Source: Arthrobacter sp. CDRTa11 (lineage in GTDB: Bacteria; Actinomycetota; Actinomycetes; Actinomycetales; Micrococcaceae). Taken from it: a stretch of 64,000 nucleotides of DNA. Positions 1-64,000 of this stretch are shown in pieces. Every line of letters starts with the position of its first letter. Positions within the stretch are counted from its first letter, which is position 1. The stretch spans positions 62,001 to 126,000 of the forward strand of contig NZ_CP044532.1 in assembly GCF_026427775.1 (NCBI RefSeq), read 5' to 3'. Position numbers and translations under genes: made by a program. The notes under the pieces are model-generated. The model had not been told where the DNA came from, searched no databases, and worked only from the letters and a program-made list of their open reading frames with translations.

Positions 1-141
1 AACAGCCACCTCTTCGCGGCGGAGCCCGGGAACGCGCCGTCTGGTGCCTGCCGGCAGCCCCACATCCTCGGGGCGGATTTTGGCGCGCCTGCTGGCCAGG
101 AAGTCCCGAATGTCGGCACGGTTGTGGGGCTGGTTATCCAT
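1..141 (-). CDS. XRE-family transcriptional regulator, N-terminal part (cut by window edge)
   Basis: Reading leftward from an ATG at 141-139, 47 codons run off the window edge without a stop. The peptide starts MDNQPHNRADIRDFLASRR and continues with GLPAGTRRRVPGLRREEVA. That pattern (DFLxxRRxxxxPEDVGLP, then RRVPGLRREEVAxL) is typical of the helix-turn-helix regulators whose C-terminal half is an MmyB-like ligand-binding domain, which are common in actinobacteria and often sit next to a dehydrogenase they control. The gene diverges from the alcohol dehydrogenase at 266, so that gene is its likely target. Only the start of the HTH is visible; the ligand-binding half lies outside the window. 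Confidence 0.8.
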   Translation of the reverse strand, partial: MDNQPHNRADIRDFLASRRAKIRPEDVGLPAGTRRRVPGLRREEVAV

Positions 142-173
142 AAATCCACGATAGCCCCGGTTCACGCGGATAA

Positions 174-195
174 AGGGGGGAGAGCTTGTCCCCCT
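174..195. promoter_or_regulatory. G/C inverted repeat between divergent genes
   Basis: AGGGGG at 174-179 is repeated inverted as CCCCCT at 190-195, followed by an AT-rich TATAAA. It lies between the divergent XRE regulator and alcohol dehydrogenase and could be an operator for the regulator. Only the symmetry is seen; function is inferred. Confidence 0.3.
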
Positions 196-265
196 ATAAA
201 CGCAGCCTTCTTCGGGCGCCGGAAACCGGGTGAGATGGAATGAGGCCAACCACAACAGGAGAATC

Positions 266-1309
266 ATGCTTTCCGTTAATGCTTACGCAGCCCCGTCCGC
301 CACCGGTGACCTGGTCCCCACCACCATCGAACGCCGCGACGTTGGGCCCCATGACGTACTGATCGAAATCAAGTACGCGGGCATCTGCCACTCTGACATC
401 CACACGGTGCGCGGAGACTGGGGACCCCAGCAGTACCCGTTGGCCCCCGGGCATGAGATCGCAGGGATCGTCACCGAGGTGGGCGCTGAGGTAACAAAGC
501 ACGCCATAGGAGACCGCGTGGGGGTCGGCTGCATGGTCAACTCGTGCCGTGAGTGCGCCAACTGCCTGAAGGGCGAGGAGCAGTACTGCCTCAACGGCAT
601 GATCGGCACCTACGGAGCCGAAGACCGCGACGGAACCGTCACCCAGGGCGGCTACTCCACCCATGTGGTGGTCACCGAAGACTTCGTGGTGCGTATCCCG
701 GAGGGGCTGGACCTCGCCGCTGCGGCGCCGCTGCTCTGCGCAGGGATCACCACCTTCTCCCCGCTCCGCCGCTGGGGTGCCGGACCCGGCAAGAAGGTTG
801 CCGTCGTCGGACTCGGCGGACTGGGGCACATGGCCGTCAAGCTCGCGTCCGCCATGGGCGCCGAGGTGACCGTCCTCTCCCAGTCCCTGAAAAAGCAGGA
901 GGACGGGCTGCGCCTGGGCGCCGACAGCTACTACGCCACCAACGATCCCGCCACGTTTGAACTGCTCGCCGGGACGTTTGAGCTGATCATCAACACGGTC
1001 AGCGCTTCGATCGACATCAGCGCCTACCTCCAGCTGCTGACCCTCGACGGCGCCCTGGTGAACGTGGGCGCCCCCGCCGAGCCGCTCCCGGTCAACGCCT
1101 TCGCCCTCATCATGGGCCGGCGCTCGTTTGCCGGTTCCATGATTGGCGGCATCCGTGAAACCCAGGAGATGCTGGACTTCTGTGCCGAACACGGACTCGG
1201 AGCGGAAATTGAAGTCATCCCTGCCAGCAAGATCAATGACGCCTACGAACGCGTCCTGGCCTCCGACGTGCGCTACCGCTTTGTCATCGACACCTCCACC
1301 CTGAGCTAG
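266..1309 (+). CDS. zinc-dependent alcohol dehydrogenase (cinnamyl-ADH type)
   Basis: 347 aa, usual length for the family. NAD(P)-dependent reversible oxidation of alcohols to aldehydes in the cytoplasm. Catalytic-zinc ligands are visible as C41 (GICHSDIH) and H63-E64 (GHEIAGIV). The structural-zinc quartet is C94, C97, C100 and C108. The Rossmann glycine motif GLGGLG is at 182-187. The CAD-like GICHSDIH together with the late-loop cysteines fits the YqhD-unrelated AdhC/CAD group (broad aldehyde reductases). I chose the ATG at 266 because AGGAG lies 5 bases upstream and the protein then begins as family members do; an upstream GTG/ATG at 230 has no such site. The physiological substrate cannot be told from sequence. 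Likely controlled by the divergent XRE regulator. Confidence 0.9.
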
Positions 1310-1337
1310 GCCGGGCACTACGCCCTCGACGCCGGCC
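1309..1337. terminator. hairpin between convergent genes
   Basis: GGCCGG at 1309-1314 pairs with CCGGCC at 1332-1337, exactly in the gap between two convergent genes. No clear T-tract, so a modest call. Confidence 0.35.
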
Positions 1338-1345
1338 CTTCCGGT

Positions 1346-1957
1346 TTATGCGGAGGCGGCCTCCCATTCGAACCCGTCCGGATCGGTGAAGGGGCCGGCG
1401 TGGCTGCCGATCGCCAGCCGGTGCGATCCGGTGCCGTCGGGAGAGACGCCCGCGTCCTTGGCGAGGGCGCGGCGTCCGTAGAGCCCCAGCTGGACCGGGC
1501 TGGACGGCATGGCGAACTCGACATACTTGCCGAAGCTCTTCCCGACGGCGAGCCCGCGGTCAACATAGAACCGCTTGCTGGCACCAACGTCCGCGGCCGC
1601 CATAAGGAGCACGATTTTCTCGACCTGCCGCGTTGCCGGTCCGGTTTCCTTCCTCGCGGACGTCGCCACCTTCCAGATGGCGCCGTCGGGAGCCTGAACC
1701 ACGCCGCCGTAACCCCAGATCGACTTCTGGACGGGCTTTAGTGGGGTGGCGCCGGCCTCCACCGCGGTGCCGATCAGGCTGCTGACGGTGGACGGCTGCG
1801 ACACGATCAGCGACACCGTGAACCCGCGGAAGCCCGTCGTCGCGGCATCCGAGGGCCGCGTCCGCACACGGCTGCCCAGTCCAAAGGCGGCGTCGTAGAA
1901 AGCGGCGGCCGCTGCGGGGTCGGGCACTTCGAGGGTGATGAATTCAATGGAGGTCAT
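1346..1957 (-). CDS. VOC-family (glyoxalase/bleomycin-resistance-like) protein
   Basis: 203 aa containing two beta-alpha-beta-beta-beta modules. The first starts IEFITLEVPDPAAAAAFYDA and ends in GAIWKVA. The second starts KIVLLMAAADVGASKRFYV and ends FTDPDGFEWEAA. The closing 'DPDGFEWE' is the usual VOC metal-side strand. Members bind a divalent metal and small electrophiles or drugs; actinobacterial paralogues are numerous and mostly uncharacterised. It is convergent with the alcohol dehydrogenase and stands alone. No substrate can be assigned. Confidence 0.8.
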   Translation of the reverse strand: MTSIEFITLEVPDPAAAAAFYDAAFGLGSRVRTRPSDAATTGFRGFTVSLIVSQPSTVSSLIGTAVEAGATPLKPVQKSIWGYGGVVQAPDGAIWKVATSARKETGPATRQVEKIVLLMAAADVGASKRFYVDRGLAVGKSFGKYVEFAMPSSPVQLGLYGRRALAKDAGVSPDGTGSHRLAIGSHAGPFTDPDGFEWEAASA

Positions 1958-2209
1958 GGCAGGTCCTTCGCGAGTGGGCGGATGGTTATGCTCCTGACTC
2001 TAGAGAGATGCGTGGGGCGGCGCTTCTCTGATCCTGATCGATCTCTCAGGCGGGCCTTGGCCGGGCCTTCGGCGGCGCCAACGATGGTGGTCGGGGACTG
2101 GCCCACCTGCAGATAGAATGCCTTTGACCACCCAGTTTTAGGCTCACGGTTTCCCAGGACGCCACAGTTGCCGCTTCGCAGGGTCGGCTTCATTTCTATT
2201 GGGGGAATC

Positions 2210-3685
2210 TTGATCACCGTTCTGCACCGCGCCCTGCGCCAATTCCTGTCTGCGGCCTTAGCTGTTGGCGTCGTGCTGGCACTCGTCATCGCTGCCATAC
2301 TGATTCCCTCCACAGCGGCCCACGCTGCTTCCGAAGGCGAGGACCGGGTCCAGGCCTACTACCTCACCGAAAGCGAATGGGCGCGGGTCAGGTTGGCTGC
2401 GCAACGGGCATTGGATAGCAATTCACCAGTAGTGATTCGGGAGTTCCTCCGTTACGGGCAGTATCTCGCGGCTGCCATGGACCAGGAGGAACAGGCCATC
2501 CTCCTGCTGACGGGGAACGCAGAGTCTGCCAGCCTCGAAGCGCAGTCGCAAAGGCTGGCTGCCGAAAGCTTCCTGGTCCAGGCGAACGATCCCCAGCTCG
2601 CCATCGCTGCCGCTGCGTCTGCCAAGACGGCGGCGGAAGCTGCGCGGGCGGCAGCGGGGAAGGCAGCCGAAGCCGTGAAAGCCGCCCAAGTCACAGAGCA
2701 GGTTTCCCGGGCGGAGGAGCGGGCGCGGTTCCTGACTGATTGGGCCTTCCGAACGGCTGAGGCAAAGGCTGCCAACCTTGTAGAAGATGCCCGGCTGGCC
2801 GCAGAAGCCGAAAGCAGGATTAACAACCCGGAACCCTATCCAACGGATGAGCAGATCACGGCTGACAGGCAACGGACGTATCAGTACCTGGCTACGGGCA
2901 CCCCCCACGTCCGGTCGTCTGCGGAGAAGATCCTGCAGGCGAATGATCCCCTTCTGGTGCGCTTATTCCTGGTGGAGGGTGTCTTCGCGGCCGAGGAATT
3001 GGACAATAGGATTTATGCCTACGGGCTGCTTGAAGCGGGCGGTTTGGAAACAAGGGCCGGAGCAGATGTCGCCATAGACGGGACGCGGGAAATGCTCCGC
3101 ACTTTTTTCCAGACCGAGGAGTTCCGGTTGGCCGTGCGGGACCAGGATAAAGGAGCCCACGTGATTGGAATTCAGGCACGAATTTCGGTCGCCAAAAACC
3201 TTGCAAGCCAGGCTGCGCTGGATGCCGCAGCCGCGGAAGCAGCGGCTGCTTCGGCAGCCACACTGGCGGCGGCTGCCGAAGCAACCAGGCCACCTTCCAG
3301 CCAGACCGGAACGGCCAATAGCCAGGCGCCGGTTCAGGGCGCGCTTGGCGTCACGGGTGGCACCGCCCTGAACGCAGGACTCTTCGGTGCAGCCTCCTCC
3401 CCGGAGCTGCCTGCACCGGCTGATGCCGGGGTGCCCGCGGAGTTGGCCGAAACCCCAACGCCTGCTGTTGCTGCTGCCCCTCCGGCGGGCAAAGCATCCT
3501 CCGGAACGGGCGATGCCGATAAGAAGGCGGCCGATATGAAGGCGGCTGCACCGCAAGCCAGCGGCACGCAGGCAAGCCAGAATACCGGGCTTCCTCTGTG
3601 GGCCATCCTGCTCGGCCTGGGAGTGTTAGTACTGGCGGTTGCTTGCAGCATCCTTGTCCTGCGCCGCCGCAGGATCCCGGCTTAA
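2210..3685 (+). CDS. secreted, membrane-anchored ALF-repeat protein
   Basis: 491 aa from a TTG at 2210, chosen because GGGGGA lies just upstream and a signal peptide then follows directly (hydrophobic core about residues 10-32, AHA before the mature part). An earlier in-frame TTG at 2168 is possible but has no Shine-Dalgarno site. The mature part has alpha-helical ALF-type repeats, e.g. SPVVIREFLRYGQYLAAAMD and DPLLVRLFLVEGVFAAEELD, separated by long Ala-rich helices (about residues 125-205 and 340-370). A low-complexity Ala/Pro/Gly linker follows, then a C-terminal membrane helix (LLGLGVLVLAVACSILVL) and a positive RRRR stop-transfer. This looks like a cell-surface stalk protein. ALF repeats are common in actinobacterial exported proteins and their function is unknown. 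Confidence 0.8.
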   Translation: MITVLHRALRQFLSAALAVGVVLALVIAAILIPSTAAHAASEGEDRVQAYYLTESEWARVRLAAQRALDSNSPVVIREFLRYGQYLAAAMDQEEQAILLLTGNAESASLEAQSQRLAAESFLVQANDPQLAIAAAASAKTAAEAARAAAGKAAEAVKAAQVTEQVSRAEERARFLTDWAFRTAEAKAANLVEDARLAAEAESRINNPEPYPTDEQITADRQRTYQYLATGTPHVRSSAEKILQANDPLLVRLFLVEGVFAAEELDNRIYAYGLLEAGGLETRAGADVAIDGTREMLRTFFQTEEFRLAVRDQDKGAHVIGIQARISVAKNLASQAALDAAAAEAAAASAATLAAAAEATRPPSSQTGTANSQAPVQGALGVTGGTALNAGLFGAASSPELPAPADAGVPAELAETPTPAVAAAPPAGKASSGTGDADKKAADMKAAAPQASGTQASQNTGLPLWAILLGLGVLVLAVACSILVLRRRRIPA

Positions 3686-3770
3686 CAGCACTGCTTAGCA
3701 GCACCGGCCCTCGCAAAAACCGACTAGCAACACCGGCACCCCGTAGCCGGAAGATGACCGCCGCCAGGCC

Positions 3771-4415
3771 CTAGTGTCCGTTTGCCGGGATCCCGGCAGC
3801 CTTTTCCGCGGCGGCAAGGGCCTGGACAAGCCGGGTGACGGCGGGCGGGTACCCTTCGTGGCGTACCGCCCGCAACTGCTCGGCATCACGCATAGCCCTG
3901 ATCAGTGCCGAGGTTTCGGGCATCCGGACATCGGTGATGGCGGGGTAGTCGATGCAGAGGGCCGGATCGAGTTCGTATCTGCGCCAGCGGGCCAGCAGTT
4001 CCTCATGCTGTGCCTGCGCTGCCTGGTGAACGGGCTGATCCAGCCGCCGCTGCCTCCTGAGCTGCTGCCATGCCATAACCCGGGGGCTGTACCGGTATGA
4101 GGCGATACCCGCGGCCCCGCCAACAACAGTGAGCAGCAAGCCGGACAACGGTGATTCCAGCGCCGGGATCAGAATGGCCGGGACTGCCACAACGGAACCC
4201 ATAAAGAGGTCCCAAAACAACGGGTCTGAGGTTCCGTCGGCCTGCTGCATGGCGTGGCGGCGGACGGCGAACACCGTGCCGGCCACCGCGGACACCAGCA
4301 GGGAACCCCACAAAAGCGTCGGCCCCACCGTGAGAAGCAGGAACTCCATTGCGGCTGGCACCACGGCACCTCCATGCATCAGGCCCGGCCCAGTAATCCA
4401 GGCTGTTGCTTCCAT
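3771..4415 (-). CDS. small membrane protein, function unknown
   Basis: 214 aa from the ATG at 4415-4413, preceded by AGGGG at good spacing; a TTG start 9 codons earlier is less likely. The N-terminal half has about four hydrophobic segments, including EFLLLTVGPTLLWGSLLVSA and AVPAILIPALESPLSGLLL. The C-terminal ~100 residues are polar, Arg/Gln-rich and helical, e.g. QQLRRQRRLDQPVHQAAQAQ. I recognise no family. It stands alone between the ALF-repeat protein and the pxp operon. Composition matches its neighbours, so it is probably a native chromosomal gene. Confidence 0.65.
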   Translation of the reverse strand: MEATAWITGPGLMHGGAVVPAAMEFLLLTVGPTLLWGSLLVSAVAGTVFAVRRHAMQQADGTSDPLFWDLFMGSVVAVPAILIPALESPLSGLLLTVVGGAAGIASYRYSPRVMAWQQLRRQRRLDQPVHQAAQAQHEELLARWRRYELDPALCIDYPAITDVRMPETSALIRAMRDAEQLRAVRHEGYPPAVTRLVQALAAAEKAAGIPANGH

Positions 4416-4580
4416 TTCAACCCCTGGGACGACGGCGGTCAATGGCCCTGGTGCCGCGCTTCTGCGGACCGCCCCAGTAAGGGATTTTCCTGCTGTTCCC
4501 CGCCCTGCTGACCTGGCCTTGTTTGCATATCAGAACCCTGACGGGCCGCATCTGCGAACAAGCACAGGATTTACCCGGCT

Positions 4581-4597
4581 AGATTGTTGAACAATCT
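4581..4597. promoter_or_regulatory. 17-bp perfect palindrome, operator of the pxp operon
   Basis: AGATTGTTGAACAATCT is a perfect inverted repeat about a central G. Its core TTGTTGAACAA matches the TNGTNNNACNA pattern bound by FadR-subfamily GntR regulators. Two near-identical sites sit in front of the NRAMP/DUF1445 operon (11813-11829 and 11837-11853). The GntR/FCD gene at 8901 is the obvious candidate regulator. It lies 51 bp before the pxpA start, where it would block transcription. Confidence 0.75.
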
Positions 4598-4647
4598 GAG
4601 AAAATCAGGCATGATGGGTGGAGTAGCCAACCTGAGACGAGGGTCAC

Positions 4648-5406
4648 ATGCCATTCATCGATCTGAACAGCGACGTCGGAGAGTCCTTCGGCAGCTGGAC
4701 CATGGGCGACGACGCCGCCGTCTTCCGCCACGTTTCCAGCGCCAACGTGGCCTGCGGCTTTCATGCCGGTGACCCCAGCACCATCGCCAAGACCTGCCGC
4801 GACGCCGTAGCCGCAGGCGTGACCATCGGCGCCCACGTCGGATACCGGGACCTTGCCGGATTCGGCCGCCGGTTCCTGGACTGCTCAGCCACTGAACTGA
4901 CAGATGATGTGCTGTACCAGCTGGGGGCATTGCAGGCCCTGGCGAACGCAGCAGGCTCGGAGATCAAATACGTCAAACCACACGGCGCCCTTTACAACAC
5001 CATCGTCCATCACGAGGTGCACGCGCAGGCGGTGGTGGATGCCGTCCATACGTTCAGCCCCGGACTGCCGCTGCTGCTCCTGCCCGGCTCGGTGGCGCTG
5101 CGCAAGGCCGAGTCCCGCGGGCTCCGGGCTGTGGCGGAAGCCTTCGCCGACCGCGCCTACAATCCTGACGGCACCCTGGTGTCCCGCCGGGAAGAGGGCG
5201 CAGTGCTGCACGACAACGACGTGGTCACCAGGAACATGGTGCGCCTGGCCACGGAGGGCAAAATTGTGGCGCGGGACGGTTCAGTCCTGGCGGTGCACGC
5301 TGACAGCATCTGCGTACACGGGGACACCCCCGGCGCCGTGGCCATGGCCGGAGCTGTCCGGGCCGGGCTTGAGGCGGCCGGCGTCACCGTGCGGAGCTTC
5401 CTATGA
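4648..5406 (+). CDS. pxpA: 5-oxoprolinase subunit A (LamB/YcsF family)
   Basis: 252 aa, full family length. LamB/YcsF hallmarks are present in order: [11 protein letters not shown] near the N-terminus, [11 protein letters not shown] (about 33-43), [15 protein letters not shown] (about 61-75) and VKPHGALYN (about 109-117). With PxpB and PxpC this subunit makes the prokaryotic ATP-dependent 5-oxoprolinase, which hydrolyses 5-oxo-L-proline (pyroglutamate) to glutamate. First gene of a + strand operon; its stop overlaps the next start by four bases. A 17-bp palindrome at 4581-4597 probably controls it. Confidence 0.92.
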
Positions 5407-7067
5407 GCATCACCGGCGTCCGCTGGGCCGGGCCGCGCGCATTGCTGGTGGAGCTGACGGACCTTGTGTCAGTGCTCGCCTTCCATCGCCGCGTTCAAGC
5501 GGAGCCCTTCCCCGGCCAGCTCGACGCCGTCGCTGCCGCCGCAACCGTGCTGCTGAAATTCGCCTCGCACCGCCAGGCGCTGGCGGCGCGCGCCGCCGTC
5601 GAACATTTCCAGCTTGACGCCGTCGAGCAGGACGGCGGCAGGGAGGTCACCATAGAGGTGGTGTACGACGGCGAGGACCTCGCCGAGGTGGGCAGGCTCA
5701 CCGGCCTCGGGGCCGACGGCGTCATCGCGGCACACACAGGACAGGTGTGGACGGCTGCCTTCGGCGGCTTCGCCCCCGGTTTCGCCTATCTGGTGGGAGA
5801 GAGCGATACCCTCAGCGTCCCACGAAGGACCTCGCCGCGCACGGCAGTGCCTGCCGGATCCGTAGCCCTGGGCGGTAAGTTCTCTGCCGTCTATCCGCGG
5901 CAGTCCCCGGGCGGCTGGCAGCTCATCGGCCGGACGTCTGCAGTGATGTGGGATCTGGACAGCGAGCAGCCCGCCCTCATCCGGCCCGGCGACAAAGTGC
6001 GTTATGTGGCCGTGGACAGAACCGCGGCAGACAGCGCCGCTGTGCGTGCAGCAAGCCGTGCCCACGCGGTTCCTGCAGAGAACGCTGCAGGTGAGCGGGA
6101 CGAAAGGGTTTCCGGACTGGAAGTTGAGTCACCCGGATTGCAGTCGCTCCTGCAGGACCTGGGCAGGCCAGGGCTGGGGGACCTGGGTGTTTCCGCGGCC
6201 GGCGCGGCGGACCAGCAGTCAGCCCGCCAGGCGAACAGGCTGGTGGGGAACGAACCCGGCGCCGCCGTGGTGGAGAATCTCCTCGGCGGGCTTTCCGTCA
6301 GGGCCAGGGGGGACCAGGTTCTCGCAACGGCAGGCGCCTGCGTTCCGCTGGAGATCCGCTCCGGGACGGGAGAGGTGCTGCGCCGCCCCGCCGGCTGTGC
6401 TCCCTTTGCCCTGCTCGACGGCGAAAGCCTCACCCTGGGTGCCCCATCCCTAGGGCTGCGCAGCTACCTGGCGGCCCGCGGCGGTTTCGACGTCCCGCCG
6501 GTGCTTGGCAGCAGGTCCAGCGACACCATGTCCGGTCTGGGTCCCGCTCCGCTGGTCGCGGGAACGCTGCTTCCGGTAGCACCTGTCGACGGCGTCCGGC
6601 CGGTGGGTGAGCCCGAAACCTCCACCTTGCGGCTGGGACCAGGAACGGCAGAGCTCCGCGTGACGCCGGGCCCGCGGGATGACTGGTTCACCGCGGCGGC
6701 CGTCCAGGCCCTCGCCGGCCAGGGCTGGCAGGTCACGGACCAGTCGAACCGGATCGGCGTGCGGCTTGTACCCGAAGCGGAGGACGGCCGGTCCCTTGAA
6801 CGCAGCCGCGGGGGCGAACTCGCCAGCGAAGGCGCCGTGGAGGGTGCGCTGCAGGTTCCGCCCAGTGGGCATCCTGTCCTTTTCCTGGCCGACCATCCGG
6901 TGACAGGCGGCTATCCGGTGATCGCCGTCGTCGTGCCCGAAGATCTTCCGACGGCGGCGCAACTGCCGCCAGGCTGCCGGGTCCGGTTCACCATGGTGGA
7001 CCCGGCCACCCTCGAACCCCTTGAACCAGCCGCCAGCGGCATCATTTCAGAAGGAATCCCGTCATGA
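5403..7067 (+). CDS. pxpBC: fused 5-oxoprolinase subunits B and C (KipI-KipA fusion)
   Basis: 554 aa, where most bacteria have two genes. Residues about 1-205 are the KipI/AHS1 domain, with [10 protein letters not shown] (near 119) and [17 protein letters not shown] / [11 protein letters not shown] (about 150-180). Residues about 235-545 are the KipA/AHS2 domain, starting [21 protein letters not shown] and containing [17 protein letters not shown]. The start overlaps the pxpA stop (ATGA), so translation is coupled. AHS1+AHS2 also form the carboxyltransferase part of urea carboxylase, which is notable because the next gene is a biotin carboxylase-BCCP protein. Confidence 0.9.
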
Positions 7068-8827
7068 AAAAGGTCCTGATCGCCAACCGCGGCGAGATTG
7101 CCGTCCGCATCGCCCGCGCCTGCTCCGATGCCGGCCTGCAGTCCGTTGCCGTGTACTCGGATCCCGACGCCGACGCCCTGCACGTGAGGCTGGCGGACGA
7201 GGCCTTCGCGCTGGGCGGGTCATCAGGCGCCGAGACCTACCTGGACATAGGCAAGATCATCGGAGTGGCCCGCCGGGCAGGGGCAGACGCGGTGCACCCC
7301 GGATACGGGTTCCTGTCAGAAAACGCGGACTTCGCCCAGGCGGTGATGGACGCAGGGCTGACGTGGATTGGCCCCACGCCCCAGTCCATCCGGGAACTGG
7401 GCAACAAGGTGACTGCCCGTGACATCGCCGTGCGGGCCGGTGCCCCCTTGGTGCCGGGCAGCGACGGTCCGGTGGCCAACGCCGACGAGGTCCTGGCCTT
7501 CGCCCAGGAATTCGGCCTGCCGGTGGCCATCAAGGCTGCTTTCGGCGGCGGCGGGCGCGGGCTGAAGGTTGCCCGGCGCCTTGAGGATATTGAGGACGCC
7601 TTCGAATCGGCGGTCCGCGAATCCACCGTGGCATTCGGCCGCGGGGAATGCTTTGTGGAGCGCTTCCTGGACCAGCCCCGCCATGTGGAAGCCCAGGTCC
7701 TGGCGGATACGCACGGCAACGTGGTGGTGCTGGGCACGCGCGACTGCTCGCTGCAGCGCCGCAACCAGAAGCTTGTGGAGGAGGCACCTGCCCCGTTCCT
7801 TACCCCCGAACAGCGCGCCCAGATCCACGCTTCCGCCAAGGCGATCTGCCGGGAAGCCAACTATCACGGTGCCGGAACCGTGGAGTATCTGGTGGGCAAG
7901 GACGGCATCATCTCCTTCCTGGAAGTGAACACCCGGCTGCAGGTGGAGCACCCCGTTACTGAGGAAACCTCCGGCGTGGACCTGGTCCGTGAACAGTTCC
8001 GGATCGCCGCCGGCGGTGTCCTGCCCTTCACCGAGGATCCTGAACCGCGCGGGCACGCCATCGAATTCAGGCTCAACGCTGAGGACCCTGCCCGCGGTTT
8101 CCTGCCCGGTCCCGGCACCGTGGAGGCCTTCGAGCCGCCCACCGGCCCCGGCATTCGCGTGGACAGCGGCGTCCGTTCAGGATCGGTGGTGCCTGGCCAT
8201 TACGATTCGCTGCTGGCCAAGCTCATTGTGCACGGCGAGGACCGTCCCCAGGCCCTGCGCCGGGCCCGGGCCGCCCTAGATGAGATGCAGATCAAGGGCC
8301 TGCCCACGGTGCTGCCGTTCCACCGGGCCGTGGTACGCCACCCCGATTTCCTGGCCGAAGACCACCTTGGAGTCCACACCACGTGGATCGAGAACGAGTT
8401 TGCCGAACCGCTCGCCGCGTCGCCCGAGATTGCCCGCGCCGCACCCGACGCCGCCCGGAACACCATCACGGTGGAGCTGGACGGAAAGGCGGTGCAGCTT
8501 GGGCTGCCGGCCGGGCTCTACGAGGCTTTGCTCAGCGGCGGCGGCGGTTCGGGGGCGCTTTCCGGTTCCGGCTCCGCCGGGGCTGGCCTTGCCGGAGGTT
8601 CCATTGCGGCCGAGGACACCAGCCTCACGTCGCCGATGGCTGGCTCGCTGGTGAAATGGCTGGTGGAGACCGGTGATGTTGTGGTGGCCGGGCAGCCTGT
8701 GGCGGTGCTCGAGGCCATGAAGATGGAAACCACCGTGGCCGCCCACCGGTCCGGCACTGTGGCGAGGGGCCCGCAAGAGCCGGGCACCGCCGTCGGGCGT
8801 GGGGACGTCCTGGCCAAAATCGCCTGA
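7064..8827 (+). CDS. biotin carboxylase / biotin carboxyl carrier protein
   Basis: 587 aa. It starts with the biotin carboxylase fold ([19 protein letters not shown], then [15 protein letters not shown]). The ATP-grasp glycine loop [12 protein letters not shown] and catalytic segment [15 protein letters not shown] follow. A Gly/Ser-rich linker near residue 490-510 leads to a C-terminal biotinyl domain with the biotin-attachment lysine in EAMKMET. The start overlaps the pxpBC stop (ATGA). No acyl-CoA carboxyltransferase gene is nearby. By analogy with urea carboxylase (BC, AHS1/AHS2 carboxyltransferase, BCCP), it may work with the PxpBC protein. Annotation as an acetyl/propionyl-CoA carboxylase alpha chain would be the default, and context argues against taking that literally. 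Confidence 0.85.
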
Positions 8828-8900
8828 CCCGCCAGCGGCGAGGGCGGCTGTGGTGGGCGCCAGTGCACTGATCCTTCTCCCGCTTAGGTAGATTGGGATC

Positions 8901-9590
8901 ATGCCCATGAACGCTGCACTCCAAGGGATCGCCGACGGCGGCCACGCAACCCACGCCCACACAGGGGCGTGGGTTGCCGGCGTGCTGCGCGCACGGATCT
9001 CGGCCGGGCAGCTTCCGCCCGGGACCAAACTGTCCGAGCAGAAGCTCTCCGAAGCCTTGGGCGTTTCCCGGAACACGCTGCGTGAGGCCTTTACGGTATT
9101 GGCCGGCGAGTCGGTGGTGCAGCGTATCCCCAACCGCGGCGTCTACGTTGCGGCCCCGGGCGCGGAGGACGTGCGCGAGATCTACCGGGTTCGGCGCCTG
9201 ATCGAACCCGCGGCCGTGCTGTGGGGCGAGAAGACTGAAGGAACCCTGGACCGGCTTGATGCGATCATCGCGGGGGCCCGGGAGGCGCTGGCCGCCGGCT
9301 CTATTCCCGGCATGGCAGACGCCAACCAGGAACTGCACAAGACGCTGGTCTCACTCTCCGGCAGCGCCTCCTTGGATGAGCTGATGGAAAAGGTCCTGGC
9401 CGAGATGCGCCTGGTTTTCCATGCCATGGCCACCACTCCTGATTTCCACAGCCATTACGTGGAGCGCAACGCGGCCCTGGTGGACCAGATCCGCTCCGGC
9501 CAGCGCGAAGAGGCGGCCGCCGAGCTTCGCCGTTACCTTGACGCCGCCGAGCAGGAGCTGCTGGCCCACATCGGTGCCATCCCCGCCTGA
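8901..9590 (+). CDS. GntR-family regulator, FCD (FadR) subfamily
   Basis: 229 aa. The N-terminal winged HTH covers about residues 25-85 (PPGTKLSEQKLSEALGVSRN then RIPNRGVYVA). The C-terminal all-helical FCD ligand domain follows (about 90-225), with the usual Asp/His metal-binding positions in its helices (e.g. NQELHKTLVSLSGS and HYVERNAALVDQI). It lies 73 bp after the pxp operon, same strand. The palindromes at 4581, 11813 and 11837 fit the FadR-type consensus, so it is the likely regulator of both the pxp and the NRAMP/DUF1445 operons. The inducer is unknown; 5-oxoproline or D-glutamate would be sensible. Confidence 0.88.
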   Translation: MPMNAALQGIADGGHATHAHTGAWVAGVLRARISAGQLPPGTKLSEQKLSEALGVSRNTLREAFTVLAGESVVQRIPNRGVYVAAPGAEDVREIYRVRRLIEPAAVLWGEKTEGTLDRLDAIIAGAREALAAGSIPGMADANQELHKTLVSLSGSASLDELMEKVLAEMRLVFHAMATTPDFHSHYVERNAALVDQIRSGQREEAAAELRRYLDAAEQELLAHIGAIPA

Positions 9591-9606
9591 CCGCCTAAAA
9601 ACGCAG

Positions 9607-9643
9607 CAGTGCCACGGCTCCGGAAAACGGACCCGTGGCACTG
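9607..9643. terminator. bidirectional terminator
   Basis: An 11-bp perfect stem, CAGTGCCACGG (9607-9617) with CCGTGGCACTG (9633-9643), between the convergent gntR and DUF1445 genes. The AAAAA run just left of it gives a T-tract for the minus-strand transcript. Confidence 0.75.
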
Positions 9644-9694
9644 TGTACAAGTGGCAGTGTGCAGAAACGGCAGAAGTGGCCAGCGGCGCAGGAG

Positions 9695-10519
9695 CTACGG
9701 CACCAGGTAGCTGCTGTCCCTGGCGTCGGTGATCAGCATGTGCCCAGGGGCGTGCCCAATCGCCAGGGCCGGCCTGGATTCCATCACGGCGGCCTGCGGC
9801 GTCACCCCACAGGCCCAGAACACGGGAACATGGCCGGCAGGGATTTCCACGGCATCGCCGAAGTCCGGGCGGCCAAGATTGTCGATGCCGAGCTCGGCCG
9901 GATTCCCCACATGCACCGGCGCACCGTGGACTGCCGGATACCGCGAGGTGATCCGGACGGCGTCGGCAACCTGCGACGCCGGAACGGGCCGCATGGACAC
10001 CACCAGGGGTCCGGCCAGGGAACCGGCCGGTTCACAGCGGACGTCGGTGCGGTACATCGGGACGTTCACGCCCTGGTCAATGTGGGCCACCCTGATGCCG
10101 TTCTCCTGGAGGGCAGCCTCAAACGTGAAGCTGCAGCCGACAATAAAGGTCACCAGGTCATCGCGCCAGTAGGCCGTGATGTCAGTGGGCTCGTCGGTCT
10201 TTTCTCCGTCGATGTACACGGCATAACGGGGAACGTCAGTGCGCACATCGCCGCCGGCCAGCAGCGCGCCGGTGGTTTCGCCGGCGTCGAGCACTCCCAA
10301 AATAGGGCAGGGCTTGGGGTTGCGCTGCGCGAACAGCAGCACGTCGAACGCCTGGGCTTTGGGAACGATGATCAGGTTGGCCTGCGCGTATCCGGCGCTC
10401 CAGCCGGAGGTGGGGGTCACAAGGCCCGCCCGGAACAGTGCGCGGGCCTGGGACGGCAGCAGCGCCGCCGGATTGTTGGGAAGTTCGACGCCGGCGGGGG
10501 AGTTTGTTGATAGTGTCAC
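9695..10519 (-). CDS. DUF1445 putative hydro-lyase (D-glutamate cyclase-like)
   Basis: 274 aa, full length for the family. Characteristic segments are [45 protein letters not shown], and the late GACGVTPQ-like [11 protein letters not shown] followed by [13 protein letters not shown]1445 domain forms the N-terminal part of mammalian mitochondrial D-glutamate cyclase, which converts D-glutamate to 5-oxo-D-proline. The location beside 5-oxoprolinase genes under a shared operator supports a role in the same pathway. The GTG start has GGAG close upstream, and only 9 bases separate it from the NRAMP-like gene's stop. Exact reaction is inferred. Confidence 0.85.
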
Positions 10520-10528
10520 CGGTTGCTC

Positions 10529-11749
10529 CTAGGCCCACAGCTTGGCGAGGCCGGTCAGGGAGTTCCAGCCAAGGAACAGCGTGAGCAGCCAGGCAAGGAC
10601 GCCGATGATGAGGAGCCATTTGGGGTAGGCATAGCCGTGCAGCAGGTCCCGGCGGCGCCAGGCCACCCACAGCAGGAGGGCGAAGCCCACGGGGAGGATC
10701 AGGCCGTTGAAGGCGCCGGCGAAGATGAGCAGCTGCTGCGGCGCCTGGCCGATCAGAAGGTAAACCACCGCGCAGAAGGCAATAAAGCCGACGGTGATGA
10801 GGTTGCGGGTGCGTTCCTTGGTGGATGACTTGGTCACGAAGGAAACGGAGGTGTAGGCAGCGCCGATCACCGAGGTGATGGAGGCGGCCCAGAGGATCAC
10901 GCCAAACATGCGCAGGCCGATCTGGCCGGCGGCGGCTTCGAAGGCGGAGGCGGCAAGGTTGTTGTTGGCCAGGGCCACACCGCCGGCCACCACTCCGAAA
11001 ATCGCCAGGAAGAGCAGGACGCGCATCACGCAGGTCACCAGGATGCCCAGGATAGAGCTTTGGGTGATCTCCTTGACGTGCTCCACACCGGTGGCGCCGG
11101 AATCGAGCATCCGGTGGGCGCCGGCGTACGTGATGTAACCGCCGATGGTGCCGCCGATGAGGGTGGTGATCACCAGGAAGTCCACTTTCTCCGGCATCAC
11201 GGTGTTCCGAAGCGCCTCACCGAGAGGCGGGGCGGAGACGATTGCCACGTAGAGCGTCATCAGGATCATCACGGCGCCCAGGATCACCACGATCTTGTCC
11301 AGCGCCACGCCGGCTCGCTTGCTCAGGAAGATGAGGATGGCGATGACCGCGGAGATGGCACCACCGAGCTTGGGATCCAGCCCCATCATGGCGTTGGTGC
11401 CCAGGCCCGTGCCGGCGACGTTGCCGATGTTGAAAACCAGGCCGCCCAGGAAGACCAGTCCGGCGAGGAACCAGCCAATCCCCGGGAGGACCTTGTTGCC
11501 GAGTTCCTGCGCACGCAGGCCTGAAACGCCGATGACGCGCCAGACGTTGGTCTGCACCGCGATGTCCACGAGGATGGACACGAGGATGGCGAAGGCAAAG
11601 GCAGCCCCCAGCTGCACGGTGAACGCTGCCGTTTGTGTGATAAAGCCAGGACCGATAGCGCTGGTGGCCATCAGGAACATGGCGCCGAGGAGTGCCGAGC
11701 GTCGCCCGGCTTTTGTTGTGCCTGATTTGAGCGTTGCGGTGCTTTCCAC
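10529..11749 (-). CDS. NRAMP-like membrane transporter without the metal-binding motifs
   Basis: 406 aa with about 11 membrane helices, starting near residue 20 (ALLGAMFLMATSAIGPGFI). The fold is NRAMP/LeuT-like, but the first-helix metal motif DPGN is replaced by IGPGF, and I see no MPH motif in the sixth helix (ITTLIGGTIGGYITYAGAHR instead). It is therefore unlikely to carry Mn/Fe. As first gene of an operon with DUF1445, opposite pxpABC and sharing their operator, it is a good candidate for uptake of 5-oxoproline, glutamate or a related acid. Two tandem operators lie upstream at 11813-11853. Confidence 0.85.
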   Translation of the reverse strand: MESTATLKSGTTKAGRRSALLGAMFLMATSAIGPGFITQTAAFTVQLGAAFAFAILVSILVDIAVQTNVWRVIGVSGLRAQELGNKVLPGIGWFLAGLVFLGGLVFNIGNVAGTGLGTNAMMGLDPKLGGAISAVIAILIFLSKRAGVALDKIVVILGAVMILMTLYVAIVSAPPLGEALRNTVMPEKVDFLVITTLIGGTIGGYITYAGAHRMLDSGATGVEHVKEITQSSILGILVTCVMRVLLFLAIFGVVAGGVALANNNLAASAFEAAAGQIGLRMFGVILWAASITSVIGAAYTSVSFVTKSSTKERTRNLITVGFIAFCAVVYLLIGQAPQQLLIFAGAFNGLILPVGFALLLWVAWRRRDLLHGYAYPKWLLIIGVLAWLLTLFLGWNSLTGLAKLWA

Positions 11750-11812
11750 AGTGGCCGTCCAAGAGGTTGCGGGTGACCGTAGTCACAGATGGGGTGTCAC
11801 AGGCAACACTAC

Positions 11813-11853
11813 AGACTGTTGAACAATCTTGGCAAGAGATTGTTCAACAATGA
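11813..11853. promoter_or_regulatory. tandem operators of the NRAMP/DUF1445 operon
   Basis: Two copies of the pxp palindrome with centres 24 bp apart: AGACTGTTGAACAATCT (11813-11829, one mismatch in symmetry) and AGATTGTTCAACAATGA (11837-11853). They begin 64 bp upstream of the NRAMP-like start on the minus strand. The match to 4581-4597 is direct sequence evidence for co-regulation; the regulator identity is inferred. Confidence 0.75.
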
Positions 11854-11941
11854 TCTAAGTTACTTCTCCGCGATCCCGCCCGCTTCCTCCCAAGGTGGAC
11901 GTTGCACGCAACTTAAGCATGCGCTGCCCGGAGGAGCCCGG

Positions 11942-12331
11942 CTAGCCCTTCTTGGCTGCCTTTTTAGCGGCCTCGTCTTTCACGCGCTGGGCCTCGGCAC
12001 GCACCGCGGCGTGAGTGGAGCGTTCCGTGACGAGCCACTGCGGGGGAGCCTGCAGCAGGGCGGTGATTTCCGCCGTCGTCAGTGCTTCCTCAACACCGCC
12101 GCGGGCCAGGCCGCTGATGGAGACGTTCAGCTTCTGGGCAACGACAGGGCGCGGGTGCGGGCCGTTGCGGCGGAGCTCGACGAGCCACTCGGGCGGATTG
12201 GACTGGAGCTCGGCGAAATCTGCGCGGCTGATGGTTGAATCCTGGAACTCCTGCGGTGTTGCGGGCAGGTAGATGCCAAGCTTCTTGGCAACGGTGGCCG
12301 GCTTCATGGACTGGGAGTTATCAGAGGTCAT
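11942..12331 (-). CDS. DUF5997-family protein
   Basis: 129 aa, soluble and helical. It contains two similar halves: 'ATPQEFQDSTISRADFAELQ..NPPEWLVELRRNGPHPRPVVA' and 'ALTTAEITALLQAPPQWLVTERS', so a PPEWL/PPQWL-type motif occurs twice. A lysine/alanine-rich tail follows (DEAAKKAAKKG). This is a conserved actinobacterial family of unknown function that is usually found divergent from a LysR-type effector-domain protein, as here (82 bp gap). I have no functional prediction beyond that pairing. Confidence 0.75.
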   Translation of the reverse strand: MTSDNSQSMKPATVAKKLGIYLPATPQEFQDSTISRADFAELQSNPPEWLVELRRNGPHPRPVVAQKLNVSISGLARGGVEEALTTAEITALLQAPPQWLVTERSTHAAVRAEAQRVKDEAAKKAAKKG

Positions 12332-12412
12332 GGTTCAAGGGTATCCGGGTCCCTGCGCCCGGGGCACCAGCGGGGGAGTACTGGCGCAGCGTGCGGGCGG
12401 TACTGTGAAGAC

Positions 12413-13159
12413 GTGCCTGCTGATATTGACGCCCAGAACCCCAGCTCCTCCGAATCTCCCGCACCGGAGGCCCCGCGGGTGCTGCGTTTTGCCTACGTGG
12501 CCGGAGTTACTCCGGGGAAGTGGATCCGCCGCTGGGAAGAACGCGTGCTGGATATCCCGCTGCAGTCCTTTATGGCCGACGACGGCGCGCAGCTGGAAGT
12601 GTTGCGGAACGGCACCGCCGACCTCAGCTTTGTCCGGCTACCGGTGGAGCGCGAAGGCCTGAACGTCATCCCGCTCTACGAAGAGCAGCCGGTGGTGGTT
12701 GCGCCCAAAGGCCACGAAATTTCTGTTTTTGAGGAAGTGCCCCTGACTGACCTGGCTGAGGAGACGTTCCTGGATGTCGCGGCGCTCGGTGGACCCGAGC
12801 AGGCCTTGCAGGTTGTCGCGACGGGCGCCGGCCTGGCGATCCTGCCCATGTCCGTGGCCAGGCACTTCAACGTCAAAGACACCGTCGCGCGCCGGCTCAC
12901 AGGGGCGCCCGTGACGGAGATAGCGCTGGCATGGCCAAGCGGATCCGAGGACGAGATCATCGAGGAGTTCATCGGAATAGTCCGGGGTCGCACGGCGCAA
13001 AGCTCCCGGCAGCCGTCTGCGCAGCAGGAGAAGCCTAAGAAGGAACCCAAGCCGGATCGTCGCGGCACCGGCGTCAAGAAGGCGAAAGTGGCTCAGCGGT
13101 ACGCCCCCAATCCGGACAAGGGCCGGGGCAAGGGCTCGCGGAAAAAGGGCAAGCGGTAA
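12413..13159 (+). CDS. LysR-type effector-binding domain protein without HTH, basic tail
   Basis: 248 aa from a GTG. Residues about 20-195 are the substrate-binding half of a LysR regulator: VLRFAYVAGVTPGKWIRRW, ADLSFVRLPVE, IPLYEEQPVVVAPKGHEI, and VATGAGLAILPMSVAR. The usual N-terminal winged HTH is absent. Instead there is a ~50-residue Lys/Arg/Pro tail (EKPKKEPKPDRRGTG ... GKGSRKKGKR), which could bind nucleic acid non-specifically. It diverges from the DUF5997 gene. This arrangement is a conserved actinobacterial pairing; whether it is a regulator or a partner of DUF5997 is unknown. Confidence 0.8.
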   Translation: MPADIDAQNPSSSESPAPEAPRVLRFAYVAGVTPGKWIRRWEERVLDIPLQSFMADDGAQLEVLRNGTADLSFVRLPVEREGLNVIPLYEEQPVVVAPKGHEISVFEEVPLTDLAEETFLDVAALGGPEQALQVVATGAGLAILPMSVARHFNVKDTVARRLTGAPVTEIALAWPSGSEDEIIEEFIGIVRGRTAQSSRQPSAQQEKPKKEPKPDRRGTGVKKAKVAQRYAPNPDKGRGKGSRKKGKR

Positions 13160-13242
13160 TAGTTCGGCGTTGGAGATGGGGACCTGTCCCGCCGTAACCT
13201 CTTTCACTGCGTGGACTGGCATCCGTATGGCCGATCCAGTTG

Positions 13243-13259
13243 TCCAACAGGCTGTTGGA
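13243..13259. promoter_or_regulatory. 17-bp perfect palindrome in gene-poor DNA
   Basis: TCCAACAG-G-CTGTTGGA is a perfect inverted repeat. It is reminiscent of GntR/FCD or IclR operators, but no gene starts nearby on either strand. It may be left from a lost gene. Placement only is seen; function is unknown. Confidence 0.35.
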
Positions 13260-13873
13260 TCATTGCCGTGTGGGTGTCAGGTTTCGGTCTAGGTGTTTCT
13301 CGGCCCGTCGTCAGAAAAGAAGGATTCAACCCTACTCTGACGGCCTTTTGTGTCCCTGCCTGACGTCATGTTGGGGTGTGCCTATATGACCAAAGTCCCT
13401 GCCGATGGGCCGCTGTTCTCCATGATCTACGGATGAAGTTCTGAGGTCACCTGAACTGAGTGTTTGAAGTCGTCCGCACGAGCGTTGAGACAGACTCCCG
13501 CTAGATGAAACGGAGTCCTCCCGGCCCTTTTGCCGGGTATGGAGATCAGATGATCGCCGTACTGGCAGGGGAGCGGCGTCAGGCATTAGCAGTGAAGTCC
13601 GTCGTTGATGCGGTTGGCCGGCTTGCGGTTGTGTCTGTGAAGTCGGGGAAGTTCAGGCCGAACATCTGAAACAGCCGAATTATTGCGCCGCAGCGATAAA
13701 CGCCCCTGAACGTTCCGTGGAATGGCGCCAAGCAACCACATCCCACGGGAACGGGCACCGGACGGACATGGACTGGATATGAATTACCGTTGGTACGGCC
13801 GCTCCGCTTCGTGCACTCATGAGGAGATCACCTCAAACTCAATGATTCAGTGAGGGGTTCCGGGCCCTGACAC
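13260..13873. other. gene-poor region with repeat fragment and hairpin
   Basis: About 600 bp with no convincing gene. A fragment near 13364-13390 resembles the right-hand end of the degenerate repeats at 25.2, 39.1 and 57.4 kb (TCATGTTGGGGTGTGCCTAT). CCCGGC-CCTTTT-GCCGGG at about 13520-13537 is a short hairpin. A 39-codon ORF at 13550-13669 (MIAVLAGERRQALAV...) has no recognisable family and I do not call it as a gene. Confidence 0.4.
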
Positions 13874-14470
13874 CTAAGCACGCATCCGTGGTTTCATTTC
13901 TCCTCTAATCAGCATTCCATCCAATGACCGCGTCCAAGTATTCCCCTCAGAATCTTGGAACTGCACCCCCATGTTGTGCTGCACATACATGAACTCATCG
14001 GCGACCGGAATTCGTAGTAGGTTCCGTTCTCCCGGCGCCACCGTGTTCTTCGTGAATGCAAGACCGTGGTAAGAACCTCGCCAGCTTGTTCTTGTCATAG
14101 TGCCGTAGCCCGCCTCTCCCTCCACGGGCCATCCGCCTACAGATGCGAGGCAGTGGAGGCTGATATGTCCTTGGCTGGCGTTCAGAATTTCTACATCTAC
14201 CACCCGAGTGGTTGCGTTGATAGTCGACCTAGCGAAACTGACCCAGTGTCCGCTGTGCTCTGCAGACGACGTGGCCGGATATGCGCGCGGCATCATACTG
14301 TCCTTTAGGATCCGGACGTGTACCTGGCGTGCTTGAGCCCTCATTGCCAAGTCTCTTCCGGCCATTTTCACCTGGCTACTAGCGATCAACAGAGCGACAC
14401 TGCCCACCAATGTTGCCCCCACCGTGCCAATTGCACTGAAGGTTTCAGGATTCCAACCCCACCCAGACAT
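13874..14470 (-). CDS. hypothetical protein with one N-terminal membrane helix
   Basis: 198 aa. Residues about 10-33 form a membrane helix (FSAIGTVGATLVGSVALLIA), followed by a soluble mixed alpha/beta part with many aromatic residues (GHWVSFARSTINATTR, MGVQFQDSEGNTWTRSLDG). This layout (short ectodomain, one helix, beta-rich cytoplasmic part) is common in small accessory proteins of unknown function in actinobacteria. The base composition is clearly lower in GC than the genes around it, and its flanks are gene fragments. Both point to acquired DNA. No Shine-Dalgarno site is obvious, so expression is uncertain. Confidence 0.55.
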   Translation of the reverse strand: MSGWGWNPETFSAIGTVGATLVGSVALLIASSQVKMAGRDLAMRAQARQVHVRILKDSMMPRAYPATSSAEHSGHWVSFARSTINATTRVVDVEILNASQGHISLHCLASVGGWPVEGEAGYGTMTRTSWRGSYHGLAFTKNTVAPGERNLLRIPVADEFMYVQHNMGVQFQDSEGNTWTRSLDGMLIRGEMKPRMRA

Positions 14471-14620
14471 GTTGGGAGCTTATCCGAGTATTGACTAGTC
14501 GCGTGGCATTGAGGTATTCCAGCCCGGAGCCGATAAGCATCAAGGTTCGAGCGTGTGGCCGTTGAGAAGCAAGAGCTGCACGAATCGCCGTGAGGAAAAC
14601 TACGGCTTGGTCTTAATGGT

Positions 14621-14893
14621 CTAATTCTGCGCTGCGGCGCCAACAGAAGCAGCAGCGCCCCCATCAGCACCCTTCCCGCCCGAATTTTTCGGGCGAGCAG
14701 GGGACAGACAGGGGCGACGACACCGAGAAATGTGACCGGCACGGTAGTCCGGGCATATGCCTAGGACACGAGATTCCGACGGGATGCGGTCGGCGTCAGT
14801 GTCGAAGACAGTAAAAATCTCAGGGTCTGCTGCGGCCACGCCTCTGCGGGCTTGCCCGGTGAACGATGTCCTACACAGGACGAATGCGCCGGG
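14621..14893 (-). pseudogene. 3' remnant of an unknown gene
   Basis: An open frame reading leftward from the dhaL end, ending in TAG at 14621, encodes ...GAFVLCRTSFTGQARRG then PEIFTVFDTDADRIPSESRV and an Ala/Gly-rich tail. It has no start of its own: the frame runs back into the 3' end of dhaL. I read it as the C-terminal piece of an older gene whose 5' part was replaced when the dha cluster came in. The family is not recognised. Confidence 0.35.
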
Positions 14894-14901
14894 CGGAGCG
14901 G

Positions 14902-15522
14902 CTACGAGGACCAGTTCGCACGGAGCTCCTGTAGGAATCGGAGGTAGGCGGTGGCGCCAGCGTCGGGGTGTCCGACACTGCGCTCCTGCATCCAGGAGGC
15001 TCGTCCTTTGGCGGATTGCAGGTGTGAAGTTTCCTCTACGCTTGCTGCTGCGGTGTCTATCATCGCCGCCAGCGGGTCGTCGCTGTTTCCGTTGATGCCC
15101 CGCAAGGTATCGAGACTCGGGATCAATGCGTCCAGTACCGTCTTGTCGCCGAGCTTGGCGTTGCCGCGCTCTGCGATTCGAGCAGCAACTGCCTCTCCGA
15201 TTTCCAGAGCGTCCTCGCGTGCGAGTTCGGTCTTACCCGTCACCGTTTTTGATGCTGCGAGCACCCCGCCGCCGATCAAGGCGGCGAAGGTCGAGGGGTT
15301 TGCCGTTGAGAATGCCTTGGCGGCGACACGCAGCACAAGCTCGATGTCAGCAGCGTCGTCCAGATCTGCGAGGGCGGCGAACGCAGCGTTCGATCCGGAC
15401 TCTACGGTAATGCCCAGGTCGCCGTCTCCGAGTGCGGCGTCCAGTTTCCGCAGTTCGTCGGCGTGGGACGGCATAGCAGTCAGCGTGCGCGCGAGTACGC
15501 CGCGGAGTTCTGTAACATTCAT
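14902..15522 (-). CDS. dhaL: dihydroxyacetone kinase subunit DhaL (ADP/ATP-binding)
   Basis: 206 aa, the family's usual length. The nucleotide/Mg-binding signature LGDGDLGITV is near residues 30-40, where the Asp residues hold two metal ions. Further helices carry FAALIGGGVLAASKTV and GNAKLGDKTVLDALIP (the KTMLDAL-type motif). DhaL transfers a phosphoryl group to the ketose bound covalently by DhaK. No DhaM (PTS donor) gene is seen, so the pair may use ATP directly as in actinobacterial and plant-type DHA or erythrulose kinases. It lies 11 bp after dhaK on the same strand. Confidence 0.88.
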   Translation of the reverse strand: MNVTELRGVLARTLTAMPSHADELRKLDAALGDGDLGITVESGSNAAFAALADLDDAADIELVLRVAAKAFSTANPSTFAALIGGGVLAASKTVTGKTELAREDALEIGEAVAARIAERGNAKLGDKTVLDALIPSLDTLRGINGNSDDPLAAMIDTAAASVEETSHLQSAKGRASWMQERSVGHPDAGATAYLRFLQELRANWSS

Positions 15523-15533
15523 CGTTGGTATTC

Positions 15534-16535
15534 CTATCGCTGTTCGAAGAAGGGGCTTACGGCTGGAGCATCGAGCAGTTCGGTGAGCTCGTCATCCAGG
15601 GCCAGGACAGTGATGGAGGCGCCGGCCATCTCCAGGCTCGTGGCATATTCGCCGACGTACGCGCGGTGGATCTCGATGTCTGCTGTATCCAGCAGTTGCT
15701 TTGCCCGGCGGAACATCACGTAGAGCTCTTCAGCGGGGGTTGCGCCCATGCCATTCACCATGAGGGCCACCCGGCTGCCGGCCCGGAGATCGAGATCGTC
15801 GAGGATCTCCTTCAGCAGCCGCTCGGTGATTCGGTTCGCCGACTCCAGCTTTCCACGGTGCACGCCTGGTTCCCCATGAATTCCAATCCCGATTTCCATC
15901 TCACCTTCCGTCAGGGTGAATGTCGGTTCGCCCGCTGCAGGCAGAATCGTCGGTGACAGACCAACGCCCATAGACCTGACATGTTTGTTCGTTTTGGTTG
16001 CAAGACGAGCGACTTCGGAGAGCGAGTCACCTCGTTCGGCGGACGCCCCGGCAATCTTGTAGGCGAACACCATGCCGGCGACGCCGCGCCGAGTTGCTGC
16101 ACGTTCTTTGGGTGCAGAGGCAACGTCGTCGCTGACGATGACGCTTGCAGTTTCGATGTCTTCCATCTCGGTAAGGTCAGCGGCGAGGTCGAAGTTGAAA
16201 ACGTCCCCGCCGTAGTTGCCGTAGAGGTAAAGCACGCCCGCGCCGCCGTGGGAGGACCTCGTTGCATCGAGTATCTGGTCGGGGGAGGGCGACGAAAAGA
16301 CGTTGCCCACTGCGACGCCGGTGCAGAGGCCCTCGCCAACATAGCCCAAAAATACGGGTAAATGGCCGGAGCCGCCTCCCGTGACGATGCCTACCTTGTT
16401 GGCGAGTGGTGCATCCGCACGGACCAACGCTCGGTTGTCTTTGGATGCGGATCTGAGCGAGGCGGGGTGGGCGAGCAGAATCCCCTCGATTACTTCGTCG
16501 ACGAAGTCTTCTGGTTTGTTGATTATCTTCTTCAC
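15534..16535 (-). CDS. dhaK: dihydroxyacetone kinase-like subunit DhaK
   Basis: 333 aa from a GTG at 16535 that gives the family N-terminus (VKKIINKPEDFVDEVIEGI), with GGAGGG upstream. The open frame continues 31 codons further 5', but those do not look like DhaK. Key motifs are GIVTGGGSGHLPVFLGYVG (usually GGGSGHEP) and IGIHGEPGV, whose His forms the hemiaminal with the ketose carbonyl. Substrate could be dihydroxyacetone or a related ketotetrose such as erythrulose; DhaK homologues do both. Divergent from the ABC importer at 16844, with a palindrome at 16613-16625 between them. Confidence 0.88.
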   Translation of the reverse strand: MKKIINKPEDFVDEVIEGILLAHPASLRSASKDNRALVRADAPLANKVGIVTGGGSGHLPVFLGYVGEGLCTGVAVGNVFSSPSPDQILDATRSSHGGAGVLYLYGNYGGDVFNFDLAADLTEMEDIETASVIVSDDVASAPKERAATRRGVAGMVFAYKIAGASAERGDSLSEVARLATKTNKHVRSMGVGLSPTILPAAGEPTFTLTEGEMEIGIGIHGEPGVHRGKLESANRITERLLKEILDDLDLRAGSRVALMVNGMGATPAEELYVMFRRAKQLLDTADIEIHRAYVGEYATSLEMAGASITVLALDDELTELLDAPAVSPFFEQR

Positions 16536-16843
16536 GATGGCAGTCCCTCCGTAGCTCGAGCGGACAACTTCGTCCGGCCCAAAAAATTTTCCTTGACGGG
16601 TTTTGAAAGTGATGGATACTATCCACATTGTGGGAAATCAGTTCCGATAAGACTGATGTAAGTGAGACTAGCATGCTAGACGGTAAGCATTCCAGACCTC
16701 TGCTCCCGGATTCCACAGGAGATAGATAGGGAATTCGGCCTCTTCATTACCCCCAGAACCTGCCGGACAGTGGCGGCAAGGACGTGGCTGCTCGGCGCAT
16801 TCATGACTGGCGGATCCAATTTTTGACAGACTTAGGAGAAACA
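16536..16843. promoter_or_regulatory. divergent promoter region with TGGATA-C-TATCCA palindrome (16613-16625)
   Basis: About 300 bp between dhaK and the importer genes. TGGATA (16613-16618), C, TATCCA (16620-16625) is a perfect 13-bp palindrome in an AT-rich stretch. A similar element, TGGAAAA-CT-TTTTCCA, lies at 20210-20225 before the FAD oxidoreductase. Both are candidate sites for the GntR protein at 21945. Confidence 0.45.
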
Positions 16844-18133
16844 TTGAAAATCACCAAACCCGTGACCCGGAGGGCAGCGCTGCTCGCCGGGGTCGGCCTG
16901 ACTGTCGGCTCCCTCATCGTCGGATGTACGGGGCCCTCAGCGACAACGAGCAGTGGACCCATCACCCTTGAGTACTGGGACCTGATTAATCCGGCAAATG
17001 ACGATCCGCGCGGCCGAGATTTGGCGGCCAACATCAAATCGTTTGAAGCTGCTAACCCGAACGTGAAAATCAAGGTCAACACCCTGCCATGGGCCACAAT
17101 CGACCCGAAGCTGATGCAGGCGGCGAACGCAGGCAACTCGCCCGACGTAGTCCGCGTCCTCGATACCGATCTGCCGAAGCATGTTGCCGCCGGTAACGTC
17201 CTTCCGTTGGACGACCTGATTCCAGAGGAGGAGAAGAACGACTGGCTGCTCGGCTGGGAGAGCCTGACGTTCGAGGGCAAGAAAATGGCACTGCCGCTGG
17301 AGTACCGCTCTGAGGCGCTGTACTACCGTACTGACTTCATCGGCGGTGACAAGCCACCGGCGACGTGGGATGAGATGCTGGCATCAGCGGAAGCAGCCAA
17401 AGCCAAGGGCCGCTCGGGGCTCATTGTGGGCCTCAGCTCCGGCGCCCAGGCCGCGACACCAGGGCAGGTCTTCGTCTCCTATATTTGGGCGGAGGGGGGC
17501 GAAGTCTTCCATCCGGACGGCAAAGCGGCCTTCAATTCCCCTGAGGGAGTGCGCGCGTTCGAGCGCTTCGCTTCGCTGGTCAAGAAGGGTGTAACGCCCC
17601 GAGAAGTGGTGTCCTACGCGTATGAGGATGTGTACCAATCCATCACCGCCGGCGCCTCCCACTATGCCCTCCTGGGATCCCACCGATACGCGACCGCAGT
17701 TGCTGCCTCTGCCGGGGGAGCCAGCCTTAAGCTTGCACCCCTGCCCGGCATTGACGGGAGCGGGCCAGCGCCCGCCAATGTGTTCGGATGGACCGTGGCG
17801 CTCGGCAAGGACAGCAAGCATCCGGAGGAAGCGGCCAAGTTCATGCGCCACATGACGAGTGCCGAGAGCCAGCTCGCCCGCGTTCAGAAAACGGGCGAAC
17901 TTCCCACCCGCGACTCGGTCTACAACGATCCGTGGTTCGCAACCTCCGAAGGCGCAGCGGCCAACACGTTGGCCGAGTGGTTCCGCAGCAGCGGACGCAG
18001 CCTTAATGCTGGAGAGCATTTTGTCGAGGCAAGCCAGCTATGGGCCGAGGCACTGCAGAAAATGGTCGTGGAAGGCGCAGACGCAAAGACTGTCGCCGAC
18101 GAGGCAGCGAAGGCCTACGACGAACTGCTCTAA
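16844..18133 (+). CDS. sugar ABC transporter substrate-binding lipoprotein (family 1)
   Basis: 429 aa from a TTG with GGAGAAACA upstream. The signal peptide has an RR pair (TRRAALLAGVGLTVGSL) and lipobox IVGC, so it is probably an exported lipoprotein and possibly a Tat substrate. The mature part has the family 1 solute-binding fold: ITLEYWDLINPANDD near the N-terminus, NPNVKIKVNTLPW, and GNSPDVVRVLD. It is the extracellular receptor for the importer with the next two permeases (36 and 13 bp gaps). Ligand is not deducible; the dha kinase neighbours suggest a polyol or sugar that yields a ketotriose or ketotetrose. Confidence 0.88.
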   Translation: MKITKPVTRRAALLAGVGLTVGSLIVGCTGPSATTSSGPITLEYWDLINPANDDPRGRDLAANIKSFEAANPNVKIKVNTLPWATIDPKLMQAANAGNSPDVVRVLDTDLPKHVAAGNVLPLDDLIPEEEKNDWLLGWESLTFEGKKMALPLEYRSEALYYRTDFIGGDKPPATWDEMLASAEAAKAKGRSGLIVGLSSGAQAATPGQVFVSYIWAEGGEVFHPDGKAAFNSPEGVRAFERFASLVKKGVTPREVVSYAYEDVYQSITAGASHYALLGSHRYATAVAASAGGASLKLAPLPGIDGSGPAPANVFGWTVALGKDSKHPEEAAKFMRHMTSAESQLARVQKTGELPTRDSVYNDPWFATSEGAAANTLAEWFRSSGRSLNAGEHFVEASQLWAEALQKMVVEGADAKTVADEAAKAYDELL

Positions 18134-18169
18134 GCAGTACCAGACGATATCTACGAAGGAGTAGTTTCG

Positions 18170-19117
18170 GTGCCAACTTTACAGATGACAACCTCACCCC
18201 GCTCGGGCGGCGGGGCACCTCCCCTGGAGAAACCCCTCCAGAAGCCCCAAAAGCAATGGTCTGACAGGAAATTCGGACTGGTGCTGCTCTCGCCGGCGAT
18301 TGCCTTGATCATGATGGTTTCCGTGGTTCCCATCGGACTGGCCTTCTACTACAGCATGCATGACACGGCCTATCTGAATGTGCGTGAGTTCGTGGGGGCC
18401 GGAAACTTTGCCGAGCTCTTCTCCGATGGACGTTTTTACAACAGCGTTGCCGTCTCGCTCAAGTACGTGCTTGGATCGTTGGCTCTGGCGTTTGTGATCG
18501 CGCTGCCGCTGGCGGCCTCGCTGACCTCCAGCGGGCGTGGAATTACTATCGCGCGCACGATCGTCTTCCTTCCCTGGGTGATATCGCAGGTCGTCACCGG
18601 CCTGCTGTGGGTATGGCTGCTCAACCCGAGCTTCGGCCCTATCTCCTCAGCGCTGGGAGCTGCTGGCCTGCCTGCCATCGATGCGTTGTCGAATCCTGAC
18701 ACGGCAGCCATAGTCATCATCATCGCGAATGTCTGGGCAAGTTACCCCCTGGCTACCGTGCTTCTGCTGGCAGCCATGCAGAGCATCGGCGATGAGCTGT
18801 ACGACGCCGCAGCAATCGACGGTTGTGGACCGTGGAAGAGCTTCGTTCATATCACGCTGCCCGGGATTTCGTCCGCTCTGGCCATGACGGCGATCAATTT
18901 GACCGTCTACTACTTCAACATGGTGACACTGATCTACACCATGACCGGCGGCGGGCCGTTGCGCTCAACGGAGACCCTCAGCCTCCGGATATACCTTGAA
19001 GCCTTCCAAGGTAACAACCTGGCAGCGGCATCGGCATACGGCGTCATCGCGCTGCTGCTGAACATGGCCTTCGCCGTCACCTATATCCGAGTGCTGCGCC
19101 GTTCCGCAGACTCCTAA
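18170..19117 (+). CDS. sugar ABC transporter permease (MalF type)
   Basis: 315 aa from a GTG with GAAGGAG upstream. About six membrane helices follow a ~30-residue polar N-terminus (first helix LVLLSPAIALIMMVSVVPIG). The cytoplasmic EAA loop, which contacts the ATPase, is DELYDAAAIDGCGPWKSF near residues 207-225. It forms the importer pore with the following permease. No ATPase gene is in the cluster, so a shared MsiK/UgpC-type ATPase encoded elsewhere is likely, which is usual for this transporter class in actinobacteria. Confidence 0.88.
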   Translation: MPTLQMTTSPRSGGGAPPLEKPLQKPQKQWSDRKFGLVLLSPAIALIMMVSVVPIGLAFYYSMHDTAYLNVREFVGAGNFAELFSDGRFYNSVAVSLKYVLGSLALAFVIALPLAASLTSSGRGITIARTIVFLPWVISQVVTGLLWVWLLNPSFGPISSALGAAGLPAIDALSNPDTAAIVIIIANVWASYPLATVLLLAAMQSIGDELYDAAAIDGCGPWKSFVHITLPGISSALAMTAINLTVYYFNMVTLIYTMTGGGPLRSTETLSLRIYLEAFQGNNLAAASAYGVIALLLNMAFAVTYIRVLRRSADS

Positions 19118-19130
19118 GATCGGGATACCA

Positions 19131-19961
19131 ATGTCTCAGAAATTGCTTAAGACAATCAGCAGAAGAACCTTTATCGGTCTGGTGATGGTTTTCGCTCTCG
19201 CGCCTCTTGTATGGGGTGTTCTCACCTCCCTCAAGTCATCCGATGCCATACTTCAGTCACCCCCGCAATGGATACCCAGCCCGATCACGTTCGATCACTA
19301 CATCGCTGTCTTCACAACTTCAAATTTGCCGCTGTACATGATGAACAGTCTGATCGTGGCCGGCGCCGCGACAGTGCTCGCACTCGCAGTGGCAACGTAC
19401 GGCGCCTACGCCGCTGCGCGTCTGCGCTTCCGCGGAAAATCCACGGTGCTCATGGTCGTGCTGATGACCTCAATGGTGCCCGGGATCGCAGTGTTGATTC
19501 CCCTGTACGCATTGGCCGTAAAGATAGGCCTGTACGACTCACATCTGGTTTTGGTCCTGGTTTTCGCAGCCTGGCAGATGCCGATGGCAATGTGGATCAT
19601 ACGGGGCTTCATCGAGGCGCTGCCCCTTGAGCTGGAACAGGCCGCAGCGGTAGATGGTTGTTCGAGAATCGGCGCATTCCACCGCGTGGTCCTTCCAAAC
19701 CTTCGGGCTGGAATGGGAGCCGCTTCTCTCATCGTCTTCCTTTTCGTCTGGAACGACTGGCTGATCGCCAGCATTCTGGTGAACTCCAGGGACAAGACGC
19801 TCCTCCAGGTCGGGCTCTTCCAGTTCGTTGCCGACACCGGCGTCCAATGGGGACAGTTCATGGCGTACGCCGTCGCTAGCTCGATTCCGGTAATTATTCT
19901 GTTCATCCTTCTGGAACGCTCATTCGTGCGAGGTCTCACCAGCGGAGCAACCAAAGGATAG
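19131..19961 (+). CDS. sugar ABC transporter permease (MalG type)
   Basis: 276 aa with six membrane helices, starting after about residue 12 (FIGLVMVFALAPLVWGVLTS). The EAA loop EALPLELEQAAAVDGCSRI is near residues 163-181, and a second helix cluster ends with IPVIILFILLERSFVRG. It pairs with the MalF-type permease 13 bp upstream. The remaining ~285 bp before the FAD oxidoreductase gene hold no gene. Confidence 0.88.
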   Translation: MSQKLLKTISRRTFIGLVMVFALAPLVWGVLTSLKSSDAILQSPPQWIPSPITFDHYIAVFTTSNLPLYMMNSLIVAGAATVLALAVATYGAYAAARLRFRGKSTVLMVVLMTSMVPGIAVLIPLYALAVKIGLYDSHLVLVLVFAAWQMPMAMWIIRGFIEALPLELEQAAAVDGCSRIGAFHRVVLPNLRAGMGAASLIVFLFVWNDWLIASILVNSRDKTLLQVGLFQFVADTGVQWGQFMAYAVASSIPVIILFILLERSFVRGLTSGATKG

Positions 19962-20209
19962 AAAGGACTTCTCCATCGGCGGGTGACGAGCGACGAAGCC
20001 CTTATTCACCCTGGAAACCCCGCCATGGCTCTCGCCAACCTGACGGACCCGCAACCGAGCTGACGTAGACGTTGCAGTCCCGGCTCCCAACAGCACCATC
20101 CCAACCGATGCTCGGCCCACCTGCCGGGACCTCCCGAAGGTCCCGTCGTGCAGGGCCAAAAAACAAGGCTGATGTGTTCGCAGCGGCCTGCCTGACCCCA
20201 AAAAAAATA

Positions 20210-20225
20210 TGGAAAACTTTTTCCA
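20210..20225. promoter_or_regulatory. TGGAAAA-CT-TTTTCCA palindrome
   Basis: A perfect 7+2+7 inverted repeat in an AT-rich stretch 21 bp before the FAD oxidoreductase start. It shares its TGGA...TCCA ends with the palindrome at 16613-16625, which suggests a common regulator. Position so near the start would suit a repressor. Confidence 0.4.
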
Positions 20226-20246
20226 CCAAACGAAATTGGAGAGACT

Positions 20247-21662
20247 GTGTCTCAGCAAACAGATTACGACGTAATTGTTGTCGGCGGCGGAACTTCCGGT
20301 GCCCTGGCGGCCATCGCCGCTGCCAACACCGGGGCCCGCACCCTGGTAGTGGAAAAGCAGGGCTATCTTGGCGGCATCATTTCTCTCGGCATGCACATGC
20401 TCGGAACCCTGGACTTCGAGGGAAACTGGGCACTCGGAGGATACGGCCGCCAGCTATTGCTTGACCTCGTCAAGGACGGCTATGCAACACCCCCCGTTGC
20501 CGACTCAATGTTCGGAGGAATCAACGCCCAGGATCCCGAACCCGCCAAGATATTCCTTACCAAAATGGCCCAGGACGCGGGAGTGGAATGCCTCTTCCAC
20601 ACCATCGTCATAGGCGCTGCCGTCGAGGACGGCGCCATTACCTCCGTTACCGTCGCCCACAAGGCAGGGACCGAGACCCTGACCGCCCGGACGTTCGTTG
20701 ACTGCTCCGGAGATGCGGACCTGGTGGCTCATGCCGGGGGAGCATTCACCTACGGCGCGGGGGGCGGCGAACCCGTGGCCCAGCCGGTCAGCAACATTTA
20801 TAAGGTAGCCGGGGTGGACCTCGAGCGGATCTGGGACTACCTGGAAGAGAACCCGGACGAGCATGCCACGCCGCCGGGATGGTCCGGCGAGGCCTACACC
20901 ATTGATCACATCCGCAATACGCCTGGCGTCCACTTTCAGGGCTTCCGGGCACTCGTCAAAAAAGCTACAGAAGCAGGAGACCTCAACATTCCACGCGACG
21001 AGCTGGGCATCTACACCTTCCCCGGCCGCCAGGACGTGGGGATCAACATCACCCGCGTGCACGGCATCGATGGAACGGATCCACGCGACGTCACGAAAGC
21101 GGAGATAGAGACCAAACTCCAAGTCCTGGAGAGCCTCCGGTTCCTTAAGAAGTACGTTCCGGGGTTCGAGAACTGCTACCTCTCCTCCGTCCCGCACCAG
21201 GTTGGTATCCGGGAGTCGCGGCATATCACGACGGATCACACGCTGACCAGAGAGGACGTCCTGTCAGGCCGGGACTTCCCTGACCAGGTTGGACGGGGAG
21301 CCTACCCCCTGGACATCCACGACGTGAAGCCCGGCAGCACGGTACTGGGGCAGGAGGTTGAGGGTGGCGGGATCACGCTCATGCGCATCGCCCAGTCCTA
21401 CGGGATCCCCCTGCGCAGCCTGGTTCCCAATGGCCTGAGCAATGTCACAGTCGGCGGCCGGTGCATTGGCGCCGACCATGAAGCTGCCGGATCTGTCCGC
21501 GGACAGGCCGTCTGCATGGTGTCTGGCCATGCGGCCGGCACCGCTGCAGCCTTGGCCGCCCAGCACGGGGGAACCATCACGGATGTCCCGATCGAACTGA
21601 TCCAGAAAACGCTAAGTAGCCAGGGTGCAGTTCTGAAACGCAACGAACGTCCCCAGTTGTAG
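20247..21662 (+). CDS. FAD-dependent oxidoreductase (FAD_oxidored type)
   Basis: 471 aa from a GTG with GGAGAGACT upstream. N-terminal FAD-binding fold YDVIVVGGGTSGALAAIAAA, with the second strand TLVVEKQGYLGG. The mid region has FVDCSGDADLVAHAGG, the third FAD-contact motif of this family. Near the end come VGGRCIGADHEAAGSVRGQ and MVSGHAAGTAAALA, typical of PF12831 proteins, which are often found in sugar or polyol gene clusters. The substrate is not known. Located between the importer genes and the GntR regulator, it probably oxidises the imported compound or its product. Confidence 0.85.
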   Translation: MSQQTDYDVIVVGGGTSGALAAIAAANTGARTLVVEKQGYLGGIISLGMHMLGTLDFEGNWALGGYGRQLLLDLVKDGYATPPVADSMFGGINAQDPEPAKIFLTKMAQDAGVECLFHTIVIGAAVEDGAITSVTVAHKAGTETLTARTFVDCSGDADLVAHAGGAFTYGAGGGEPVAQPVSNIYKVAGVDLERIWDYLEENPDEHATPPGWSGEAYTIDHIRNTPGVHFQGFRALVKKATEAGDLNIPRDELGIYTFPGRQDVGINITRVHGIDGTDPRDVTKAEIETKLQVLESLRFLKKYVPGFENCYLSSVPHQVGIRESRHITTDHTLTREDVLSGRDFPDQVGRGAYPLDIHDVKPGSTVLGQEVEGGGITLMRIAQSYGIPLRSLVPNGLSNVTVGGRCIGADHEAAGSVRGQAVCMVSGHAAGTAAALAAQHGGTITDVPIELIQKTLSSQGAVLKRNERPQL

Positions 21663-21944
21663 TTCATCTGATGAAACCGACGAGCCGCCGTGCTGCATCT
21701 TCTGTGCGGCGGTTCGTCGGGTACCGTCCATTGGCTGGCATCCCAAACCACCTGTGCCTGGCCGGCAAAAATGAGCGGTACCTGGGCCGAGCAGAAAAGC
21801 GCTGCCCTCGCCAGCAAACCTTAACACCGGCATCAAGGAATTCCAGCTGTGAAGCATAATTAAGATCGAAATTACCTCATTCAGGTATACGCCCCGGCAC
21901 TAACCAGCAGCAGGATCACTATTAGCCCTTGGGATACTAAGCAT

Positions 21945-22649
21945 ATGAGCATCGAATTTCAGTCCGCAGGCCATCAGGTCCCCGGTGCGGGAGGGCGGCT
22001 CTCCGCCCACGTGTATGAAACGATCAAGACCCGGCTCCTCGAGGGGGAGTACCCTGCGGGCTCCAAGTTGTCTGTCGAGGACATTCGGGCTGAAATCGGA
22101 GTAAGTAAACAGCCGGTCATGGAAGCTTTGCGTTTGCTGTCCTCCGACGGCCTCGTGGAAATTTTCCCGCAGATCGGATGCGTCGTCGCCAGCTATTCCC
22201 AGCCCGAAGTCGCAGATTTCTTCCGCATGTTCTCCGCTTTTGAAGGCGCCATTGCGGGAGTCTCGGCCGGCCGCAGCACACTCCGGACCCTCGAGGAACT
22301 GGACTCAATATCGCTTAAGATCGTCCAACTTGCAGACAACCCGGACGCAGCCGCCCGTGCCCGCCACTACCGACTCCTCAACCGCAGGTTCCACGAGACC
22401 ATTCACGAGATGGGTTCCTCGAGAATCATCGCTAATGCCGGCCGGAGAATGTGGGACCTGAGCGACTTCCTGGTTAGCACCGCCGGCCCACCCCAGCCCA
22501 TGGCAGGGGTCATCAGAGAACGCCAGGAAGATCACGACCGGATTCGGGAAGCCCTTGCGCGGGGCGACGCGGCTACCGCCAGAAAGGAAATGGAAGAACA
22601 CGTCCTTAGCTGCATCTGGCTCCTCGAGGTAGAAGAAGCCACAGCCTAA
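21945..22649 (+). CDS. GntR-family regulator, FCD subfamily
   Basis: 234 aa. The winged HTH is at about residues 20-85: YETIKTRLLEGEYPAGSKLS, then SKQPVMEALRLLSSDGLVEI and PQIGCVVASY. The C-terminal FCD domain has RFHETIHEMGSSRIIANAGR and closes with EHVLSCIWLLEVEE. It is the last gene of the dha/importer region, so it is the likely regulator of the palindromes at 16613 and 20210. Its own upstream contains TACCT-N5-AGGTA near 21876-21890, which could be an autoregulatory site. Confidence 0.85.
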   Translation: MSIEFQSAGHQVPGAGGRLSAHVYETIKTRLLEGEYPAGSKLSVEDIRAEIGVSKQPVMEALRLLSSDGLVEIFPQIGCVVASYSQPEVADFFRMFSAFEGAIAGVSAGRSTLRTLEELDSISLKIVQLADNPDAAARARHYRLLNRRFHETIHEMGSSRIIANAGRRMWDLSDFLVSTAGPPQPMAGVIRERQEDHDRIREALARGDAATARKEMEEHVLSCIWLLEVEEATA

Positions 22650-23390
22650 CTGCGTCAACTGGTCGACGAGGCAAGGGGGAAGCAAGGGCCCCTTCATGCC
22701 CCGCTCGCGGATACTCGGAGGTCGCCTCGCCGTAGACTCGCGACCCGAAAGTCATCTGGCATGCGAAGTCAAGGGCGCACGGGTGCGCGGCTGATGCTAG
22801 CCGCCAAGTCATGCAGCATCACTCTGACCCCAAGTCCTCAGATTCTCATCACCCGGCGGCACCCGCCGCTTCGTGTGTTGGCGTCAAAATAGTGCGAAAT
22901 TCCGTTCTATTGACGGTCGCTCATGATGTTCTCAGATCCATCCTGACAGTCGGAGGGGAAGGAAACGGGGTGGGTAGCTCGAGAATCTTCGAAATAGTCC
23001 AAAGAATCTGGACTTGATGAAGTCCGTTTGGGGCAGGCGGTGGTTATTTCACACATGTTGTGACCGGGCGGGCCTCTGAGAACAAACAGGAACTCCGTCC
23101 ACAGGCCTTATCCTCCCTTGTCAGGCGGGTTTTAAGTCAGGATGGGGTGTACCTAAGTTTGGCGTTTCTCGCTGGAGCAAGTCTGCGAAGACTGCGGGGC
23201 AACTTTTGCGGTGATCGCTGCCCGGGGTATCACAAATTTTTGCGTTTTCTCCCAAACCCTGTCGGCCAGAACCGAACGGTGAAGACTCCGAATTGGTCGT
23301 GAAATGGGAATTCTCGCCGAGCAACGCGACGCAGCTGAGCGATATCTAGATCGGCTTAGTGCCGTAGACCGCGACCGCACGTCGCATATG
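22650..23390. other. long intergenic region, no gene seen
   Basis: About 740 bp with no frame that looks protein-coding. It contains a short hairpin, GGACTT-GATG-AAGTCC (23010-23025), and at about 23116-23160 a fragment resembling the end of the degenerate repeats (GTCAGGATGGGGTGTACCTA). It separates the dha region from catabolic module A. Confidence 0.5.
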
Positions 23391-23416
23391 ATGGACAGGA
23401 TGTTCGAGCAATACAA
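23391..23416. promoter_or_regulatory. IclR-type operator, copy 1
   Basis: ATGGACAGGATGTTCG at 23391-23406 starts a 26-base stretch that matches the region in front of the second tandem-IclR gene (32915-32940) at 20 of 26 positions. The core TGGACA-N3-TGTTCG also matches the palindrome TGGACA-AGC-TGTCCA at 34752-34766. Probable autoregulatory site of the IclR gene at 23561. Confidence 0.6.
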
Positions 23417-23560
23417 TCACCCTGTTTTTGCTGCCCTGGAACGCTGTTCGGTTCAACCGCAGGTCTTCGCTAGGCGCAGAACTAGAAGGATGACGTCCTG
23501 CCCGGCTCCCTCGATTCACATCGCCCGTGGCCCGAGGAAGGTCGATTCGAGGGGTGCCAC

Positions 23561-25123
23561 ATGACGCAAGCAGCCAAGCTGATTCAGTTGGTGCTCAAAG
23601 CAACGCAATTAGTGGATGAAGTATCCGCCCTCGGCCCCTCGACTCCTGCGGACTTGGCGAAAGCTGTCGACGAACCGCGGCCTTCGGTCTATAGGATCAT
23701 CAGCTCACTTGAACAGTCAGGGCTTCTCCGCCGCGCCCCGGCAGGGCTCGTTGAACTGGGCACGGGGATCTTGCGGTTGGCGCAGGCGGCAACCGATGCT
23801 CTCCTCGATCATGAAGCCCTTATTACCCTGCTCGAAGGCATCCAGTCCGAGCTTGGTCTAACGGCCGCCCTGTGGATACCACGCAACGGGACCGCTGTTT
23901 GTCTTGAGCAGGTCGACTCGACGGAAGTCGATCTCCACGAGCTTTCATCTGGGCGTATCCTTCCACTCCACACCGGTGCCGCATCCCATGTGCTCATGGC
24001 ATGGCAATCCCCCGAAGTTCTCGACGAGCTCCTTGCCCAAGCCCCCTATGCCAAATGGGCGTCAAGGACGCCCATTGACGCCGAAACACTCCGCCAGTTG
24101 GTCGCAGACACCAAGCGTGAGGGCTGGAGAATGGAATCCAACGAGGTTGTCGACGGGATCGCAGCCATAGGATTTCCCGTATTCAACGCAGATGGCAGCA
24201 TTTTCGGTGCGCTGACAGCAGCAGGTCTGGTCGACCAAGTTGTCACCCAGCAGGAACAAACCAAGGTTGTTCTCGCGGCTGCCGCGCAGACTCTGACCGA
24301 TCTCATGGCCGAATTCAAACCGGTCCCGACCGGCAACGACTTCAATTCCCCCGAGTCGAACGAATCGGTGTTAGCCAAGGCAAGCTCCCTCATGGATGCG
24401 TTGGCTGTCGAACGCCTCTCGACCTCCGCGAGACTCGCCGACCTCACCGGCGAGCCCATCAGCTCCGTTTACCGCATGTTGGCAACTCTTGTTGAGACCG
24501 GTTGGATAGAACAGCTCGGCCACCGCGGCTCCTATCGAATCGGCAGCAAGATGATCTCCCTCGCGGGGAATCTGTTGAATCAACTCGATTTGCGGCGGGC
24601 TGCGCTACCCGTGCTTCGCGAAATCCACGATGCAACCGGGGAAACCGTCCTCCTGTGCATCAAAAGCGGTCCCCGTGCTGTGTGCATCGAGCGCATAGAC
24701 GGTAAACGAGTGAACAGTCGCCGCTTGGCCCTTGGAAGCTCGTTGCCCTTGCATATCGGTGCCGCACCCCGCGCCTTGCTGGCCTTCGACACCGCGCAGT
24801 CCTGGGAGGAGTACGCTGCGGTCATGGGCCAGAGCTCCGATTTTAGTTTCGGCGTGCGATCCCGAGCGGAATTCTTCGGAAAGCTCAAAGAAATCCGCGA
24901 GGCCGGCTTCGCCCTCAGCGACGACGAAGTAACCTCGGGAATGGCCGCCGTCGGTGCTCCAATTTTTGACCACCGGGGCCACGTGATGGCGTCCCTATCG
25001 GTCAGCGGCCTCCGAGACGGCATCCTCCACCAACCAGATTCCTCACCGAGCATCATCGACTTGGCCTGCGATGGGGCACGACGGCTTTCAACCTATTTCG
25101 GTGCCCCAGAATCCTGCATCTAG
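23561..25123 (+). CDS. double-length IclR regulator (two IclR modules in tandem)
   Basis: 520 aa, twice the usual ~250. Module 1 (about 1-255) has the wHTH segment STPADLAKAVDEPRPSVYRI and an effector domain. Module 2 (about 270-515) begins with a second HTH (STSARLADLTGEPISSVYRM) and ends with its own effector domain (LCIKSGPRAVCIERIDGKR, LGSSLPLHIGAAPRALLAF). It closely resembles the gene at 33115, and their promoters share an operator. The ATG at 23561 has GAGGGG upstream. It runs tail to tail with the module A operon. Either a fused dimer or a duplicated regulator; ligand probably an intermediate of the hydroxyquinol pathway (inferred). Confidence 0.88.
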   Translation: MTQAAKLIQLVLKATQLVDEVSALGPSTPADLAKAVDEPRPSVYRIISSLEQSGLLRRAPAGLVELGTGILRLAQAATDALLDHEALITLLEGIQSELGLTAALWIPRNGTAVCLEQVDSTEVDLHELSSGRILPLHTGAASHVLMAWQSPEVLDELLAQAPYAKWASRTPIDAETLRQLVADTKREGWRMESNEVVDGIAAIGFPVFNADGSIFGALTAAGLVDQVVTQQEQTKVVLAAAAQTLTDLMAEFKPVPTGNDFNSPESNESVLAKASSLMDALAVERLSTSARLADLTGEPISSVYRMLATLVETGWIEQLGHRGSYRIGSKMISLAGNLLNQLDLRRAALPVLREIHDATGETVLLCIKSGPRAVCIERIDGKRVNSRRLALGSSLPLHIGAAPRALLAFDTAQSWEEYAAVMGQSSDFSFGVRSRAEFFGKLKEIREAGFALSDDEVTSGMAAVGAPIFDHRGHVMASLSVSGLRDGILHQPDSSPSIIDLACDGARRLSTYFGAPESCI

Positions 25124-25167
25124 CGGTCCACCTCGCCCAACGCCAAGGAAAAGCCGAAGCCGCCGGA

Positions 25168-25475
25168 CGATGGGCCAAGGCTCTTGCAGCTAATCCACTC
25201 CCGTGCTTAAGAGCCGATAATGGAGACTCCGTCACCCTGATTGGGCCAGACAAGCTGACCGTGGTGACTCTATTCCGTCCACAGCTGGGGTCGGGTTATC
25301 CACGGCTGAAAGTCGGGAGCCGATGGGTTAGCTCCCAGCAGTAGCGGTGGATAACCCGCAGGGTTTGTCCCCTGCTGTGGGCGGCGGCGTGGCCAAGCCT
25401 GTCAGTGGAACCCAGATATATGTCCCTGTGGCGGCAGCCCAAGCTACGACGTCCTGTGTCAGGCGGGGTGTAGTT
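25168..25475 (+). repeat. degenerate repeat, copy 1 (left edge of module A)
   Basis: About 300 bp that aligns with 39108-39352 and 57440-57750. Shared segments are GACAAGCTGACCGTGGTGAC, CAGCAGTAGCGGTGGATAA, and a right end of TGTCAGG-CGGGGTGT. Read in the aligned frame, copies 1 and 3 give LRADN..DSVTL / LKADN..DFVNV followed by DK..VVTL / DK..PVTL, with substitutions often at third positions. So it appears to derive from the 3' end of a coding gene plus a terminal sequence. Copy 1 has small indels that break the frame. Origin (IS relic or other mobile unit) is unproven. Confidence 0.6.
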
Positions 25476-25565
25476 GGATCTGGTATTCGTTGCAAAGCCC
25501 CAAAGTTTCCGGTGGATGCAGTATTGCACCACCGGAAACTCTAAGAGCTGGGTTGCCGGTTCGCA

Positions 25566-26498
25566 CTAGTCCGCGGCGGCCGGCAGAACGATGTCGAAGC
25601 GGGTTCGGGCCCAGGTGCGATTTCCGAGGTCGCGCCCGTCGGGAGCAGGGGTTCCGGCGTCCTGCTGGACGAAGTCCTTGATGAGGGATTCCTTGACACC
25701 AAAAACGGTGTCGTATTTCAACAGTTCGTCCCCGCGGACGAAGATGTGGGTGACCAGTGTCCTCAGGCCAGGTTTGGTGACCATGAAGTGCAGGTGTGAC
25801 GCGCGCATGGGGGAGCGTCCAACGGCTTCCAGCATCTGCCCGACGGGGCCGTCGTGGGGGATGGGGTATGGGGTTGGGGTCAGTCCCCAGAAGCGGTAGT
25901 TTCCGTCTTCGTCGCTGTAGAGGTGGGCTCGGCCGGACACGCGCTGGTCGTCGTACTGCACGTCGTAGAAGCCGTCTTCGTCTGCTTCCCATACTTCGAT
26001 TCGGGCGTGGGGGACCGGGTTTCCGTCCGTGTCCTTGACGCTTCCTTCGATCCAGCAGGGTTCTCCTGGTGCGGCTCCGGCGATGTCTCCGCCGTTTTCG
26101 ATGCGGGGAGCGTCGTCTACGAAGAAGGGGCCGAAAACGGTGGCTTCGGTTGCGTCGCCGTGGGCTTCGTTGTTGACGTTGATGGTCTGCATTGAGGCGC
26201 CGAAGACGTCGGAGAGCAGGATGAATTCCTGTCGGCGGTCGTCGGTGATGTGGCCGACGGCGGTGAGGAAATCAATGGCTTTGTTCCATTCGGCTTCGGT
26301 GAGCCGGACGTCGCGGATGAAGTTGTGCAGATGGGTTACGAGTGACTGCATCAGTTGCTTTAGCCGCGGATCCTGGCAGTCATCGAAGGAGCGCAGCACG
26401 TTGCGGACCAGCTGTTCCTCAACGTTTTGTTGTGCCTCAGACACGTACTTGCTGCCGGGAACGCTCTCGGTTTCGGGGACGCGGGTCTGCTGGGTCAT
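25566..26498 (-). CDS. hydroxyquinol 1,2-dioxygenase, module A copy
   Basis: 310 aa intradiol ring-cleaving dioxygenase. It has an N-terminal helical dimerisation domain (about 25-100; [20 protein letters not shown]) and a catalytic beta-sandwich. The non-haem Fe(III) ligands are seen as Tyr in GFYDVQY, Tyr in [11 protein letters not shown], and two His in SHLHFMVT. The length and the [14 protein letters not shown] segment fit hydroxyquinol (1,2,4-trihydroxybenzene) dioxygenases rather than catechol enzymes. The product is maleylacetate, handled by the reductase in the same operon. Last gene of the leftward operon that starts at 32806. A second copy is at 50468. Confidence 0.9.
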
Positions 26499-26547
26499 TG
26501 TCGTTTCCTCGCTGTTGTTTGTGGGTGTCGAGTATGCGCGCAGGGAC

Positions 26548-27486
26548 TCAGAGTTGGGAGGCCTCGCCGAGAAGCTGCAGATCCTTGGTGGTCAGTTGGA
26601 TCTGCATTGATTCAACGAGGGGCGAGAGTTGGTCGGTTGTGCGGGCGCTGGCGATGGGGGCCGCGACACCGTTCTGCGCTGCGAGCCATGCCAGGGCGAT
26701 GGATGCGGGCTGGGTGGAGTGCTCATCGGCGACGCTTTTGACTGCGTCGATGACTTTCCGGCCATGGGCGTTGAGGTACTTGGCCGCGTCGGGGGCGCGG
26801 GGACTTTCGATTTCCTCGCCGTTGTCGTATTTTCCGGTCAGGAAGCCGTGGGCGAGGGAGTAGTAGGGCACGACGGCGAGGCCGTGGGTGCGGGCCAGAG
26901 GGAGGACATCGGCTTCAATTCCTCGTTCGACGAGGTTGTATTGGGGCTCTATGACGACGGGCGGGTGAAATCCTTCGCGGGCGCTGATGTCGAGCCATTC
27001 TTTGATTCGTTCCGCTGTGTAGTTCGAGATGCCGATTGAGCGGATTTTTCCTTGATCGACGAGTTCGGACAGTGCCGCGATGCTCTCGATGAGGGGTGTT
27101 GAGGGGTCGTCGAAGTGCGCGTAGTAGATGTCAACGGCGTCGATGTCGAGGCGGGTCAGCGAGGCGTCGATCGCAGCCCGGATCGTTCCGGGGGCCATAC
27201 CGAGGAATTGCGGGTGGTGACTTACCTTGGTGGCGATGACGAGCTCGTCGCGGTCAGATCTGCCGGCCAGCCATTTGCCGATGATCGTTTCCGACTCCCC
27301 GCCTGTGTTTCCCTCGGCCCAGAACGAGTAGGAGTCGGCGGTGTCCAGGAAGTTCCCACCAGCAGCGACGTAGCCGTCGAGGACTGCATGCGATGTTTCG
27401 GTGTCGGCGGTCCAGCCGAAGACGTTCGTGCCGAGTGCGAGTGGGGATACCGCGATTCCTGGGGCGATGGTCCGATTGGCGACCAA
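26548..27486 (-). CDS. aldo/keto reductase
   Basis: 312 aa, standard (beta/alpha)8 length. NAD(P)H-dependent oxidoreductase. The N-terminus [20 protein letters not shown] and the catalytic-loop region [19 protein letters not shown] hold the Asp/Tyr pair, Lys lies in VIATKVSHH, and His/Asp in [11 protein letters not shown]. The TTG start has AGGAGG seven bases upstream. It lies between maleylacetate reductase and hydroxyquinol dioxygenase in the same operon, so it probably acts on the imported compound or an intermediate upstream of the aromatic ring. Module B has no homologous gene and uses an SDR and a zinc-type dehydrogenase instead. Confidence 0.85.
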
Positions 27487-27533
27487 GGTCTGCCTCCTAG
27501 TTGATTTTTCTAATGTGTGGGACGGGGTGGAGT

Positions 27534-27571
27534 AGGACCCTCCTGTGGGCGTACCCGCGAGGGAGGGTCCT
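27534..27571. terminator. strong intra-operon hairpin
   Basis: AGGACCCTCC (27534-27543) pairs perfectly with GGAGGGTCCT (27562-27571), with further GGG/CCC pairing inside. It lies between the maleylacetate reductase and aldo/keto reductase genes. There is no T-tract, so it may be an RNA-stability or attenuation element rather than a full terminator. Confidence 0.5.
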
Positions 27572-27636
27572 GCTCGGCGTGGCTCCCGCGAGGCGCCACA
27601 CCCTCACCTGATGGCCAGGGCGTGGACCTTTGGGGC

Positions 27637-28716
27637 TCAGACGGTGGGGTTGGCGCTCGGTGGCTTGCCGGCCCATGCCGCGTGCAGGATGCCGCGGACG
27701 TCGTCGTAGGTGATCGGGCGGGGGTTGCCGTAAGAGCGGCTGGTCGCTTCTTCGGCGATGCGGTCGATGTCTTCTTCCTTCATGCCCAGCTCGGCCAGGG
27801 ACCGGGGGGCATTCAGTTCGCCGGCGATCTGCCACAGCCTCTCGGCGGGATCTGCGGCGCCACCGAGTGCCCGTGACAGGGCGGCCGTCGCTTCGGGAGC
27901 GGCGGGCTGGTTGAAGGCCAGGGCGTGGGGGAGGACGACGGTGTGGGTTTGGGCGTGCGGCAGGTTGAGGGTTCCGCCGAGTGCGTGGCAGAGCTTGTGG
28001 TGCAGTGACATGGTGGTGGCGCCCAGGCAGGCACCGCACAGCCACGATCCGTAGAGGGCGTTGCTGCGGGCTTCGAGGTCGGAGCTGTCGGCCACGATCG
28101 CGGGCAGCGCTGCGACGAGGGCCCGGACGCCCTCTTCGGCCATCAGCGAGATGATCGGCGTTGCATCCGGGGCGTAGAGGGCTTCCACGGCGTGGGCGAT
28201 GGCGTTGATGCCGCTGGTCACGGACATGGCGGCCGGCAGGGTCGCCGTGAGCTCGGGATCGTAGACGACGCTGCGGGGCAGAACCCGGGGGTCCTTGCCG
28301 GTTTCCTTGCGTCCGTCGGTGGTCAGTCCCCAGACGGGGGTCATTTCTGATCCGGCGTACGTGGTGGGGACGGCAACGATCGGCAGCCCGTGCTTGAGGG
28401 CGATTGCTTTGCCGAGTCCGATTGCTGAGCCGCCGCCGACAGCGACGCACCCGTCGGCACCGACCCTGGCAGCTTCGTCGCTTGCCCGCTGTGCAACTTC
28501 GTTGGGCACGTGCATGACGGCTTCCGGGAGAACACCGACGCAGCGCTCACCCAAGGCCTCGGCTACGCGGTTGCCGGTCTCTTCCTGTTCAGGAGAGCAT
28601 AGGACCAGGACGCGCTTTAGGCCGATCTGGTCGAGTTCTTCGGGAAGGGTCGAGAGGGAGTTGACGCCGAAGCGCACCCGCATGGGGAGGGCTTCGTATA
28701 CAAACTGGTGGGTCAT
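27637..28716 (-). CDS. maleylacetate reductase, module A copy
   Basis: 359 aa from the ATG at 28716, with AAAGGAG upstream; a start 15 codons earlier lacks support. Iron-type alcohol dehydrogenase family: MRVRFGVNSL, the NAD-binding AVGGGSAIGLGKAIA, VPTTYAGSEMTPVWG, and TSGINAIAHAVEALYAPDA are the maleylacetate reductase signature, with LHHKLCHALGGTLNLPHAQT later. It reduces maleylacetate to 3-oxoadipate with NAD(P)H, the step after hydroxyquinol cleavage. It lies between the importer permease (77 bp gap) and the aldo/keto reductase. Module B carries a close paralogue at 51412. Confidence 0.92.
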   Translation of the reverse strand: MTHQFVYEALPMRVRFGVNSLSTLPEELDQIGLKRVLVLCSPEQEETGNRVAEALGERCVGVLPEAVMHVPNEVAQRASDEAARVGADGCVAVGGGSAIGLGKAIALKHGLPIVAVPTTYAGSEMTPVWGLTTDGRKETGKDPRVLPRSVVYDPELTATLPAAMSVTSGINAIAHAVEALYAPDATPIISLMAEEGVRALVAALPAIVADSSDLEARSNALYGSWLCGACLGATTMSLHHKLCHALGGTLNLPHAQTHTVVLPHALAFNQPAAPEATAALSRALGGAADPAERLWQIAGELNAPRSLAELGMKEEDIDRIAEEATSRSYGNPRPITYDDVRGILHAAWAGKPPSANPTV

Positions 28717-28793
28717 CAGATGGACTCCTTTGAAGAGGTGTTGTCCGCGTAAATGGTTCATTTCACGCGGGTGCTTCTTAGCGCGGGAAGCGG

Positions 28794-30035
28794 TTAGCGG
28801 GAACCGGCGCGGCGCTTGTTGTAGATATCGAAGGCGACGGCCAGCATCAGGACCAGGCCCTTGACGACTGATTGCACGGACTGGTCGATGCCCATCAGCT
28901 GCATGCCGTTGCTCATGACGGCCATGATCAGGCCGCCGGCCATGGCTCCCACGACTTTTCCGACGCCGCCGGTAACGGCCGCGCCGCCGATGAAAGCCGC
29001 GGCAATCGCGTCGAGTTCGAACATGTTGCCCGCGCCGGGCTGGGCGCCGTTGGAGCGCGAGGAGAAAACGATACCGGCCACTGCGGAGAGGAGGCCCATG
29101 TTGACGAAGATCCAGAAGTTGACGGTGCGGACCTTGACACCAGAGAGGGCTGCTGCGACGACGTTGCCGCCGATGGCGTAGACCTGGCGGCCGAAGACGC
29201 TTCGCTGCATGATGACGCTGTAGACCATGATGAGGATGGCCAGCATGATCAGGACAAGCGGCATGCCGCGGGCGATGGCCAGCTGCCAGGCGAAGACCAT
29301 GACTGCGATGGCGATAACGAGGATTTTGGCGATGAACAGCGGAAATGACGGGACGAGCTGGTTGTAGCTGATCAGGGTCTTGCGGGTCCGGTACTGGTTG
29401 AAGGAGTAGCCGATCACGGCGATGGCGAAGATGAGGAGTGTGAAGAGGTCGTATCCTTGGCCCCCGAGCAGACCGTTGAGGAAGCCGGATGCGATCTGGC
29501 CGTAGTCAGCCGGGAAGGGAGAGAGGGAGACGTTGTTGAGCACGACCAGGGTCAGGCCGCGGAAGAGGAGCATTCCGGCGAGGGTGACGATGAACGCAGG
29601 AATTCCGACGTAGGCGACCCAGTATCCGTGCCAGGCTCCAATAGCGAGGCCGGTGGCGAGGGCTGCGAGGACGCCGACCCACCAGGGCTGTCCGTATTGG
29701 ATGACGACGACCGCCGACACTGCGCCGGTCAAGGCGACGACGGAGCCCACGGAGAGGTCGATGTGACCGGCGATGATCACGATGACCATGCCGATGGCCA
29801 GGATCAGGATGTAGGAGTACTGCAGGACGATGTTGGTGATGTTTCCGGGACCGAGTGAGGCGCCGCCGGTGAGTCCTGCGAACAGGGCCACGATGGCCAC
29901 GAGTGCGATGTAAATGCCGCTGGTACGCAAGTTACGGGTTAACAGCTCACGGATTTCGCTGGTTCCGGTGTGGACGACCGCTGCTGCGGACGGCGCATCT
30001 TTCCTTTGGGATCCCCGGGGGGCTGTCACGGTCAT
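28794..30035 (-). CDS. sugar ABC transporter permease (MmsB/XylH type)
   Basis: 413 aa with about ten membrane helices after a ~35-residue polar N-terminus. Contains the family segments [40 protein letters not shown] and [20 protein letters not shown]. The long form with an extra ~60-residue insertion (near 210-250) matches the XylH/MmsB/GguB group that imports xylose, arabinose, galactose and similar pentoses or hexoses. The start overlaps the ATPase stop (ATGA). Being in one operon with hydroxyquinol genes, its real cargo may be a cyclic polyol or a glycoside. Confidence 0.88.
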
Positions 30036-31570
30036 GCTGTGAGTTCCTTCTCTTTGGTCATGAGTGTCATGAGGCGTTCCTCGGATGCTTCAGCCGCGGG
30101 CAGCTGCCCGGTGATCCGGCCTGCAGAAAGCGCGTAGATGCGGTCGCAGGTGCCGAGCAGTTCGAGCAGGTCCGAGGAAATGACCACGACTGCCTTTCCG
30201 GCGTCCACGAAGCTGTTGATGAGGGTGTAAATTTCGTATTTCGCGCCGACATCAATGCCGCGGGTGGGTTCGTCCAAGATCAGTACTTCCGGGTCGGTGA
30301 GCAACCACTTCGAGAGGACGACCTTTTGCTGGTTCCCGCCGGAGAGCTTGCCGACGATCGATTTCACGTTGGGGGCTTTGATGTTCATCGACTTCATCGC
30401 GAACTCAGCCGCACGGGCCTCTTCGTGGTGATTGACGAATCCCCAGCTCGCAAGTTTGCCCAGTGATGCGGCTGAGATGTTGCGGGCGATGTCATCGATG
30501 AGGTTGAGGCCAAAGGCCTTGCGGTCTTCGGTGGCGTAGGCGATCCGTGCTTCGATGGCTGCGGCGACGGATCGGGTGTGGATCTCCTTGCCGTGCATGA
30601 AGATTCTGCCTGATACGAACTTGCCGTAGGAGCGGCCGAACAGGCTCATCATCAGTTCGGTGCGTCCGGCACCCATGAGTCCGGCGACGCCGATGACTTC
30701 TCCGGCGCGGACTTCAAAGCTGGCGCCATCGACGACCAGACGGTCCTGGGTGGGGTGCCTGACCGTCCAGTCCTCCACCCGGAGAACGACCTCGCCCGGG
30801 TTCGAATCACGGTCGGGATAGAACGCTTCGAGGTCCCGGCCGACCATTCCGCGGATTATGCGGTCGACGTTCACGTCGGGGTCCGTCATGTCCAGGGTTT
30901 CCACGGTCTTTCCGTCCCGGATGACGGTGGTGTGGTCGGCAATTGCTTCGATTTCGTTGAGTTTGTGGGAAATGATGATCGAGGTGATGCCGCGGTCACG
31001 GAGGGCCCGGACCAAGTCGAGCAGGTGGGCGGAGTCGTTATCGTTGAGCGCCGCGGTCGGCTCGTCGAGGATGAGCAGCTGCACTTCCTTGGACAGGGCT
31101 TTGGCGATTTCAACCAGTTGCTGCTTGCCGACGCCAAGCTGTCCGACCGGGGTAGTGGGCTCTTCCCGCAGACCGACGGATGCGAGGAGTTCGGCGGCCT
31201 CGGCGTTCGTCTTGTGCCAGTCGATCAGTCCTGATGCGCCGCGGCGCTCGTTGCCCAGGAAGATGTTCTCGGCGATCGACAGGTGCGGCACGAGGGCCAG
31301 TTCCTGGTGGATGATCACGATGCCGGCGTGCTCTGAATCCCGGATGCCGGAGAAAGAACACGTTTGTCCCTTGAACAGGATCTCACCCCCGTAGCTGCCG
31401 GCGGGGTAGACGCCGGAGAGGACTTTCATGAGGGTGGACTTCCCTGCGCCGTTCTCGCCGCAGATCGCGTGGACCTCACCGCGTTCCACGGCCAGCGATA
31501 CGCCGGAGAGCGCTTTGACGCCGGGGAAGGTCTTGGTGATGGATTGCATTTCCAGGATGTGGTCGGCCAT
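30032..31570 (-). CDS. sugar ABC transporter ATP-binding protein (MmsA/XylG type)
   Basis: 512 aa with two ABC domains. Domain 1 has Walker [10 protein letters not shown] near residue 40 and Walker [12 protein letters not shown]. Domain 2 has signature [14 protein letters not shown] and Walker [15 protein letters not shown]. As usual in this family the Walker A of domain 2 is altered ([16 protein letters not shown]). It powers import with the permease it overlaps and the binding protein upstream (75 bp gap). The sequence is intact, unlike the ATPase remnant at 42927. Confidence 0.9.
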
Positions 31571-31645
31571 TGGCCCGCCGTCCTATCGGTCTTGTAGGGG
31601 AGAGGGGGAGGGGAGGGGCACTGTGTGCCCCTCCCTGAAGGGCGC

Positions 31646-32806
31646 TTACTGAAGGCGGCCGGCTGCGACCTCTTCAGCGGTGTAGTAGCCGGAGTCGATC
31701 AGGGCGGACTTGATGTTGTCCTTGTAGATCGGCTGGATCGGCACGAGGAACGAGGGGACGACCTTGGATCCGTTGTCATAAGACTTGGTGTCGTTGACCT
31801 CAGGGTCTTTTCCTGCCAGCAGGTCCTGAGACGCCTTTACAGTCTGTGCGGCCAAGGCGCGGGTGTCCTTGAACACGGTGGAGAACTGCACATCGTCGTT
31901 GACGAACTTGACGGAGGCAACCTCGGCGTCCTGGCCGGTCGTGACGGGCATCGGCTTGGGCTGTGAGGACAGGGTCGGGCCGTAGCCGGCGTTGCCCAGG
32001 GAGGTGATGACGCCGCGGGCGACGCTGTCATTGGGGGTAAGGACGCCGTCGAGCTTGGCTGCTCCGCCGTTGTAGCTGGCGGTCAGCAGGTTGTCCATGC
32101 GTTCCTGGGCCTTTTGTTGTGACCAGTTCTCGGTTGCCACCTGTGCGAGCTTGTTTTGTCCCGACTTCACCACAAGGGTGCCGTTGTCGATGTATTTCTG
32201 CAGAACGGACATGCCGCCGTTGAAGACGAAGGTTGCGTTGTTGTCATCCAGCGATCCGCCGAACAGTTCGATATTGAACGGTCCCTTGGCGGAACCTTCG
32301 GAGCCGTCCTTGTTCAGGACACCGAGCCCGATGAGAAGCGAGGTGGCCTGCTGGGCGCCGACCTTGAAGTTGTCGAAGGTGACGTAAACGTCAACGTCGG
32401 CGCTGTTCCTGACGAACCGGTCGTAGGAGACGATCGGGATGTTCGAGCTTGCCGCCTGCTGCAGCTGGGGGGACAGGGCCGTTCCGTCCAGCGGTGCCAG
32501 GATCAGCAGATCGGCACCTTGGGTCAGCATCTGGTCTACCTGCTGCTGCTGGGTGGGGATGTCGTTATTGGCGTACTGGAGGTCCACCTGGTAACCGACC
32601 TTTTCCAGCCCTTCCTTGATGGCCTTACCGTCGGTGATCCAGCGCTCTTCATCCTGGCTGGGCAGTGAAACTCCGATGCGGGTGTCGGCGGGAGCCTGTG
32701 TCCCTCCGCCGGCCGCGTTGCCGCTGCCTGCACCCCCTCCTGCACAACCAGCAAGTACCAGTGACGTGGCTGCAGTTGCAGCGAACATGACAATTTTCTT
32801 AAACAC
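31646..32806 (-). CDS. multiple-monosaccharide-type binding lipoprotein (ChvE-like)
   Basis: 386 aa from a GTG with AAGGAGGAG upstream. Lipoprotein signal peptide with lipobox LVLAGC, then a Gly-rich linker. Periplasmic-binding fold type I: IGVSLPSQDEERWITDGKAI, then GADLLILAPLDGTALSPQ and IPIVSYDRFV. It is most like the ChvE/XylF group of cyclic-sugar receptors. It is first gene of the leftward operon through importer, maleylacetate reductase, aldo/keto reductase and hydroxyquinol dioxygenase. The promoter region to its right contains an IclR-type operator. Confidence 0.88.
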   Translation of the reverse strand: MFKKIVMFAATAATSLVLAGCAGGGAGSGNAAGGGTQAPADTRIGVSLPSQDEERWITDGKAIKEGLEKVGYQVDLQYANNDIPTQQQQVDQMLTQGADLLILAPLDGTALSPQLQQAASSNIPIVSYDRFVRNSADVDVYVTFDNFKVGAQQATSLLIGLGVLNKDGSEGSAKGPFNIELFGGSLDDNNATFVFNGGMSVLQKYIDNGTLVVKSGQNKLAQVATENWSQQKAQERMDNLLTASYNGGAAKLDGVLTPNDSVARGVITSLGNAGYGPTLSSQPKPMPVTTGQDAEVASVKFVNDDVQFSTVFKDTRALAAQTVKASQDLLAGKDPEVNDTKSYDNGSKVVPSFLVPIQPIYKDNIKSALIDSGYYTAEEVAAGRLQ

Positions 32807-32892
32807 CGTTCTCCTCCTTTGGAGAGCCGCGTGACGCTGAAGGCGTCAGTTCTGCGTCGGCAGGACCGCCGCGCCTGAAATTTAGATGTGAT

Positions 32893-32940
32893 TGCGAGCA
32901 CTTGGTGCCGTACAATGGACACCATGTTCGCACAGTACCA
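32893..32940. promoter_or_regulatory. IclR-type operators in the divergent promoter, copy 2
   Basis: Two layers are visible. A long imperfect inverted repeat has TGCGAGCA-CT-TGGTG (32893-32907) against CACCA-TGTTCGCA (32920-32932). Overlapping it, ATGGACACCATGTTCG (32915-32930) matches the site before the other tandem-IclR gene. It sits between the leftward transporter/hydroxyquinol operon and the rightward IclR gene, so one regulator could control both. Confidence 0.65.
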
Positions 32941-33114
32941 GCTTGGAAAGCTAGTGGTGTTCCACATTACATTTTGTGCGCACCTCGGGTCGGGCCTTCA
33001 GGGCACCTGGGGCCGGACGGACAACATTGGCTGAAATGGCCAAATGCAGCGCATCGCGTGAGGTTTAGTGACCTGGATGCTATCGGCTCCTAGGGGCCAG
33101 GAAAGAGGCGGTTG

Positions 33115-34725
33115 GTGAACACCATTCAGCTGTTGAAGAAAGCCGGCCAAGTGATCGATGAATTGGCCCGGATTGGCCAGTCAACGCCGGCGGAGCTGGC
33201 CAAGGTCGTGTCCGAGCCGCGGCCGACGGTGTACCGGATTGTTGCTGCGCTGGAGCAGGAAAAGCTCGTCCGCTCAGGCGGTTACGGCAAGCTTGAGCTG
33301 GGGACCGGGATACTCAAACTGGGTGACGCAGCGGCGGATGCGCTCGTGGACCGCGCAGAGCTGCGCGAACAGTTGCGCTGGATCCGTAGCCAGCTGGGCA
33401 TGAGCCCCTACTTCTGCGTCCTGCGCGAAAACGGGGCCGTATGCCTGGACCAGATCCAGGGCGCAGACGTCGACCTGCATGACCTGGCCCCCGGGCGTAC
33501 CCTTCCGCTCCACGCCGGGGCCGCATCACAGGCTCTCCTGGCCTTCGGCGCGCCCGAGTTCCGGGAGAGCGTATTGGCCTCGTGCCCTTACCCCGGTATC
33601 GCTTCCCGGACGCCGCTCACCGGGGAGCAGTTGAGGGAGAGGGTCGAGCAGACCGCCAGGCGCGGATGGAGCGTTGAAGACAGCGAGGTCATCGAAGGCG
33701 TCGCCTCAATTGCCGTTCCGGTCTTCCGGCACGATGGCAGCCTGCTGGGTGCCATCTCGGTCGCGGGCCTGCGGGCAACAGTCCTCGGCCAGGAGGGCGC
33801 GGCGCGGCGAATCCTGGACGCCGCCGCGCAGGGAATCGCCGCTTCCATGTCCCAGGAAGACCCGAACGATACAAAAGAAGCCACCCGGCTCGACCCTCCG
33901 GAAGGATCCGAGCGGGACTCCCCCCGCGCCCCTGCCGTCATCGCGAAAGCATCCGCACTGATGTCGGCTTTGGCTGAAGAACGGATCGCGACGTCCACCA
34001 GGCTGACCGAGCTGCTTGAAGAACCCGCCAGTTCCATATATCGGATGCTGGCCACCTTGGCTGAAGCCGGATGGGTGGAACAGATCGGCCATCGCGGCGC
34101 ATACCGGGTGGGAAGCAAAATGATCGCCCTTTCGGGCGACCTCACACGCCGCTTGGATATCCGCCGTGCTGCCGCCCCGATCCTGCGCGAAATCCACACA
34201 GCAACGGGGGAAACGACCTTCTTGTGCATCCGCCGTGGCACCCGGGCGGTCTGCATCGAGCGCATTGACGGGATACGGGTCAACAGCCGTGTCCTGAAGC
34301 TGGGGGAGTCCCTTCCCCTGCATGTCGGCGCCGCGCCCCGTGCGCTGCTCGCGTTCGAAGACCGGGCGTCGTGGGATGAATATGCCGCGGTCGTCGCCAG
34401 CAGCGGCGAGCCTTGGCGGGATGTTCGGTCCCGTTCGGAGTTCTATTCCGGACTGGAGGACATCCGGGACCAGGGGTTCGTGGTCAGCGACAACAACGTC
34501 ACCCCGGGCATCGCCGCCATCGGGGCACCCGTCTTCGACCACCGCGGCGAGGTTGCGGCTTCTTTGTCCATCAGTGGGCTGCGCGAGGGCATCCTGAGCC
34601 GGCCCGAGGGCGAAGAGCCGATCGTCGGTCTCCTCCTGCGGGGAACCAGGGCTTTGTCGGACTATCTAGGGGCGCCGCAGGCTGCGTTGAAGAAGGATGC
34701 GGACGTGTCACAGGTCATAGCTTGA
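33115..34725 (+). CDS. double-length IclR regulator, paralogue of the 23561 gene
   Basis: 536 aa from the GTG at 33115, with GAGG six bases upstream; an adjacent TTG at 33112 is equally in frame. Two complete IclR modules: HTH 1 STPAELAKVVSEPRPTVYRI and effector domain 1 (about 60-245), a ~30-residue acidic linker (about 250-280), then HTH 2 (STRLTELLEEPASSIYRM) and effector domain 2 (LCIRRGTRAVCIERIDGIR, LGESLPLHVGAAPRALLAF). Similarity to the first tandem IclR runs the whole length. It diverges from the importer/hydroxyquinol operon and precedes the Gfo/Idh/MocA operon. Confidence 0.88.
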   Translation: MNTIQLLKKAGQVIDELARIGQSTPAELAKVVSEPRPTVYRIVAALEQEKLVRSGGYGKLELGTGILKLGDAAADALVDRAELREQLRWIRSQLGMSPYFCVLRENGAVCLDQIQGADVDLHDLAPGRTLPLHAGAASQALLAFGAPEFRESVLASCPYPGIASRTPLTGEQLRERVEQTARRGWSVEDSEVIEGVASIAVPVFRHDGSLLGAISVAGLRATVLGQEGAARRILDAAAQGIAASMSQEDPNDTKEATRLDPPEGSERDSPRAPAVIAKASALMSALAEERIATSTRLTELLEEPASSIYRMLATLAEAGWVEQIGHRGAYRVGSKMIALSGDLTRRLDIRRAAAPILREIHTATGETTFLCIRRGTRAVCIERIDGIRVNSRVLKLGESLPLHVGAAPRALLAFEDRASWDEYAAVVASSGEPWRDVRSRSEFYSGLEDIRDQGFVVSDNNVTPGIAAIGAPVFDHRGEVAASLSISGLREGILSRPEGEEPIVGLLLRGTRALSDYLGAPQAALKKDADVSQVIA

Positions 34726-34751
34726 CCGAAGGCCCCCTCCATGAAATGCTT

Positions 34752-34766
34752 TGGACAAGCTGTCCA
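34752..34766. promoter_or_regulatory. IclR-type operator, copy 3
   Basis: TGGACA-AGC-TGTCCA is a perfect 6+3+6 palindrome, 110 bp before the Gfo/Idh/MocA gene at 34876. It matches the TGGACA-N3-TGTTCG cores at 23392 and 32916, linking the rightward operon to the IclR regulators. Confidence 0.6.
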
Positions 34767-34875
34767 TTAGGTGACACTGCATCCTAATCTTTTTGATCCG
34801 GTGGAGCACCGCTGCCCGCCCCCATCAAAACCATAAAAGCACCGATCAGGGTGCTCAGTCGAAGGAGATAATGCG

Positions 34876-35958
34876 TTGGAACCGATTGTCGTAGGACTTC
34901 TGGGAATCACACACCCGCACGCCTCTGCCCGGGTTCGCGCCCTGCGCGAAATTGAAGGGGTTGAAGTGGTTGCGGCCGCGGACGACGATCCCCGCCTGCA
35001 GTACTTCACCGATAAGTACGACATGGAGCCCCGCTCCATTGACGCGCTGCTCCAGGACGAGCGCATCAACGCGATCATGGTCCACTCCAAGAGCAAGGAC
35101 ATGGTCCCCCACGCCCTGCGCGCACTGGCCGCCGGCAAGTCCGTTGTCGTCGAAAAGCCAGGCGGGGGAACCGTTGAAGACCTGGTTCAGCTGGCCGAGG
35201 CCGAGTCCAAGGCAACCCCCGGGCTGGTGGTGCAGGTCGGATACAACGTTCGCCTCGCCCAGTCCATCGCAGAGGCCAAGGAACTCATCGACGCCGGCGT
35301 CATTGGTGAGGTGGTTTCCGTCTCCGCCCGCGGTGCTGCCCTCGTCGGTGAACACCTGACCGCGCACCTGAACCAGCCCGCCGACATGGGAGGGGCACTG
35401 TGGATCATCGGATGCCACATGCTTGACTCCCTGGTGCACATGTTCGGCGCACCCGATTCGGTCAACGCCCGTGTCCACAAGTCCGGACGCCTGTCCGACG
35501 AGTCGAGCCGGGAAGATTCCGCAGCTGTCCTGCTGAACTACCCGGACAAGTCCGTGACCTTCAGCTTCGACGGGCACGACCGCCTTGAGTGGTTCGAGAG
35601 CTCCCGTATCTCCGTCTACGGGACCGGCGGCATGCTGGAAATCGGCATCCTGCCCCAGAAGCTGCGCGTCTACGTGGACCAGGACCGGGCCGGCTGGCGC
35701 GCCGGCTGGACCGAGTGGACCCAAAGCCACTTCACCCCGCCGTTCGCCAGGACCGAACTGAACAAGTTCTCGGAACTGCCCGAACTGGAAAACATCAGCA
35801 ACTTCCACCCTGAAATGCGTGGCTGGGTCGACAGCATCCGCACCGGCGCCCCGGTAGTCGCACCGGTCGCCGACGCCCTGGCCGTCGCTCGGATTGTCGA
35901 CGCCTGCTACCGCTCCGAGAAGGAACAGGGAGCATCCATGGAGGTCGAGACCGCATGA
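34876..35958 (+). CDS. Gfo/Idh/MocA family oxidoreductase, module A copy
   Basis: 360 aa from a TTG; GAAGGAG is eight bases upstream. The N-terminal Rossmann part begins IVVGLLGITHPHASARVRAL, so the second glycine of the usual GxGxxG is replaced (GITHPH). The family EKP motif is present (VVVEKPGGG, near residue 95). The active-site stretch reads GGALWIIGCHMLDSL, where relatives usually have an acidic residue four before the His. The C-terminal part is the beta-sheet substrate domain. Members oxidise sugars or cyclitols with NAD(P). The gene at 56133 is a close paralogue. Its stop overlaps the next start (ATGA). Odd cofactor motif, so a non-standard reaction is possible. Confidence 0.85.
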   Translation: MEPIVVGLLGITHPHASARVRALREIEGVEVVAAADDDPRLQYFTDKYDMEPRSIDALLQDERINAIMVHSKSKDMVPHALRALAAGKSVVVEKPGGGTVEDLVQLAEAESKATPGLVVQVGYNVRLAQSIAEAKELIDAGVIGEVVSVSARGAALVGEHLTAHLNQPADMGGALWIIGCHMLDSLVHMFGAPDSVNARVHKSGRLSDESSREDSAAVLLNYPDKSVTFSFDGHDRLEWFESSRISVYGTGGMLEIGILPQKLRVYVDQDRAGWRAGWTEWTQSHFTPPFARTELNKFSELPELENISNFHPEMRGWVDSIRTGAPVVAPVADALAVARIVDACYRSEKEQGASMEVETA

Positions 35959-36839
35959 CCAGCGAAACCAACGCAGCTCCGCAGCTGATCGCAACCTGCT
36001 GGGTGAGCGCCGGCGATACCGCCCCCGGACGCCCGAACGAAACGAGCCCCATCCCGATCCAGGAGCGCATCAACCTCATAGCGCAGACCGGGTGGTCAGG
36101 CATCGGACTGGTACACCACGATCTGCTGCATGCACGCCGCACCATCGGCTACGCCGAGCTGGGGCGCATGATCCGCGAGGCAGGAATCGGCATCATCGAA
36201 GTCGAATTCCTCAACGGCTGGTGGGCCTCAGGGGCCGAGCGCGCCGAATCCGACATCCAACGCGCCGAGCTGTTCGAAGCCGCAAAGGCCCTGGGTGCCC
36301 GCCACATAAAGGTCGGAGCCGGCATGACAGACAACCCCCTGCCGCTGTCGACGATGGCCAGCGCATTTTCCGACCTGGCAGACGAGGCCGCTGAATCCGG
36401 CATCCGGCTTGCCCTCGAGGCGACACCGTTCTCCCACCTGCGCACGGCGCAGGAAGCGGTCAAGGTCGTGACCTACTCCGACAGTCCCGCCGCCGGCCTC
36501 ATGATCGACATCTGGCACACCCACCGGTCCGGCCTCTCCCACGACGACCTCTGGGACGTTGTGCCCATGGACAAGGTCTTCGCCGTAGAAATCGACGACG
36601 GTTACAAGGACGTCGTTGGCACCATCTTCGAAGACACCATCAACAACCGAGCCTACTGCGGTCAGGGCGACTTCGACACCCGCACGTTCATCCAGCGAAC
36701 TCTCGATGCCGGCTACAAGGGCCCCTGGGGAGTGGAAATCATTTCCGCCGAACACCGCAGCCTGCCCGTTGCCGAAGGCCTTAAGCGCGCCTACGAAACA
36801 GCGATCAACTGCTTCCCCGGCGTCTCCCTCGCAAGCTGA
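35955..36839 (+). CDS. sugar phosphate isomerase/epimerase-like TIM barrel, module A copy
   Basis: 294 aa, xylose-isomerase-like TIM barrel. Probable metal ligands are the Glu in LALEATPF, the Asp and His in MIDIWHTHRSG, and the Glu in WGVEIISAEHR. The fold is used by isomerases and also by dehydratases such as IolE (inosose dehydratase) and AsbF/QuiC (3-dehydroshikimate dehydratase, which makes an aromatic ring). It overlaps the Gfo/Idh/MocA gene. The N-terminus (CWVSAGDTAPGRPNETSPI) is shared with the paralogue at 53631. I favour a dehydratase role because the operon feeds a trihydroxybenzene pathway, but isomerase activity cannot be excluded. Confidence 0.85.
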   Translation: MTSETNAAPQLIATCWVSAGDTAPGRPNETSPIPIQERINLIAQTGWSGIGLVHHDLLHARRTIGYAELGRMIREAGIGIIEVEFLNGWWASGAERAESDIQRAELFEAAKALGARHIKVGAGMTDNPLPLSTMASAFSDLADEAAESGIRLALEATPFSHLRTAQEAVKVVTYSDSPAAGLMIDIWHTHRSGLSHDDLWDVVPMDKVFAVEIDDGYKDVVGTIFEDTINNRAYCGQGDFDTRTFIQRTLDAGYKGPWGVEIISAEHRSLPVAEGLKRAYETAINCFPGVSLAS

Positions 36840-36918
36840 TCGGCCAAGCCCGCACAGCCCCTGCCACCTCCGGCAACGCGACTAACCCCCTTCTCCATTT
36901 CCTGAAAGGCCACACCCC

Positions 36919-37932
36919 ATGTCCAATGACAAACGCCTTCGCCTGGCACTGTTCGGCTCGGGCCGCATCGGGCAGGTACACGCCCGCAACATTGCCGCCC
37001 ATCCCGACATCGATCTCGTTCTGATCGCCGACCCCTTCATCGACGGAGCACGCCGGCTGGCAGAAAGCACTGGCGCCCGCGCGGTGCAGGACCCCGAAGA
37101 GGTCTTCGCCGACACCAGCCTCGACGGCGTGATCATCGGTTCGCCCACCAGCACCCACGTGGACCTCATCTCCCGATCGGTTGCCCACGGCCTCGCGGTC
37201 CTCTGCGAAAAGCCCATCGACCTCGACATCGACACTGTCCTTTCCTGCCGTGAGCAGATCAAGGACTCCACCGTCCCGATCATGCTCGGCTTCAACCGCC
37301 GCTTCGATCCGTCCTTCGCCGCCGTGCGCACCCGGGTCGAAGCCGGGGAAATCGGCAAGCTCGAACAGCTCACCATCACAAGCCGCGATCCCGAGCCGGC
37401 CCCTCGTGACTACATCGCCGGTTCCGGCGGCATCTTCCGCGACATGACGATCCACGACCTGGACATGGCCCGATCCTTCGTCCCGCACATCGTCGAAGTG
37501 TCCGCAGTCGCATCGAATGTCTTCAGCAAAGACATCGCCGAGCTCAACGACTTCGACTCCGCAGTGGTGACCCTCCGCGGCCGCGACGGTGAACTCATCA
37601 CCATCACCAACTCGCGCCACTGCGCCTTCGGCTACGACCAGCGCCTGGAAGCCTTCGGTCCGCAGGGAATGCTCTCCGCCGGCAACGTTACTCCCACAAC
37701 AGTGCGCAAATCCGGTGCGGCAGGAACAGAAGAGTCAGATGCATACCTGCCGTTCTTCCTCGAACGGTACCCCCAGGCCTACTACGCGGAACTTGAGGCA
37801 TTCGCCCGGTCCATCCGCACAGGAGCGCCCACCTCACCGAACTTCGCAGATGGAGTGTCGGCACTGGTCCTGGCCAACGCGGCAGCCGAATCGGCCGTGA
37901 CCGGCAAGACCGTGAGCGTCGTCGAGTTCTAA
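36919..37932 (+). CDS. Gfo/Idh/MocA oxidoreductase, inositol 2-dehydrogenase-like
   Basis: 337 aa, IolG-like. Rossmann start LRLALFGSGRIGQVHARNIA has the canonical GxGxxG. The EKP motif is in VLCEKPIDLD near residue 100, the family segment MLGFNRRFDPSF follows, and the active-site stretch GGIFRDMTIHDLDMARS has the conserved Asp and His. IolG oxidises myo-inositol to 2-keto-myo-inositol (scyllo-inosose) with NAD. In this operon it sits after a TIM barrel, the same pair (IolG/IolE) that starts inositol breakdown, but the rest of the iol pathway is missing here. A terminator follows. Confidence 0.87.
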   Translation: MSNDKRLRLALFGSGRIGQVHARNIAAHPDIDLVLIADPFIDGARRLAESTGARAVQDPEEVFADTSLDGVIIGSPTSTHVDLISRSVAHGLAVLCEKPIDLDIDTVLSCREQIKDSTVPIMLGFNRRFDPSFAAVRTRVEAGEIGKLEQLTITSRDPEPAPRDYIAGSGGIFRDMTIHDLDMARSFVPHIVEVSAVASNVFSKDIAELNDFDSAVVTLRGRDGELITITNSRHCAFGYDQRLEAFGPQGMLSAGNVTPTTVRKSGAAGTEESDAYLPFFLERYPQAYYAELEAFARSIRTGAPTSPNFADGVSALVLANAAAESAVTGKTVSVVEF

Positions 37933-37940
37933 CCCCTCGA

Positions 37941-37978
37941 GGCTGGGGCTTCCCCTCAAACCCAGGGAATCCCCAGCC
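37941..37978 (+). terminator. terminator-like hairpin after the iolG-like gene
   Basis: GGCTGGGG (37941-37948) with CCCCAGCC (37971-37978), extended inside by TTCCC/GGGAA around one mismatch. It lies 8 bp after the stop codon. A short T-run (CCCTTTAGTT) follows further downstream. Confidence 0.6.
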
Positions 37979-38079
37979 CAACCATTAGTTCCCCTTTAGT
38001 TACATCCGGCCCCCGGCCTCCCTTCCGCTATGCCCAAAACGGCGACGGCGCGGCCGGCGCCGAGGATCGAGGAGACAAC

Positions 38080-38313
38080 ATGTCAAACGGAAAGTGGGCT
38101 TGGAATGTCCGCGAAGGCGATCTGGTCGCGTGCCCCGACGGGCACGGCCACATCCGCGGAACCGTCGTGGAAGCCGCCCCCGAAATCGGCGTCGTATGGG
38201 TCAGAGACAACATCTATGGCGAACGCCGCATGCTCATGATGCAAGACCTTGTCCCCGACACCCCGAGAAGCGCCGGCTTTGCGGTGCCCCTCTCTCAGTT
38301 TCGGGCCTCGTAA
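38080..38313 (+). CDS. small SH3-like protein, unknown function
   Basis: 77 aa with GGAG five bases before the ATG. The sequence looks like one small beta-barrel: WAWNVREGDLVACPDGHGHI, then RGTVVEAAPEIGVVWV and GERRMLMMQDLVPD. The pattern G-D-x-V ... G-x-V ... W-V ... G-x-R-R is also seen in the small protein at 55409 (ELCPGDHVRLVCA, SGIVDAASADGQYLWL, GFGRRLFTRAEV). Thus each catabolic module carries one. It sits between the iolG-like gene and the signal-less binding protein, each within ~150 bp. KOW/SH3-type domains often bind RNA or protein; no function can be given. Confidence 0.6.
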   Translation: MSNGKWAWNVREGDLVACPDGHGHIRGTVVEAAPEIGVVWVRDNIYGERRMLMMQDLVPDTPRSAGFAVPLSQFRAS

Positions 38314-38390
38314 CACTCCTAGGCAGCAACATCGGGGTCCTCGGGCACGTTCGCCCCGCTGAAAAGCACAACGAAAAGGAACGAACCCCA

Positions 38391-39077
38391 GTGAAAGTCT
38401 TTAGCTCGCCGGCCGTTAAGAAAGCACTCGATGAGGTCATCATCATGTTCCGGCAGGAAACAGGAGTCAGCATCGACGCTGTCTTCGAACCCACAGGCCA
38501 ACTCCTTCGGCGTATCGACGCCGGTGAATCCTTCGACGTGATGATCGCCGTTACCGAATCCTTCGGCCCCCTCACCACTGTCATCGAACCACACACCCTG
38601 ACATCGGTGGCCCGCGCCGGTATCGGCGTCGCCGTAAAGCGCGGTACCCCCGAACCCGACATCTCCACCGCTGAATCCTTCATCCAAACCCTGCGCGCGG
38701 CAAGATCAGTTGCCTACTCCGGCGTCGGAGCAAGCGGCGCATACTTCATGACCCTCCTGGACAAACTCGGTCTGTCAGAGGACGTCGGCGCCCGCGCCAC
38801 CGTCGTCGAAAAAGGCTACGTTGCCCAGGCTCTCATTACAGGCAACGCCGACGTCGCTATCCAACAGCTCAGCGAGCTGCTGTTCGTTCCCCAAGCCCAG
38901 GTCGTGGGTCCCTTTCCGCCAGAGCTACAGCACTACACCGAGTTCTCAGCAGCAGTCAGCGCCCAAGCCAGCGACCCGGACCAAGCGCAAGCCTTCGTCA
39001 ACTTCCTCACCTCCGCACCGGCGCAGACAGCCTACATCCAAACGAGGCTGGAACTGCCCACAGCCCCCGCACAGTAA
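38391..39077 (+). CDS. ModA-like binding-fold protein without signal peptide
   Basis: 228 aa from a GTG with AAAGGA upstream. The sequence opens directly in the first beta-strand (VFSSPAVKKALDEVIIMF), with no signal peptide or lipobox; extension upstream in frame passes through non-coding-looking sequence. Periplasmic-binding fold type II features are SFDVMIAVTES, YSGVGASGAYFM and GNADVAIQQLSELLFVPQAQ. Similar stand-alone proteins resemble molybdate-binding ModA but are probably cytoplasmic ligand sensors or enzymes. It is the last gene of module A before the repeat at 39108. No ABC permease or ATPase is adjacent. Confidence 0.75.
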   Translation: MKVFSSPAVKKALDEVIIMFRQETGVSIDAVFEPTGQLLRRIDAGESFDVMIAVTESFGPLTTVIEPHTLTSVARAGIGVAVKRGTPEPDISTAESFIQTLRAARSVAYSGVGASGAYFMTLLDKLGLSEDVGARATVVEKGYVAQALITGNADVAIQQLSELLFVPQAQVVGPFPPELQHYTEFSAAVSAQASDPDQAQAFVNFLTSAPAQTAYIQTRLELPTAPAQ

Positions 39078-39107
39078 CGACAATCTTCCCCAGGCCGGGA
39101 CGATTAG

Positions 39108-39352
39108 GCTCGACAAGCTGACCGTGGTGACTCTGTTCCGTCCACAGCTGGGGTCAATTCGGATTATCCACGGCTGGAAGCCGGGCGCCGTTGGGGTAGC
39201 ACCCATCGCAGCAGTAGCGGTGGATAACCCATAGGAATTCTCCCTGGCTGTGGGCGGCGGCGGGACCGAGCCTCTCAGTGGGCCCAGAGCTAAGTCCCTC
39301 ATTTCGGGGCCCAGCCAATACGCCCTGTGTCAGGTTGGGGTGTGACCTATCT
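39108..39352 (+). repeat. degenerate repeat, copy 2 (between module A and the pca genes)
   Basis: Aligns with copy 1 (25168-25475) along its length, with the same GACAAGCTGACCGTGGTGAC, CAGTAGCGGTGGATAACCC and CTGTGTCAGG-TTGGGGTGT end. Its reading frame ends AAVAVDNP-stop, matching AAVAVDKP-stop in copy 3. It lacks the upstream 'LKADN' part present in the others. Confidence 0.6.
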
Positions 39353-39460
39353 CGACGAACGTCCTGGCCCGATGCACCCGGCTCCAGCCGTTCCAGGAAC
39401 TTCTTCCACGTGTGACAACCCACGTGGCAACGTAGGTTCCCTCTTATTACAGGGCCCGCC

Positions 39461-40135
39461 TTAGCCGGCTGCGGCGGCCTTGAGCGGGACGGGGACCAGT
39501 TCCTGGAGTTCTTCGAGGGTGCAGCCGAAGGTTTCGCGGACGGCGACGCCTTCGGGGCCGGTGAGGAACACTGCTTTGTCCGTGTAGACCCGGGTGACGC
39601 AGCCGACGCCGGTGAGCGGGTAGGTGCAGGTTTCCACGATCTTGGAGGCGCCTTCGCGGGTGAGGAGGGTCATCATGACGAACACTTCCTTGGCGCCGGT
39701 GGCCAGGTCCATGGCACCGCCGACGGCGGGTATCGCCCCGGATGTCCCCGTGTGCCAGTTGGCGAGGTCACCGGTGGCGGAGACCTGAAACGCGCCCAGG
39801 ACGCAGATGTCCAGGTGCCCGCCGCGCATGATCGAGAAGGAGTCGGCGTGGTGGAAGTAGGACGCTCCGGGAAGTTCGGTGACGGGGATCTTGCCGGCGT
39901 TGATGAGGTCCCTATCGATCTGGTCGCCTTGGGCTTCCGGGCCCATGCCGAGCATACCGTTCTCGGTGTGGAGGGTGATGTCCTGGTCCTCGGTGAGGTA
40001 GTTGGACACCAAGGTGGGCTGGCCGATGCCCAGGTTTACAAACGATCCCGGGGCAATATCCTTGGCCACAAGGCGGGCCAGGTCATCCCGGCCCAGGGGT
40101 GTGGCAGAGGTCTGGATGGAGGTTGCAGTAGTCAT
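39461..40135 (-). CDS. pcaJ: 3-oxoadipate CoA-transferase subunit B
   Basis: 224 aa, full length. CoA-transferase family I signatures: AKDIAPGSFVNLGIGQPTLV near residue 25, then HTENGMLGMGPEAQGDQID; the Glu in ENGMLG is the catalytic residue that forms the CoA thioester. Further GGHLDICVLGAFQVSATGDL and MGGAMDLATGAKEV-like segments are typical. With PcaI it moves CoA from succinyl-CoA to 3-oxoadipate. Last gene of the operon NTF2-like, pcaF, pcaI, pcaJ. It can take 3-oxoadipate from both hydroxyquinol modules. A succinyl-CoA:acetoacetate transferase cannot be excluded from sequence alone. Confidence 0.85.
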   Translation of the reverse strand: MTTATSIQTSATPLGRDDLARLVAKDIAPGSFVNLGIGQPTLVSNYLTEDQDITLHTENGMLGMGPEAQGDQIDRDLINAGKIPVTELPGASYFHHADSFSIMRGGHLDICVLGAFQVSATGDLANWHTGTSGAIPAVGGAMDLATGAKEVFVMMTLLTREGASKIVETCTYPLTGVGCVTRVYTDKAVFLTGPEGVAVRETFGCTLEELQELVPVPLKAAAAG

Positions 40136-40183
40136 CTCAAGCCACCTTCTCGCTAGTGCCGGCGAGGCGGCGGTCTGAGGCCG

Positions 40184-40837
40184 CTACGCGGACAACCGTA
40201 TTGACGTATATGCCGGGGTCACCACGTTTTCCGGGTCCAGCGCACCGGTGGGGACGATCTCGGACACTTGCACGATGGTCTGCTTCGCGGCAGCGGCCAT
40301 GATGGGACCGAAGTTCCGGGCGGTCTTGCGGTACACGAGGTTGCCCTTGCCGTCCGCTTTCAGTGCTTTGATCAGGGCGACGTCGGCGTGGATGGGGGTC
40401 TCGAACACCTGGCCACGTCCGTCGATGATCCGGGTTTCCTTGCCCTCGGCCAGCATGGTGCCGTAGCCGGTGGGGGTGAAGAACCCACCAATGCCGGCTC
40501 CGGCGGCACGGATCCGCTCGGCGAGATTGCCCTGCGGCACCAGTTCCAGCTCGATCTGCCCGGCCTTGTACTTGGCGTCGAAATGCCAGGAATCGGACTG
40601 CCGCGGGAAGGAACAGATCATCTTCTTCACCCGGCCTTCCTTGATCAGCAGCGCCAAACCCTGGTCGCCCTGGCCGGCGTTGTTGTTCACCACGGTCAGG
40701 GCGGTGGCGCCGCAGTCCATCAGCGCATCGATCAGTTCGAACGGCTGCCCGGCGTTGCCGAACCCGCCGATCATCACGGTGGAACCATCCCTGATGCCGG
40801 CGACGGAATCGGCCACGGTGTCTACAAAATTCAGCAT
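40184..40837 (-). CDS. pcaI: 3-oxoadipate CoA-transferase subunit A
   Basis: 217 aa. The N-terminal family motif GSTVMIGGFGNAGQPFELI is near residues 18-36. GLALLIKEGRVKKMICSFP and the GxGGFFTPTGYGT stretch (GIGGFFTPTGYGTMLAEGKE) are family-typical. It forms the heteromeric transferase with PcaJ, 48 bp downstream. The 16-bp gap to the thiolase confirms one operon. Function as for pcaJ. Confidence 0.87.
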   Translation of the reverse strand: MLNFVDTVADSVAGIRDGSTVMIGGFGNAGQPFELIDALMDCGATALTVVNNNAGQGDQGLALLIKEGRVKKMICSFPRQSDSWHFDAKYKAGQIELELVPQGNLAERIRAAGAGIGGFFTPTGYGTMLAEGKETRIIDGRGQVFETPIHADVALIKALKADGKGNLVYRKTARNFGPIMAAAAKQTIVQVSEIVPTGALDPENVVTPAYTSIRLSA

Positions 40838-40853
40838 CGCCTAGCCCTTTCCT

Positions 40854-42053
40854 TCATGCCGAAGCGTCGGCAGTTACGTTTTCGAGCACCACGGCCAGGC
40901 CCTGGCCCACACCGATGCACATCGCCGCGACACCCCAGCGCTCCCCGGAGGCCTGCAGTGACCGGGCGAGGGTGCCCAGGATCCGCGTGCCGGACGCGCC
41001 GAGCGGGTGGCCCATTGCGATCGCGCCGCCATGGGCGTTCACGATGGTGTGGTCGATGCCCCAGGCGTTGATGCAGGCCAGGGACTGTGCGGCGAACGCT
41101 TCGTTAAGTTCGACGGCGCCCACCTGGTCCCAGCCGATGCCCGCCTTCGCGAGGGCCTTGTTGGCGGCCTCCACCGGGGCGTAGCCGAAGTACTGGGGGT
41201 CGTTGCCGTGCGCGCCGCGGCCGGCGATCCGGGCCAGGGGTTCGAGCCCGAGCAGCCCGGCGGCGGCCTCGGATCCGATCCAGGCCGCGGAGGCGCCGTC
41301 ATTCAGCGGGGACGAGTTCCCCGCGGTCACGGTGCCGTTCTCGGCCCGGAACACGGTCTTCAAGCCCGCGAGCTTCTCCGCCGATGAACCGGCCCGGATA
41401 CCTTCGTCGCGGACCAGGCCGGTGCCCGGCACCGGGGCCACAAGGTTGTCGTAGAAGCCCTCGTCCCACGCGGCGGCGGCGAGGTTGTGCGAGTTCGCCG
41501 CGAACTCGTCCTGCGCCTGCCGGGTCACGCCGTACTTTTCGCGCAGCCGCTCCGTAGCCTCACCATTGGAAATGGTCCACTCCTTGGGCATCGCCTTGTT
41601 GACAAGGCGCCAGCCCAACGTGGTGGACGCCAGTGTCATGTCCCCGGCAGGGTAGGGCTTCTCCGTCTTGGGCAGCACCCACGGGGCGCGGGACATCGAC
41701 TCCGCGCCGCCTACCAGCACCAGCTCCGCATCACCGGCGTTGATCTGGCGCGAGGCGATAATCGCCGCATCCAGGGAAGAGCCGCACAGCCGGTTGACCG
41801 TGGTGCCAGGGATGGACACCGGCAGGCCGGCCAGCAGCGTGCCCATCCTGGCGATGTTCCGGTTCTCCTCGCCCGCGCCGTTGGCGTTGCCGAAGACCAC
41901 CTCATCGATCCGCTCCGGATCCAGGGCGGGAGCGCGCTTCACTGATTCCTTGATGACATGCGCGGCAAGGTCGTCCGGGCGGACGGCGGCGAGGCCGGAG
42001 CCGAACTTGCCGAACGGGGTGCGCACGGCGTCGTAAACAAAAGCCTGGTTCAT
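40854..42053 (-). CDS. pcaF: 3-oxoadipyl-CoA thiolase (acetyl-CoA acyltransferase)
   Basis: 399 aa from the ATG at 42053 (GAAGGAAG upstream), giving MNQAFVYDAVRTPFGKFGSG; the open frame extends 37 codons further 5' without thiolase character. The nucleophilic Cys is in NRLCGSSLDAAIIASR near residue 90. The C-terminal His is in NAHGGAIAMGHPLGASG, and the second Cys in AAMCIGVGQGLAVV. It cleaves 3-oxoadipyl-CoA with CoA to succinyl-CoA and acetyl-CoA, finishing the pathway. It is second in the operon after the NTF2-like gene. Confidence 0.88.
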   Translation of the reverse strand: MNQAFVYDAVRTPFGKFGSGLAAVRPDDLAAHVIKESVKRAPALDPERIDEVVFGNANGAGEENRNIARMGTLLAGLPVSIPGTTVNRLCGSSLDAAIIASRQINAGDAELVLVGGAESMSRAPWVLPKTEKPYPAGDMTLASTTLGWRLVNKAMPKEWTISNGEATERLREKYGVTRQAQDEFAANSHNLAAAAWDEGFYDNLVAPVPGTGLVRDEGIRAGSSAEKLAGLKTVFRAENGTVTAGNSSPLNDGASAAWIGSEAAAGLLGLEPLARIAGRGAHGNDPQYFGYAPVEAANKALAKAGIGWDQVGAVELNEAFAAQSLACINAWGIDHTIVNAHGGAIAMGHPLGASGTRILGTLARSLQASGERWGVAAMCIGVGQGLAVVLENVTADASA

Positions 42054-42091
42054 GGTTCTTCCTTCGTTGGCGCGAGCAGAGGTTGCGGGGT

Positions 42092-42487
42092 CTAAGCTGC
42101 CGCAGGCTTGCGGGGAGTCGGCTGGTACGCCAAGAATTTCCAGCTCTCGCCCTCTTTTATCCATACCGAGAGTGCGCTGTTGGCAAGCGTTTTGTGGGTT
42201 CCGTTGACGGTGAGGTCCGCGTTCATCTGTCCCAATACGAGTGCGGTGTCCCCAATCAAGACGATGTCTTCAATGGGGTGGTCGATCCGGTGGTACCTAT
42301 AGAAGCCCTTGCGAAGCTTTTCCAGGTAGCTGCCCAGCGTGTCACGGTCACCCAGCGAATGGGTGTACACCAGACGCTGGTGGCACAGGCCCTCGAAGGC
42401 GTCGTAATCACCGTCGACTACGGCTTGGTAGCGCTTTGCCTCCAAGGTTTCGATCTTATTTTTCTCGGCTGCAGTGGCGTTATCCAC
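42092..42487 (-). CDS. NTF2-like (DUF4440/SnoaL-type) protein, pca operon
   Basis: 131 aa from a GTG preceded by GGAG. One alpha+beta barrel: a helix (KIETLEAKRYQAVVDGDYDA), then FEGLCHQRLVYTHSLGDRD, and a beta-sheet ending WKFLAYQPTPRKP. A close paralogue is at 44217 (LSLENRRYEAVLRSDFDAFA, LVYAHSNGERDD, WKLLAYQPTPKP). NTF2-like proteins include small isomerases, lyases and hydrolases. Being duplicated and lying in both modules, it may perform a dehydration or isomerisation on the ring before cleavage. That is inference; no catalytic residue can be asserted. Confidence 0.75.
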   Translation of the reverse strand: MDNATAAEKNKIETLEAKRYQAVVDGDYDAFEGLCHQRLVYTHSLGDRDTLGSYLEKLRKGFYRYHRIDHPIEDIVLIGDTALVLGQMNADLTVNGTHKTLANSALSVWIKEGESWKFLAYQPTPRKPAAA

Positions 42488-42672
42488 GGAGCACTCTCCT
42501 TGCTTAAAGTGTTGGGGGCTATCGGCCGCCACGAGTCTGATTTCGCCCCGCTGTCCACGCCCAACGCTGCTTCTTCACGACGTTGAGCCGGGCCTTCGTT
42601 AGGGAAAGCCAACCCGAAGCTGATGATTCTTGGCCCAACCTCATTCCAAGGTAAGTGGCAGCAGGCTTCGGC

Positions 42673-42689
42673 GTCAACTACTAGTTGAC
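42673..42689. promoter_or_regulatory. 17-bp perfect palindrome upstream of the NTF2-pcaFIJ operon
   Basis: GTCAACTA-C-TAGTTGAC is a perfect inverted repeat, about 185 bp before the operon's first start on the minus strand and within a gene-free 440-bp stretch. It looks like an operator for a dimeric regulator. No matching gene is adjacent. Confidence 0.5.
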
Positions 42690-42862
42690 ACATTTCGCCG
42701 GGCCGGGTGGCGCCACGGAGCCCGCGACAAGCCTTCTCTTACGGCATTTTCAGTGGAGGGACGGCCCTAATTTAGAGGAGAATGCGTTTTCTAAGGACCC
42801 GCTCAGATGACGATAACCTCTGGCCCGAGGTTTACAACATGGGTGAACATGTAACCTTGGAC

Positions 42863-42891
42863 TTGACACCTGTGGGTTAGATCACTTAACC
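42863..42891 (+). promoter_or_regulatory. promoter of the collapsed operon
   Basis: TTGACA (42863-42868), 17 bases, TTAACC (42886-42891). The surrounding stretch ACTTGACACCTGTGGGTTAG, then ATCACTT, closely matches the promoter of the module B importer at 45718-45746. It was therefore the promoter of a related operon, of which only the scar at 42927-43342 remains. Confidence 0.55.
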
Positions 42892-42926
42892 TCGTCCTCG
42901 AACCAATCAAACGGAATGAGGTCAAC

Positions 42927-43342
42927 GTGGTCCTTAGTACCGAGGTCCTGCTTTCTGTAAGCAGGATCAGCAAAAGCTTCGGCGGGGCGAAGGCGCTCAA
43001 CGACGTTTCGGTGGACTTCCGGGCCGGGTGAAGTGCACGCGCTGCTGGGAGAAAACGGTGCCGGAAAGAGCACCCTGGTCAAAGTGATAGCCGGTGTAGT
43101 TACCGCTGATACCGGCGAAGTGACATTCCCGGGAGGCTCCGAATCATCCGATGTAGCCATGGGAGGCGCGGCAGCCCCTCGGACGCATCACCGGAGCGGA
43201 TGAAGTCGCCAATTCGGCACTTTTCCTGCTCGCCAAGGAGTCCTCGGCCATCTTCGGCACCACCGTTGTAGCTGACGGGGGCCTGACCACCGGTTTTGAT
43301 TTCCGGACCGGCTCCGAAGGTTCTTCCGCCCATCAGAACTAA
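42927..43342 (+). pseudogene. scar: N-terminus of a sugar ABC ATPase joined to C-terminus of an SDR
   Basis: From a GTG at 42927 the frame reads [20 protein letters not shown], a sugar-ABC ATPase start, and hits TGA at 43029. Shifting one base back restores [19 protein letters not shown] with an intact Walker A, up to about 43159. From 43160 another frame gives [20 protein letters not shown] and TTVVADGGLTTGFDF, the C-terminal end of a short-chain dehydrogenase, stopping at 43340-43342. The missing middle corresponds to ATPase rest, permease and SDR start, the order still intact at 47023-50423. So a large internal deletion plus a frameshift. Confidence 0.75.
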
Positions 43343-43381
43343 AGCACCACAGGAACACCGAACCACCGAAAGGTACAACTC

Positions 43382-44182
43382 ATGGAACTGGAACTGACCG
43401 GCAAGAAAGCCGTCATCACCGGCGCTGCCCTGGGCATTGGCCGTGCCACAGCACTGCTGCTCACCGCCGAAGGAGCCACAGTCGCAGCCCTGGACATCGA
43501 CAAATCGGCCCTGACTGAACTTGAGGAACTGGCGTCTGACCACCCTGGCCGGATCGTCCCGACCGTTGTTGACTTCACCCGAGGTGAAGCTACGAACAAC
43601 GCTGTTGCCGAGGCTATCGACCAGCTCGGCGGCCTGGACCTTCTCATCAACAACGTCGGCTCTGGAGCAGTCAGGACCTTCGAGCAGATCACCGACGCGG
43701 ACTGGGCCCTCACGATGGAGCTGAACTTCATGAGTTACGTGCGCGCCATCCGCGCCGCTCTGCCCGCCCTGCGCGAGTCAGCGGCTCCGTGCATCGTCAA
43801 CAACGCATCCGACCTCGCCCGGCAACCTGAGGCCCAGCCTGTCGACTACTCCGCCAGCAAGGCAGCTGTCCTGGCCTTGACGAAGTCCATTGCCCGCGCG
43901 GAGGGACCGAAGATCCGGGTCAACGCCGTGGCCCCGGGACCCATCTGGACACCGTTTTGGACCAAGCCGGGCGGTTTTGCTGACACGTTCGCAACCCTGC
44001 ACGGGATGGAACGCCAGGCAGCCGTAGAACATGAAATGAAGCTGCGCCAGCTGCCCCTGGAACGGCTCGGCACTCCGGAGGAAGTAGCACGCGTCATCGC
44101 GTTGCTCTGTAGCCCGGTGACCAGCTTCGTCACCGGGTCCGTCTGGGGCGTGGATGGCGGCAGCATCCGCGGACTCATCTAA
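43382..44182 (+). CDS. SDR-family oxidoreductase
   Basis: 266 aa, classical short-chain dehydrogenase. The cofactor motif is GAALGIGRATALL (TGxxxGIG type), followed by LLINNVGSGAVRTFEQ (NNxG). The Ser is in IVNNASDLARQP and the Tyr-Lys pair in VDYSASKAAVL. The C-terminus is FVTGSVWGVDGGSIRG. It starts 40 bp after the SDR fragment of the scar, and is followed at 35 bp by the NTF2-like gene, so it is the surviving distal part of that operon. NAD(P)-dependent oxidation of a secondary alcohol is likely; substrate unknown. Confidence 0.87.
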   Translation: MELELTGKKAVITGAALGIGRATALLLTAEGATVAALDIDKSALTELEELASDHPGRIVPTVVDFTRGEATNNAVAEAIDQLGGLDLLINNVGSGAVRTFEQITDADWALTMELNFMSYVRAIRAALPALRESAAPCIVNNASDLARQPEAQPVDYSASKAAVLALTKSIARAEGPKIRVNAVAPGPIWTPFWTKPGGFADTFATLHGMERQAAVEHEMKLRQLPLERLGTPEEVARVIALLCSPVTSFVTGSVWGVDGGSIRGLI

Positions 44183-44216
44183 CCTTCAGCCCGCCCTGGA
44201 TCGGAAGGAGCACCAC

Positions 44217-44654
44217 GTGCCCGATCACCATTCTTCAAACGAACAGGAGATCCTGTCCCTCGAAAACCGCCGCTACGAGGCCGTGCTTAGGTCTGACTTC
44301 GACGCCTTCGCTGAACTTTGCCATGAGGACCTCGTCTACGCGCACTCAAACGGGGAACGCGATGACCTGATCAGCTACATAGACAAGTGCCGGCAGGGTG
44401 TGTACGTCTATCACCGGATCGATCATCCGGTGGAGCAGGTCAAAATAGTGGGCGATGTAGCCCTCGTGATGGGAGAAATGCACGCCGATCTGACCATCAG
44501 GGGCACGCGGACCGCATTGGACAACACCGCGCTGGCCGTGTGGATCCGCGTGGGTTCATCTTGGAAGCTGCTGGCCTACCAGCCGACGCCCAAGCCTGGG
44601 CAGCCTGCCCTCGGTCAGGAAGACACCACCGCCTCCGCGGACTCAGCTGTCTGA
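44217..44654 (+). CDS. NTF2-like (DUF4440/SnoaL-type) protein, second copy
   Basis: 145 aa from a GTG, GGAAGGAG nine bases upstream. It aligns along its length with the protein at 42092 (shared YHRIDHP, ADLT, VWI and LLAYQPTP-type segments). A ~25-residue polar tail (GQPALGQEDTTASADSAV) is extra. It follows the SDR closely. The terminator at 44678 ends this unit. Role as speculated for the first copy. Confidence 0.75.
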   Translation: MPDHHSSNEQEILSLENRRYEAVLRSDFDAFAELCHEDLVYAHSNGERDDLISYIDKCRQGVYVYHRIDHPVEQVKIVGDVALVMGEMHADLTIRGTRTALDNTALAVWIRVGSSWKLLAYQPTPKPGQPALGQEDTTASADSAV

Positions 44655-44677
44655 AGTGACCCAGGCCAGCAAAGCCA

Positions 44678-44717
44678 AAAGAGTGCCGGCGCGACACCCG
44701 TCGCCGGCACTCTTTTA
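44678..44717. terminator. strong bidirectional terminator
   Basis: A 15-bp perfect stem, AAAAGAGTGCCGGCG (44678-44692) with CGCCGGCACTCTTTT (44703-44717), 10-base loop, between the convergent NTF2-like and XRE-cupin genes. The A-run and T-run serve both directions. Confidence 0.85.
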
Positions 44718-44754
44718 GCGTCTACCGCGTCCGTGTCATGAAAGGGGAGGAATG

Positions 44755-45501
44755 CTAGGAGTGGGAGTGTTCCATCGTCGTGGAGTCCTCACCGTTCGAT
44801 CCCTGTCCGGCCCTGGCCAGGTCGAGGGGATGGGCGAAGCCTTGACGGCCGACCACGGCCCAGATGGCGACGCAATCTTCAGCGGAGGTGTTGCTGAGAC
44901 GGTGCGGAACGTTGGAATCGAAGTTCATGCTGTCTCCAGGCCCGAGAACATCGCTGTCGAAGGCGACCTGGACGTTGAGCTGGCCGGAAAGGATATGGAT
45001 GTATTCCCATCCGGGGTGGCGCATCAGGGCCTCTGCGGAGCAGGACTCGCTCCCGGGCGCGTACGTCACCCGCAGGAACTCGACCAAAGGGTCGGCCCGT
45101 TCCGTGAGCCGCTCCCAGCGGACGCCTCCCATGTTGATCTCTGGACGGTCTCCGGCCCTCTGGATTCCCGGGATTGCCGTGCCTGCAGACGGGGCGAAGC
45201 CGGAAAGACCGACGACAGTTGAATCAACGGTCGCGCCATTTCCTTCCGGGGCGGGAGCCGAGTGCTCACCACTCATGAGCGTGTCCAAGGAGAGCCCAAG
45301 CTCCGAAACGATGGTGTACAAGGTTCCGATGGAAGGGACGGCGCGGCCCAACTCGACCTGTGACATGAAACTTGCGGAGATACCGACCCTGCGGGAAAGC
45401 TCCCTGAGAGAGATCTTCGCCCTTGTCCTGGCAGCCCTGAGCTGACTGCCCAGCTGGGCACGACCCTCCTGGGTCACCGGTGCAGTGGCTTGAATGCTCA
45501 T
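44755..45501 (-). CDS. XRE-family regulator with C-terminal cupin
   Basis: 248 aa. The HTH covers about residues 15-75 (LRAARTRAKISLRELSRRVG, ISASFMSQVELGRAVPSIGT). A ~60-residue linker follows. The cupin sensor domain (about 140-235) has ESCSAEALMRHPGWEYIHIL, QVAFDSDVLGPGDSMNFDS and PHRLSNTSAEDC. This is the common SutR/PuuR-type layout, where the cupin binds the effector. A paralogue is at 54653, at the other end of module B. It diverges from the importer operon; GTGTAC...GTACAC at 45587-45605 lies upstream of its own start. Confidence 0.88.
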   Translation of the reverse strand: MSIQATAPVTQEGRAQLGSQLRAARTRAKISLRELSRRVGISASFMSQVELGRAVPSIGTLYTIVSELGLSLDTLMSGEHSAPAPEGNGATVDSTVVGLSGFAPSAGTAIPGIQRAGDRPEINMGGVRWERLTERADPLVEFLRVTYAPGSESCSAEALMRHPGWEYIHILSGQLNVQVAFDSDVLGPGDSMNFDSNVPHRLSNTSAEDCVAIWAVVGRQGFAHPLDLARAGQGSNGEDSTTMEHSHS

Positions 45502-45586
45502 CCTCGGCCTTTCCGGCGATCCAGTCCGTCAAAAGAAGGGACCGCTGATTTGTCTGTCCACCAAGAGACCGGGGAACCAGCCATAC

Positions 45587-45605
45587 GTGTACAGTACGCG
45601 TACAC
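45587..45605. promoter_or_regulatory. GTGTAC-N7-GTACAC inverted repeat
   Basis: GTGTAC (45587-45592) and GTACAC (45600-45605), 86 bp upstream of the XRE-cupin start. A likely autoregulatory operator for this XRE-cupin protein. Seen: the symmetry. Inferred: the binding protein. Confidence 0.5.
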
Positions 45606-45692
45606 ATGAGTTTAGCTCCTCTACCGCATCATTGCCCAGACTTCACAGTTATTACGTGGAACAGGATTATGGAAGGGTGCGTAGGGGTCGAG

Positions 45693-45746
45693 TGTAAAGT
45701 GACATGTGTTGTATTACTTGACACTGTGGGGTGTATCACTTTACAT
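45693..45746 (+). promoter_or_regulatory. promoter of the module B importer operon, with inverted repeat
   Basis: TTGACA (45718-45723), exactly 17 bases, TTACAT (45741-45746). It is bracketed by a perfect 10-bp inverted repeat, TGTAAAGTGA (45693-45702) and TCACTTTACA (45736-45745), the right arm covering the spacer end and the -10 box. A repressor on this repeat would block RNA polymerase. The sequence is closely similar to the promoter remnant at 42863. Confidence 0.65.
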
Positions 45747-45906
45747 TTGAAGGGTGATGAAGCCGCGAGAGCCGATAACGGCGGGGATCTCCCCGGCCAG
45801 TCGGCGCATCGGCCAAAGCCTCCGGAAGCGCCGGACTCGAAGTCGAGGACGGGCAGCACCGGAGCCAGAGTTCCACTGTGTATGTCTACCTTCTAATTAG
45901 GAGCAA

Positions 45907-46965
45907 ATGATGGTGCAGGATCGCAAAGGCGCCTCCGCATTCAAACTGAGCCGCCGCCACACTGGTGTCGCCGTGCTCATGGGCGCCACGCTGGCGCTCT
46001 CCGCCTGTGGCGGGGGTGCGTCACCGGGAAGTGACGGCAACCCCACCGTTGGTTTCTCAGCCGGTGTCCTCGACAACCCCTTCACGGCAGGCCTGGTGGA
46101 CTCCGTCGTTACCGAGGCCAATTCAAACGGCCTGAACATGCTCCCGGCGTCCAACGCCGAGGGCGACCCCGCCAAGCAGGTGACCGACATCAACACCCTG
46201 ATTTCACAGGACGTAAAGGGCCTGGTGACAATCCCCCGCGACAGCGATGCCATCATCCCGGCCATCCAGGCCGCTAACGCCGCAAACATCCCCGTAGTGA
46301 CCGTGGACACCGCAGCCAATGGCGGCAAGATCTACATGAACATCAGGGCGGACAATGTTGCTATGGGCACCAGCGTCTGTGAACAGATCGGCAAGCTCAC
46401 TGGCGGCAAGGGCATGGTGCTGTCGCTGCACGGCGCTCTGTCAACGACTTCCGGATTCGACCGCGACAAAGGCTTCAGCGACTGCATGAAGTCCAAGTTC
46501 CCCGGGATCTCGATCATCAAGAAGGACACCAACTGGGAATCCGCGAAGGCTGTGGAAAACGCCCAGACAGTTCTGAGTACCTCCCAGGTCGACGCCGTGT
46601 TCCTCGCCAGCGACTCCGTCATGCTCTCCGGTGTGCAGACCGTGATGGAAGGCCAGGGCAAGTGGGTTCCCGCCGGACAGCCAGGCCACATCCCGCTGGT
46701 AACGATTGACGGTTCCAAGGGATCCCTGGATGCCATCCGATCGGGTCACGTTGACGCTGTTGTTTCCCAGCCCGTGGACCTCTACGGCAAGTACGGTGTC
46801 CAGTACCTCAAGGACGCCATCGCCGGCAAGGAATACAAGGTCGGTCCGTCCGAGCACGGCAGCGAAATCGTTGATTACAAGGGCAACCTTGCCGACATGC
46901 TTCCGTCCCCGGTCATCACCAAAGACAACGTTGACGACCAGAACCTCTGGGGCAACAAGAAGTAG
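45907..46965 (+). CDS. sugar ABC transporter binding protein, module B
   Basis: 352 aa; ATG with AGGAG four bases upstream. Lipoprotein signal: hydrophobic VAVLMGATLALSAC with the lipobox Cys near residue 35 (an N-terminal extension precedes it). Periplasmic-binding fold type I: TVGFSAGVLDNPFTAGLVDS, QDVKGLVTIPRDSDAIIPAI and IPVVTVDTAANGG, as in RbsB-like receptors. First gene of the long operon through importer, SDR, hydroxyquinol dioxygenase, maleylacetate reductase, dehydrogenase and TIM barrel. It is not closely similar to the module A receptor, so the two modules may import different compounds. Confidence 0.87.
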   Translation: MMVQDRKGASAFKLSRRHTGVAVLMGATLALSACGGGASPGSDGNPTVGFSAGVLDNPFTAGLVDSVVTEANSNGLNMLPASNAEGDPAKQVTDINTLISQDVKGLVTIPRDSDAIIPAIQAANAANIPVVTVDTAANGGKIYMNIRADNVAMGTSVCEQIGKLTGGKGMVLSLHGALSTTSGFDRDKGFSDCMKSKFPGISIIKKDTNWESAKAVENAQTVLSTSQVDAVFLASDSVMLSGVQTVMEGQGKWVPAGQPGHIPLVTIDGSKGSLDAIRSGHVDAVVSQPVDLYGKYGVQYLKDAIAGKEYKVGPSEHGSEIVDYKGNLADMLPSPVITKDNVDDQNLWGNKK

Positions 46966-47022
46966 CCTCCTCCCGGCCGAGCAGGGCCAGGGTGAAGACT
47001 GAATTTGAGAAAGGGTGACATC

Positions 47023-48552
47023 GTGGTCACAGCCAATACCCAGAACGCCATCGAGATCCGAGGGCTGCAGAAGTCCTTCGGATCGACCCAGGCGTTGACA
47101 GATGCGAACCTGATCGTCCGTTCAGGCGAATCCCGGGCCCTTCTCGGCCGCAACGGCGCCGGAAAGTCCACCTTGATTGCGATGCTTACCGGTCTGGTGA
47201 CTCCGGACGCCGGCAGCATCCACATCCAAGGCGCCAACGGTGACGTCACCGAAGGTCCAGGATCCGATTCGATCGCCTGCGTGTATCAGAAAAGCACCCT
47301 CGTGCCGGAACTGACAGTGGCGGAAAACATAAGCCTGGGTGCCTACCCACGCAAGCGGTGGGGGAGCGTGGACTGGCCCGCGATCCGCAGGACGGCCACG
47401 GACCAGCTCAAGGACTGGGGTTACGAGCGCATCGTCGATAAGACTGTCGCTGATCTTGAACCGCTGGAAAAGAAGATCGTCGAAGTATGCCGGGCACTGT
47501 CCCGGGGACCGCGGATCCTCCTTCTGGACGAACCAACGGCCGGCCTGGACGAAGGGGCTTCGCATGAACTCTTCGCCCAGATCAACAGCCTGCGCCAGCG
47601 CGGGGTCACCGTGATCTACGTGTCCCACCATCTGGAGGAAATCTTCAAGGTCTGCGACTCTGTCAGCATCCTGCGCGACGGACGCGACGTCCTGACCGCC
47701 CAGACGGCGGACCTCACCGTCAACCGGATTGTCAACGTCATGGCCGGGGTGAGCGAGGAAGAAGCTGCCGCGGCAAAGAAAGAGATTGCCGCCGAGCACC
47801 GCCGCCAAGACCAGTTGGGCGAGACGCGCCTCACCGTCTCGGGGGCCCGCATCGGCCTCCGAGTGCTCGGAGCCAACCTGACCGTCCGTGCCGGAGAATG
47901 TGTCGGGCTGACCGGCCTCGATGGTGCCGGTCACGTCCAGCTCGCACAGGCCATCGCCGGCCAGGTGGCAATCGAACAAGGCACCGTTGAACACAACGGC
48001 CACACCCTCGGTCAGGGAAACGTCATCAAGACGATCAACGCGGGTGTGGGCTTCGTACCCGAAGACCGCCACGTCAACGGCTACGTCCCGGAACTGTCTG
48101 TCGAAGAGAACGCCACCCTGACGATCGTTGACCGGCTTCGCGGCCCTGGCGGCCTCATCAACTCAAAGCGCCGCCGTGAACGCTTCACAGAACTTTCCGG
48201 GGCTTGGGCCATCAAATGCGACGGACCGACGCAGGCCGTCGAAGAGCTCTCCGGAGGCAACCAGCAGAAGGTCGTGCTTGCACGGGCGCTGGCTTCCAAC
48301 CCGGACACACTTGTCCTTGTCCACCCCACCGCCGGTGTGGACGTGACGGCCAAGGAATCCATCTACGAGTCCCTCCGGGCACTGCGTGACAGCGGACGGT
48401 CCTTGCTGATCGTCTCCACCGACGACACCGACCTGGAAATCTGCGACAGGGTGATCGTCATGTACAAGGGCGAAATCCACACCGAACTCAACGCCGGCTA
48501 CGAAGAGTGGGAACTCGTAGGCGCCATCCAAGGCGCGGAGGCAGCGGCATGA
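47023..48552 (+). CDS. sugar ABC transporter ATP-binding protein with degenerate second domain
   Basis: 509 aa from the GTG at 47023 (GAAAGGG upstream). Domain 1 has Walker A GRNGAGKST and Walker B LLLDEPTAGLDEG, but its signature region (VADLEPLEKKIVEVCRALSR) lacks a clear LSGGQ. Domain 2 keeps the signature [15 protein letters not shown], while its Walker A is altered (GLDGAGHVQLAQAIAG) and Walker B reads LVLVHPTAGV, losing the Asp-Glu pair. One composite ATP site is therefore probably inactive. Its stop overlaps a possible permease start. RbsA-like family. Confidence 0.88.
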   Translation: MVTANTQNAIEIRGLQKSFGSTQALTDANLIVRSGESRALLGRNGAGKSTLIAMLTGLVTPDAGSIHIQGANGDVTEGPGSDSIACVYQKSTLVPELTVAENISLGAYPRKRWGSVDWPAIRRTATDQLKDWGYERIVDKTVADLEPLEKKIVEVCRALSRGPRILLLDEPTAGLDEGASHELFAQINSLRQRGVTVIYVSHHLEEIFKVCDSVSILRDGRDVLTAQTADLTVNRIVNVMAGVSEEEAAAAKKEIAAEHRRQDQLGETRLTVSGARIGLRVLGANLTVRAGECVGLTGLDGAGHVQLAQAIAGQVAIEQGTVEHNGHTLGQGNVIKTINAGVGFVPEDRHVNGYVPELSVEENATLTIVDRLRGPGGLINSKRRRERFTELSGAWAIKCDGPTQAVEELSGGNQQKVVLARALASNPDTLVLVHPTAGVDVTAKESIYESLRALRDSGRSLLIVSTDDTDLEICDRVIVMYKGEIHTELNAGYEEWELVGAIQGAEAAA

Positions 48553-48614
48553 AAACGTCCGCCCAGCCCCTGCAGCCCACGATCACAGAGTCAAAAAACC
48601 AAGGAGAAAGTCCA

Positions 48615-49658
48615 ATGTCCACGCATACCCCGACCGTTGCGGGTACGCCGACCAGCCGCCGGCCCCTCAACATCATCGACCAGGCCCGCTCGTCCGGCTG
48701 GGCCCGTGAGCTCGCGCTGCTGCCCGCCATTATCTTGGCGATGGTGATCGGGACCATCCTGTCCCCGCAGTTCCTCACGGCGAACAATCTCCTGAACAAC
48801 GTCCTTGTTACCTCTGCTGTGCTCGGGATCGTCGTGATCGCGGAAAGCATCATCCTGATCTCGGGATACTTCGATCTCTCCCTCGAATCCGTCGTGGGCC
48901 TGGCCCCGATGCTCGCCGTCTGGCTGGTCCTGCCCGCCGCCGTCGGCGGCTCCGGATGGGGATGGACGCCGTGGGGCGCGTTCGCTGCGATGTTCGTCCT
49001 GAGTATCGTCATCGGACTCATCAACGGATTCCTCGTCGGCAAGCTGAAGCTCAACGCCTTCATGGTCACCCTCGCCATGCTCACCCTGCTCCGCGGCCTG
49101 ACCATGGGCCTGTCCGGCGGCAAGACTCTCTCAGGGTTGCCCGCTGAATTCCTTGCACTCGGCAACACCAAGTGGCTGGGCATCTCAATCCAGATCTGGC
49201 TCTTCGTGATCTTCCTGATTGTCGCCGCGGTCTTCATGCGCAGCCACCCGGTCGGCCGCAAGCTCTACGCCATGGGCGGAAACAATGCTGCCGCCGCAGC
49301 AGCAGGCATCAAGACGCTGCGTCTGACCATCGGAGTCTTCGTCGCCGGGTCGGTCATCGCCGCATTCGCCGGCCTCATGCTCACCGGCCGGATCGCGTCC
49401 GTGACCGCCAATCAGGGTGACGGCCTGATCTTCACCGTGTTCGCAGCGGCAGTCATCGGCGGGATCAGCCTCAACGGCGGTAAGGGATCGATGATTGGTG
49501 CCCTGAGCGGCGTAGTGCTGCTGGGCATCATCCAGAACATCCTCGTCCTGTCCCAGGTTCCCTCGTTCTGGATCCAGGCCATCTACGGTCTGATCATCCT
49601 CAGCGCACTGATCTTCAACTACCTGGCCGGTTCCCGGAGTACCCGCCGCGTCGTCTAA
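48615..49658 (+). CDS. sugar ABC transporter permease, module B
   Basis: 347 aa from the ATG at 48615, chosen for AAGGAG eight bases upstream; an ATG at 48549 overlapping the ATPase stop would add 22 polar residues. About ten membrane helices; family segments are ESIILISGYFDLSLESVVGL, LNAFMVTLAMLTLLRGLTMG and AAVIGGISLNGGKGSMIGAL (RbsC-like). Followed 36 bp later by the SDR. Confidence 0.87.
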   Translation: MSTHTPTVAGTPTSRRPLNIIDQARSSGWARELALLPAIILAMVIGTILSPQFLTANNLLNNVLVTSAVLGIVVIAESIILISGYFDLSLESVVGLAPMLAVWLVLPAAVGGSGWGWTPWGAFAAMFVLSIVIGLINGFLVGKLKLNAFMVTLAMLTLLRGLTMGLSGGKTLSGLPAEFLALGNTKWLGISIQIWLFVIFLIVAAVFMRSHPVGRKLYAMGGNNAAAAAAGIKTLRLTIGVFVAGSVIAAFAGLMLTGRIASVTANQGDGLIFTVFAAAVIGGISLNGGKGSMIGALSGVVLLGIIQNILVLSQVPSFWIQAIYGLIILSALIFNYLAGSRSTRRVV

Positions 49659-49694
49659 CCGAGCCCGCCACTTATAACGCAAGGAGCGCACATC

Positions 49695-50423
49695 GTGAGT
49701 TCACCATCCTTTGACGGGAAGATCGCCATCGTCACCGGAGCGGCCAGCGGCATCGGCCACGCCACAGCACTGGCACTGGCCGCACAGGGTGCGACCGTCT
49801 ACGGAGCCGACATAGCCGCCGGGGACGCAGCAGACGGGACCATCCAGTGGCGGCGCCTCGACGTCGCCGAAGAAGACGGCTGGAAGGCACTCACGGAAGA
49901 AGTGCTCCATGCCCACGGCCGGATCGACGTCCTGGTAAACAACGCAGGCCTGGTTGGATCGTACGACTCGATCACGGATATCGACATCCAGGACTGGCAC
50001 CGGATCATCTCCATCAACCAGACCGGCGTCTTCCTGGGAATGCGCTTCGTCGCACCGGCCATGCTGGCGCAGGAATCCGGATCCATCGTGAACGTCTCGT
50101 CCATCTGGGGACTTGTCGGAGCAGCCGGCGTCGCCGCCTATCAGGCATCCAAGGGTGCCGTCACCATGATGACGAAGAACGCCTCCGCCACCTGGGCAGC
50201 GCAGGGGATCCGCGTGAACTCGGTCCACCCCGGGCTGATCACAACACCCTTGACGGAAAACCAGGATCAGGCCATTTCCGATGAGCTGATCGCCAAGACC
50301 CCCATGCACAGGGCCGGAAAGGCCAGCGAAGTCGCCGATGCGATCGTCTATCTCGCCTCCGACAAGGCCTCGTACATCACCGGCGCGCAACTCGTTGTCG
50401 ATGGCGGATTCACCAGCATCTGA
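49695..50423 (+). CDS. SDR-family oxidoreductase, module B
   Basis: 242 aa from a GTG with AAGGAG upstream. Classical SDR: IVTGAASGIGHATALALAAQ, LVNNAGLVGSYDSITD, the Ser in IVNVSSIWGLVG, the Tyr-Lys in YQASKGAVTMM, and closing ITGAQLVVDGGF. NAD(P)-dependent oxidoreductase. It corresponds in operon position to the SDR fragment in the scar at 43160-43342. It follows the importer directly, so it may perform the first oxidation of the imported compound. Confidence 0.88.
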   Translation: MSSPSFDGKIAIVTGAASGIGHATALALAAQGATVYGADIAAGDAADGTIQWRRLDVAEEDGWKALTEEVLHAHGRIDVLVNNAGLVGSYDSITDIDIQDWHRIISINQTGVFLGMRFVAPAMLAQESGSIVNVSSIWGLVGAAGVAAYQASKGAVTMMTKNASATWAAQGIRVNSVHPGLITTPLTENQDQAISDELIAKTPMHRAGKASEVADAIVYLASDKASYITGAQLVVDGGFTSI

Positions 50424-50467
50424 GCCCCACTGACCAGCCGCCCCAGCTCCAAGGAAGGAACAGCACC

Positions 50468-51415
50468 ATGAGCACGGACCTCGGCCCGGGAACACTGACT
50501 GCCGCTGTTATCGACAGTTTCCGCAATACCCCTGATGACCGGCTTCGGACCATCCTGACCAGCCTCACCACCAACCTTCACAACTTCGTTAGGGAGATTG
50601 AACCCACGATCGAAGAATGGGAAACCGCCATCAACTTCCTGACCGCCACAGGCCGGAAGTGCGACTCCGTCCGACAGGAGTTCATCCTCCTCTCCGACGT
50701 GCTGGGCGTGTCCATGATGGTGGAAACGCTCAATGACGCCGAGACTCCGGACGCTACCGACTCCACTGTCCTGGGCCCGTTCCACATGGTCGAATCCCCG
50801 AAGCGTGAACTGGGCGAGAATGCCTCCCCGGAAAGTGAAGGAGAGATCTGCCTGGTCAGGGGGCGCATCCTCTCTGTCACCGGTGAGCCCGTCCCCAATG
50901 CCGCCATCGACATCTGGCAGGCAAATACCAAGGGCTTCTACGACGTCCAGCAACCCGGCATCCAAAGCATCGGCAACGGCCGCGGCCTGTTCACGTCCAA
51001 CGCCGCCGGGGAGTTCTACTTCCGCAGCGTTATCCCCAGCTATTACCCGATCCCGACCGATGGGCCTGTTGGGGACCTTCTCCACGCGACTTCTAGGCAC
51101 CCGAACAGGCCGGCGCACATCCATTTCATCGTCACCGCGCTGGGCTTCCGGCAACTGACGACCCACATCTTTGTTGCCGGCAGCGACTACATCGACTCAG
51201 ACGCCGTTTTCGCCGTGAAGCAGAGCCTGATCGCCGAATTCGTGCCCAACACCTCAGAAGCCGATGCAGCCCGCTACGGGCTCACCTCACCGTTCATGGA
51301 GGCAGTGATCGACATCGTCATCCACCCCGATCTCGTCGACCCGGACATTATCAAGACGGCAGTGATGTCCTCGTCCACTGCACGGATTATCGAAGCACAG
51401 GAGAACACCCGATGA
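50468..51415 (+). CDS. hydroxyquinol 1,2-dioxygenase, module B copy
   Basis: 315 aa intradiol dioxygenase with the same layout as the 25566 gene. N-terminal helical domain ([40 protein letters not shown]), then the beta-sandwich with Fe(III) ligands Tyr in GFYDVQQ, Tyr in PSYYPIPTDGP, and His-x-His in AHIHFIVT. The two copies share most motifs but differ widely outside them, so the duplication is not recent. Its stop overlaps the maleylacetate reductase start (ATGA). Confidence 0.9.
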   Translation: MSTDLGPGTLTAAVIDSFRNTPDDRLRTILTSLTTNLHNFVREIEPTIEEWETAINFLTATGRKCDSVRQEFILLSDVLGVSMMVETLNDAETPDATDSTVLGPFHMVESPKRELGENASPESEGEICLVRGRILSVTGEPVPNAAIDIWQANTKGFYDVQQPGIQSIGNGRGLFTSNAAGEFYFRSVIPSYYPIPTDGPVGDLLHATSRHPNRPAHIHFIVTALGFRQLTTHIFVAGSDYIDSDAVFAVKQSLIAEFVPNTSEADAARYGLTSPFMEAVIDIVIHPDLVDPDIIKTAVMSSSTARIIEAQENTR

Positions 51416-52467
51416 AGGATTTTCAGTACCAGGCACTTCCGATGCGCGTCCGCTTCGGAGCCGGTTCGCTTGCCTCACTTAACGACGAAGTCCTCAACCT
51501 TGGCCTCAAGCGTGTCCTGGTCCTGGCTACACCCTTCCAGGCGGATATGGCCGAAAGGGTTTCACAACAGCTGGGCGAGCTCAGCGCCGGGGTGCATGCA
51601 GAAGCTGAAATGCATGTGCCCATCGAATCCGCCCACAAAGCGCGTGAAGTAGCTGCTGCTGCCCAGGCCGACGGGTACGTTGCGGTCGGCGGCGGGTCGA
51701 CAACCGGCCTGGGCAAGGCCATCGCTCTGGAGTTCGGCCAGCCCATCATTGCGGTGCCGACTACCTACGCGGGCTCCGAAATGACGCCGGTATGGGGTCT
51801 GACCGCGGACGGCGAGAAAAAGACCGGACGCGACTCCAAGGTTCTACCTACCAGTGTCATTTACGACCCCGAACTTACCGTGTCCCTCCCGGTGAAGATG
51901 TCGGTCACCAGCGGATTCAACGCCATCGCCCACGCCGTGGAAGCGCTGTACGCGCCGGACGGTTCGCCCATCATCTCCCTGATGGCCGAGGAGGGCACCC
52001 GTGCCCTGCTCGAAGCGATGCCAAAGATCGTCGAGGACCCGACCAACATCGAAGCGCGCTCCGATGCCCTGTACGGGGCCTGGCTCTGCGGAGCCACATT
52101 GGGTGCGACGACCATGTCCCTGCACCACAAGTTGTGCCACACGCTCGGCGGAACCTTCAACCTTCCCCACGCCGAAACCCACACAGTGGTGCTTCCTTAC
52201 GCCCTGGCCTACAACGCCCAGCACGCCCCGCAGGCGATCGCGGCCCTGCAGCGCGCCACGGGGGCAGACAACCCGGCGGCCCACTTCCGGAAACTGAGCC
52301 TCGCCCTCGGTGCACCGTCGTCCTTGGCCGAGCTGGGCCTGAAGGAATCCGACATCGACAAGATCGTTGAAATCGCCACCAGGAACCCGTACGCCAACCC
52401 GCGGGAAGTAACCCCGGAGGGTATTCGGGAACTTGTCACTGCCGCGCTTCATGGCAGCGACGTCTAA
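51412..52467 (+). CDS. maleylacetate reductase, module B copy
   Basis: 351 aa. Strongly similar to the 27637 gene: QALPMRVRFGAGSL, AVGGGSTTGLGKAIALEFG, VPTTYAGSEMTPVWGLT, TSGFNAIAHAVEALYAPDG and LHHKLCHTLGGTFNLPHAET. It reduces maleylacetate to 3-oxoadipate. Its ATG overlaps the dioxygenase stop, so the two consecutive pathway steps are translationally coupled here, whereas in module A they are separated by the aldo/keto reductase. Confidence 0.92.
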   Translation: MKDFQYQALPMRVRFGAGSLASLNDEVLNLGLKRVLVLATPFQADMAERVSQQLGELSAGVHAEAEMHVPIESAHKAREVAAAAQADGYVAVGGGSTTGLGKAIALEFGQPIIAVPTTYAGSEMTPVWGLTADGEKKTGRDSKVLPTSVIYDPELTVSLPVKMSVTSGFNAIAHAVEALYAPDGSPIISLMAEEGTRALLEAMPKIVEDPTNIEARSDALYGAWLCGATLGATTMSLHHKLCHTLGGTFNLPHAETHTVVLPYALAYNAQHAPQAIAALQRATGADNPAAHFRKLSLALGAPSSLAELGLKESDIDKIVEIATRNPYANPREVTPEGIRELVTAALHGSDV

Positions 52468-52514
52468 CAATCCTCGTTGCTCCTTGTTGCCTGAATCTAC
52501 AGAAAGAACACAAC

Positions 52515-53618
52515 ATGTCTGAGACCGTCAACGACGTGCGAACGGCGTCCGCAGCACCTCCGCGCCGGACCGTGCCGGCCGTCCTGGTCCGCAAAGACGC
52601 CGGCGGCACCGTCACAGTCGAACCCGGCACCGCAACCGTCACCGCACCCAAGGCCACTGAACTCCTGGTCCGGCCCGCTTACGTGGGGGTGTGCGGCACC
52701 GATATCGAAATCCTGCACGGCAGCATGCCGGAATCCTTCAAGATCAATTACCCCCACGTCCTGGGCCATGAATGGTCAGGCATCGTCGTGGAAGCCGGCG
52801 CAGCTGTTGAAGGATTCCACCCCGGGGACCGCGTTCTCGGGCACGGACACCTGGGCGGCAACGACTGGTTCGGTGTCACCCACGATGGAGCCGCCGCCGA
52901 GCTGTTCACCGTCCCGGCCGACATGTGCTTCCACATCCCTGACGAGGTGGATATGCTTACGGCCGCGGTTATTGAACCCTTCGCCTGCGTATTAAACGGA
53001 CTCAAGAAGATCGGCGGCATCAGTGCTGCCGACACGGTCCACGTGCACGGACTCGGAGCAATCGGCCTGAATGCAGTGATCCAGGCTGTTACCGCGGGAG
53101 CGGAAGTCGTCGTATTTGATCCCAGTCCACTTCGTCGCGAAACGGCGATGAAACTGGGGGCGGCGGCTGCCGTTAATCCGCTTGAAACCCCGGACACCAC
53201 AGGTGCGGCAGCAGCAGCCATGGGGCGGCCCTTCGCCGACGTCGTCATCGAAGCGTCCGGCAACTCCGCGGCGCAAGCAGCAGCCCTTGAAAGCGCAGAC
53301 CACAACGGACGCGTCCTGCTGATGGGCGTCTCCACACCAAAGTTTGCGCCTGCACGCTTGGGCCTGGTGCAGGAACGAAATCTCTTGATCACCAGCTCCA
53401 CCGGGGCGCCGGTAGCAGTATGGCCCGCAGCAATCCGCTACGTGGCAAACACCCGCCTCAACCTCGGCGAGATCGTCTCCACCGTCGTCCCGTTCTCCCG
53501 CGGAGACAAAGCCCTCCAAAGGGCACAGGACTCAAGCCGGGAAACGAAGGTCATGCTTGCCCCGGATGCCACCAACGCCGACGGCGTGGCCGCCTCCTCA
53601 ACCCACAAAGCCAACTAA
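52515..53618 (+). CDS. medium-chain dehydrogenase, zinc type without structural zinc loop
   Basis: 367 aa of the sorbitol/threonine dehydrogenase type. Catalytic zinc ligands are seen as Cys in GVCGTDIEIL, His-Glu in LGHEWSGIV, and Glu in VIEPFACVL. The region that normally holds four structural Cys reads VLGHGHLGGNDWFGVTHDG, with none. Rossmann motif VHGLGAIGLNAV near residue 175. NAD(P)-dependent polyol or sugar oxidation is the family role. It lies between maleylacetate reductase and the TIM barrel, both within 50 bp. Likely acts upstream of the aromatic stage. Confidence 0.86.
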   Translation: MSETVNDVRTASAAPPRRTVPAVLVRKDAGGTVTVEPGTATVTAPKATELLVRPAYVGVCGTDIEILHGSMPESFKINYPHVLGHEWSGIVVEAGAAVEGFHPGDRVLGHGHLGGNDWFGVTHDGAAAELFTVPADMCFHIPDEVDMLTAAVIEPFACVLNGLKKIGGISAADTVHVHGLGAIGLNAVIQAVTAGAEVVVFDPSPLRRETAMKLGAAAAVNPLETPDTTGAAAAAMGRPFADVVIEASGNSAAQAAALESADHNGRVLLMGVSTPKFAPARLGLVQERNLLITSSTGAPVAVWPAAIRYVANTRLNLGEIVSTVVPFSRGDKALQRAQDSSRETKVMLAPDATNADGVAASSTHKAN

Positions 53619-53630
53619 CAAAGGACGAAC

Positions 53631-54554
53631 GTGAACGACACGAACATCATTCAGAACCGGGACCTCCTGGCCTCCTGCTGGACCTGGGCAGGAAACGCAG
53701 CACCGCTTCGGGGCGATGAGACGAGCCCTATCGACGTGCGCACCCGGGTTGAGGCTGCCGCCAAGGCAGGCTGGAAGGGACTGGGCTTTATCCACGCCGA
53801 CCTACCGGAGATCGAAAAGACGATTGGTCTCAAGGGGCTCCGCCAGCTGCTGGACGACAACGGCATCATCCACGTCGAGATGGAATTCCTCGCGGACTGG
53901 TGGAAGACCGGCCCCGAACGCGAAGAATCCGATCGCTGGCGCAAGATCCTGTTCAACGCCGCAGAAATCCTCGGCGTCAAAACCATCAAGATCGGCGCCG
54001 AACTCGCACTCGAAGGCGAGCCGGCGCCTGTCGATGAAACCGCGTTCCACCAGGAATTCGACCGGCTCGCCACCCAGGCCGGGGAAGTGGGCACACGCGT
54101 AGCTCTGGAACCGATGCCCATGAACAACCTCAAGACCATCGAAATCGGCGCGAAGTTCATCAGCGAGGTCAACAACCCCCACGGCGGGCTCACCGTCGAC
54201 ACGTGGCACACCAGCCGCGGCGGCACCCGCTACGAAGACCTGGCCGCCATCCTGCCCATGGACAAAGTCTTCATCGTTGAGATCGATGATGCCCATAAGG
54301 ACGTCAGGGGCTCGCTGTGGGAAGACACCATCAATGAGCGTCTGTACCCCGGTGAAGGTGACCTCGACACGGTTGCCTTCGTCAAAGCCATCCACAACGC
54401 CGGATGGCGCGGACACTGGGGCGTGGAAATCCTCGCGGAATCACACCGCCTGCTGCCGTTGGATCAGGCATTGGCACGCGCCCACGATTCAGCCGCGGCG
54501 ACACTCGAGGCAGCGTCCCAACTGATCGCCGCGGAACAGTCCGAAAAGGTCTAA
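53631..54554 (+). CDS. sugar phosphate isomerase/epimerase-like TIM barrel, module B copy
   Basis: 307 aa from a GTG with AAAGGACG upstream. Paralogue of the 35955 protein: shared N-terminal ASCWTWAGNAAPLRGDETSP, VALEPMPMNNL (Glu ligand), LTVDTWHTSRGG (Asp/His ligands), FIVEIDDAHKD, and HWGVEILAESHRLLP. Metal-dependent TIM barrel as in IolE-type dehydratases. The retention of one such gene per module, beside dehydrogenases and hydroxyquinol dioxygenase, is the main argument that it makes the aromatic ring by dehydration. Confidence 0.85.
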   Translation: MNDTNIIQNRDLLASCWTWAGNAAPLRGDETSPIDVRTRVEAAAKAGWKGLGFIHADLPEIEKTIGLKGLRQLLDDNGIIHVEMEFLADWWKTGPEREESDRWRKILFNAAEILGVKTIKIGAELALEGEPAPVDETAFHQEFDRLATQAGEVGTRVALEPMPMNNLKTIEIGAKFISEVNNPHGGLTVDTWHTSRGGTRYEDLAAILPMDKVFIVEIDDAHKDVRGSLWEDTINERLYPGEGDLDTVAFVKAIHNAGWRGHWGVEILAESHRLLPLDQALARAHDSAAATLEAASQLIAAEQSEKV

Positions 54555-54580
54555 CCCGAGCTAATCCGCGTAAGCCTGAC

Positions 54581-54611
54581 CCACGCGCCACCCTGCAGGG
54601 GTGGTGCGTGG
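54581..54611. terminator. hairpin between the module B operon and the XRE gene
   Basis: CCACGCGCCACCC (54581-54593) pairs with GGGTGGTGCGTGG (54599-54611) with one mismatch. It falls between the TIM-barrel stop and the XRE-cupin start, so it may end the operon or attenuate read-through. Confidence 0.55.
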
Positions 54612-54652
54612 CTCACGTCTGCCACGGAGCCTCACAAGAGAAGCGGAACACC

Positions 54653-55384
54653 ATGAGCGCACCAGCCCCCGAGGCACGATCGGACGCCGCCATCCAGCTT
54701 GGCATGCGTCTTCGTGACGCCCGGCAGAGCACCAAGCTCTCCATACGCGAGCTTGCGCGCCGTGTGGACGTCTCCGCCAGCCTCGTTTCACAGATCGAGC
54801 TGGGCCGCACAACACCGTCTGTCGGAACCCTTTACGCCCTCGTATCAGCACTGGGCTTGTCCCTTGATGCGTTACTGCAGGATGCGGGGCATTCTCCGCC
54901 CGCACGTACCAGTCTTCGGGTCGTTGAAACTCCAACCGTCGTTGAAGACGGGCAGCCTCGGTCATCCGAAGGTGCGGTGAGACCTCTGGTGCCATCTACA
55001 GGGAACAACGAACTTCCCGGACTCCTGGAAGCGAAGGACCGTCCAAAACTACGCGTCGATGGTGTCCTCTGGGAGCGACTCACCGCAGAGAACGACCCCA
55101 ATGTGGAACTACTCCGAGTGACGTACGGAAGCGGCACTGAATCCTGCCCGCCCGACAACCTCATGCGGCACGGTGGACACGAGTACTTCCACATCCTTGA
55201 AGGAAGACTCAACGTGGAAGCCGGCTCCTCCGCAGGAACCCTCAAAGCCGGCGACAGCATCAACTTCGTATCCTCCGCGCCTCACCGGCTCAGCAATCCT
55301 TTCAACGAAGATTGCATCGCAATTTGGGTGGTGGTCGGCCGGCGAAGCCATCAGCAGGATAACCCGGTCTCACCGGTCGCATAG
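54653..55384 (+). CDS. XRE-family regulator with C-terminal cupin, second copy
   Basis: 243 aa from the ATG at 54653; the frame is open further upstream but that part covers the hairpin and has no HTH character. HTH at about 15-75 (LRDARQSTKLSIRELARRVD, SASLVSQIELGRTTPSVGT). The cupin at about 150-235 has ESCPPDNLMRHGGHEYFHIL, LKAGDSINFVS and PHRLSNPFNEDCIAIW. It resembles the 44755 protein throughout. The two bracket the module B operon; one may be local repressor and the other a second sensor. Confidence 0.87.
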   Translation: MSAPAPEARSDAAIQLGMRLRDARQSTKLSIRELARRVDVSASLVSQIELGRTTPSVGTLYALVSALGLSLDALLQDAGHSPPARTSLRVVETPTVVEDGQPRSSEGAVRPLVPSTGNNELPGLLEAKDRPKLRVDGVLWERLTAENDPNVELLRVTYGSGTESCPPDNLMRHGGHEYFHILEGRLNVEAGSSAGTLKAGDSINFVSSAPHRLSNPFNEDCIAIWVVVGRRSHQQDNPVSPVA

Positions 55385-55408
55385 GTAAGCAATAGATACA
55401 ACCATCAC

Positions 55409-55732
55409 ATGCACTCACGGAGCCTTGAAACGGAGTCCCAGTTGAATTCGTCATCCACACATAATTGGGGTCAGAAGCCTGCTGGCGAGGCGCAGCAAAG
55501 CGATGTGGCCACTCCTGCGCATTGGGGCGAGCTGTGCCCTGGTGACCACGTAAGGCTTGTTTGCGCCAAAACTTCCCACTCCGGAATTGTTGACGCGGCA
55601 TCTGCTGACGGTCAGTACCTGTGGCTGCTTCTCAGCGGCGGATTCGGCCGCCGCCTATTTACTAGAGCTGAAGTTGCCAGGACTTACGTCGATCCGATGG
55701 ACCTTGCCAAGCGGTCACGACCAGGGCTCTGA
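55409..55732 (+). CDS. small SH3-like protein, second copy
   Basis: 107 aa from an ATG; a TTG at 55442 with GGAG upstream is an alternative start. The N-terminal ~40 residues are polar and low in complexity. The C-terminal part is one small beta-barrel, HWGELCPGDHVRLVCAKTSH then SGIVDAASADGQYLWLLLSG and GRRLFTRAEV. The same G-D-x-V / G-x-V / W / G-R-R pattern occurs in the 38080 protein of module A. Family not recognised, no known function. Confidence 0.5.
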   Translation: MHSRSLETESQLNSSSTHNWGQKPAGEAQQSDVATPAHWGELCPGDHVRLVCAKTSHSGIVDAASADGQYLWLLLSGGFGRRLFTRAEVARTYVDPMDLAKRSRPGL

Positions 55733-55870
55733 CCTCACGAACTTCAGTGCGGTTGTAAAAGATGGCGGACCTTATGAATCTTCAGGCACGCCGGTGAGTC
55801 AGGGGACACGCCTTTCACGTCTGCTCAATTGCCGCAACACCGACCAGGCCACCCAGCACAGGAGTGAACG

Positions 55871-56023
55871 ATGAAAATGCTGCTCAACCTTTTGTCGGTC
55901 CTCGTCGATGGCGCCGGTTACGGAGGCGATGGCCCAAAAGGTGGGTTCCCCCAGGGGGTCCTTGTTTCCTTTGCCTGGGAAGGCTGGTGGCAAGATGAGC
56001 CAGATGACGGCTCAACGCCTTAG
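55871..56023 (+). CDS. possible 50-aa protein
   Basis: ATG at 55871 with GGAG seven bases upstream; 50 codons to TAG. It begins MKMLLNLLSVLVDGAG, then a Gly/Pro-rich stretch and an acidic, Trp-rich end (WEGWWQDEPDDGSTP). It lies in the 400-bp gap before the Gfo/Idh/MocA paralogue. It could be real or chance; no family is recognised. Confidence 0.25.
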   Translation: MKMLLNLLSVLVDGAGYGGDGPKGGFPQGVLVSFAWEGWWQDEPDDGSTP

Positions 56024-56132
56024 ATGACCGTGGGTCCAGCGGCCCGCCCAGGCACCGGATCTTGGTCCGTAAGTCGAACCAGGTTCAAATACAACCTCGT
56101 CCTGGTATCAGGATCCGACAGGAGACAGCACT

Positions 56133-57242
56133 TTGAAACCGATCACCGTAGGACTTCTCGGAATCACCCACCCGCACGCCTCCGCCCGGGTCCGCGCATT
56201 GCGCGAAATCGAGGGTGTCGAGGTGGTGGCTGCGGCAGACGACGATCCGCGATTGAAGTACTTCACGGACAAGTACGACATGGAGGCCCTCGATATCGAC
56301 GGGGTGCTCCAGGATGAGCGCATCAACGCGATCATGGTGCATTCAAAGAGCGTCAATATGGTCCCGCACGCCCTGCGCGCGCTTGCGGCGGGAAAATCTG
56401 TCGTCGTGGAGAAGCCGGGCGGCGGAACCGTCGATGACCTGCTGAAGCTGGCCGAGGCGGAGACCATGGCCGCTCCGGGATTGGTAGTCCAGGTCGGCTA
56501 CAACGTCCGCCTGGCGCAGTCGGTCACTCGGGCAAAGGAGCTCATAGACGCCGGGACCATCGGGAATGTGGTCAGTGTGTCGGCCAGAGGCGCAGCCCTG
56601 GCCGGCGAGCATCTCACCGCGCATCTAAACCAGCCAGCGGACATGGGAGGGGCGCTGTGGATCATCGGGTGCCACATGATCGATTCCCTGGTCAGCATGT
56701 TTGGGGTCCCGGAGTCCGTCAATGCGCGAGTGCGCAAGTCCGCGGTGCTCTCGGACGCGTCGAGCCGAGAGGACTCCGCAGCTGTGTTGCTGAATTATCC
56801 CGACAGGTCCGCTACGTTCAGCTTCGACAGCCACGACCGTCTTGAATGGTTCGAAAGCTCAGGTATATCCGTCTACGGCACCGCTGGAATGATCGAAATC
56901 GGCGTCCTTCCCCAAAAGCTGAGGATCTACGTCGAGAAGGACCGCGCCGGTTGGTCGGCTGGCTGGACCGAATGGACGCAGAGCTATTTCACTCCGCCGT
57001 TCGCCCGTACTGATGCGAACAAGTTCTCTGAGCTGCCCGAGTTGGAGAACATCAGCAATTTCCGCACGGAAATGCGCGGATGGATCGACAGCATCCGCAC
57101 TGGTGCATCTGTGGTGGCACCCGTCAAGGATGCCCTTTCCGTGGCACGGATTATCGACGCCTGCTACCGGTCCGAGAAAGAGTTCGGCGCATCAGTTCAA
57201 ATTGCTCACGGCGTGACCGTGGACGCGGAGATCACCTCATGA
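56133..57242 (+). CDS. Gfo/Idh/MocA family oxidoreductase, module B copy
   Basis: 369 aa from a TTG with AGGAGACAG upstream. Near-duplicate of the 34876 protein over its whole length (by eye, roughly four of five residues identical), including the odd cofactor motif VGLLGITHPHASARVRALR, VVVEKPGGG and GGALWIIGCHMIDSL. A 12-residue C-terminal extension is added. The TTG start is conserved between the copies. Their similarity is much greater than that between other paralogous genes of the two modules, so this gene was duplicated or exchanged more recently. It stands alone, after the XRE regulator and small genes. Confidence 0.86.
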   Translation: MKPITVGLLGITHPHASARVRALREIEGVEVVAAADDDPRLKYFTDKYDMEALDIDGVLQDERINAIMVHSKSVNMVPHALRALAAGKSVVVEKPGGGTVDDLLKLAEAETMAAPGLVVQVGYNVRLAQSVTRAKELIDAGTIGNVVSVSARGAALAGEHLTAHLNQPADMGGALWIIGCHMIDSLVSMFGVPESVNARVRKSAVLSDASSREDSAAVLLNYPDRSATFSFDSHDRLEWFESSGISVYGTAGMIEIGVLPQKLRIYVEKDRAGWSAGWTEWTQSYFTPPFARTDANKFSELPELENISNFRTEMRGWIDSIRTGASVVAPVKDALSVARIIDACYRSEKEFGASVQIAHGVTVDAEITS

Positions 57243-58179
57243 CAGCCGTTCGCCGGGGAGGCCCACCGCCCGCGTCGCCCACTGATGATTCCTGCCCGAA
57301 GTGCTTAAGTGGCGGCTGCGCCCTAAACGTGAGGGGCTGCGGAGGTAAGGATTCAATTTCAGAGTTTATGTGGGTCGTGACGAATATTCTCAGGCGTGAG
57401 AAGCGATGGATGTCCTCCGAAACGCCAAGATCTGTCAACGAACGGGAATGGGAGTTCTCGCAGCTACTTCCACTTCCGTTGGTTAAAGGCCGATAACCGT
57501 GATTTCGTCAACGTGGCTGAGCTCGACAAAGTCGTTCCGGTGACCCTGTTGCATCCGCTGTTGGGGCCAATTCGGGCGATCCCGGCAGACTATTTGGGAG
57601 CCGTTAGCGTAGCTCCCCTAGCAGCAGTAGCGGTGGATAAGCCATGAAATTTTTCCCGCTTGTGGACGCTGGAACCGGGACCGCGGTCGACCGCAAATCA
57701 AGTGCCTCACTTCTGATTACCCAACCCTAGGCGCCACCTGTCAGCTTGAGGTCCGGTCCAATCTGAGCCTGCAGCGGACCGTCCACGATCTGCCGAAGTG
57801 GCTGAGCATCCCATACCCCATGATCTCCAAGTCCTGCCGCCAGTCCGCCCGCACGCGCCGGTGTCCAGAACCCGGCTGGCAGACGGATGCCAGGACGGTC
57901 ATTCTAGTCCGGTGGTGCCGTGCCGGTGAGCGTCTGAATCAGGACGGTTACTGCTGTGGGGAGCGTGCGTGCCATAGATTGGGCGAGTTGGGTCCTCCAG
58001 TTCAGGTCGGCATTGGTGATTGGTGCTGGTGCAAGGGCTGACGCCGGTGCCCCCCCCGGACCGCCGATTCGGGTGGGACGGAGACTCCGAGGTTCCCCTA
58101 AACGAGTTCCAGGGCCATGGTGAAGCTGACGAGTTCGGTATCGACGGCTGCGTCGCGCAATAGCCAAAGGTTGCGGAGG
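57243..58179. other. gene-poor region with degenerate repeat and fragments
   Basis: About 940 bp. The middle holds repeat copy 3 (57440-57750). A leftward frame ending at 57904 (PITNADLNWRTQLAQSMART) looks like the C-terminus of some protein, but no start or family can be given. Nothing else supports a gene. Confidence 0.4.
57440..57750 (+). repeat. degenerate repeat, copy 3 (right edge of module B)
   Basis: Aligns with copies 1 and 2. It has the longest open frame: SYFHFRWLKADNRDFVNVAE, then LDKVVPVTLLHPLLGPIRAI and VAPLAAVAVDKP-stop (stop at 57645-57647). DNA differences from copy 2 in this frame fall often on third codon positions. The right end keeps a TGTCAG-TTGAGGT match. It is a remnant of a formerly coding sequence spread through this region. 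Confidence 0.6.
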
Positions 58180-58936
58180 CTAGGGCGACATAGTAGGCGG
58201 GTAGTCCGTGCCGCTATCCCATAGGCGATCGATCTGCTCCTTAAAGTGCTTGAACCACTCCTTGTCATCTCTGTCCAGAAGGAAGATCGGCGCACGTTCG
58301 GATTTCCCTTTAAACTCGTACATCTGGACCATGATCAACGCGTCCGGCAAGTCGACGTCCATGGCATTGATTCCGATATGTGGCAAAGTCAATAGTGCGG
58401 ATTTTGACGGCGCCTTTGCCTGGTTCCAACTCTTGGGCGAGCCGCAGCGCATTCTCGATGTCGGCCTTGATGCCCTGGGCATCCTTGGTGGGATGAGTCT
58501 CGGCAATTATCCCTAACAGGCGCTCATTACTGGGGTTTGGTAAGAGTATTTGAACTGAACCGCGGTGTTCCAGGATGCGCGTGAGGTGTTCGTGCATGTT
58601 CGTTATCGTGCGTCGCATCGTTGCACCCGTGTAGAAGTAGCTGTGTGAGACGTTGGTTTGAGCATCCAAATATCTTTGCGGGAACTTGGACGAAAAGAGC
58701 TCTGTCCTTTCCCGTTTCCACGTTTTGACCTCGTCCACGACATCTGCACGATTTCTGAATTGGGATACCGCGAGCAAGCCAAGCAGTGCAACGATGATGG
58801 GGATTAGTTCCTCGTATCGCTTGCTCGTCAAGCCTGCGAACGTGAAATAGGCGGCAGCCACGATCAGGGCCCAGAAATCGATGCGCTTAAGGAATTTTTT
58901 AAGTCCATGTAGTGCCCAGATGCGAACTGCCCTCAA
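58180..58936 (-). pseudogene. frameshifted membrane-anchored protein (unknown C-terminal domain)
   Basis: From a TTG at 58936 the frame encodes two membrane helices (FWALIVAAAYFTFAGL and LIPIIVALLGLLAVSQ), then a cytoplasmic domain (TRILEHRGSVQILLPNPSNE, GAVKIRTIDF). Near 58368-58385 it shifts: the correct continuation is in the next frame (GINAMDVDLPDALIMVQMYE, then LLDRDDKEWFKHFKEQIDRL) and stops at 58180. Joined, the protein would be about 250 aa. Either a real inactivating frameshift or a sequencing error. The 'GSVQILLPNP' stretch recalls phospholipase-D-like/DUF5919-type domains, without certainty. It overlaps the preceding gene by four bases. Confidence 0.6.
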
Positions 58937-59604
58937 CGCGATACCCTCATTCTGAGTTCCTGCTCCAAACGACGAAGGAGCCCCTTCTTCTGCTCATAAC
59001 TGAGTGCGGGACGCTCGTATGTACTCGGCCGGATTTCATCCGATGCGTACATTGTGGCCCGTTCCGACACTGGGGGAGATGTCAGCAATAGAGTCGCAAC
59101 GAACGACCTTTCCCCTATGTGCGTTTCGTGGGGGACATCTGCGGGAACCTCGTGGAACCCACTCCCGGAAACATTGGTCGTCAGAACCGGCCGAAGAAAC
59201 GCTTTGCCGTGCGCGGTGAAAGTATCTTTGTCGACTAGGTAGTTGATGTCAGCAGTGTGGTATTCCGTGGTTCCGCTCACCCCGGGATCTGACGTCTCAT
59301 AGAGAGTCTCGGAATAGGTCCCCACCAAGATGCGGCTGCAGAGGTGCCAAACATGAGTATGAATCGGGGCGTCGTCAGGCCGCCTAACCCGCTCAGTGTC
59401 CGGCCAAACATGGAGGCGCAGTTGTCCAAGGTCGTGATGATCGTCCACATGAAACACCGCAAAGCCGTTGGGGTGCCACCTGCTGTCCAACGAAAGCAGG
59501 TCCGTAAACGAATTGGCGAGTAGGCGATCCGCCGTGCGTTCCAGAGCAATGCGCGCCAATGCGCAAAATGCCTCATAGTCCGCATCTTCACGTATGTGTT
59601 GCAT
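58933..59604 (-). CDS. cupin-like / thiol-dioxygenase-fold protein, unknown function
   Basis: 223 aa. A helical N-terminus (about 1-40) is followed by a beta-rich domain with a His-x-His in DDAPIHTHVWHLCSRILVGT, EYHTADINYLVD, and HEVPADVPHETHIGERSFVA. The histidine spacing suggests a metal-binding cupin such as those of cysteine dioxygenase type. It is translationally coupled to the frameshifted membrane protein. GC is lower than in the catabolic genes, and the pair lies between repeat remnants, so it looks like an acquired accessory unit. Function unknown. Confidence 0.6.
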   Translation of the reverse strand: MQHIREDADYEAFCALARIALERTADRLLANSFTDLLSLDSRWHPNGFAVFHVDDHHDLGQLRLHVWPDTERVRRPDDAPIHTHVWHLCSRILVGTYSETLYETSDPGVSGTTEYHTADINYLVDKDTFTAHGKAFLRPVLTTNVSGSGFHEVPADVPHETHIGERSFVATLLLTSPPVSERATMYASDEIRPSTYERPALSYEQKKGLLRRLEQELRMRVSR

Positions 59605-59704
59605 CTGCGCCCCCTATTCGCTCTACTTCGAAAGCCCTACGAATAATAGCGTCCCGGGTTGAGCTGCCGGAGTCCGGCTCGGCGGGTCGTCAGCGAAACA
59701 CCGA

Positions 59705-59770
59705 TTAGTCACGGAACAGGAGCCCTCGCAGCTACTTCTACTCCCGTGCTTTAAACGCCTGTGAGGACGT
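59705..59770 (+). repeat. partial degenerate repeat (left part only)
   Basis: CTCGCAGCTACTTCTACTCC and GTGCTTTAAACGCC match the left part of repeat copies 1 and 3 (25181-25215, 57456-57495). The rest of the unit is absent. Confidence 0.45.
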
Positions 59771-59856
59771 TCCGTAAAGTAAGCAGGCTAATACCACGTC
59801 TGGAGAGTCGCCTGAGGCTAGTCCGAAACCTTCCATGTTGACCCGCGCCTGCAGGC

Positions 59857-59889
59857 GGAAAGCCGGGTGATGTTTTCACCCGGCTTTCC
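59857..59889 (-). terminator. strong terminator after the amino-acid permease
   Basis: A 14-bp perfect stem, GGAAAGCCGGGTGA (59857-59870) with TCACCCGGCTTTCC (59876-59889), five-base loop. It is 86 bp past the stop of the leftward permease gene. No other gene end is nearby. Confidence 0.75.
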
Positions 59890-59975
59890 TGTTGTGCGCC
59901 CAATCTCCGCGTTTAGTCGCTATATCCCGGGGCTTCCGCGGGGCCCTTTGCGCTCTAAAAGTAGCAGCAGCATGG

Positions 59976-61538
59976 TTATTGAGTGCCGCCCCGAGGTCCG
60001 TCCTCAAGGTCCTTTGGTCCAGTGAGATCCATTTCGAGCAGCGGCACGACTTTTGATTTGGTGATGAAGCGGTGAGTCAGCCATAGGGCGATGAAGATCG
60101 GCAGTCCAATGTAGGAGGAAAGTACCTCCAGGGTCCGTCCGGCAAGCACTGCCTCGTAGTTTTGTCCTGCGATTACCAGGATCAGCAAGGCGAAGGCCAG
60201 CAGTGGGCCGATGGGGAACAGGGATGCTTTGTATGGCAGGTCGCTGACTTTATTTCCCTGGGCGAGGAAGCCGCGCCTGAAACGGTAATGGGAGATGGCG
60301 ATTCCCGCCCAGACGATGAAGCCGCACAGGCCTGACATGTTCAGCAGCCACGAGTAGGCCGCGCCCTGGCCGATGATCGCCGAGAGGAACCCGAAGAGTC
60401 CCACGGACGCGGTGGCCAGCAGGGCCGGGATCGGCACGCCGCGCGCATTGGTTCGGCCGAAGATTTTCGGCGCCATGCCGTCATGGGCCATGGCGTAAAG
60501 CATCCGGGTGGAAGCGTATAGCCCGGAGTTGCCAGCGGACAGGATGGCCGTCAGGATCACCGCGTTCATCAAGGCCGCTGCGAAGGCGATCCCTGCATTT
60601 GAGAAGACCAAGGTGAACGGGGATGCTGCGATGTCGGCTTCGCCGGATGCCAGCAGGCTCGGATCGGTGAAGGGGATCAGGCAGCCGATGATGAAGATGG
60701 CGCCGATGTAGAAAAGCATGATGCGCCAGAAGACGGTGCGGATAGCCTTTGGCACTTCGCGTCGTGGGTTCTTGGCTTCGCCTGCCGCCACGCCCACCAG
60801 TTCGGTGCCTTGGAACGAGAACCCGGCAATCATGAAGACCGAGATGATCGAGACCCAACCCCCGTGGAATACGTCTTCGCGGTTTTCCCAGTTGCTTAGT
60901 CCTGGGGAGGAGTTGCCGAGGATGCCGAAGATCATCAGCACGCCGGCGACCAGGAAGATCACCACTGCGCTGACTTTGATCAGGGAAAGCCAGAACTCTG
61001 ATTCACCGAAGGCTTTCGCTGAGAGGGCGTTGAGCCCGGTCAACACCAGCAGGAAGATTCCGGCCCATACCCAGCCGGGGACCCCCGGGAACCAGAAATC
61101 CATGATGATTCCGGCCGCGACCAGCTCGGCGGCCACGGTGATGGCCCAGTTGAACCAATAGTTCCAGCCGATCGCGAACCCAAAGGACGGGGAGACGAAA
61201 CGGGTGCCAAAGGACTGGAAGGAACCGGCGACCGGGATTTTGGCCGACATTTCGCCCAATGACTGCATCAGCAGGAATACCATCAGTCCGACCAGCGCGT
61301 AGGCGGCCAATGCACCGCCGGGACCTGCCTGTGAAATGGTGCCACCCGAGGCAACAAACAGCCCGGTACCGATCGCACCGCCAATGGCAATCATCTGCAG
61401 GTGGCGGCTGCTTAGTCCGCGCTTGAGCTCATTGGCGGTACCGCCGGATCTACGATCCTCCCTTGTCGCAAGGGAAGAACCGTTTTGTGCCACTTTGTCT
61501 GGCTTGATATCTGCGGAAGTTTCGTTCGTTAGCGTCAT
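59976..61538 (-). CDS. amino-acid permease (APC superfamily, AAT type)
   Basis: 520 aa with 12 membrane helices after a ~40-residue polar N-terminus. The AAT signature is clear: LSSRHLQMIAIGGAIGTGLF then ASGGTISQAGPGGALAAYAL, GEMSAKIPVAGSF and FSFQGTELVGVAAGEAKNPR. It is a proton-coupled importer of neutral or basic amino acids in the cytoplasmic membrane; the exact substrate is not clear. Its ATG overlaps the stop of a 44-codon upstream ORF (61535-61669), implying translational coupling or a regulatory leader. Confidence 0.9.
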   Translation of the reverse strand: MTLTNETSADIKPDKVAQNGSSLATREDRRSGGTANELKRGLSSRHLQMIAIGGAIGTGLFVASGGTISQAGPGGALAAYALVGLMVFLLMQSLGEMSAKIPVAGSFQSFGTRFVSPSFGFAIGWNYWFNWAITVAAELVAAGIIMDFWFPGVPGWVWAGIFLLVLTGLNALSAKAFGESEFWLSLIKVSAVVIFLVAGVLMIFGILGNSSPGLSNWENREDVFHGGWVSIISVFMIAGFSFQGTELVGVAAGEAKNPRREVPKAIRTVFWRIMLFYIGAIFIIGCLIPFTDPSLLASGEADIAASPFTLVFSNAGIAFAAALMNAVILTAILSAGNSGLYASTRMLYAMAHDGMAPKIFGRTNARGVPIPALLATASVGLFGFLSAIIGQGAAYSWLLNMSGLCGFIVWAGIAISHYRFRRGFLAQGNKVSDLPYKASLFPIGPLLAFALLILVIAGQNYEAVLAGRTLEVLSSYIGLPIFIALWLTHRFITKSKVVPLLEMDLTGPKDLEDGPRGGTQ

Positions 61539-61669
61539 GCAACACCTCCGAAGGGCATCAGTGCGCTCCGGCTCAGGTTCCCCGTAGAGCCAGCTGCTCG
61601 GCCGGTGCAGGCATCGTCGCCTGCCGCAATGGCCCGATCATTTGTTTGCGTGTGGGAACCAAGTCCCAT
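61535..61669 (-). CDS. upstream ORF / leader of the amino-acid permease
   Basis: 44 aa (MGLGSHTQTNDRAIAAG... ending LMPFGGVA). It has a near-ideal GGAGG four bases before the ATG, and its TGA overlaps the permease ATG. The same RNA can fold hairpins GCAGGC-GACGAT-GCCTGC and GGCTC-N12-GAGCC. So it may be a leader peptide, a small protein made with the permease, or a structured leader RNA read in one frame by chance. No family is recognised. Confidence 0.45.
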   Translation of the reverse strand: MGLGSHTQTNDRAIAAGDDACTGRAAGSTGNLSRSALMPFGGVA

Positions 61670-62140
61670 GGTGCCTCCGAAAAGGTAGCTGCGGTTAGGA
61701 AAAGCTTTCCGGCGCCCTGGCCGGGAAGAAGAAGGTGATCAAGCTAACACAGCAGAAGAAGGGGGCCTCGGGCGAGGCGAATGTTGCACGTCGAACACAC
61801 CAAGTCCTTACGAAAAGGCAGGCATTAGGCATCGCGAGCGTAAGAATTACTGATTTAGACCAGAAAAATGAGTAAGCAGCGCTAAGGGGCTGCTACGAGA
61901 GGCGGCCTGCCCTAAGTGGCAGGAGGAGGCGAGCGGCGGGCCGTTCCGTCTTCGGTGGATGGAAGCGCAACGAGGACGCTCCTGAGTGTCTGGAGATGTG
62001 CGACCGCAAGGCCCATCTCATGCAAAGGGGCCTAGGAACCGCTCTGAGCAACAGAATCCCTTACGCATAGCACCGCCAGCTTTCACGCCTGCTTATGCAT
62101 TGCTACGTTCTTCAGGAATCCCCGAACGGAAGGAACGAGC
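61670..62140. other. divergent intergenic region, no gene seen
   Basis: About 470 bp between the leftward permease leader and the rightward DUF6421-type gene. It should contain both promoters. I see no convincing -35/-10 pair, operator palindrome or small gene. Confidence 0.4.
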
Positions 62141-63544
62141 ATGTCTGTAATTGCAAACCTGGAAGTGGCAGCCACCCAGGCAGAAGACCTTATGGTGCTC
62201 CCGGCATGGCAGGCTCTGAAGGCCGCCGTCATCGGGCTGCAGCAGGTTCAGGTCCAGGACGGTTCCGTTCCGGAACCAGCGGACCATAGTCAGGCGCGCC
62301 GGCATGTCGGCATCATCACTGACTCCCTCAACGAACTGCGCGCTCATCTTCCCCACGACAGCGACTACCTGGAACTGCTCGTGCAGGACTTCCAGCGGTG
62401 GGAGTCTGAGGGCTTCGCCGGGCCTGACTTCCTGGACTCGTTGGTAGCCTTCCATCCCGAGCAGTGGCGCATCGACGGGCTGCCGCACCTGGTTGTGTTC
62501 CCCATGTACACGCAAAACGGCAGCACCAACCGCTACGTTGAGGCCGTCATCGTCGAGGTTATCTGGCCTTCTTTCGTCGCTGAACTGGAGGCGGGCAACT
62601 ATTCGAACAAGCTGTTTGTCCCCATCAGGTTCGTGGATTTCACACCCGGTTACGACACGAACTCTGCAGTGCTCTTCCCCGAGAGCGTTGCGGTCCGAAG
62701 CACCCCCTCGTTCACCTGGGGAGGCATATTTGCGGACCGCGAAGCTGCCCGGTTCCGCCGCGTCCTTAAAGCTGCTGCCGACGTTACTTCGTTGGACCTG
62801 CCCGCGGACGCCGCGGAACTGATCGAAGACCACCACCTCACGGAGAAAACCTTCGTGATGTGGGATCTGATTCATGATCGGACCCACATGCGCGGTGACC
62901 TGCCCTTTGACCCGTTCATGATCAAGCAGCGGATGCCCTATTTCCTTTACTCTCTGGAGGAGCTCCGCTGTGACCTGACCGCCTTCCGCGAATCAGTCCT
63001 CATCGAGCGGGATGAAACGGCGTCCGAGGACGCACGCAAGCACGCCAAGCTGGTCCAGTACGCCGTAATCTTCGACCGCATTTTCCGCTTCGCCATTACC
63101 GGGAACCGGGTCCGTAACTACGACGCCGTGGGCGGCCAGTTGCTGTTCGCCTGGATGCACCAACACCGGGTCCTGCACTGGACCGATGGAAAGTTGAGCA
63201 TCGACTGGAAGGACGTCGCTGACGTGGTCATAGAGCTGGGCCGGCGCATCGAAGAACTCTACTGGCGTTCGATCGACCGGCCCAAGACAGCACACTGGCT
63301 CGCTGCCTATGAGCTGGTCTCCGAAACCCTCACTCCCCACCCGGCATCTGTGTGGGCCAAGGGACCGGAGGCGCTTCCGCTGGACGGCCCGCCGCGGGGT
63401 CTGACGGATCAGATCCTTGATGACGAATTCCCCCTGTCGATGTTCTACGAGGCACTGGAGAAGAAGATGCGCCCTGTTATTGATTCAACTGAAGGAATCA
63501 CCGGTAAGAGCCCTGTGAAGACTGAGGGCGAGGCGGGCGCATGA
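62141..63544 (+). CDS. DUF6421-type protein
   Basis: 467 aa, soluble, mixed alpha/beta. I base the family on overall resemblance to a conserved actinobacterial protein of this length found next to an SDR. Distinct segments are HLVVFPMYTQNGSTNRYVEA, WDLIHDRTHMRGDLPFDPFM and YWRSIDRPKTAHWLAAYELV. The HDRTHMRG part has closely spaced His and acidic residues that could bind a metal. GGAAGGAACG precedes the ATG. It overlaps the following SDR (ATGA), a coupling that suggests a joint role. No activity is known to me. Confidence 0.7.
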   Translation: MSVIANLEVAATQAEDLMVLPAWQALKAAVIGLQQVQVQDGSVPEPADHSQARRHVGIITDSLNELRAHLPHDSDYLELLVQDFQRWESEGFAGPDFLDSLVAFHPEQWRIDGLPHLVVFPMYTQNGSTNRYVEAVIVEVIWPSFVAELEAGNYSNKLFVPIRFVDFTPGYDTNSAVLFPESVAVRSTPSFTWGGIFADREAARFRRVLKAAADVTSLDLPADAAELIEDHHLTEKTFVMWDLIHDRTHMRGDLPFDPFMIKQRMPYFLYSLEELRCDLTAFRESVLIERDETASEDARKHAKLVQYAVIFDRIFRFAITGNRVRNYDAVGGQLLFAWMHQHRVLHWTDGKLSIDWKDVADVVIELGRRIEELYWRSIDRPKTAHWLAAYELVSETLTPHPASVWAKGPEALPLDGPPRGLTDQILDDEFPLSMFYEALEKKMRPVIDSTEGITGKSPVKTEGEAGA

Positions 63545-64000
63545 GCCAGGATCTCTCGGGGCGTACGATCGTCGTCGCCGGTTCCACAAGCGCTGCCGGA
63601 GTGGCAGTAGTCCGCGCCCTTTCGCAGGCAGGGGCACGCGTAGCCGCAGTGGACATTCTTGAGGACCGGGTGCAGGAGCTCTCTGGTACGTACCCGAGCG
63701 TCGCCGGCTATGTCTGCAACCTCGCGGACCTGCAGGCCGTTGAGGACTTAGCGGCCTCGGTCCGGAACGATCTGGGTCCCGTGGACGGCCTTATCCACCT
63801 AGTAGGAGGGTGGCGGGGAGGTGCCGGCATCAGTGGCCAGGCGGATGAAGACTGGGACTTCCTGCATACCAGCGTCCTCACCACCCTGAGGAACACCAGC
63901 CGCGCGTTCTACGATGACCTGACTGTTTCCCCTGTGGGACGCCTGGCCATCGTGTCCGCGCAGTCCGCTTCCTCCCCAACAGCCGACGGCGCCGCTTACG
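63541..64000 (+). CDS. SDR-family oxidoreductase, N-terminal part (cut by window edge)
   Basis: 153 codons from an ATG overlapping the upstream stop, open to the window end. SDR features: TIVVAGSTSAAGVAVVRALS (cofactor motif, altered to GSTSAAG), VAAVDILEDRVQ, the Asp in CNLADLQAVED, and the NNAG position replaced by LIHLVGGWRGGAG. The catalytic Ser stretch (IVSAQSASSP) is just visible, and the Tyr-Lys lies at or past the edge. Coupled to the DUF6421-type gene. Confidence 0.8.
   Translation, partial: MSQDLSGRTIVVAGSTSAAGVAVVRALSQAGARVAAVDILEDRVQELSGTYPSVAGYVCNLADLQAVEDLAASVRNDLGPVDGLIHLVGGWRGGAGISGQADEDWDFLHTSVLTTLRNTSRAFYDDLTVSPVGRLAIVSAQSASSPTADGAAY

Follow-up and report, generated by a model that had tools for sequence, protein, structure and literature searches.

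Two gene modules of Arthrobacter sp. CDRTa11 that may convert a cyclitol into hydroxyquinol by oxidation and dehydration

Within the whole 64,000-nucleotide stretch of Arthrobacter sp. CDRTa11 analysed here (G000:C1:62001-126000, hereafter the window), we found two modules, each combining a monosaccharide-type ABC importer, polyol-type dehydrogenases, a TIM barrel, a hydroxyquinol 1,2-dioxygenase (HQD) and a maleylacetate reductase (MAR), with pcaIJF located between module 1 and module 2. This gene content, with pcaIJF shared, had been claimed in the original prediction, and the genes indeed turned up at or near the places it gave, with significant Pfam matches and PcaJIF at 39461-42164 (-). 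That the sets are assembled beyond chance follows from their recurrence in other genera and in Alphaproteobacteria. We consider it somewhat better than an even bet that each module is a cyclitol catabolic unit, leading by oxidation and dehydration to hydroxyquinol, probably from a deoxy-inositol.

Homology places the modules in the hydroxyquinol (beta-ketoadipate) pathway, since HQD, MAR and the CoA transferase/thiolase are all present:

25566-26498 (-): HQD1, hydroxyquinol 1,2-dioxygenase (Pfam Dioxygenase_N/_C)
27637-28761 (-): MAR1, maleylacetate reductase, start uncertain (Pfam Fe-ADH; solved PDB maleylacetate reductases match)
39461-40135 (-): PcaJ, CoA transferase subunit B (Pfam CoA_trans)
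40184-40837 (-): PcaI, CoA transferase subunit A (Pfam CoA_trans)
40854-42164 (-): PcaF, thiolase (Pfam Thiolase_N/_C)
50468-51415 (+): HQD2, for which (chloro)hydroxyquinol enzymes score above catechol enzymes
51412-52467 (+): MAR2, 65% identical to MAR1

HQD1 matches the solved hydroxyquinol 1,2-dioxygenase 1TMX with 483 bits, as against 110 bits for the best catechol dioxygenase. As homology supports, HQD would convert hydroxyquinol into maleylacetate, MAR would carry this on to beta-ketoadipate, and PcaIJF would yield acetyl-CoA and succinyl-CoA.

Upstream of ring cleavage, the following dehydrogenases, reductases and TIM barrels are encoded:

26548-27486 (-): aldo-keto reductase (Pfam Aldo_ket_red)
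34876-35958 (+): GfoA, OxiC-like Gfo/Idh/MocA protein (Pfam; alignment)
35955-36839 (+): TIM1, AP_endonuc_2 TIM barrel (Pfam), putative keto-cyclitol dehydratase
36919-37932 (+): IolG-type inositol dehydrogenase
43382-44182 (+): SDR1 (Pfam)
49695-50423 (+): SDR2 (Pfam-scanned gene)
52515-53618 (+): zinc-type dehydrogenase, for which the top-scoring NCBIfam model is scyllo-inosose 3-dehydrogenase IolM, far under cut-off
53631-54554 (+): TIM2, 44% identical to TIM1
56133-57242 (+): GfoB, OxiC-like, 84.6% identical to GfoA

Module 1 thus holds two Gfo/Idh/MocA proteins and one aldo-keto reductase, a counterpart of the latter not being found in L027, L028 and L031. Its IolG-type enzyme exceeds the cut-off of the NCBIfam inositol 2-dehydrogenase TIGR04380 (376.7 bits, cut-off 355), and its closest PDB entry is 3EUW, the OxiD of C. 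glutamicum, with 489 bits, the next match reaching 270 bits. GfoA lacks the usual catalytic Asp, Ile taking its place in the alignment. SDR1 has copies (91% and 97%) adjoining module 2 in L082 and L137.

The predicted structure of TIM1 (pLDDT 95) confirmed the TIM-barrel fold, on which IolI and QuiC tie, so that a dehydratase and an inosose isomerase fit equally; YcjR, a 3-keto-glucoside epimerase, is also among the fold matches. By sequence, QuiC (65 bits) ranks above IolI (40 bits) and is the nearest sequence of known function. The QuiC model NF042435 gave TIM1 75 bits, with a cut-off of 1200 and a length of 635 positions as compared with the 294 residues of TIM1, and it was the best NCBIfam match for seven of seven scanned family members, always far under the cut-off. 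Against the QuiC active-site residues E134, D165, H168, Q191, S206, R210 and E239, TIM1 aligns E155, D185, H188, E212, T228, R232 and E261; two positions differ, with E in place of Q and T in place of S.

Transport, regulation and the small proteins are represented by the following features:

23392-23405 (+): putative IclR operator TGGACANNNTGTYC, preceding the gene for the first double IclR
23561-25123 (+): first double IclR regulator (Pfam), adjoining HQD1
28794-30035 (-): CUT2-type ABC permease, module 1 (Pfam BPD_transp_2)
30032-31570 (-): sugar-type ABC ATPase, module 1 (Pfam ABC_tran, two stretches)
31646-32806 (-): SBP1, ChvE-type sugar-binding protein (Pfam Peripla_BP_4; ChvE 3urm 342 bits)
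32916-32929 (+): putative IclR operator, conserved in relatives
33112-34725 (+): second double IclR regulator (two HTH_IclR and two IclR_C stretches)
34752-34766 (no strand): putative IclR operator, palindrome
42092-42532 (-): NTF2-like (DUF4440) protein 1
44154-44654 (+): NTF2-like (DUF4440) protein 2, start uncertain
44755-45501 (-): XRE-cupin regulator 1 (Pfam-scanned gene)
45907-46965 (+): SBP2, ribose-type sugar-binding protein (Pfam-scanned gene)
47005-48552 (+): sugar-type ABC ATPase, module 2 (Pfam-scanned gene)
48507-49658 (+): CUT2-type ABC permease, module 2 (Pfam-scanned gene)
54653-55384 (+): XRE-cupin regulator 2, which probably starts within a longer ORF (54404-55384)

The two NTF2-like genes had not featured in the original prediction. 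Copies of the first double IclR protein (84-91%) adjoin HQD1 in L111, L112, L167 and L168, and by analogy with IhtR of C. glutamicum the double IclR proteins are probably local regulators that sense hydroxyquinol.

The modules had been described as free of any flavin or Rieske ring hydroxylase, and this stood up: the genome has 29 FAD_binding_3 matches, all of them outside the window, five hydroxylase/flavin-type reference proteins gave no match at E 1e-4 in window positions 15001-36500 and 40001-62000, and no Rieske or flavin hydroxylase occurs among the Pfam-scanned ORFs of the window, a set that covers part of the small ORFs. The FAD_oxidored protein at 20247-21662 belongs to a different family from the flavin hydroxylases. 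Nor did we find a hydroxylase in the modules or adjoining the putative module-1 operator, which outside the module occupies one intergenic place only, beside a cytochrome b561-like gene; this distribution favors the cyclitol reading. So does the presence elsewhere in the genome of a separate canonical IolD (at 1039050, the sole one above cut-off) and of a separate, ordinary hydroxylase-fed HQD locus, which resembles the resorcinol/gamma-resorcylate pathway. Matches to the IolE model likewise occur only elsewhere in the genome, under cut-off. Assignment of the modules to the resorcinol/gamma-resorcylate branch was rejected, Pfam, FAD_binding_3 and reference-protein searches having found no ring hydroxylase there (one of this type is present at locus L078), and assignment to the canonical iol pathway was rejected, neither an IolD nor an IolE gene having turned up at the locus.

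Comparison of gene neighborhoods, which the original prediction had proposed as a check, showed that dehydrogenase, TIM barrel, HQD and MAR recur together in two phyla. Of the TIM-family ORFs compared (n=47), 26 have an HQD within 12 kb and six are near IolD, the other recurrent partner of the family, with none near both; a sugar ABC gene is near 24 of those 26 and a relative of a flavin reference near one. At the HQD loci of the genus (n=36), relatives of four flavin hydroxylase/reductase references (E 1e-8, within 10 kb) were near 0 of 10 loci with a TIM barrel as compared with 16 of 26 others (Fisher p 7.6e-4). Both the HQD and IolD neighborhoods and the absence of flavin hydroxylase relatives from all ten TIM-bearing loci favor the cyclitol reading. 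On plasmids of Azospirillum oryzae and Aureimonas, TIM barrel, IolG, Gfo, sugar ABC, Dabb, MAR and HQD genes all run in the same direction, with pcaIJF in addition in Aureimonas and no annotated hydroxylase in either stretch, and versions with an SDR occur in Rhizobium, Agrobacterium, Shinella and Rhodococcus.

We propose, conditionally, the following course of events. The CUT2-type importer would take up a small polyol. Its oxidation to a keto-cyclitol would fall to a dehydrogenase of inositol type, namely IolG in module 1 and either an SDR or the zinc-type enzyme in module 2. The QuiC-like TIM barrel would then eliminate water, and one further elimination would give aromatic hydroxyquinol; this last step may be spontaneous or be carried out by the TIM barrel itself or, in module 2, by an NTF2-like protein. 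GfoA and GfoB may tune redox or stereochemistry. The formula balance of the original prediction is right, quercitol minus two H2O and 2H giving trihydroxybenzene, and among pentol ketones only the one next to CH2 yields the 1,2,4 pattern by two beta-eliminations. Most likely, then, the substrate is a deoxy-inositol of the quercitol type whose ketone adjoins CH2, the second choice being an inositol isomer that undergoes oxidation, dehydration, reduction and two further dehydrations, with an identical net result. Passages of PMC11467972 describe the elimination of myo-inositol to 1,2,4-trihydroxybenzene and of inososes to tetrahydroxybenzenes. The idea of oxidation plus dehydration is thus partly supported, by the inositol-dehydrogenase-type enzyme, the recurring set, the failure to find a hydroxylase and the C. 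glutamicum parallel, whereas the substrate, the dehydratase role of the TIM barrel and hydroxyquinol formation by the modules are what we infer.

Four other explanations have to be weighed. The TIM barrel may be an IolI-like inosose isomerase or epimerase, with the ring-forming dehydration performed by the OxiC-type Gfo, an NTF2-like or a Dabb protein; this variant, which overlaps the preferred explanation, is unlikely but the strongest of the four. The tie in fold speaks for it, as does a Curtobacterium TIM member (L102) whose iol operon also encodes a distinct IolE-like protein; the sequence ranking of QuiC above IolI and the QuiC model as top NCBIfam match of all seven scanned members speak against it, and neither NTF2 nor Dabb proteins turned up in every module examined. 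Pairing of a Gfo protein with a TIM barrel is, on the other hand, the pattern of oxidative glycoside cleavage in the levoglucosan and DgpA systems. An aryl glycoside or aryl-cyclitol conjugate might accordingly be degraded, the Gfo protein oxidizing the sugar and the TIM barrel cleaving the 3-keto glycoside by elimination, so that freed hydroxyquinol would pass to HQD and the sugar half be used elsewhere. A weak match of DgpA to GfoA (39.9 bits), YcjR among the fold matches and the ChvE-type binding protein are consistent with this alternative, which the original prediction had raised and which we judge less likely, indeed rather improbable, given the module-1 equivalog of inositol dehydrogenase close to the tested OxiD, the recurrence of the TIM family with IolD and the monosaccharide type of the binding proteins. 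Hydroxyquinol glycosides are, moreover, rare in nature, and no glycosidase or DUF1080 protein was found among the Pfam-scanned genes. C-glycoside deglycosidases of the DgpA/B/C type carry a small beta subunit beside the TIM barrel, and none was seen among the Pfam-scanned ORFs, which again include part of the small ones.

Hydroxyquinol might instead come from a distant hydroxylase or from the environment, the polyol genes serving a separate function under a common regulator. The genome does hold 13 FAD_binding_3 matches of at least 60 bits besides its hydroxylase-fed HQD locus, and the sugar importer and HQD may belong to different pathways; we nevertheless give this slightly less credit than the glycoside, in view of a combination recurring in two phyla with differing dehydrogenases, the tendency of TIM barrel and hydroxylase toward mutual exclusion at HQD loci, and the putative operator with no hydroxylase found beside it. 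Least probable, and by our estimate a long shot, is the opening by HQD of a tetrahydroxybenzene from an ordinary inosose. Two beta-eliminations of an inosose do leave four oxygens, with the chemical precedent described in PMC11467972, but HQD1 closely resembles an established hydroxyquinol enzyme, the presence of MAR and PcaIJF is in keeping with beta-ketoadipate, and C. glutamicum IhtR, according to PMC7764795, answers to 1,2,4-trihydroxybenzene.

The hydroxyquinol pathway is familiar as the sink into which hydroxylated aromatics pass. We put at about even the chances of a broader claim, that two phyla share a widespread, undescribed, oxygenase-free entry to it, in which a deoxy-cyclitol (or, redox-neutrally, inositol) is aromatized via an inositol-type dehydrogenase, an OxiC-type Gfo and a QuiC-like TIM dehydratase, and that the iol2/iolT2-rhcM2D2 region in C. 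glutamicum represents this pathway too. If true, a sugar alcohol would be aromatized only to be ring-opened, a further natural case of the logic leading from quinate to protocatechuate; it would offer enzymes for hydroxyquinol from renewable polyols, suggest a function for OxiC and for Cg3390 of the industrial C. glutamicum, and predict growth substrates of rhizobia and Arthrobacter.

Among known systems, the canonical myo-inositol (iol) pathway has IolG in common with the modules, and TIM relatives occur near iolD, but the modules cleave an aromatic ring, and we found in them no member of the IolD, IolB or IolE families. The resorcinol/gamma-resorcylate pathway shares HQD, MAR and the beta-ketoadipate enzymes, whereas no relative of its hydroxylase was found in the modules. 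In the conversion of quinate/shikimate to protocatechuate, dehydrogenation and TIM-barrel dehydration (QuiC, AsbF) aromatize a polyol ring; the module product, however, would carry no carboxyl group, and TIM1, far under the QuiC family cut-off, is a lone domain, unlike the fusion seen in 5hmq. In C. glutamicum, according to PMC9603128, the operon oxiC-cg3390-oxiD-oxiE encodes OxiD, purified as an NAD+ myo-/D-chiro-inositol dehydrogenase, and OxiC, its function printed as unknown; deletion strains of this species are described as well. In the corresponding part of PMC7764795, the IclR repressor Cg3388/IhtR adjoins iolT2-rhcM2D2, its most potent effector being 1,2,4-trihydroxybenzene, with release above 0.05 mM. 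The likeness to OxiD, the release of IhtR by this compound and the Azospirillum and Aureimonas sets all add support to the cyclitol reading. The two halves, the oxi operon and iolT2-rhcM2D2, are not joined into one pathway in the available parts of PMC9603128 and PMC7764795. C. glutamicum relies on the secondary transporter IolT2 in place of the CUT2 ABC importers, and its regulator differs from the double IclR proteins of the window; its iol2 region nevertheless combines, like the modules, an OxiD-type dehydrogenase, a TIM barrel (63%), an IclR regulator, an HQD-type dioxygenase, a MAR and, by description, an OxiC-type Gfo protein.

The two gene sets that the original prediction had described, each joining a sugar-type ABC importer, dehydrogenases and a TIM barrel to hydroxyquinol 1,2-dioxygenase (HQD) and maleylacetate reductase (MAR), are present, are identified by homology and recur elsewhere. 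The 64-kb window (G000:C1:62001-126000) is part of a 5.16-Mb Arthrobacter-type chromosome, and the closest named matches of TIM1, the AP_endonuc_2 TIM barrel of module 1, come from Arthrobacter sp. (96-97%). In the following list the suffixes 1 and 2 refer to the module (except in SDR1 and SDR2), and GfoA and GfoB are the Gfo/Idh/MocA proteins of modules 1 and 2.

23561-25123: second double IclR regulator, adjoining HQD1 in the window and in four relatives
25566-37932: module 1; minus strand, HQD1, AKR, MAR1 and ABC permease, ATPase and binding protein; plus strand, double IclR regulator, GfoA, TIM1 and IolG
Between modules 1 and 2: PcaJIF
43382-57242: module 2; SDR1, NTF2-like gene, XRE-cupin regulator, binding protein, ATPase and permease, SDR2, HQD2, MAR2, zinc dehydrogenase, TIM2, second XRE-cupin regulator, GfoB

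Judged by sequence, neither module is a recent copy of the other, since the identities between them are 46% for HQD, 44% for TIM and 65% for MAR, despite 85% for GfoA and GfoB. The double-length regulators (23561-25123 and 33112-34725), with two IclR units per chain, are paralogous and 54% identical. Beside module 1 lies a ModA/SBP_bac_11-like binding protein (38094-39077) that is retained in close relatives. NTF2-like (DUF4440) genes occupy 42092-42532 and 44154-44654, and their relatives adjoin HQD in module-2 loci and in Rhodococcus; the proteins are candidates for a second dehydratase or isomerase, and comparison of the NTF2-like protein with the PDB gave no useful match. Elsewhere in the window we noted a separate cluster of an SBP_bac_1-type ABC importer, a FAD_oxidored-family protein and, by eye, a GntR-like regulator (16784-22649), as well as a carboxyltransferase (CT_A_B/CT_C_D) and biotin carboxylase pair (5403-8827).

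At the hydroxyquinol end, HQD1 scored 483 bits against the solved hydroxyquinol 1,2-dioxygenase 1TMX versus 110 bits against the best catechol enzyme, and its reading as a catechol dioxygenase was rejected. For HQD2, chlorohydroxyquinol and hydroxyquinol enzymes score over catechol enzymes, and the matches of MAR1 are maleylacetate reductases; the HQD and MAR steps of hydroxyquinol breakdown are putative assignments resting on homology. The host genome (G000) carries both kinds of HQD locus, namely the modules with their TIM barrels and a third HQD/MAR locus, L078 (G000:C1:2750000-2769900), with a FAD_binding_3 hydroxylase, an MFS transporter and an amidohydrolase_2 protein that is perhaps a gamma-resorcylate decarboxylase. 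L078 is an ordinary hydroxylase-fed locus. A second pcaJIF, 92-95% identical to the window copy, lies in L080 (G000:C1:5010000-5025000), where an intradiol dioxygenase and a TIM barrel are each weakly matched in the vicinity.

A hydroxylase elsewhere, co-regulated with the modules and supplying hydroxyquinol, had been named as a case that would overturn the proposal; for module 1, none was found beside the putative operator sites genome-wide. This putative operator, TGGACANNNTGTYC, is a motif spotted by eye that is common to the module 1 intergenic stretches at 32916, 34752 and 23392 (the last inside an 86-aa ORF by one gene caller, in the gap 22650-23560 by the other list); the test applies to module 1, as module 2 has other regulators. 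It occurs in each of eleven loci, L021-L031, with a single site in L031. Allowing at most one mismatch, the window holds 8 matches versus 1.95 expected, and the whole genome holds 24 exact matches versus 6 for the reversed control. These 24 make up 22 sites, of which three are intergenic in module 1, 18 fall inside predicted ORFs and one, the sole intergenic site outside module 1, adjoins a gene resembling cytochrome b561 (29.2 bits against a cut-off of 30.1), so that no hydroxylase was found under the putative control of module 1, and a hydroxylase next to this operator was rejected.

The same question was approached from the HQD side. HQD relatives occur in 28 of 121 genomes of the genus, giving 38 matches at 36 places, as two pairs of matches share a locus. 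TIM1/TIM2 relatives (the TIM family) lie near ten of these loci, i.e., the host's two and those of genomes G036, G034, G003, G513, G526, G024, G018 and G515. At E 1e-8, a flavin hydroxylase relative was located within 10 kb at 0/10 TIM-bearing loci versus 16/26 others (Fisher p 7.6e-4, a guide only, the 36 loci coming from related genomes and being non-independent). The five reference proteins were the FAD hydroxylases of L078 and L108, HpaB and the flavin reductase of L108 and the LLM protein of L042. On at least one side of HQD, L082 and L084 extend no further than 6-7 kb; a 28% FAD-enzyme match just past 10 kb in L084, if included, gives 1/10 and p 0.008. Also against the contrast, L166 shows at a laxer cut-off a 76-residue, 41-bit flavin-hydroxylase match 5 kb from HQD. 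Two loci with distant barrels were scored TIM-negative: L113, whose barrel is about 17 kb away, and L135 (G454), whose barrel is of another kind (27% to TIM1, 48% to one of Sinorhizobium americanum). The HQD locus of L135 also has NTF2-like genes, and no hydroxylase was detected in it. L113 and L139 (G003:C13) represent a third module type, in a relative, with HQD, MAR, NTF2, SDRs, zinc dehydrogenase and sugar ABC genes, a distant TIM barrel (25% to TIM2) and, nearby, no more than a weak 76-residue flavin-hydroxylase match.

The module 1 set, from HQD to IolG, is retained in Arthrobacter, Pseudarthrobacter and Paeniglutamicibacter, and is kept in Sinomonas and Rhodococcus with losses of AKR and/or ABC genes. 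Two copies of TIM1 type lie about 5 kb apart in Arthrobacter sp. VKM Ac-2550 (L028), and fragmentary HQD, MAR and TIM matches lie beside module 1 in Sinomonas (L026:300-2700). Further afield, an Azospirillum oryzae plasmid carries HQD-TIM-IolG-Gfo-ABC-Dabb-MAR, and an Aureimonas sp. plasmid carries ABC-TIM-IolG-Gfo-Dabb-MAR-HQD-pcaIJF in one direction. SDR versions of the set exist in Rhizobium leguminosarum, Agrobacterium (no sugar ABC found in the TIM gene neighbourhood), Rhodococcus opacus and Shinella (no MAR annotated in the stretch). HQD is absent near the TIM relatives of Sphingobium and near one archaeal relative; a plasmid of the archaeon Halobaculum (L104) carries its TIM-family protein in an unrelated context.

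Among 47 TIM ORFs, HQD lies within 12 kb of 26, IolD of 6, both of none and neither of 15, the last class including L022 and L028, which end before the expected HQD position. Four ORFs of duplicate or near-identical loci (L048, L092, L107, L112) were dropped from this count. Other near-copies are still in it, the window, L028, L041 and L047 contribute two ORFs each, and for L137 and the window, selected through HQD, the link is by choice. A sugar ABC importer is near 24 of the 26, and one (L084) has a neighbour related to the four flavin hydroxylase/reductase reference proteins; the LLM flavoprotein, counted apart, is near a TIM ORF in L042. On a TIM tree with 47 rows, 7 changes are required for the HQD link versus a shuffled mean of 15.0, indicating several gains or losses; the HQD label of L022 was taken from MAR and that of the Corynebacterium glutamicum row from papers. 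The tree lacked seven match rows, and the two of these that belong to the window were restored by coordinates. The iol-linked group stands next to the TIM2 group with weak support (88/63). In a phylum sample of 396 genomes at E 1e-20, seven had a match, the host and six at no more than 33% identity.

What, then, is fed into these modules? IolG scores over the NCBIfam cut-off for inositol 2-dehydrogenase, one window binding protein is of ChvE type and one of ribose type, and a fold search with the TIM barrel did not tell dehydratase from isomerase. The canonical inositol pathway was rejected for the modules, the host's IolD and IolE-like genes sitting elsewhere in the genome. By formula, quercitol yields hydroxyquinol on losing two H2O and 2H, and inositol on losing three H2O with zero net redox change; with at least two oxidoreductases per module, a redox-neutral inositol route is possible as well. 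In a deoxy-inositol with the ketone beside CH2, departure of both beta-hydroxyls leaves the 1,2,4 pattern, and two eliminations would lead from a C3 ketone to pyrogallol and from an inosose to tetrahydroxybenzene. PMC11467972 reports chemical elimination of myo-inositol to 1,2,4-trihydroxybenzene and of inososes to tetrahydroxybenzenes. We infer that the module genes form one pathway, that a cyclitol is the substrate and that the TIM barrel acts as a dehydratase. On balance we lean, by a modest degree, towards oxidation and dehydration of a cyclitol, probably a deoxy-inositol of quercitol type, to hydroxyquinol without an oxygenase.

The nearest parallel is C. glutamicum. The best PDB match of IolG is 3EUW (489 bits), which PMC9603128 identifies as OxiD, purified as an NAD+-dependent enzyme that takes myo- and D-chiro-inositol; OxiC, encoded in the same operon oxiC-cg3390-oxiD-oxiE (cg3389-3392), has Ile for the catalytic Asp, gave no growth support on three inositols and is described there as of unknown function. 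In our alignment, Lys94 and His181 are conserved in GfoA, GfoB and the Gfo proteins of Azospirillum and Aureimonas, all of which lack the Asp described as missing from OxiC. GfoA resembles OxiC as described in that paper, and has relatives at 76-77% in Corynebacterium pacaense and C. suranareeae. According to PMC7764795, the IclR repressor Cg3388/IhtR binds between its own gene and iolT2-rhcM2D2, which encode an inositol transporter, a maleylacetate reductase and a dioxygenase; 1,2,4-trihydroxybenzene disturbs binding above 0.05 mM, hydroquinone does so above 0.5 mM and indole above 4 mM, and inositol and resorcinol hardly do. The available portions of the two papers do not join the iol2 and iolT2-rhcM2D2 halves into one pathway, and among open-licence papers we found no link between hydroxyquinol and inositol or cyclitol breakdown. 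On myo-inositol, iolD is essential and iol2 dispensable according to PMC9603128, a result that speaks against myo-inositol as the substrate. As far as these sources go, C. glutamicum shares with module 1 a TIM protein (P0073) 63% identical to TIM1 and presumably Cg3390, an OxiD-type IolG, an OxiC matched by description and an IclR regulator near the MAR and dioxygenase genes.
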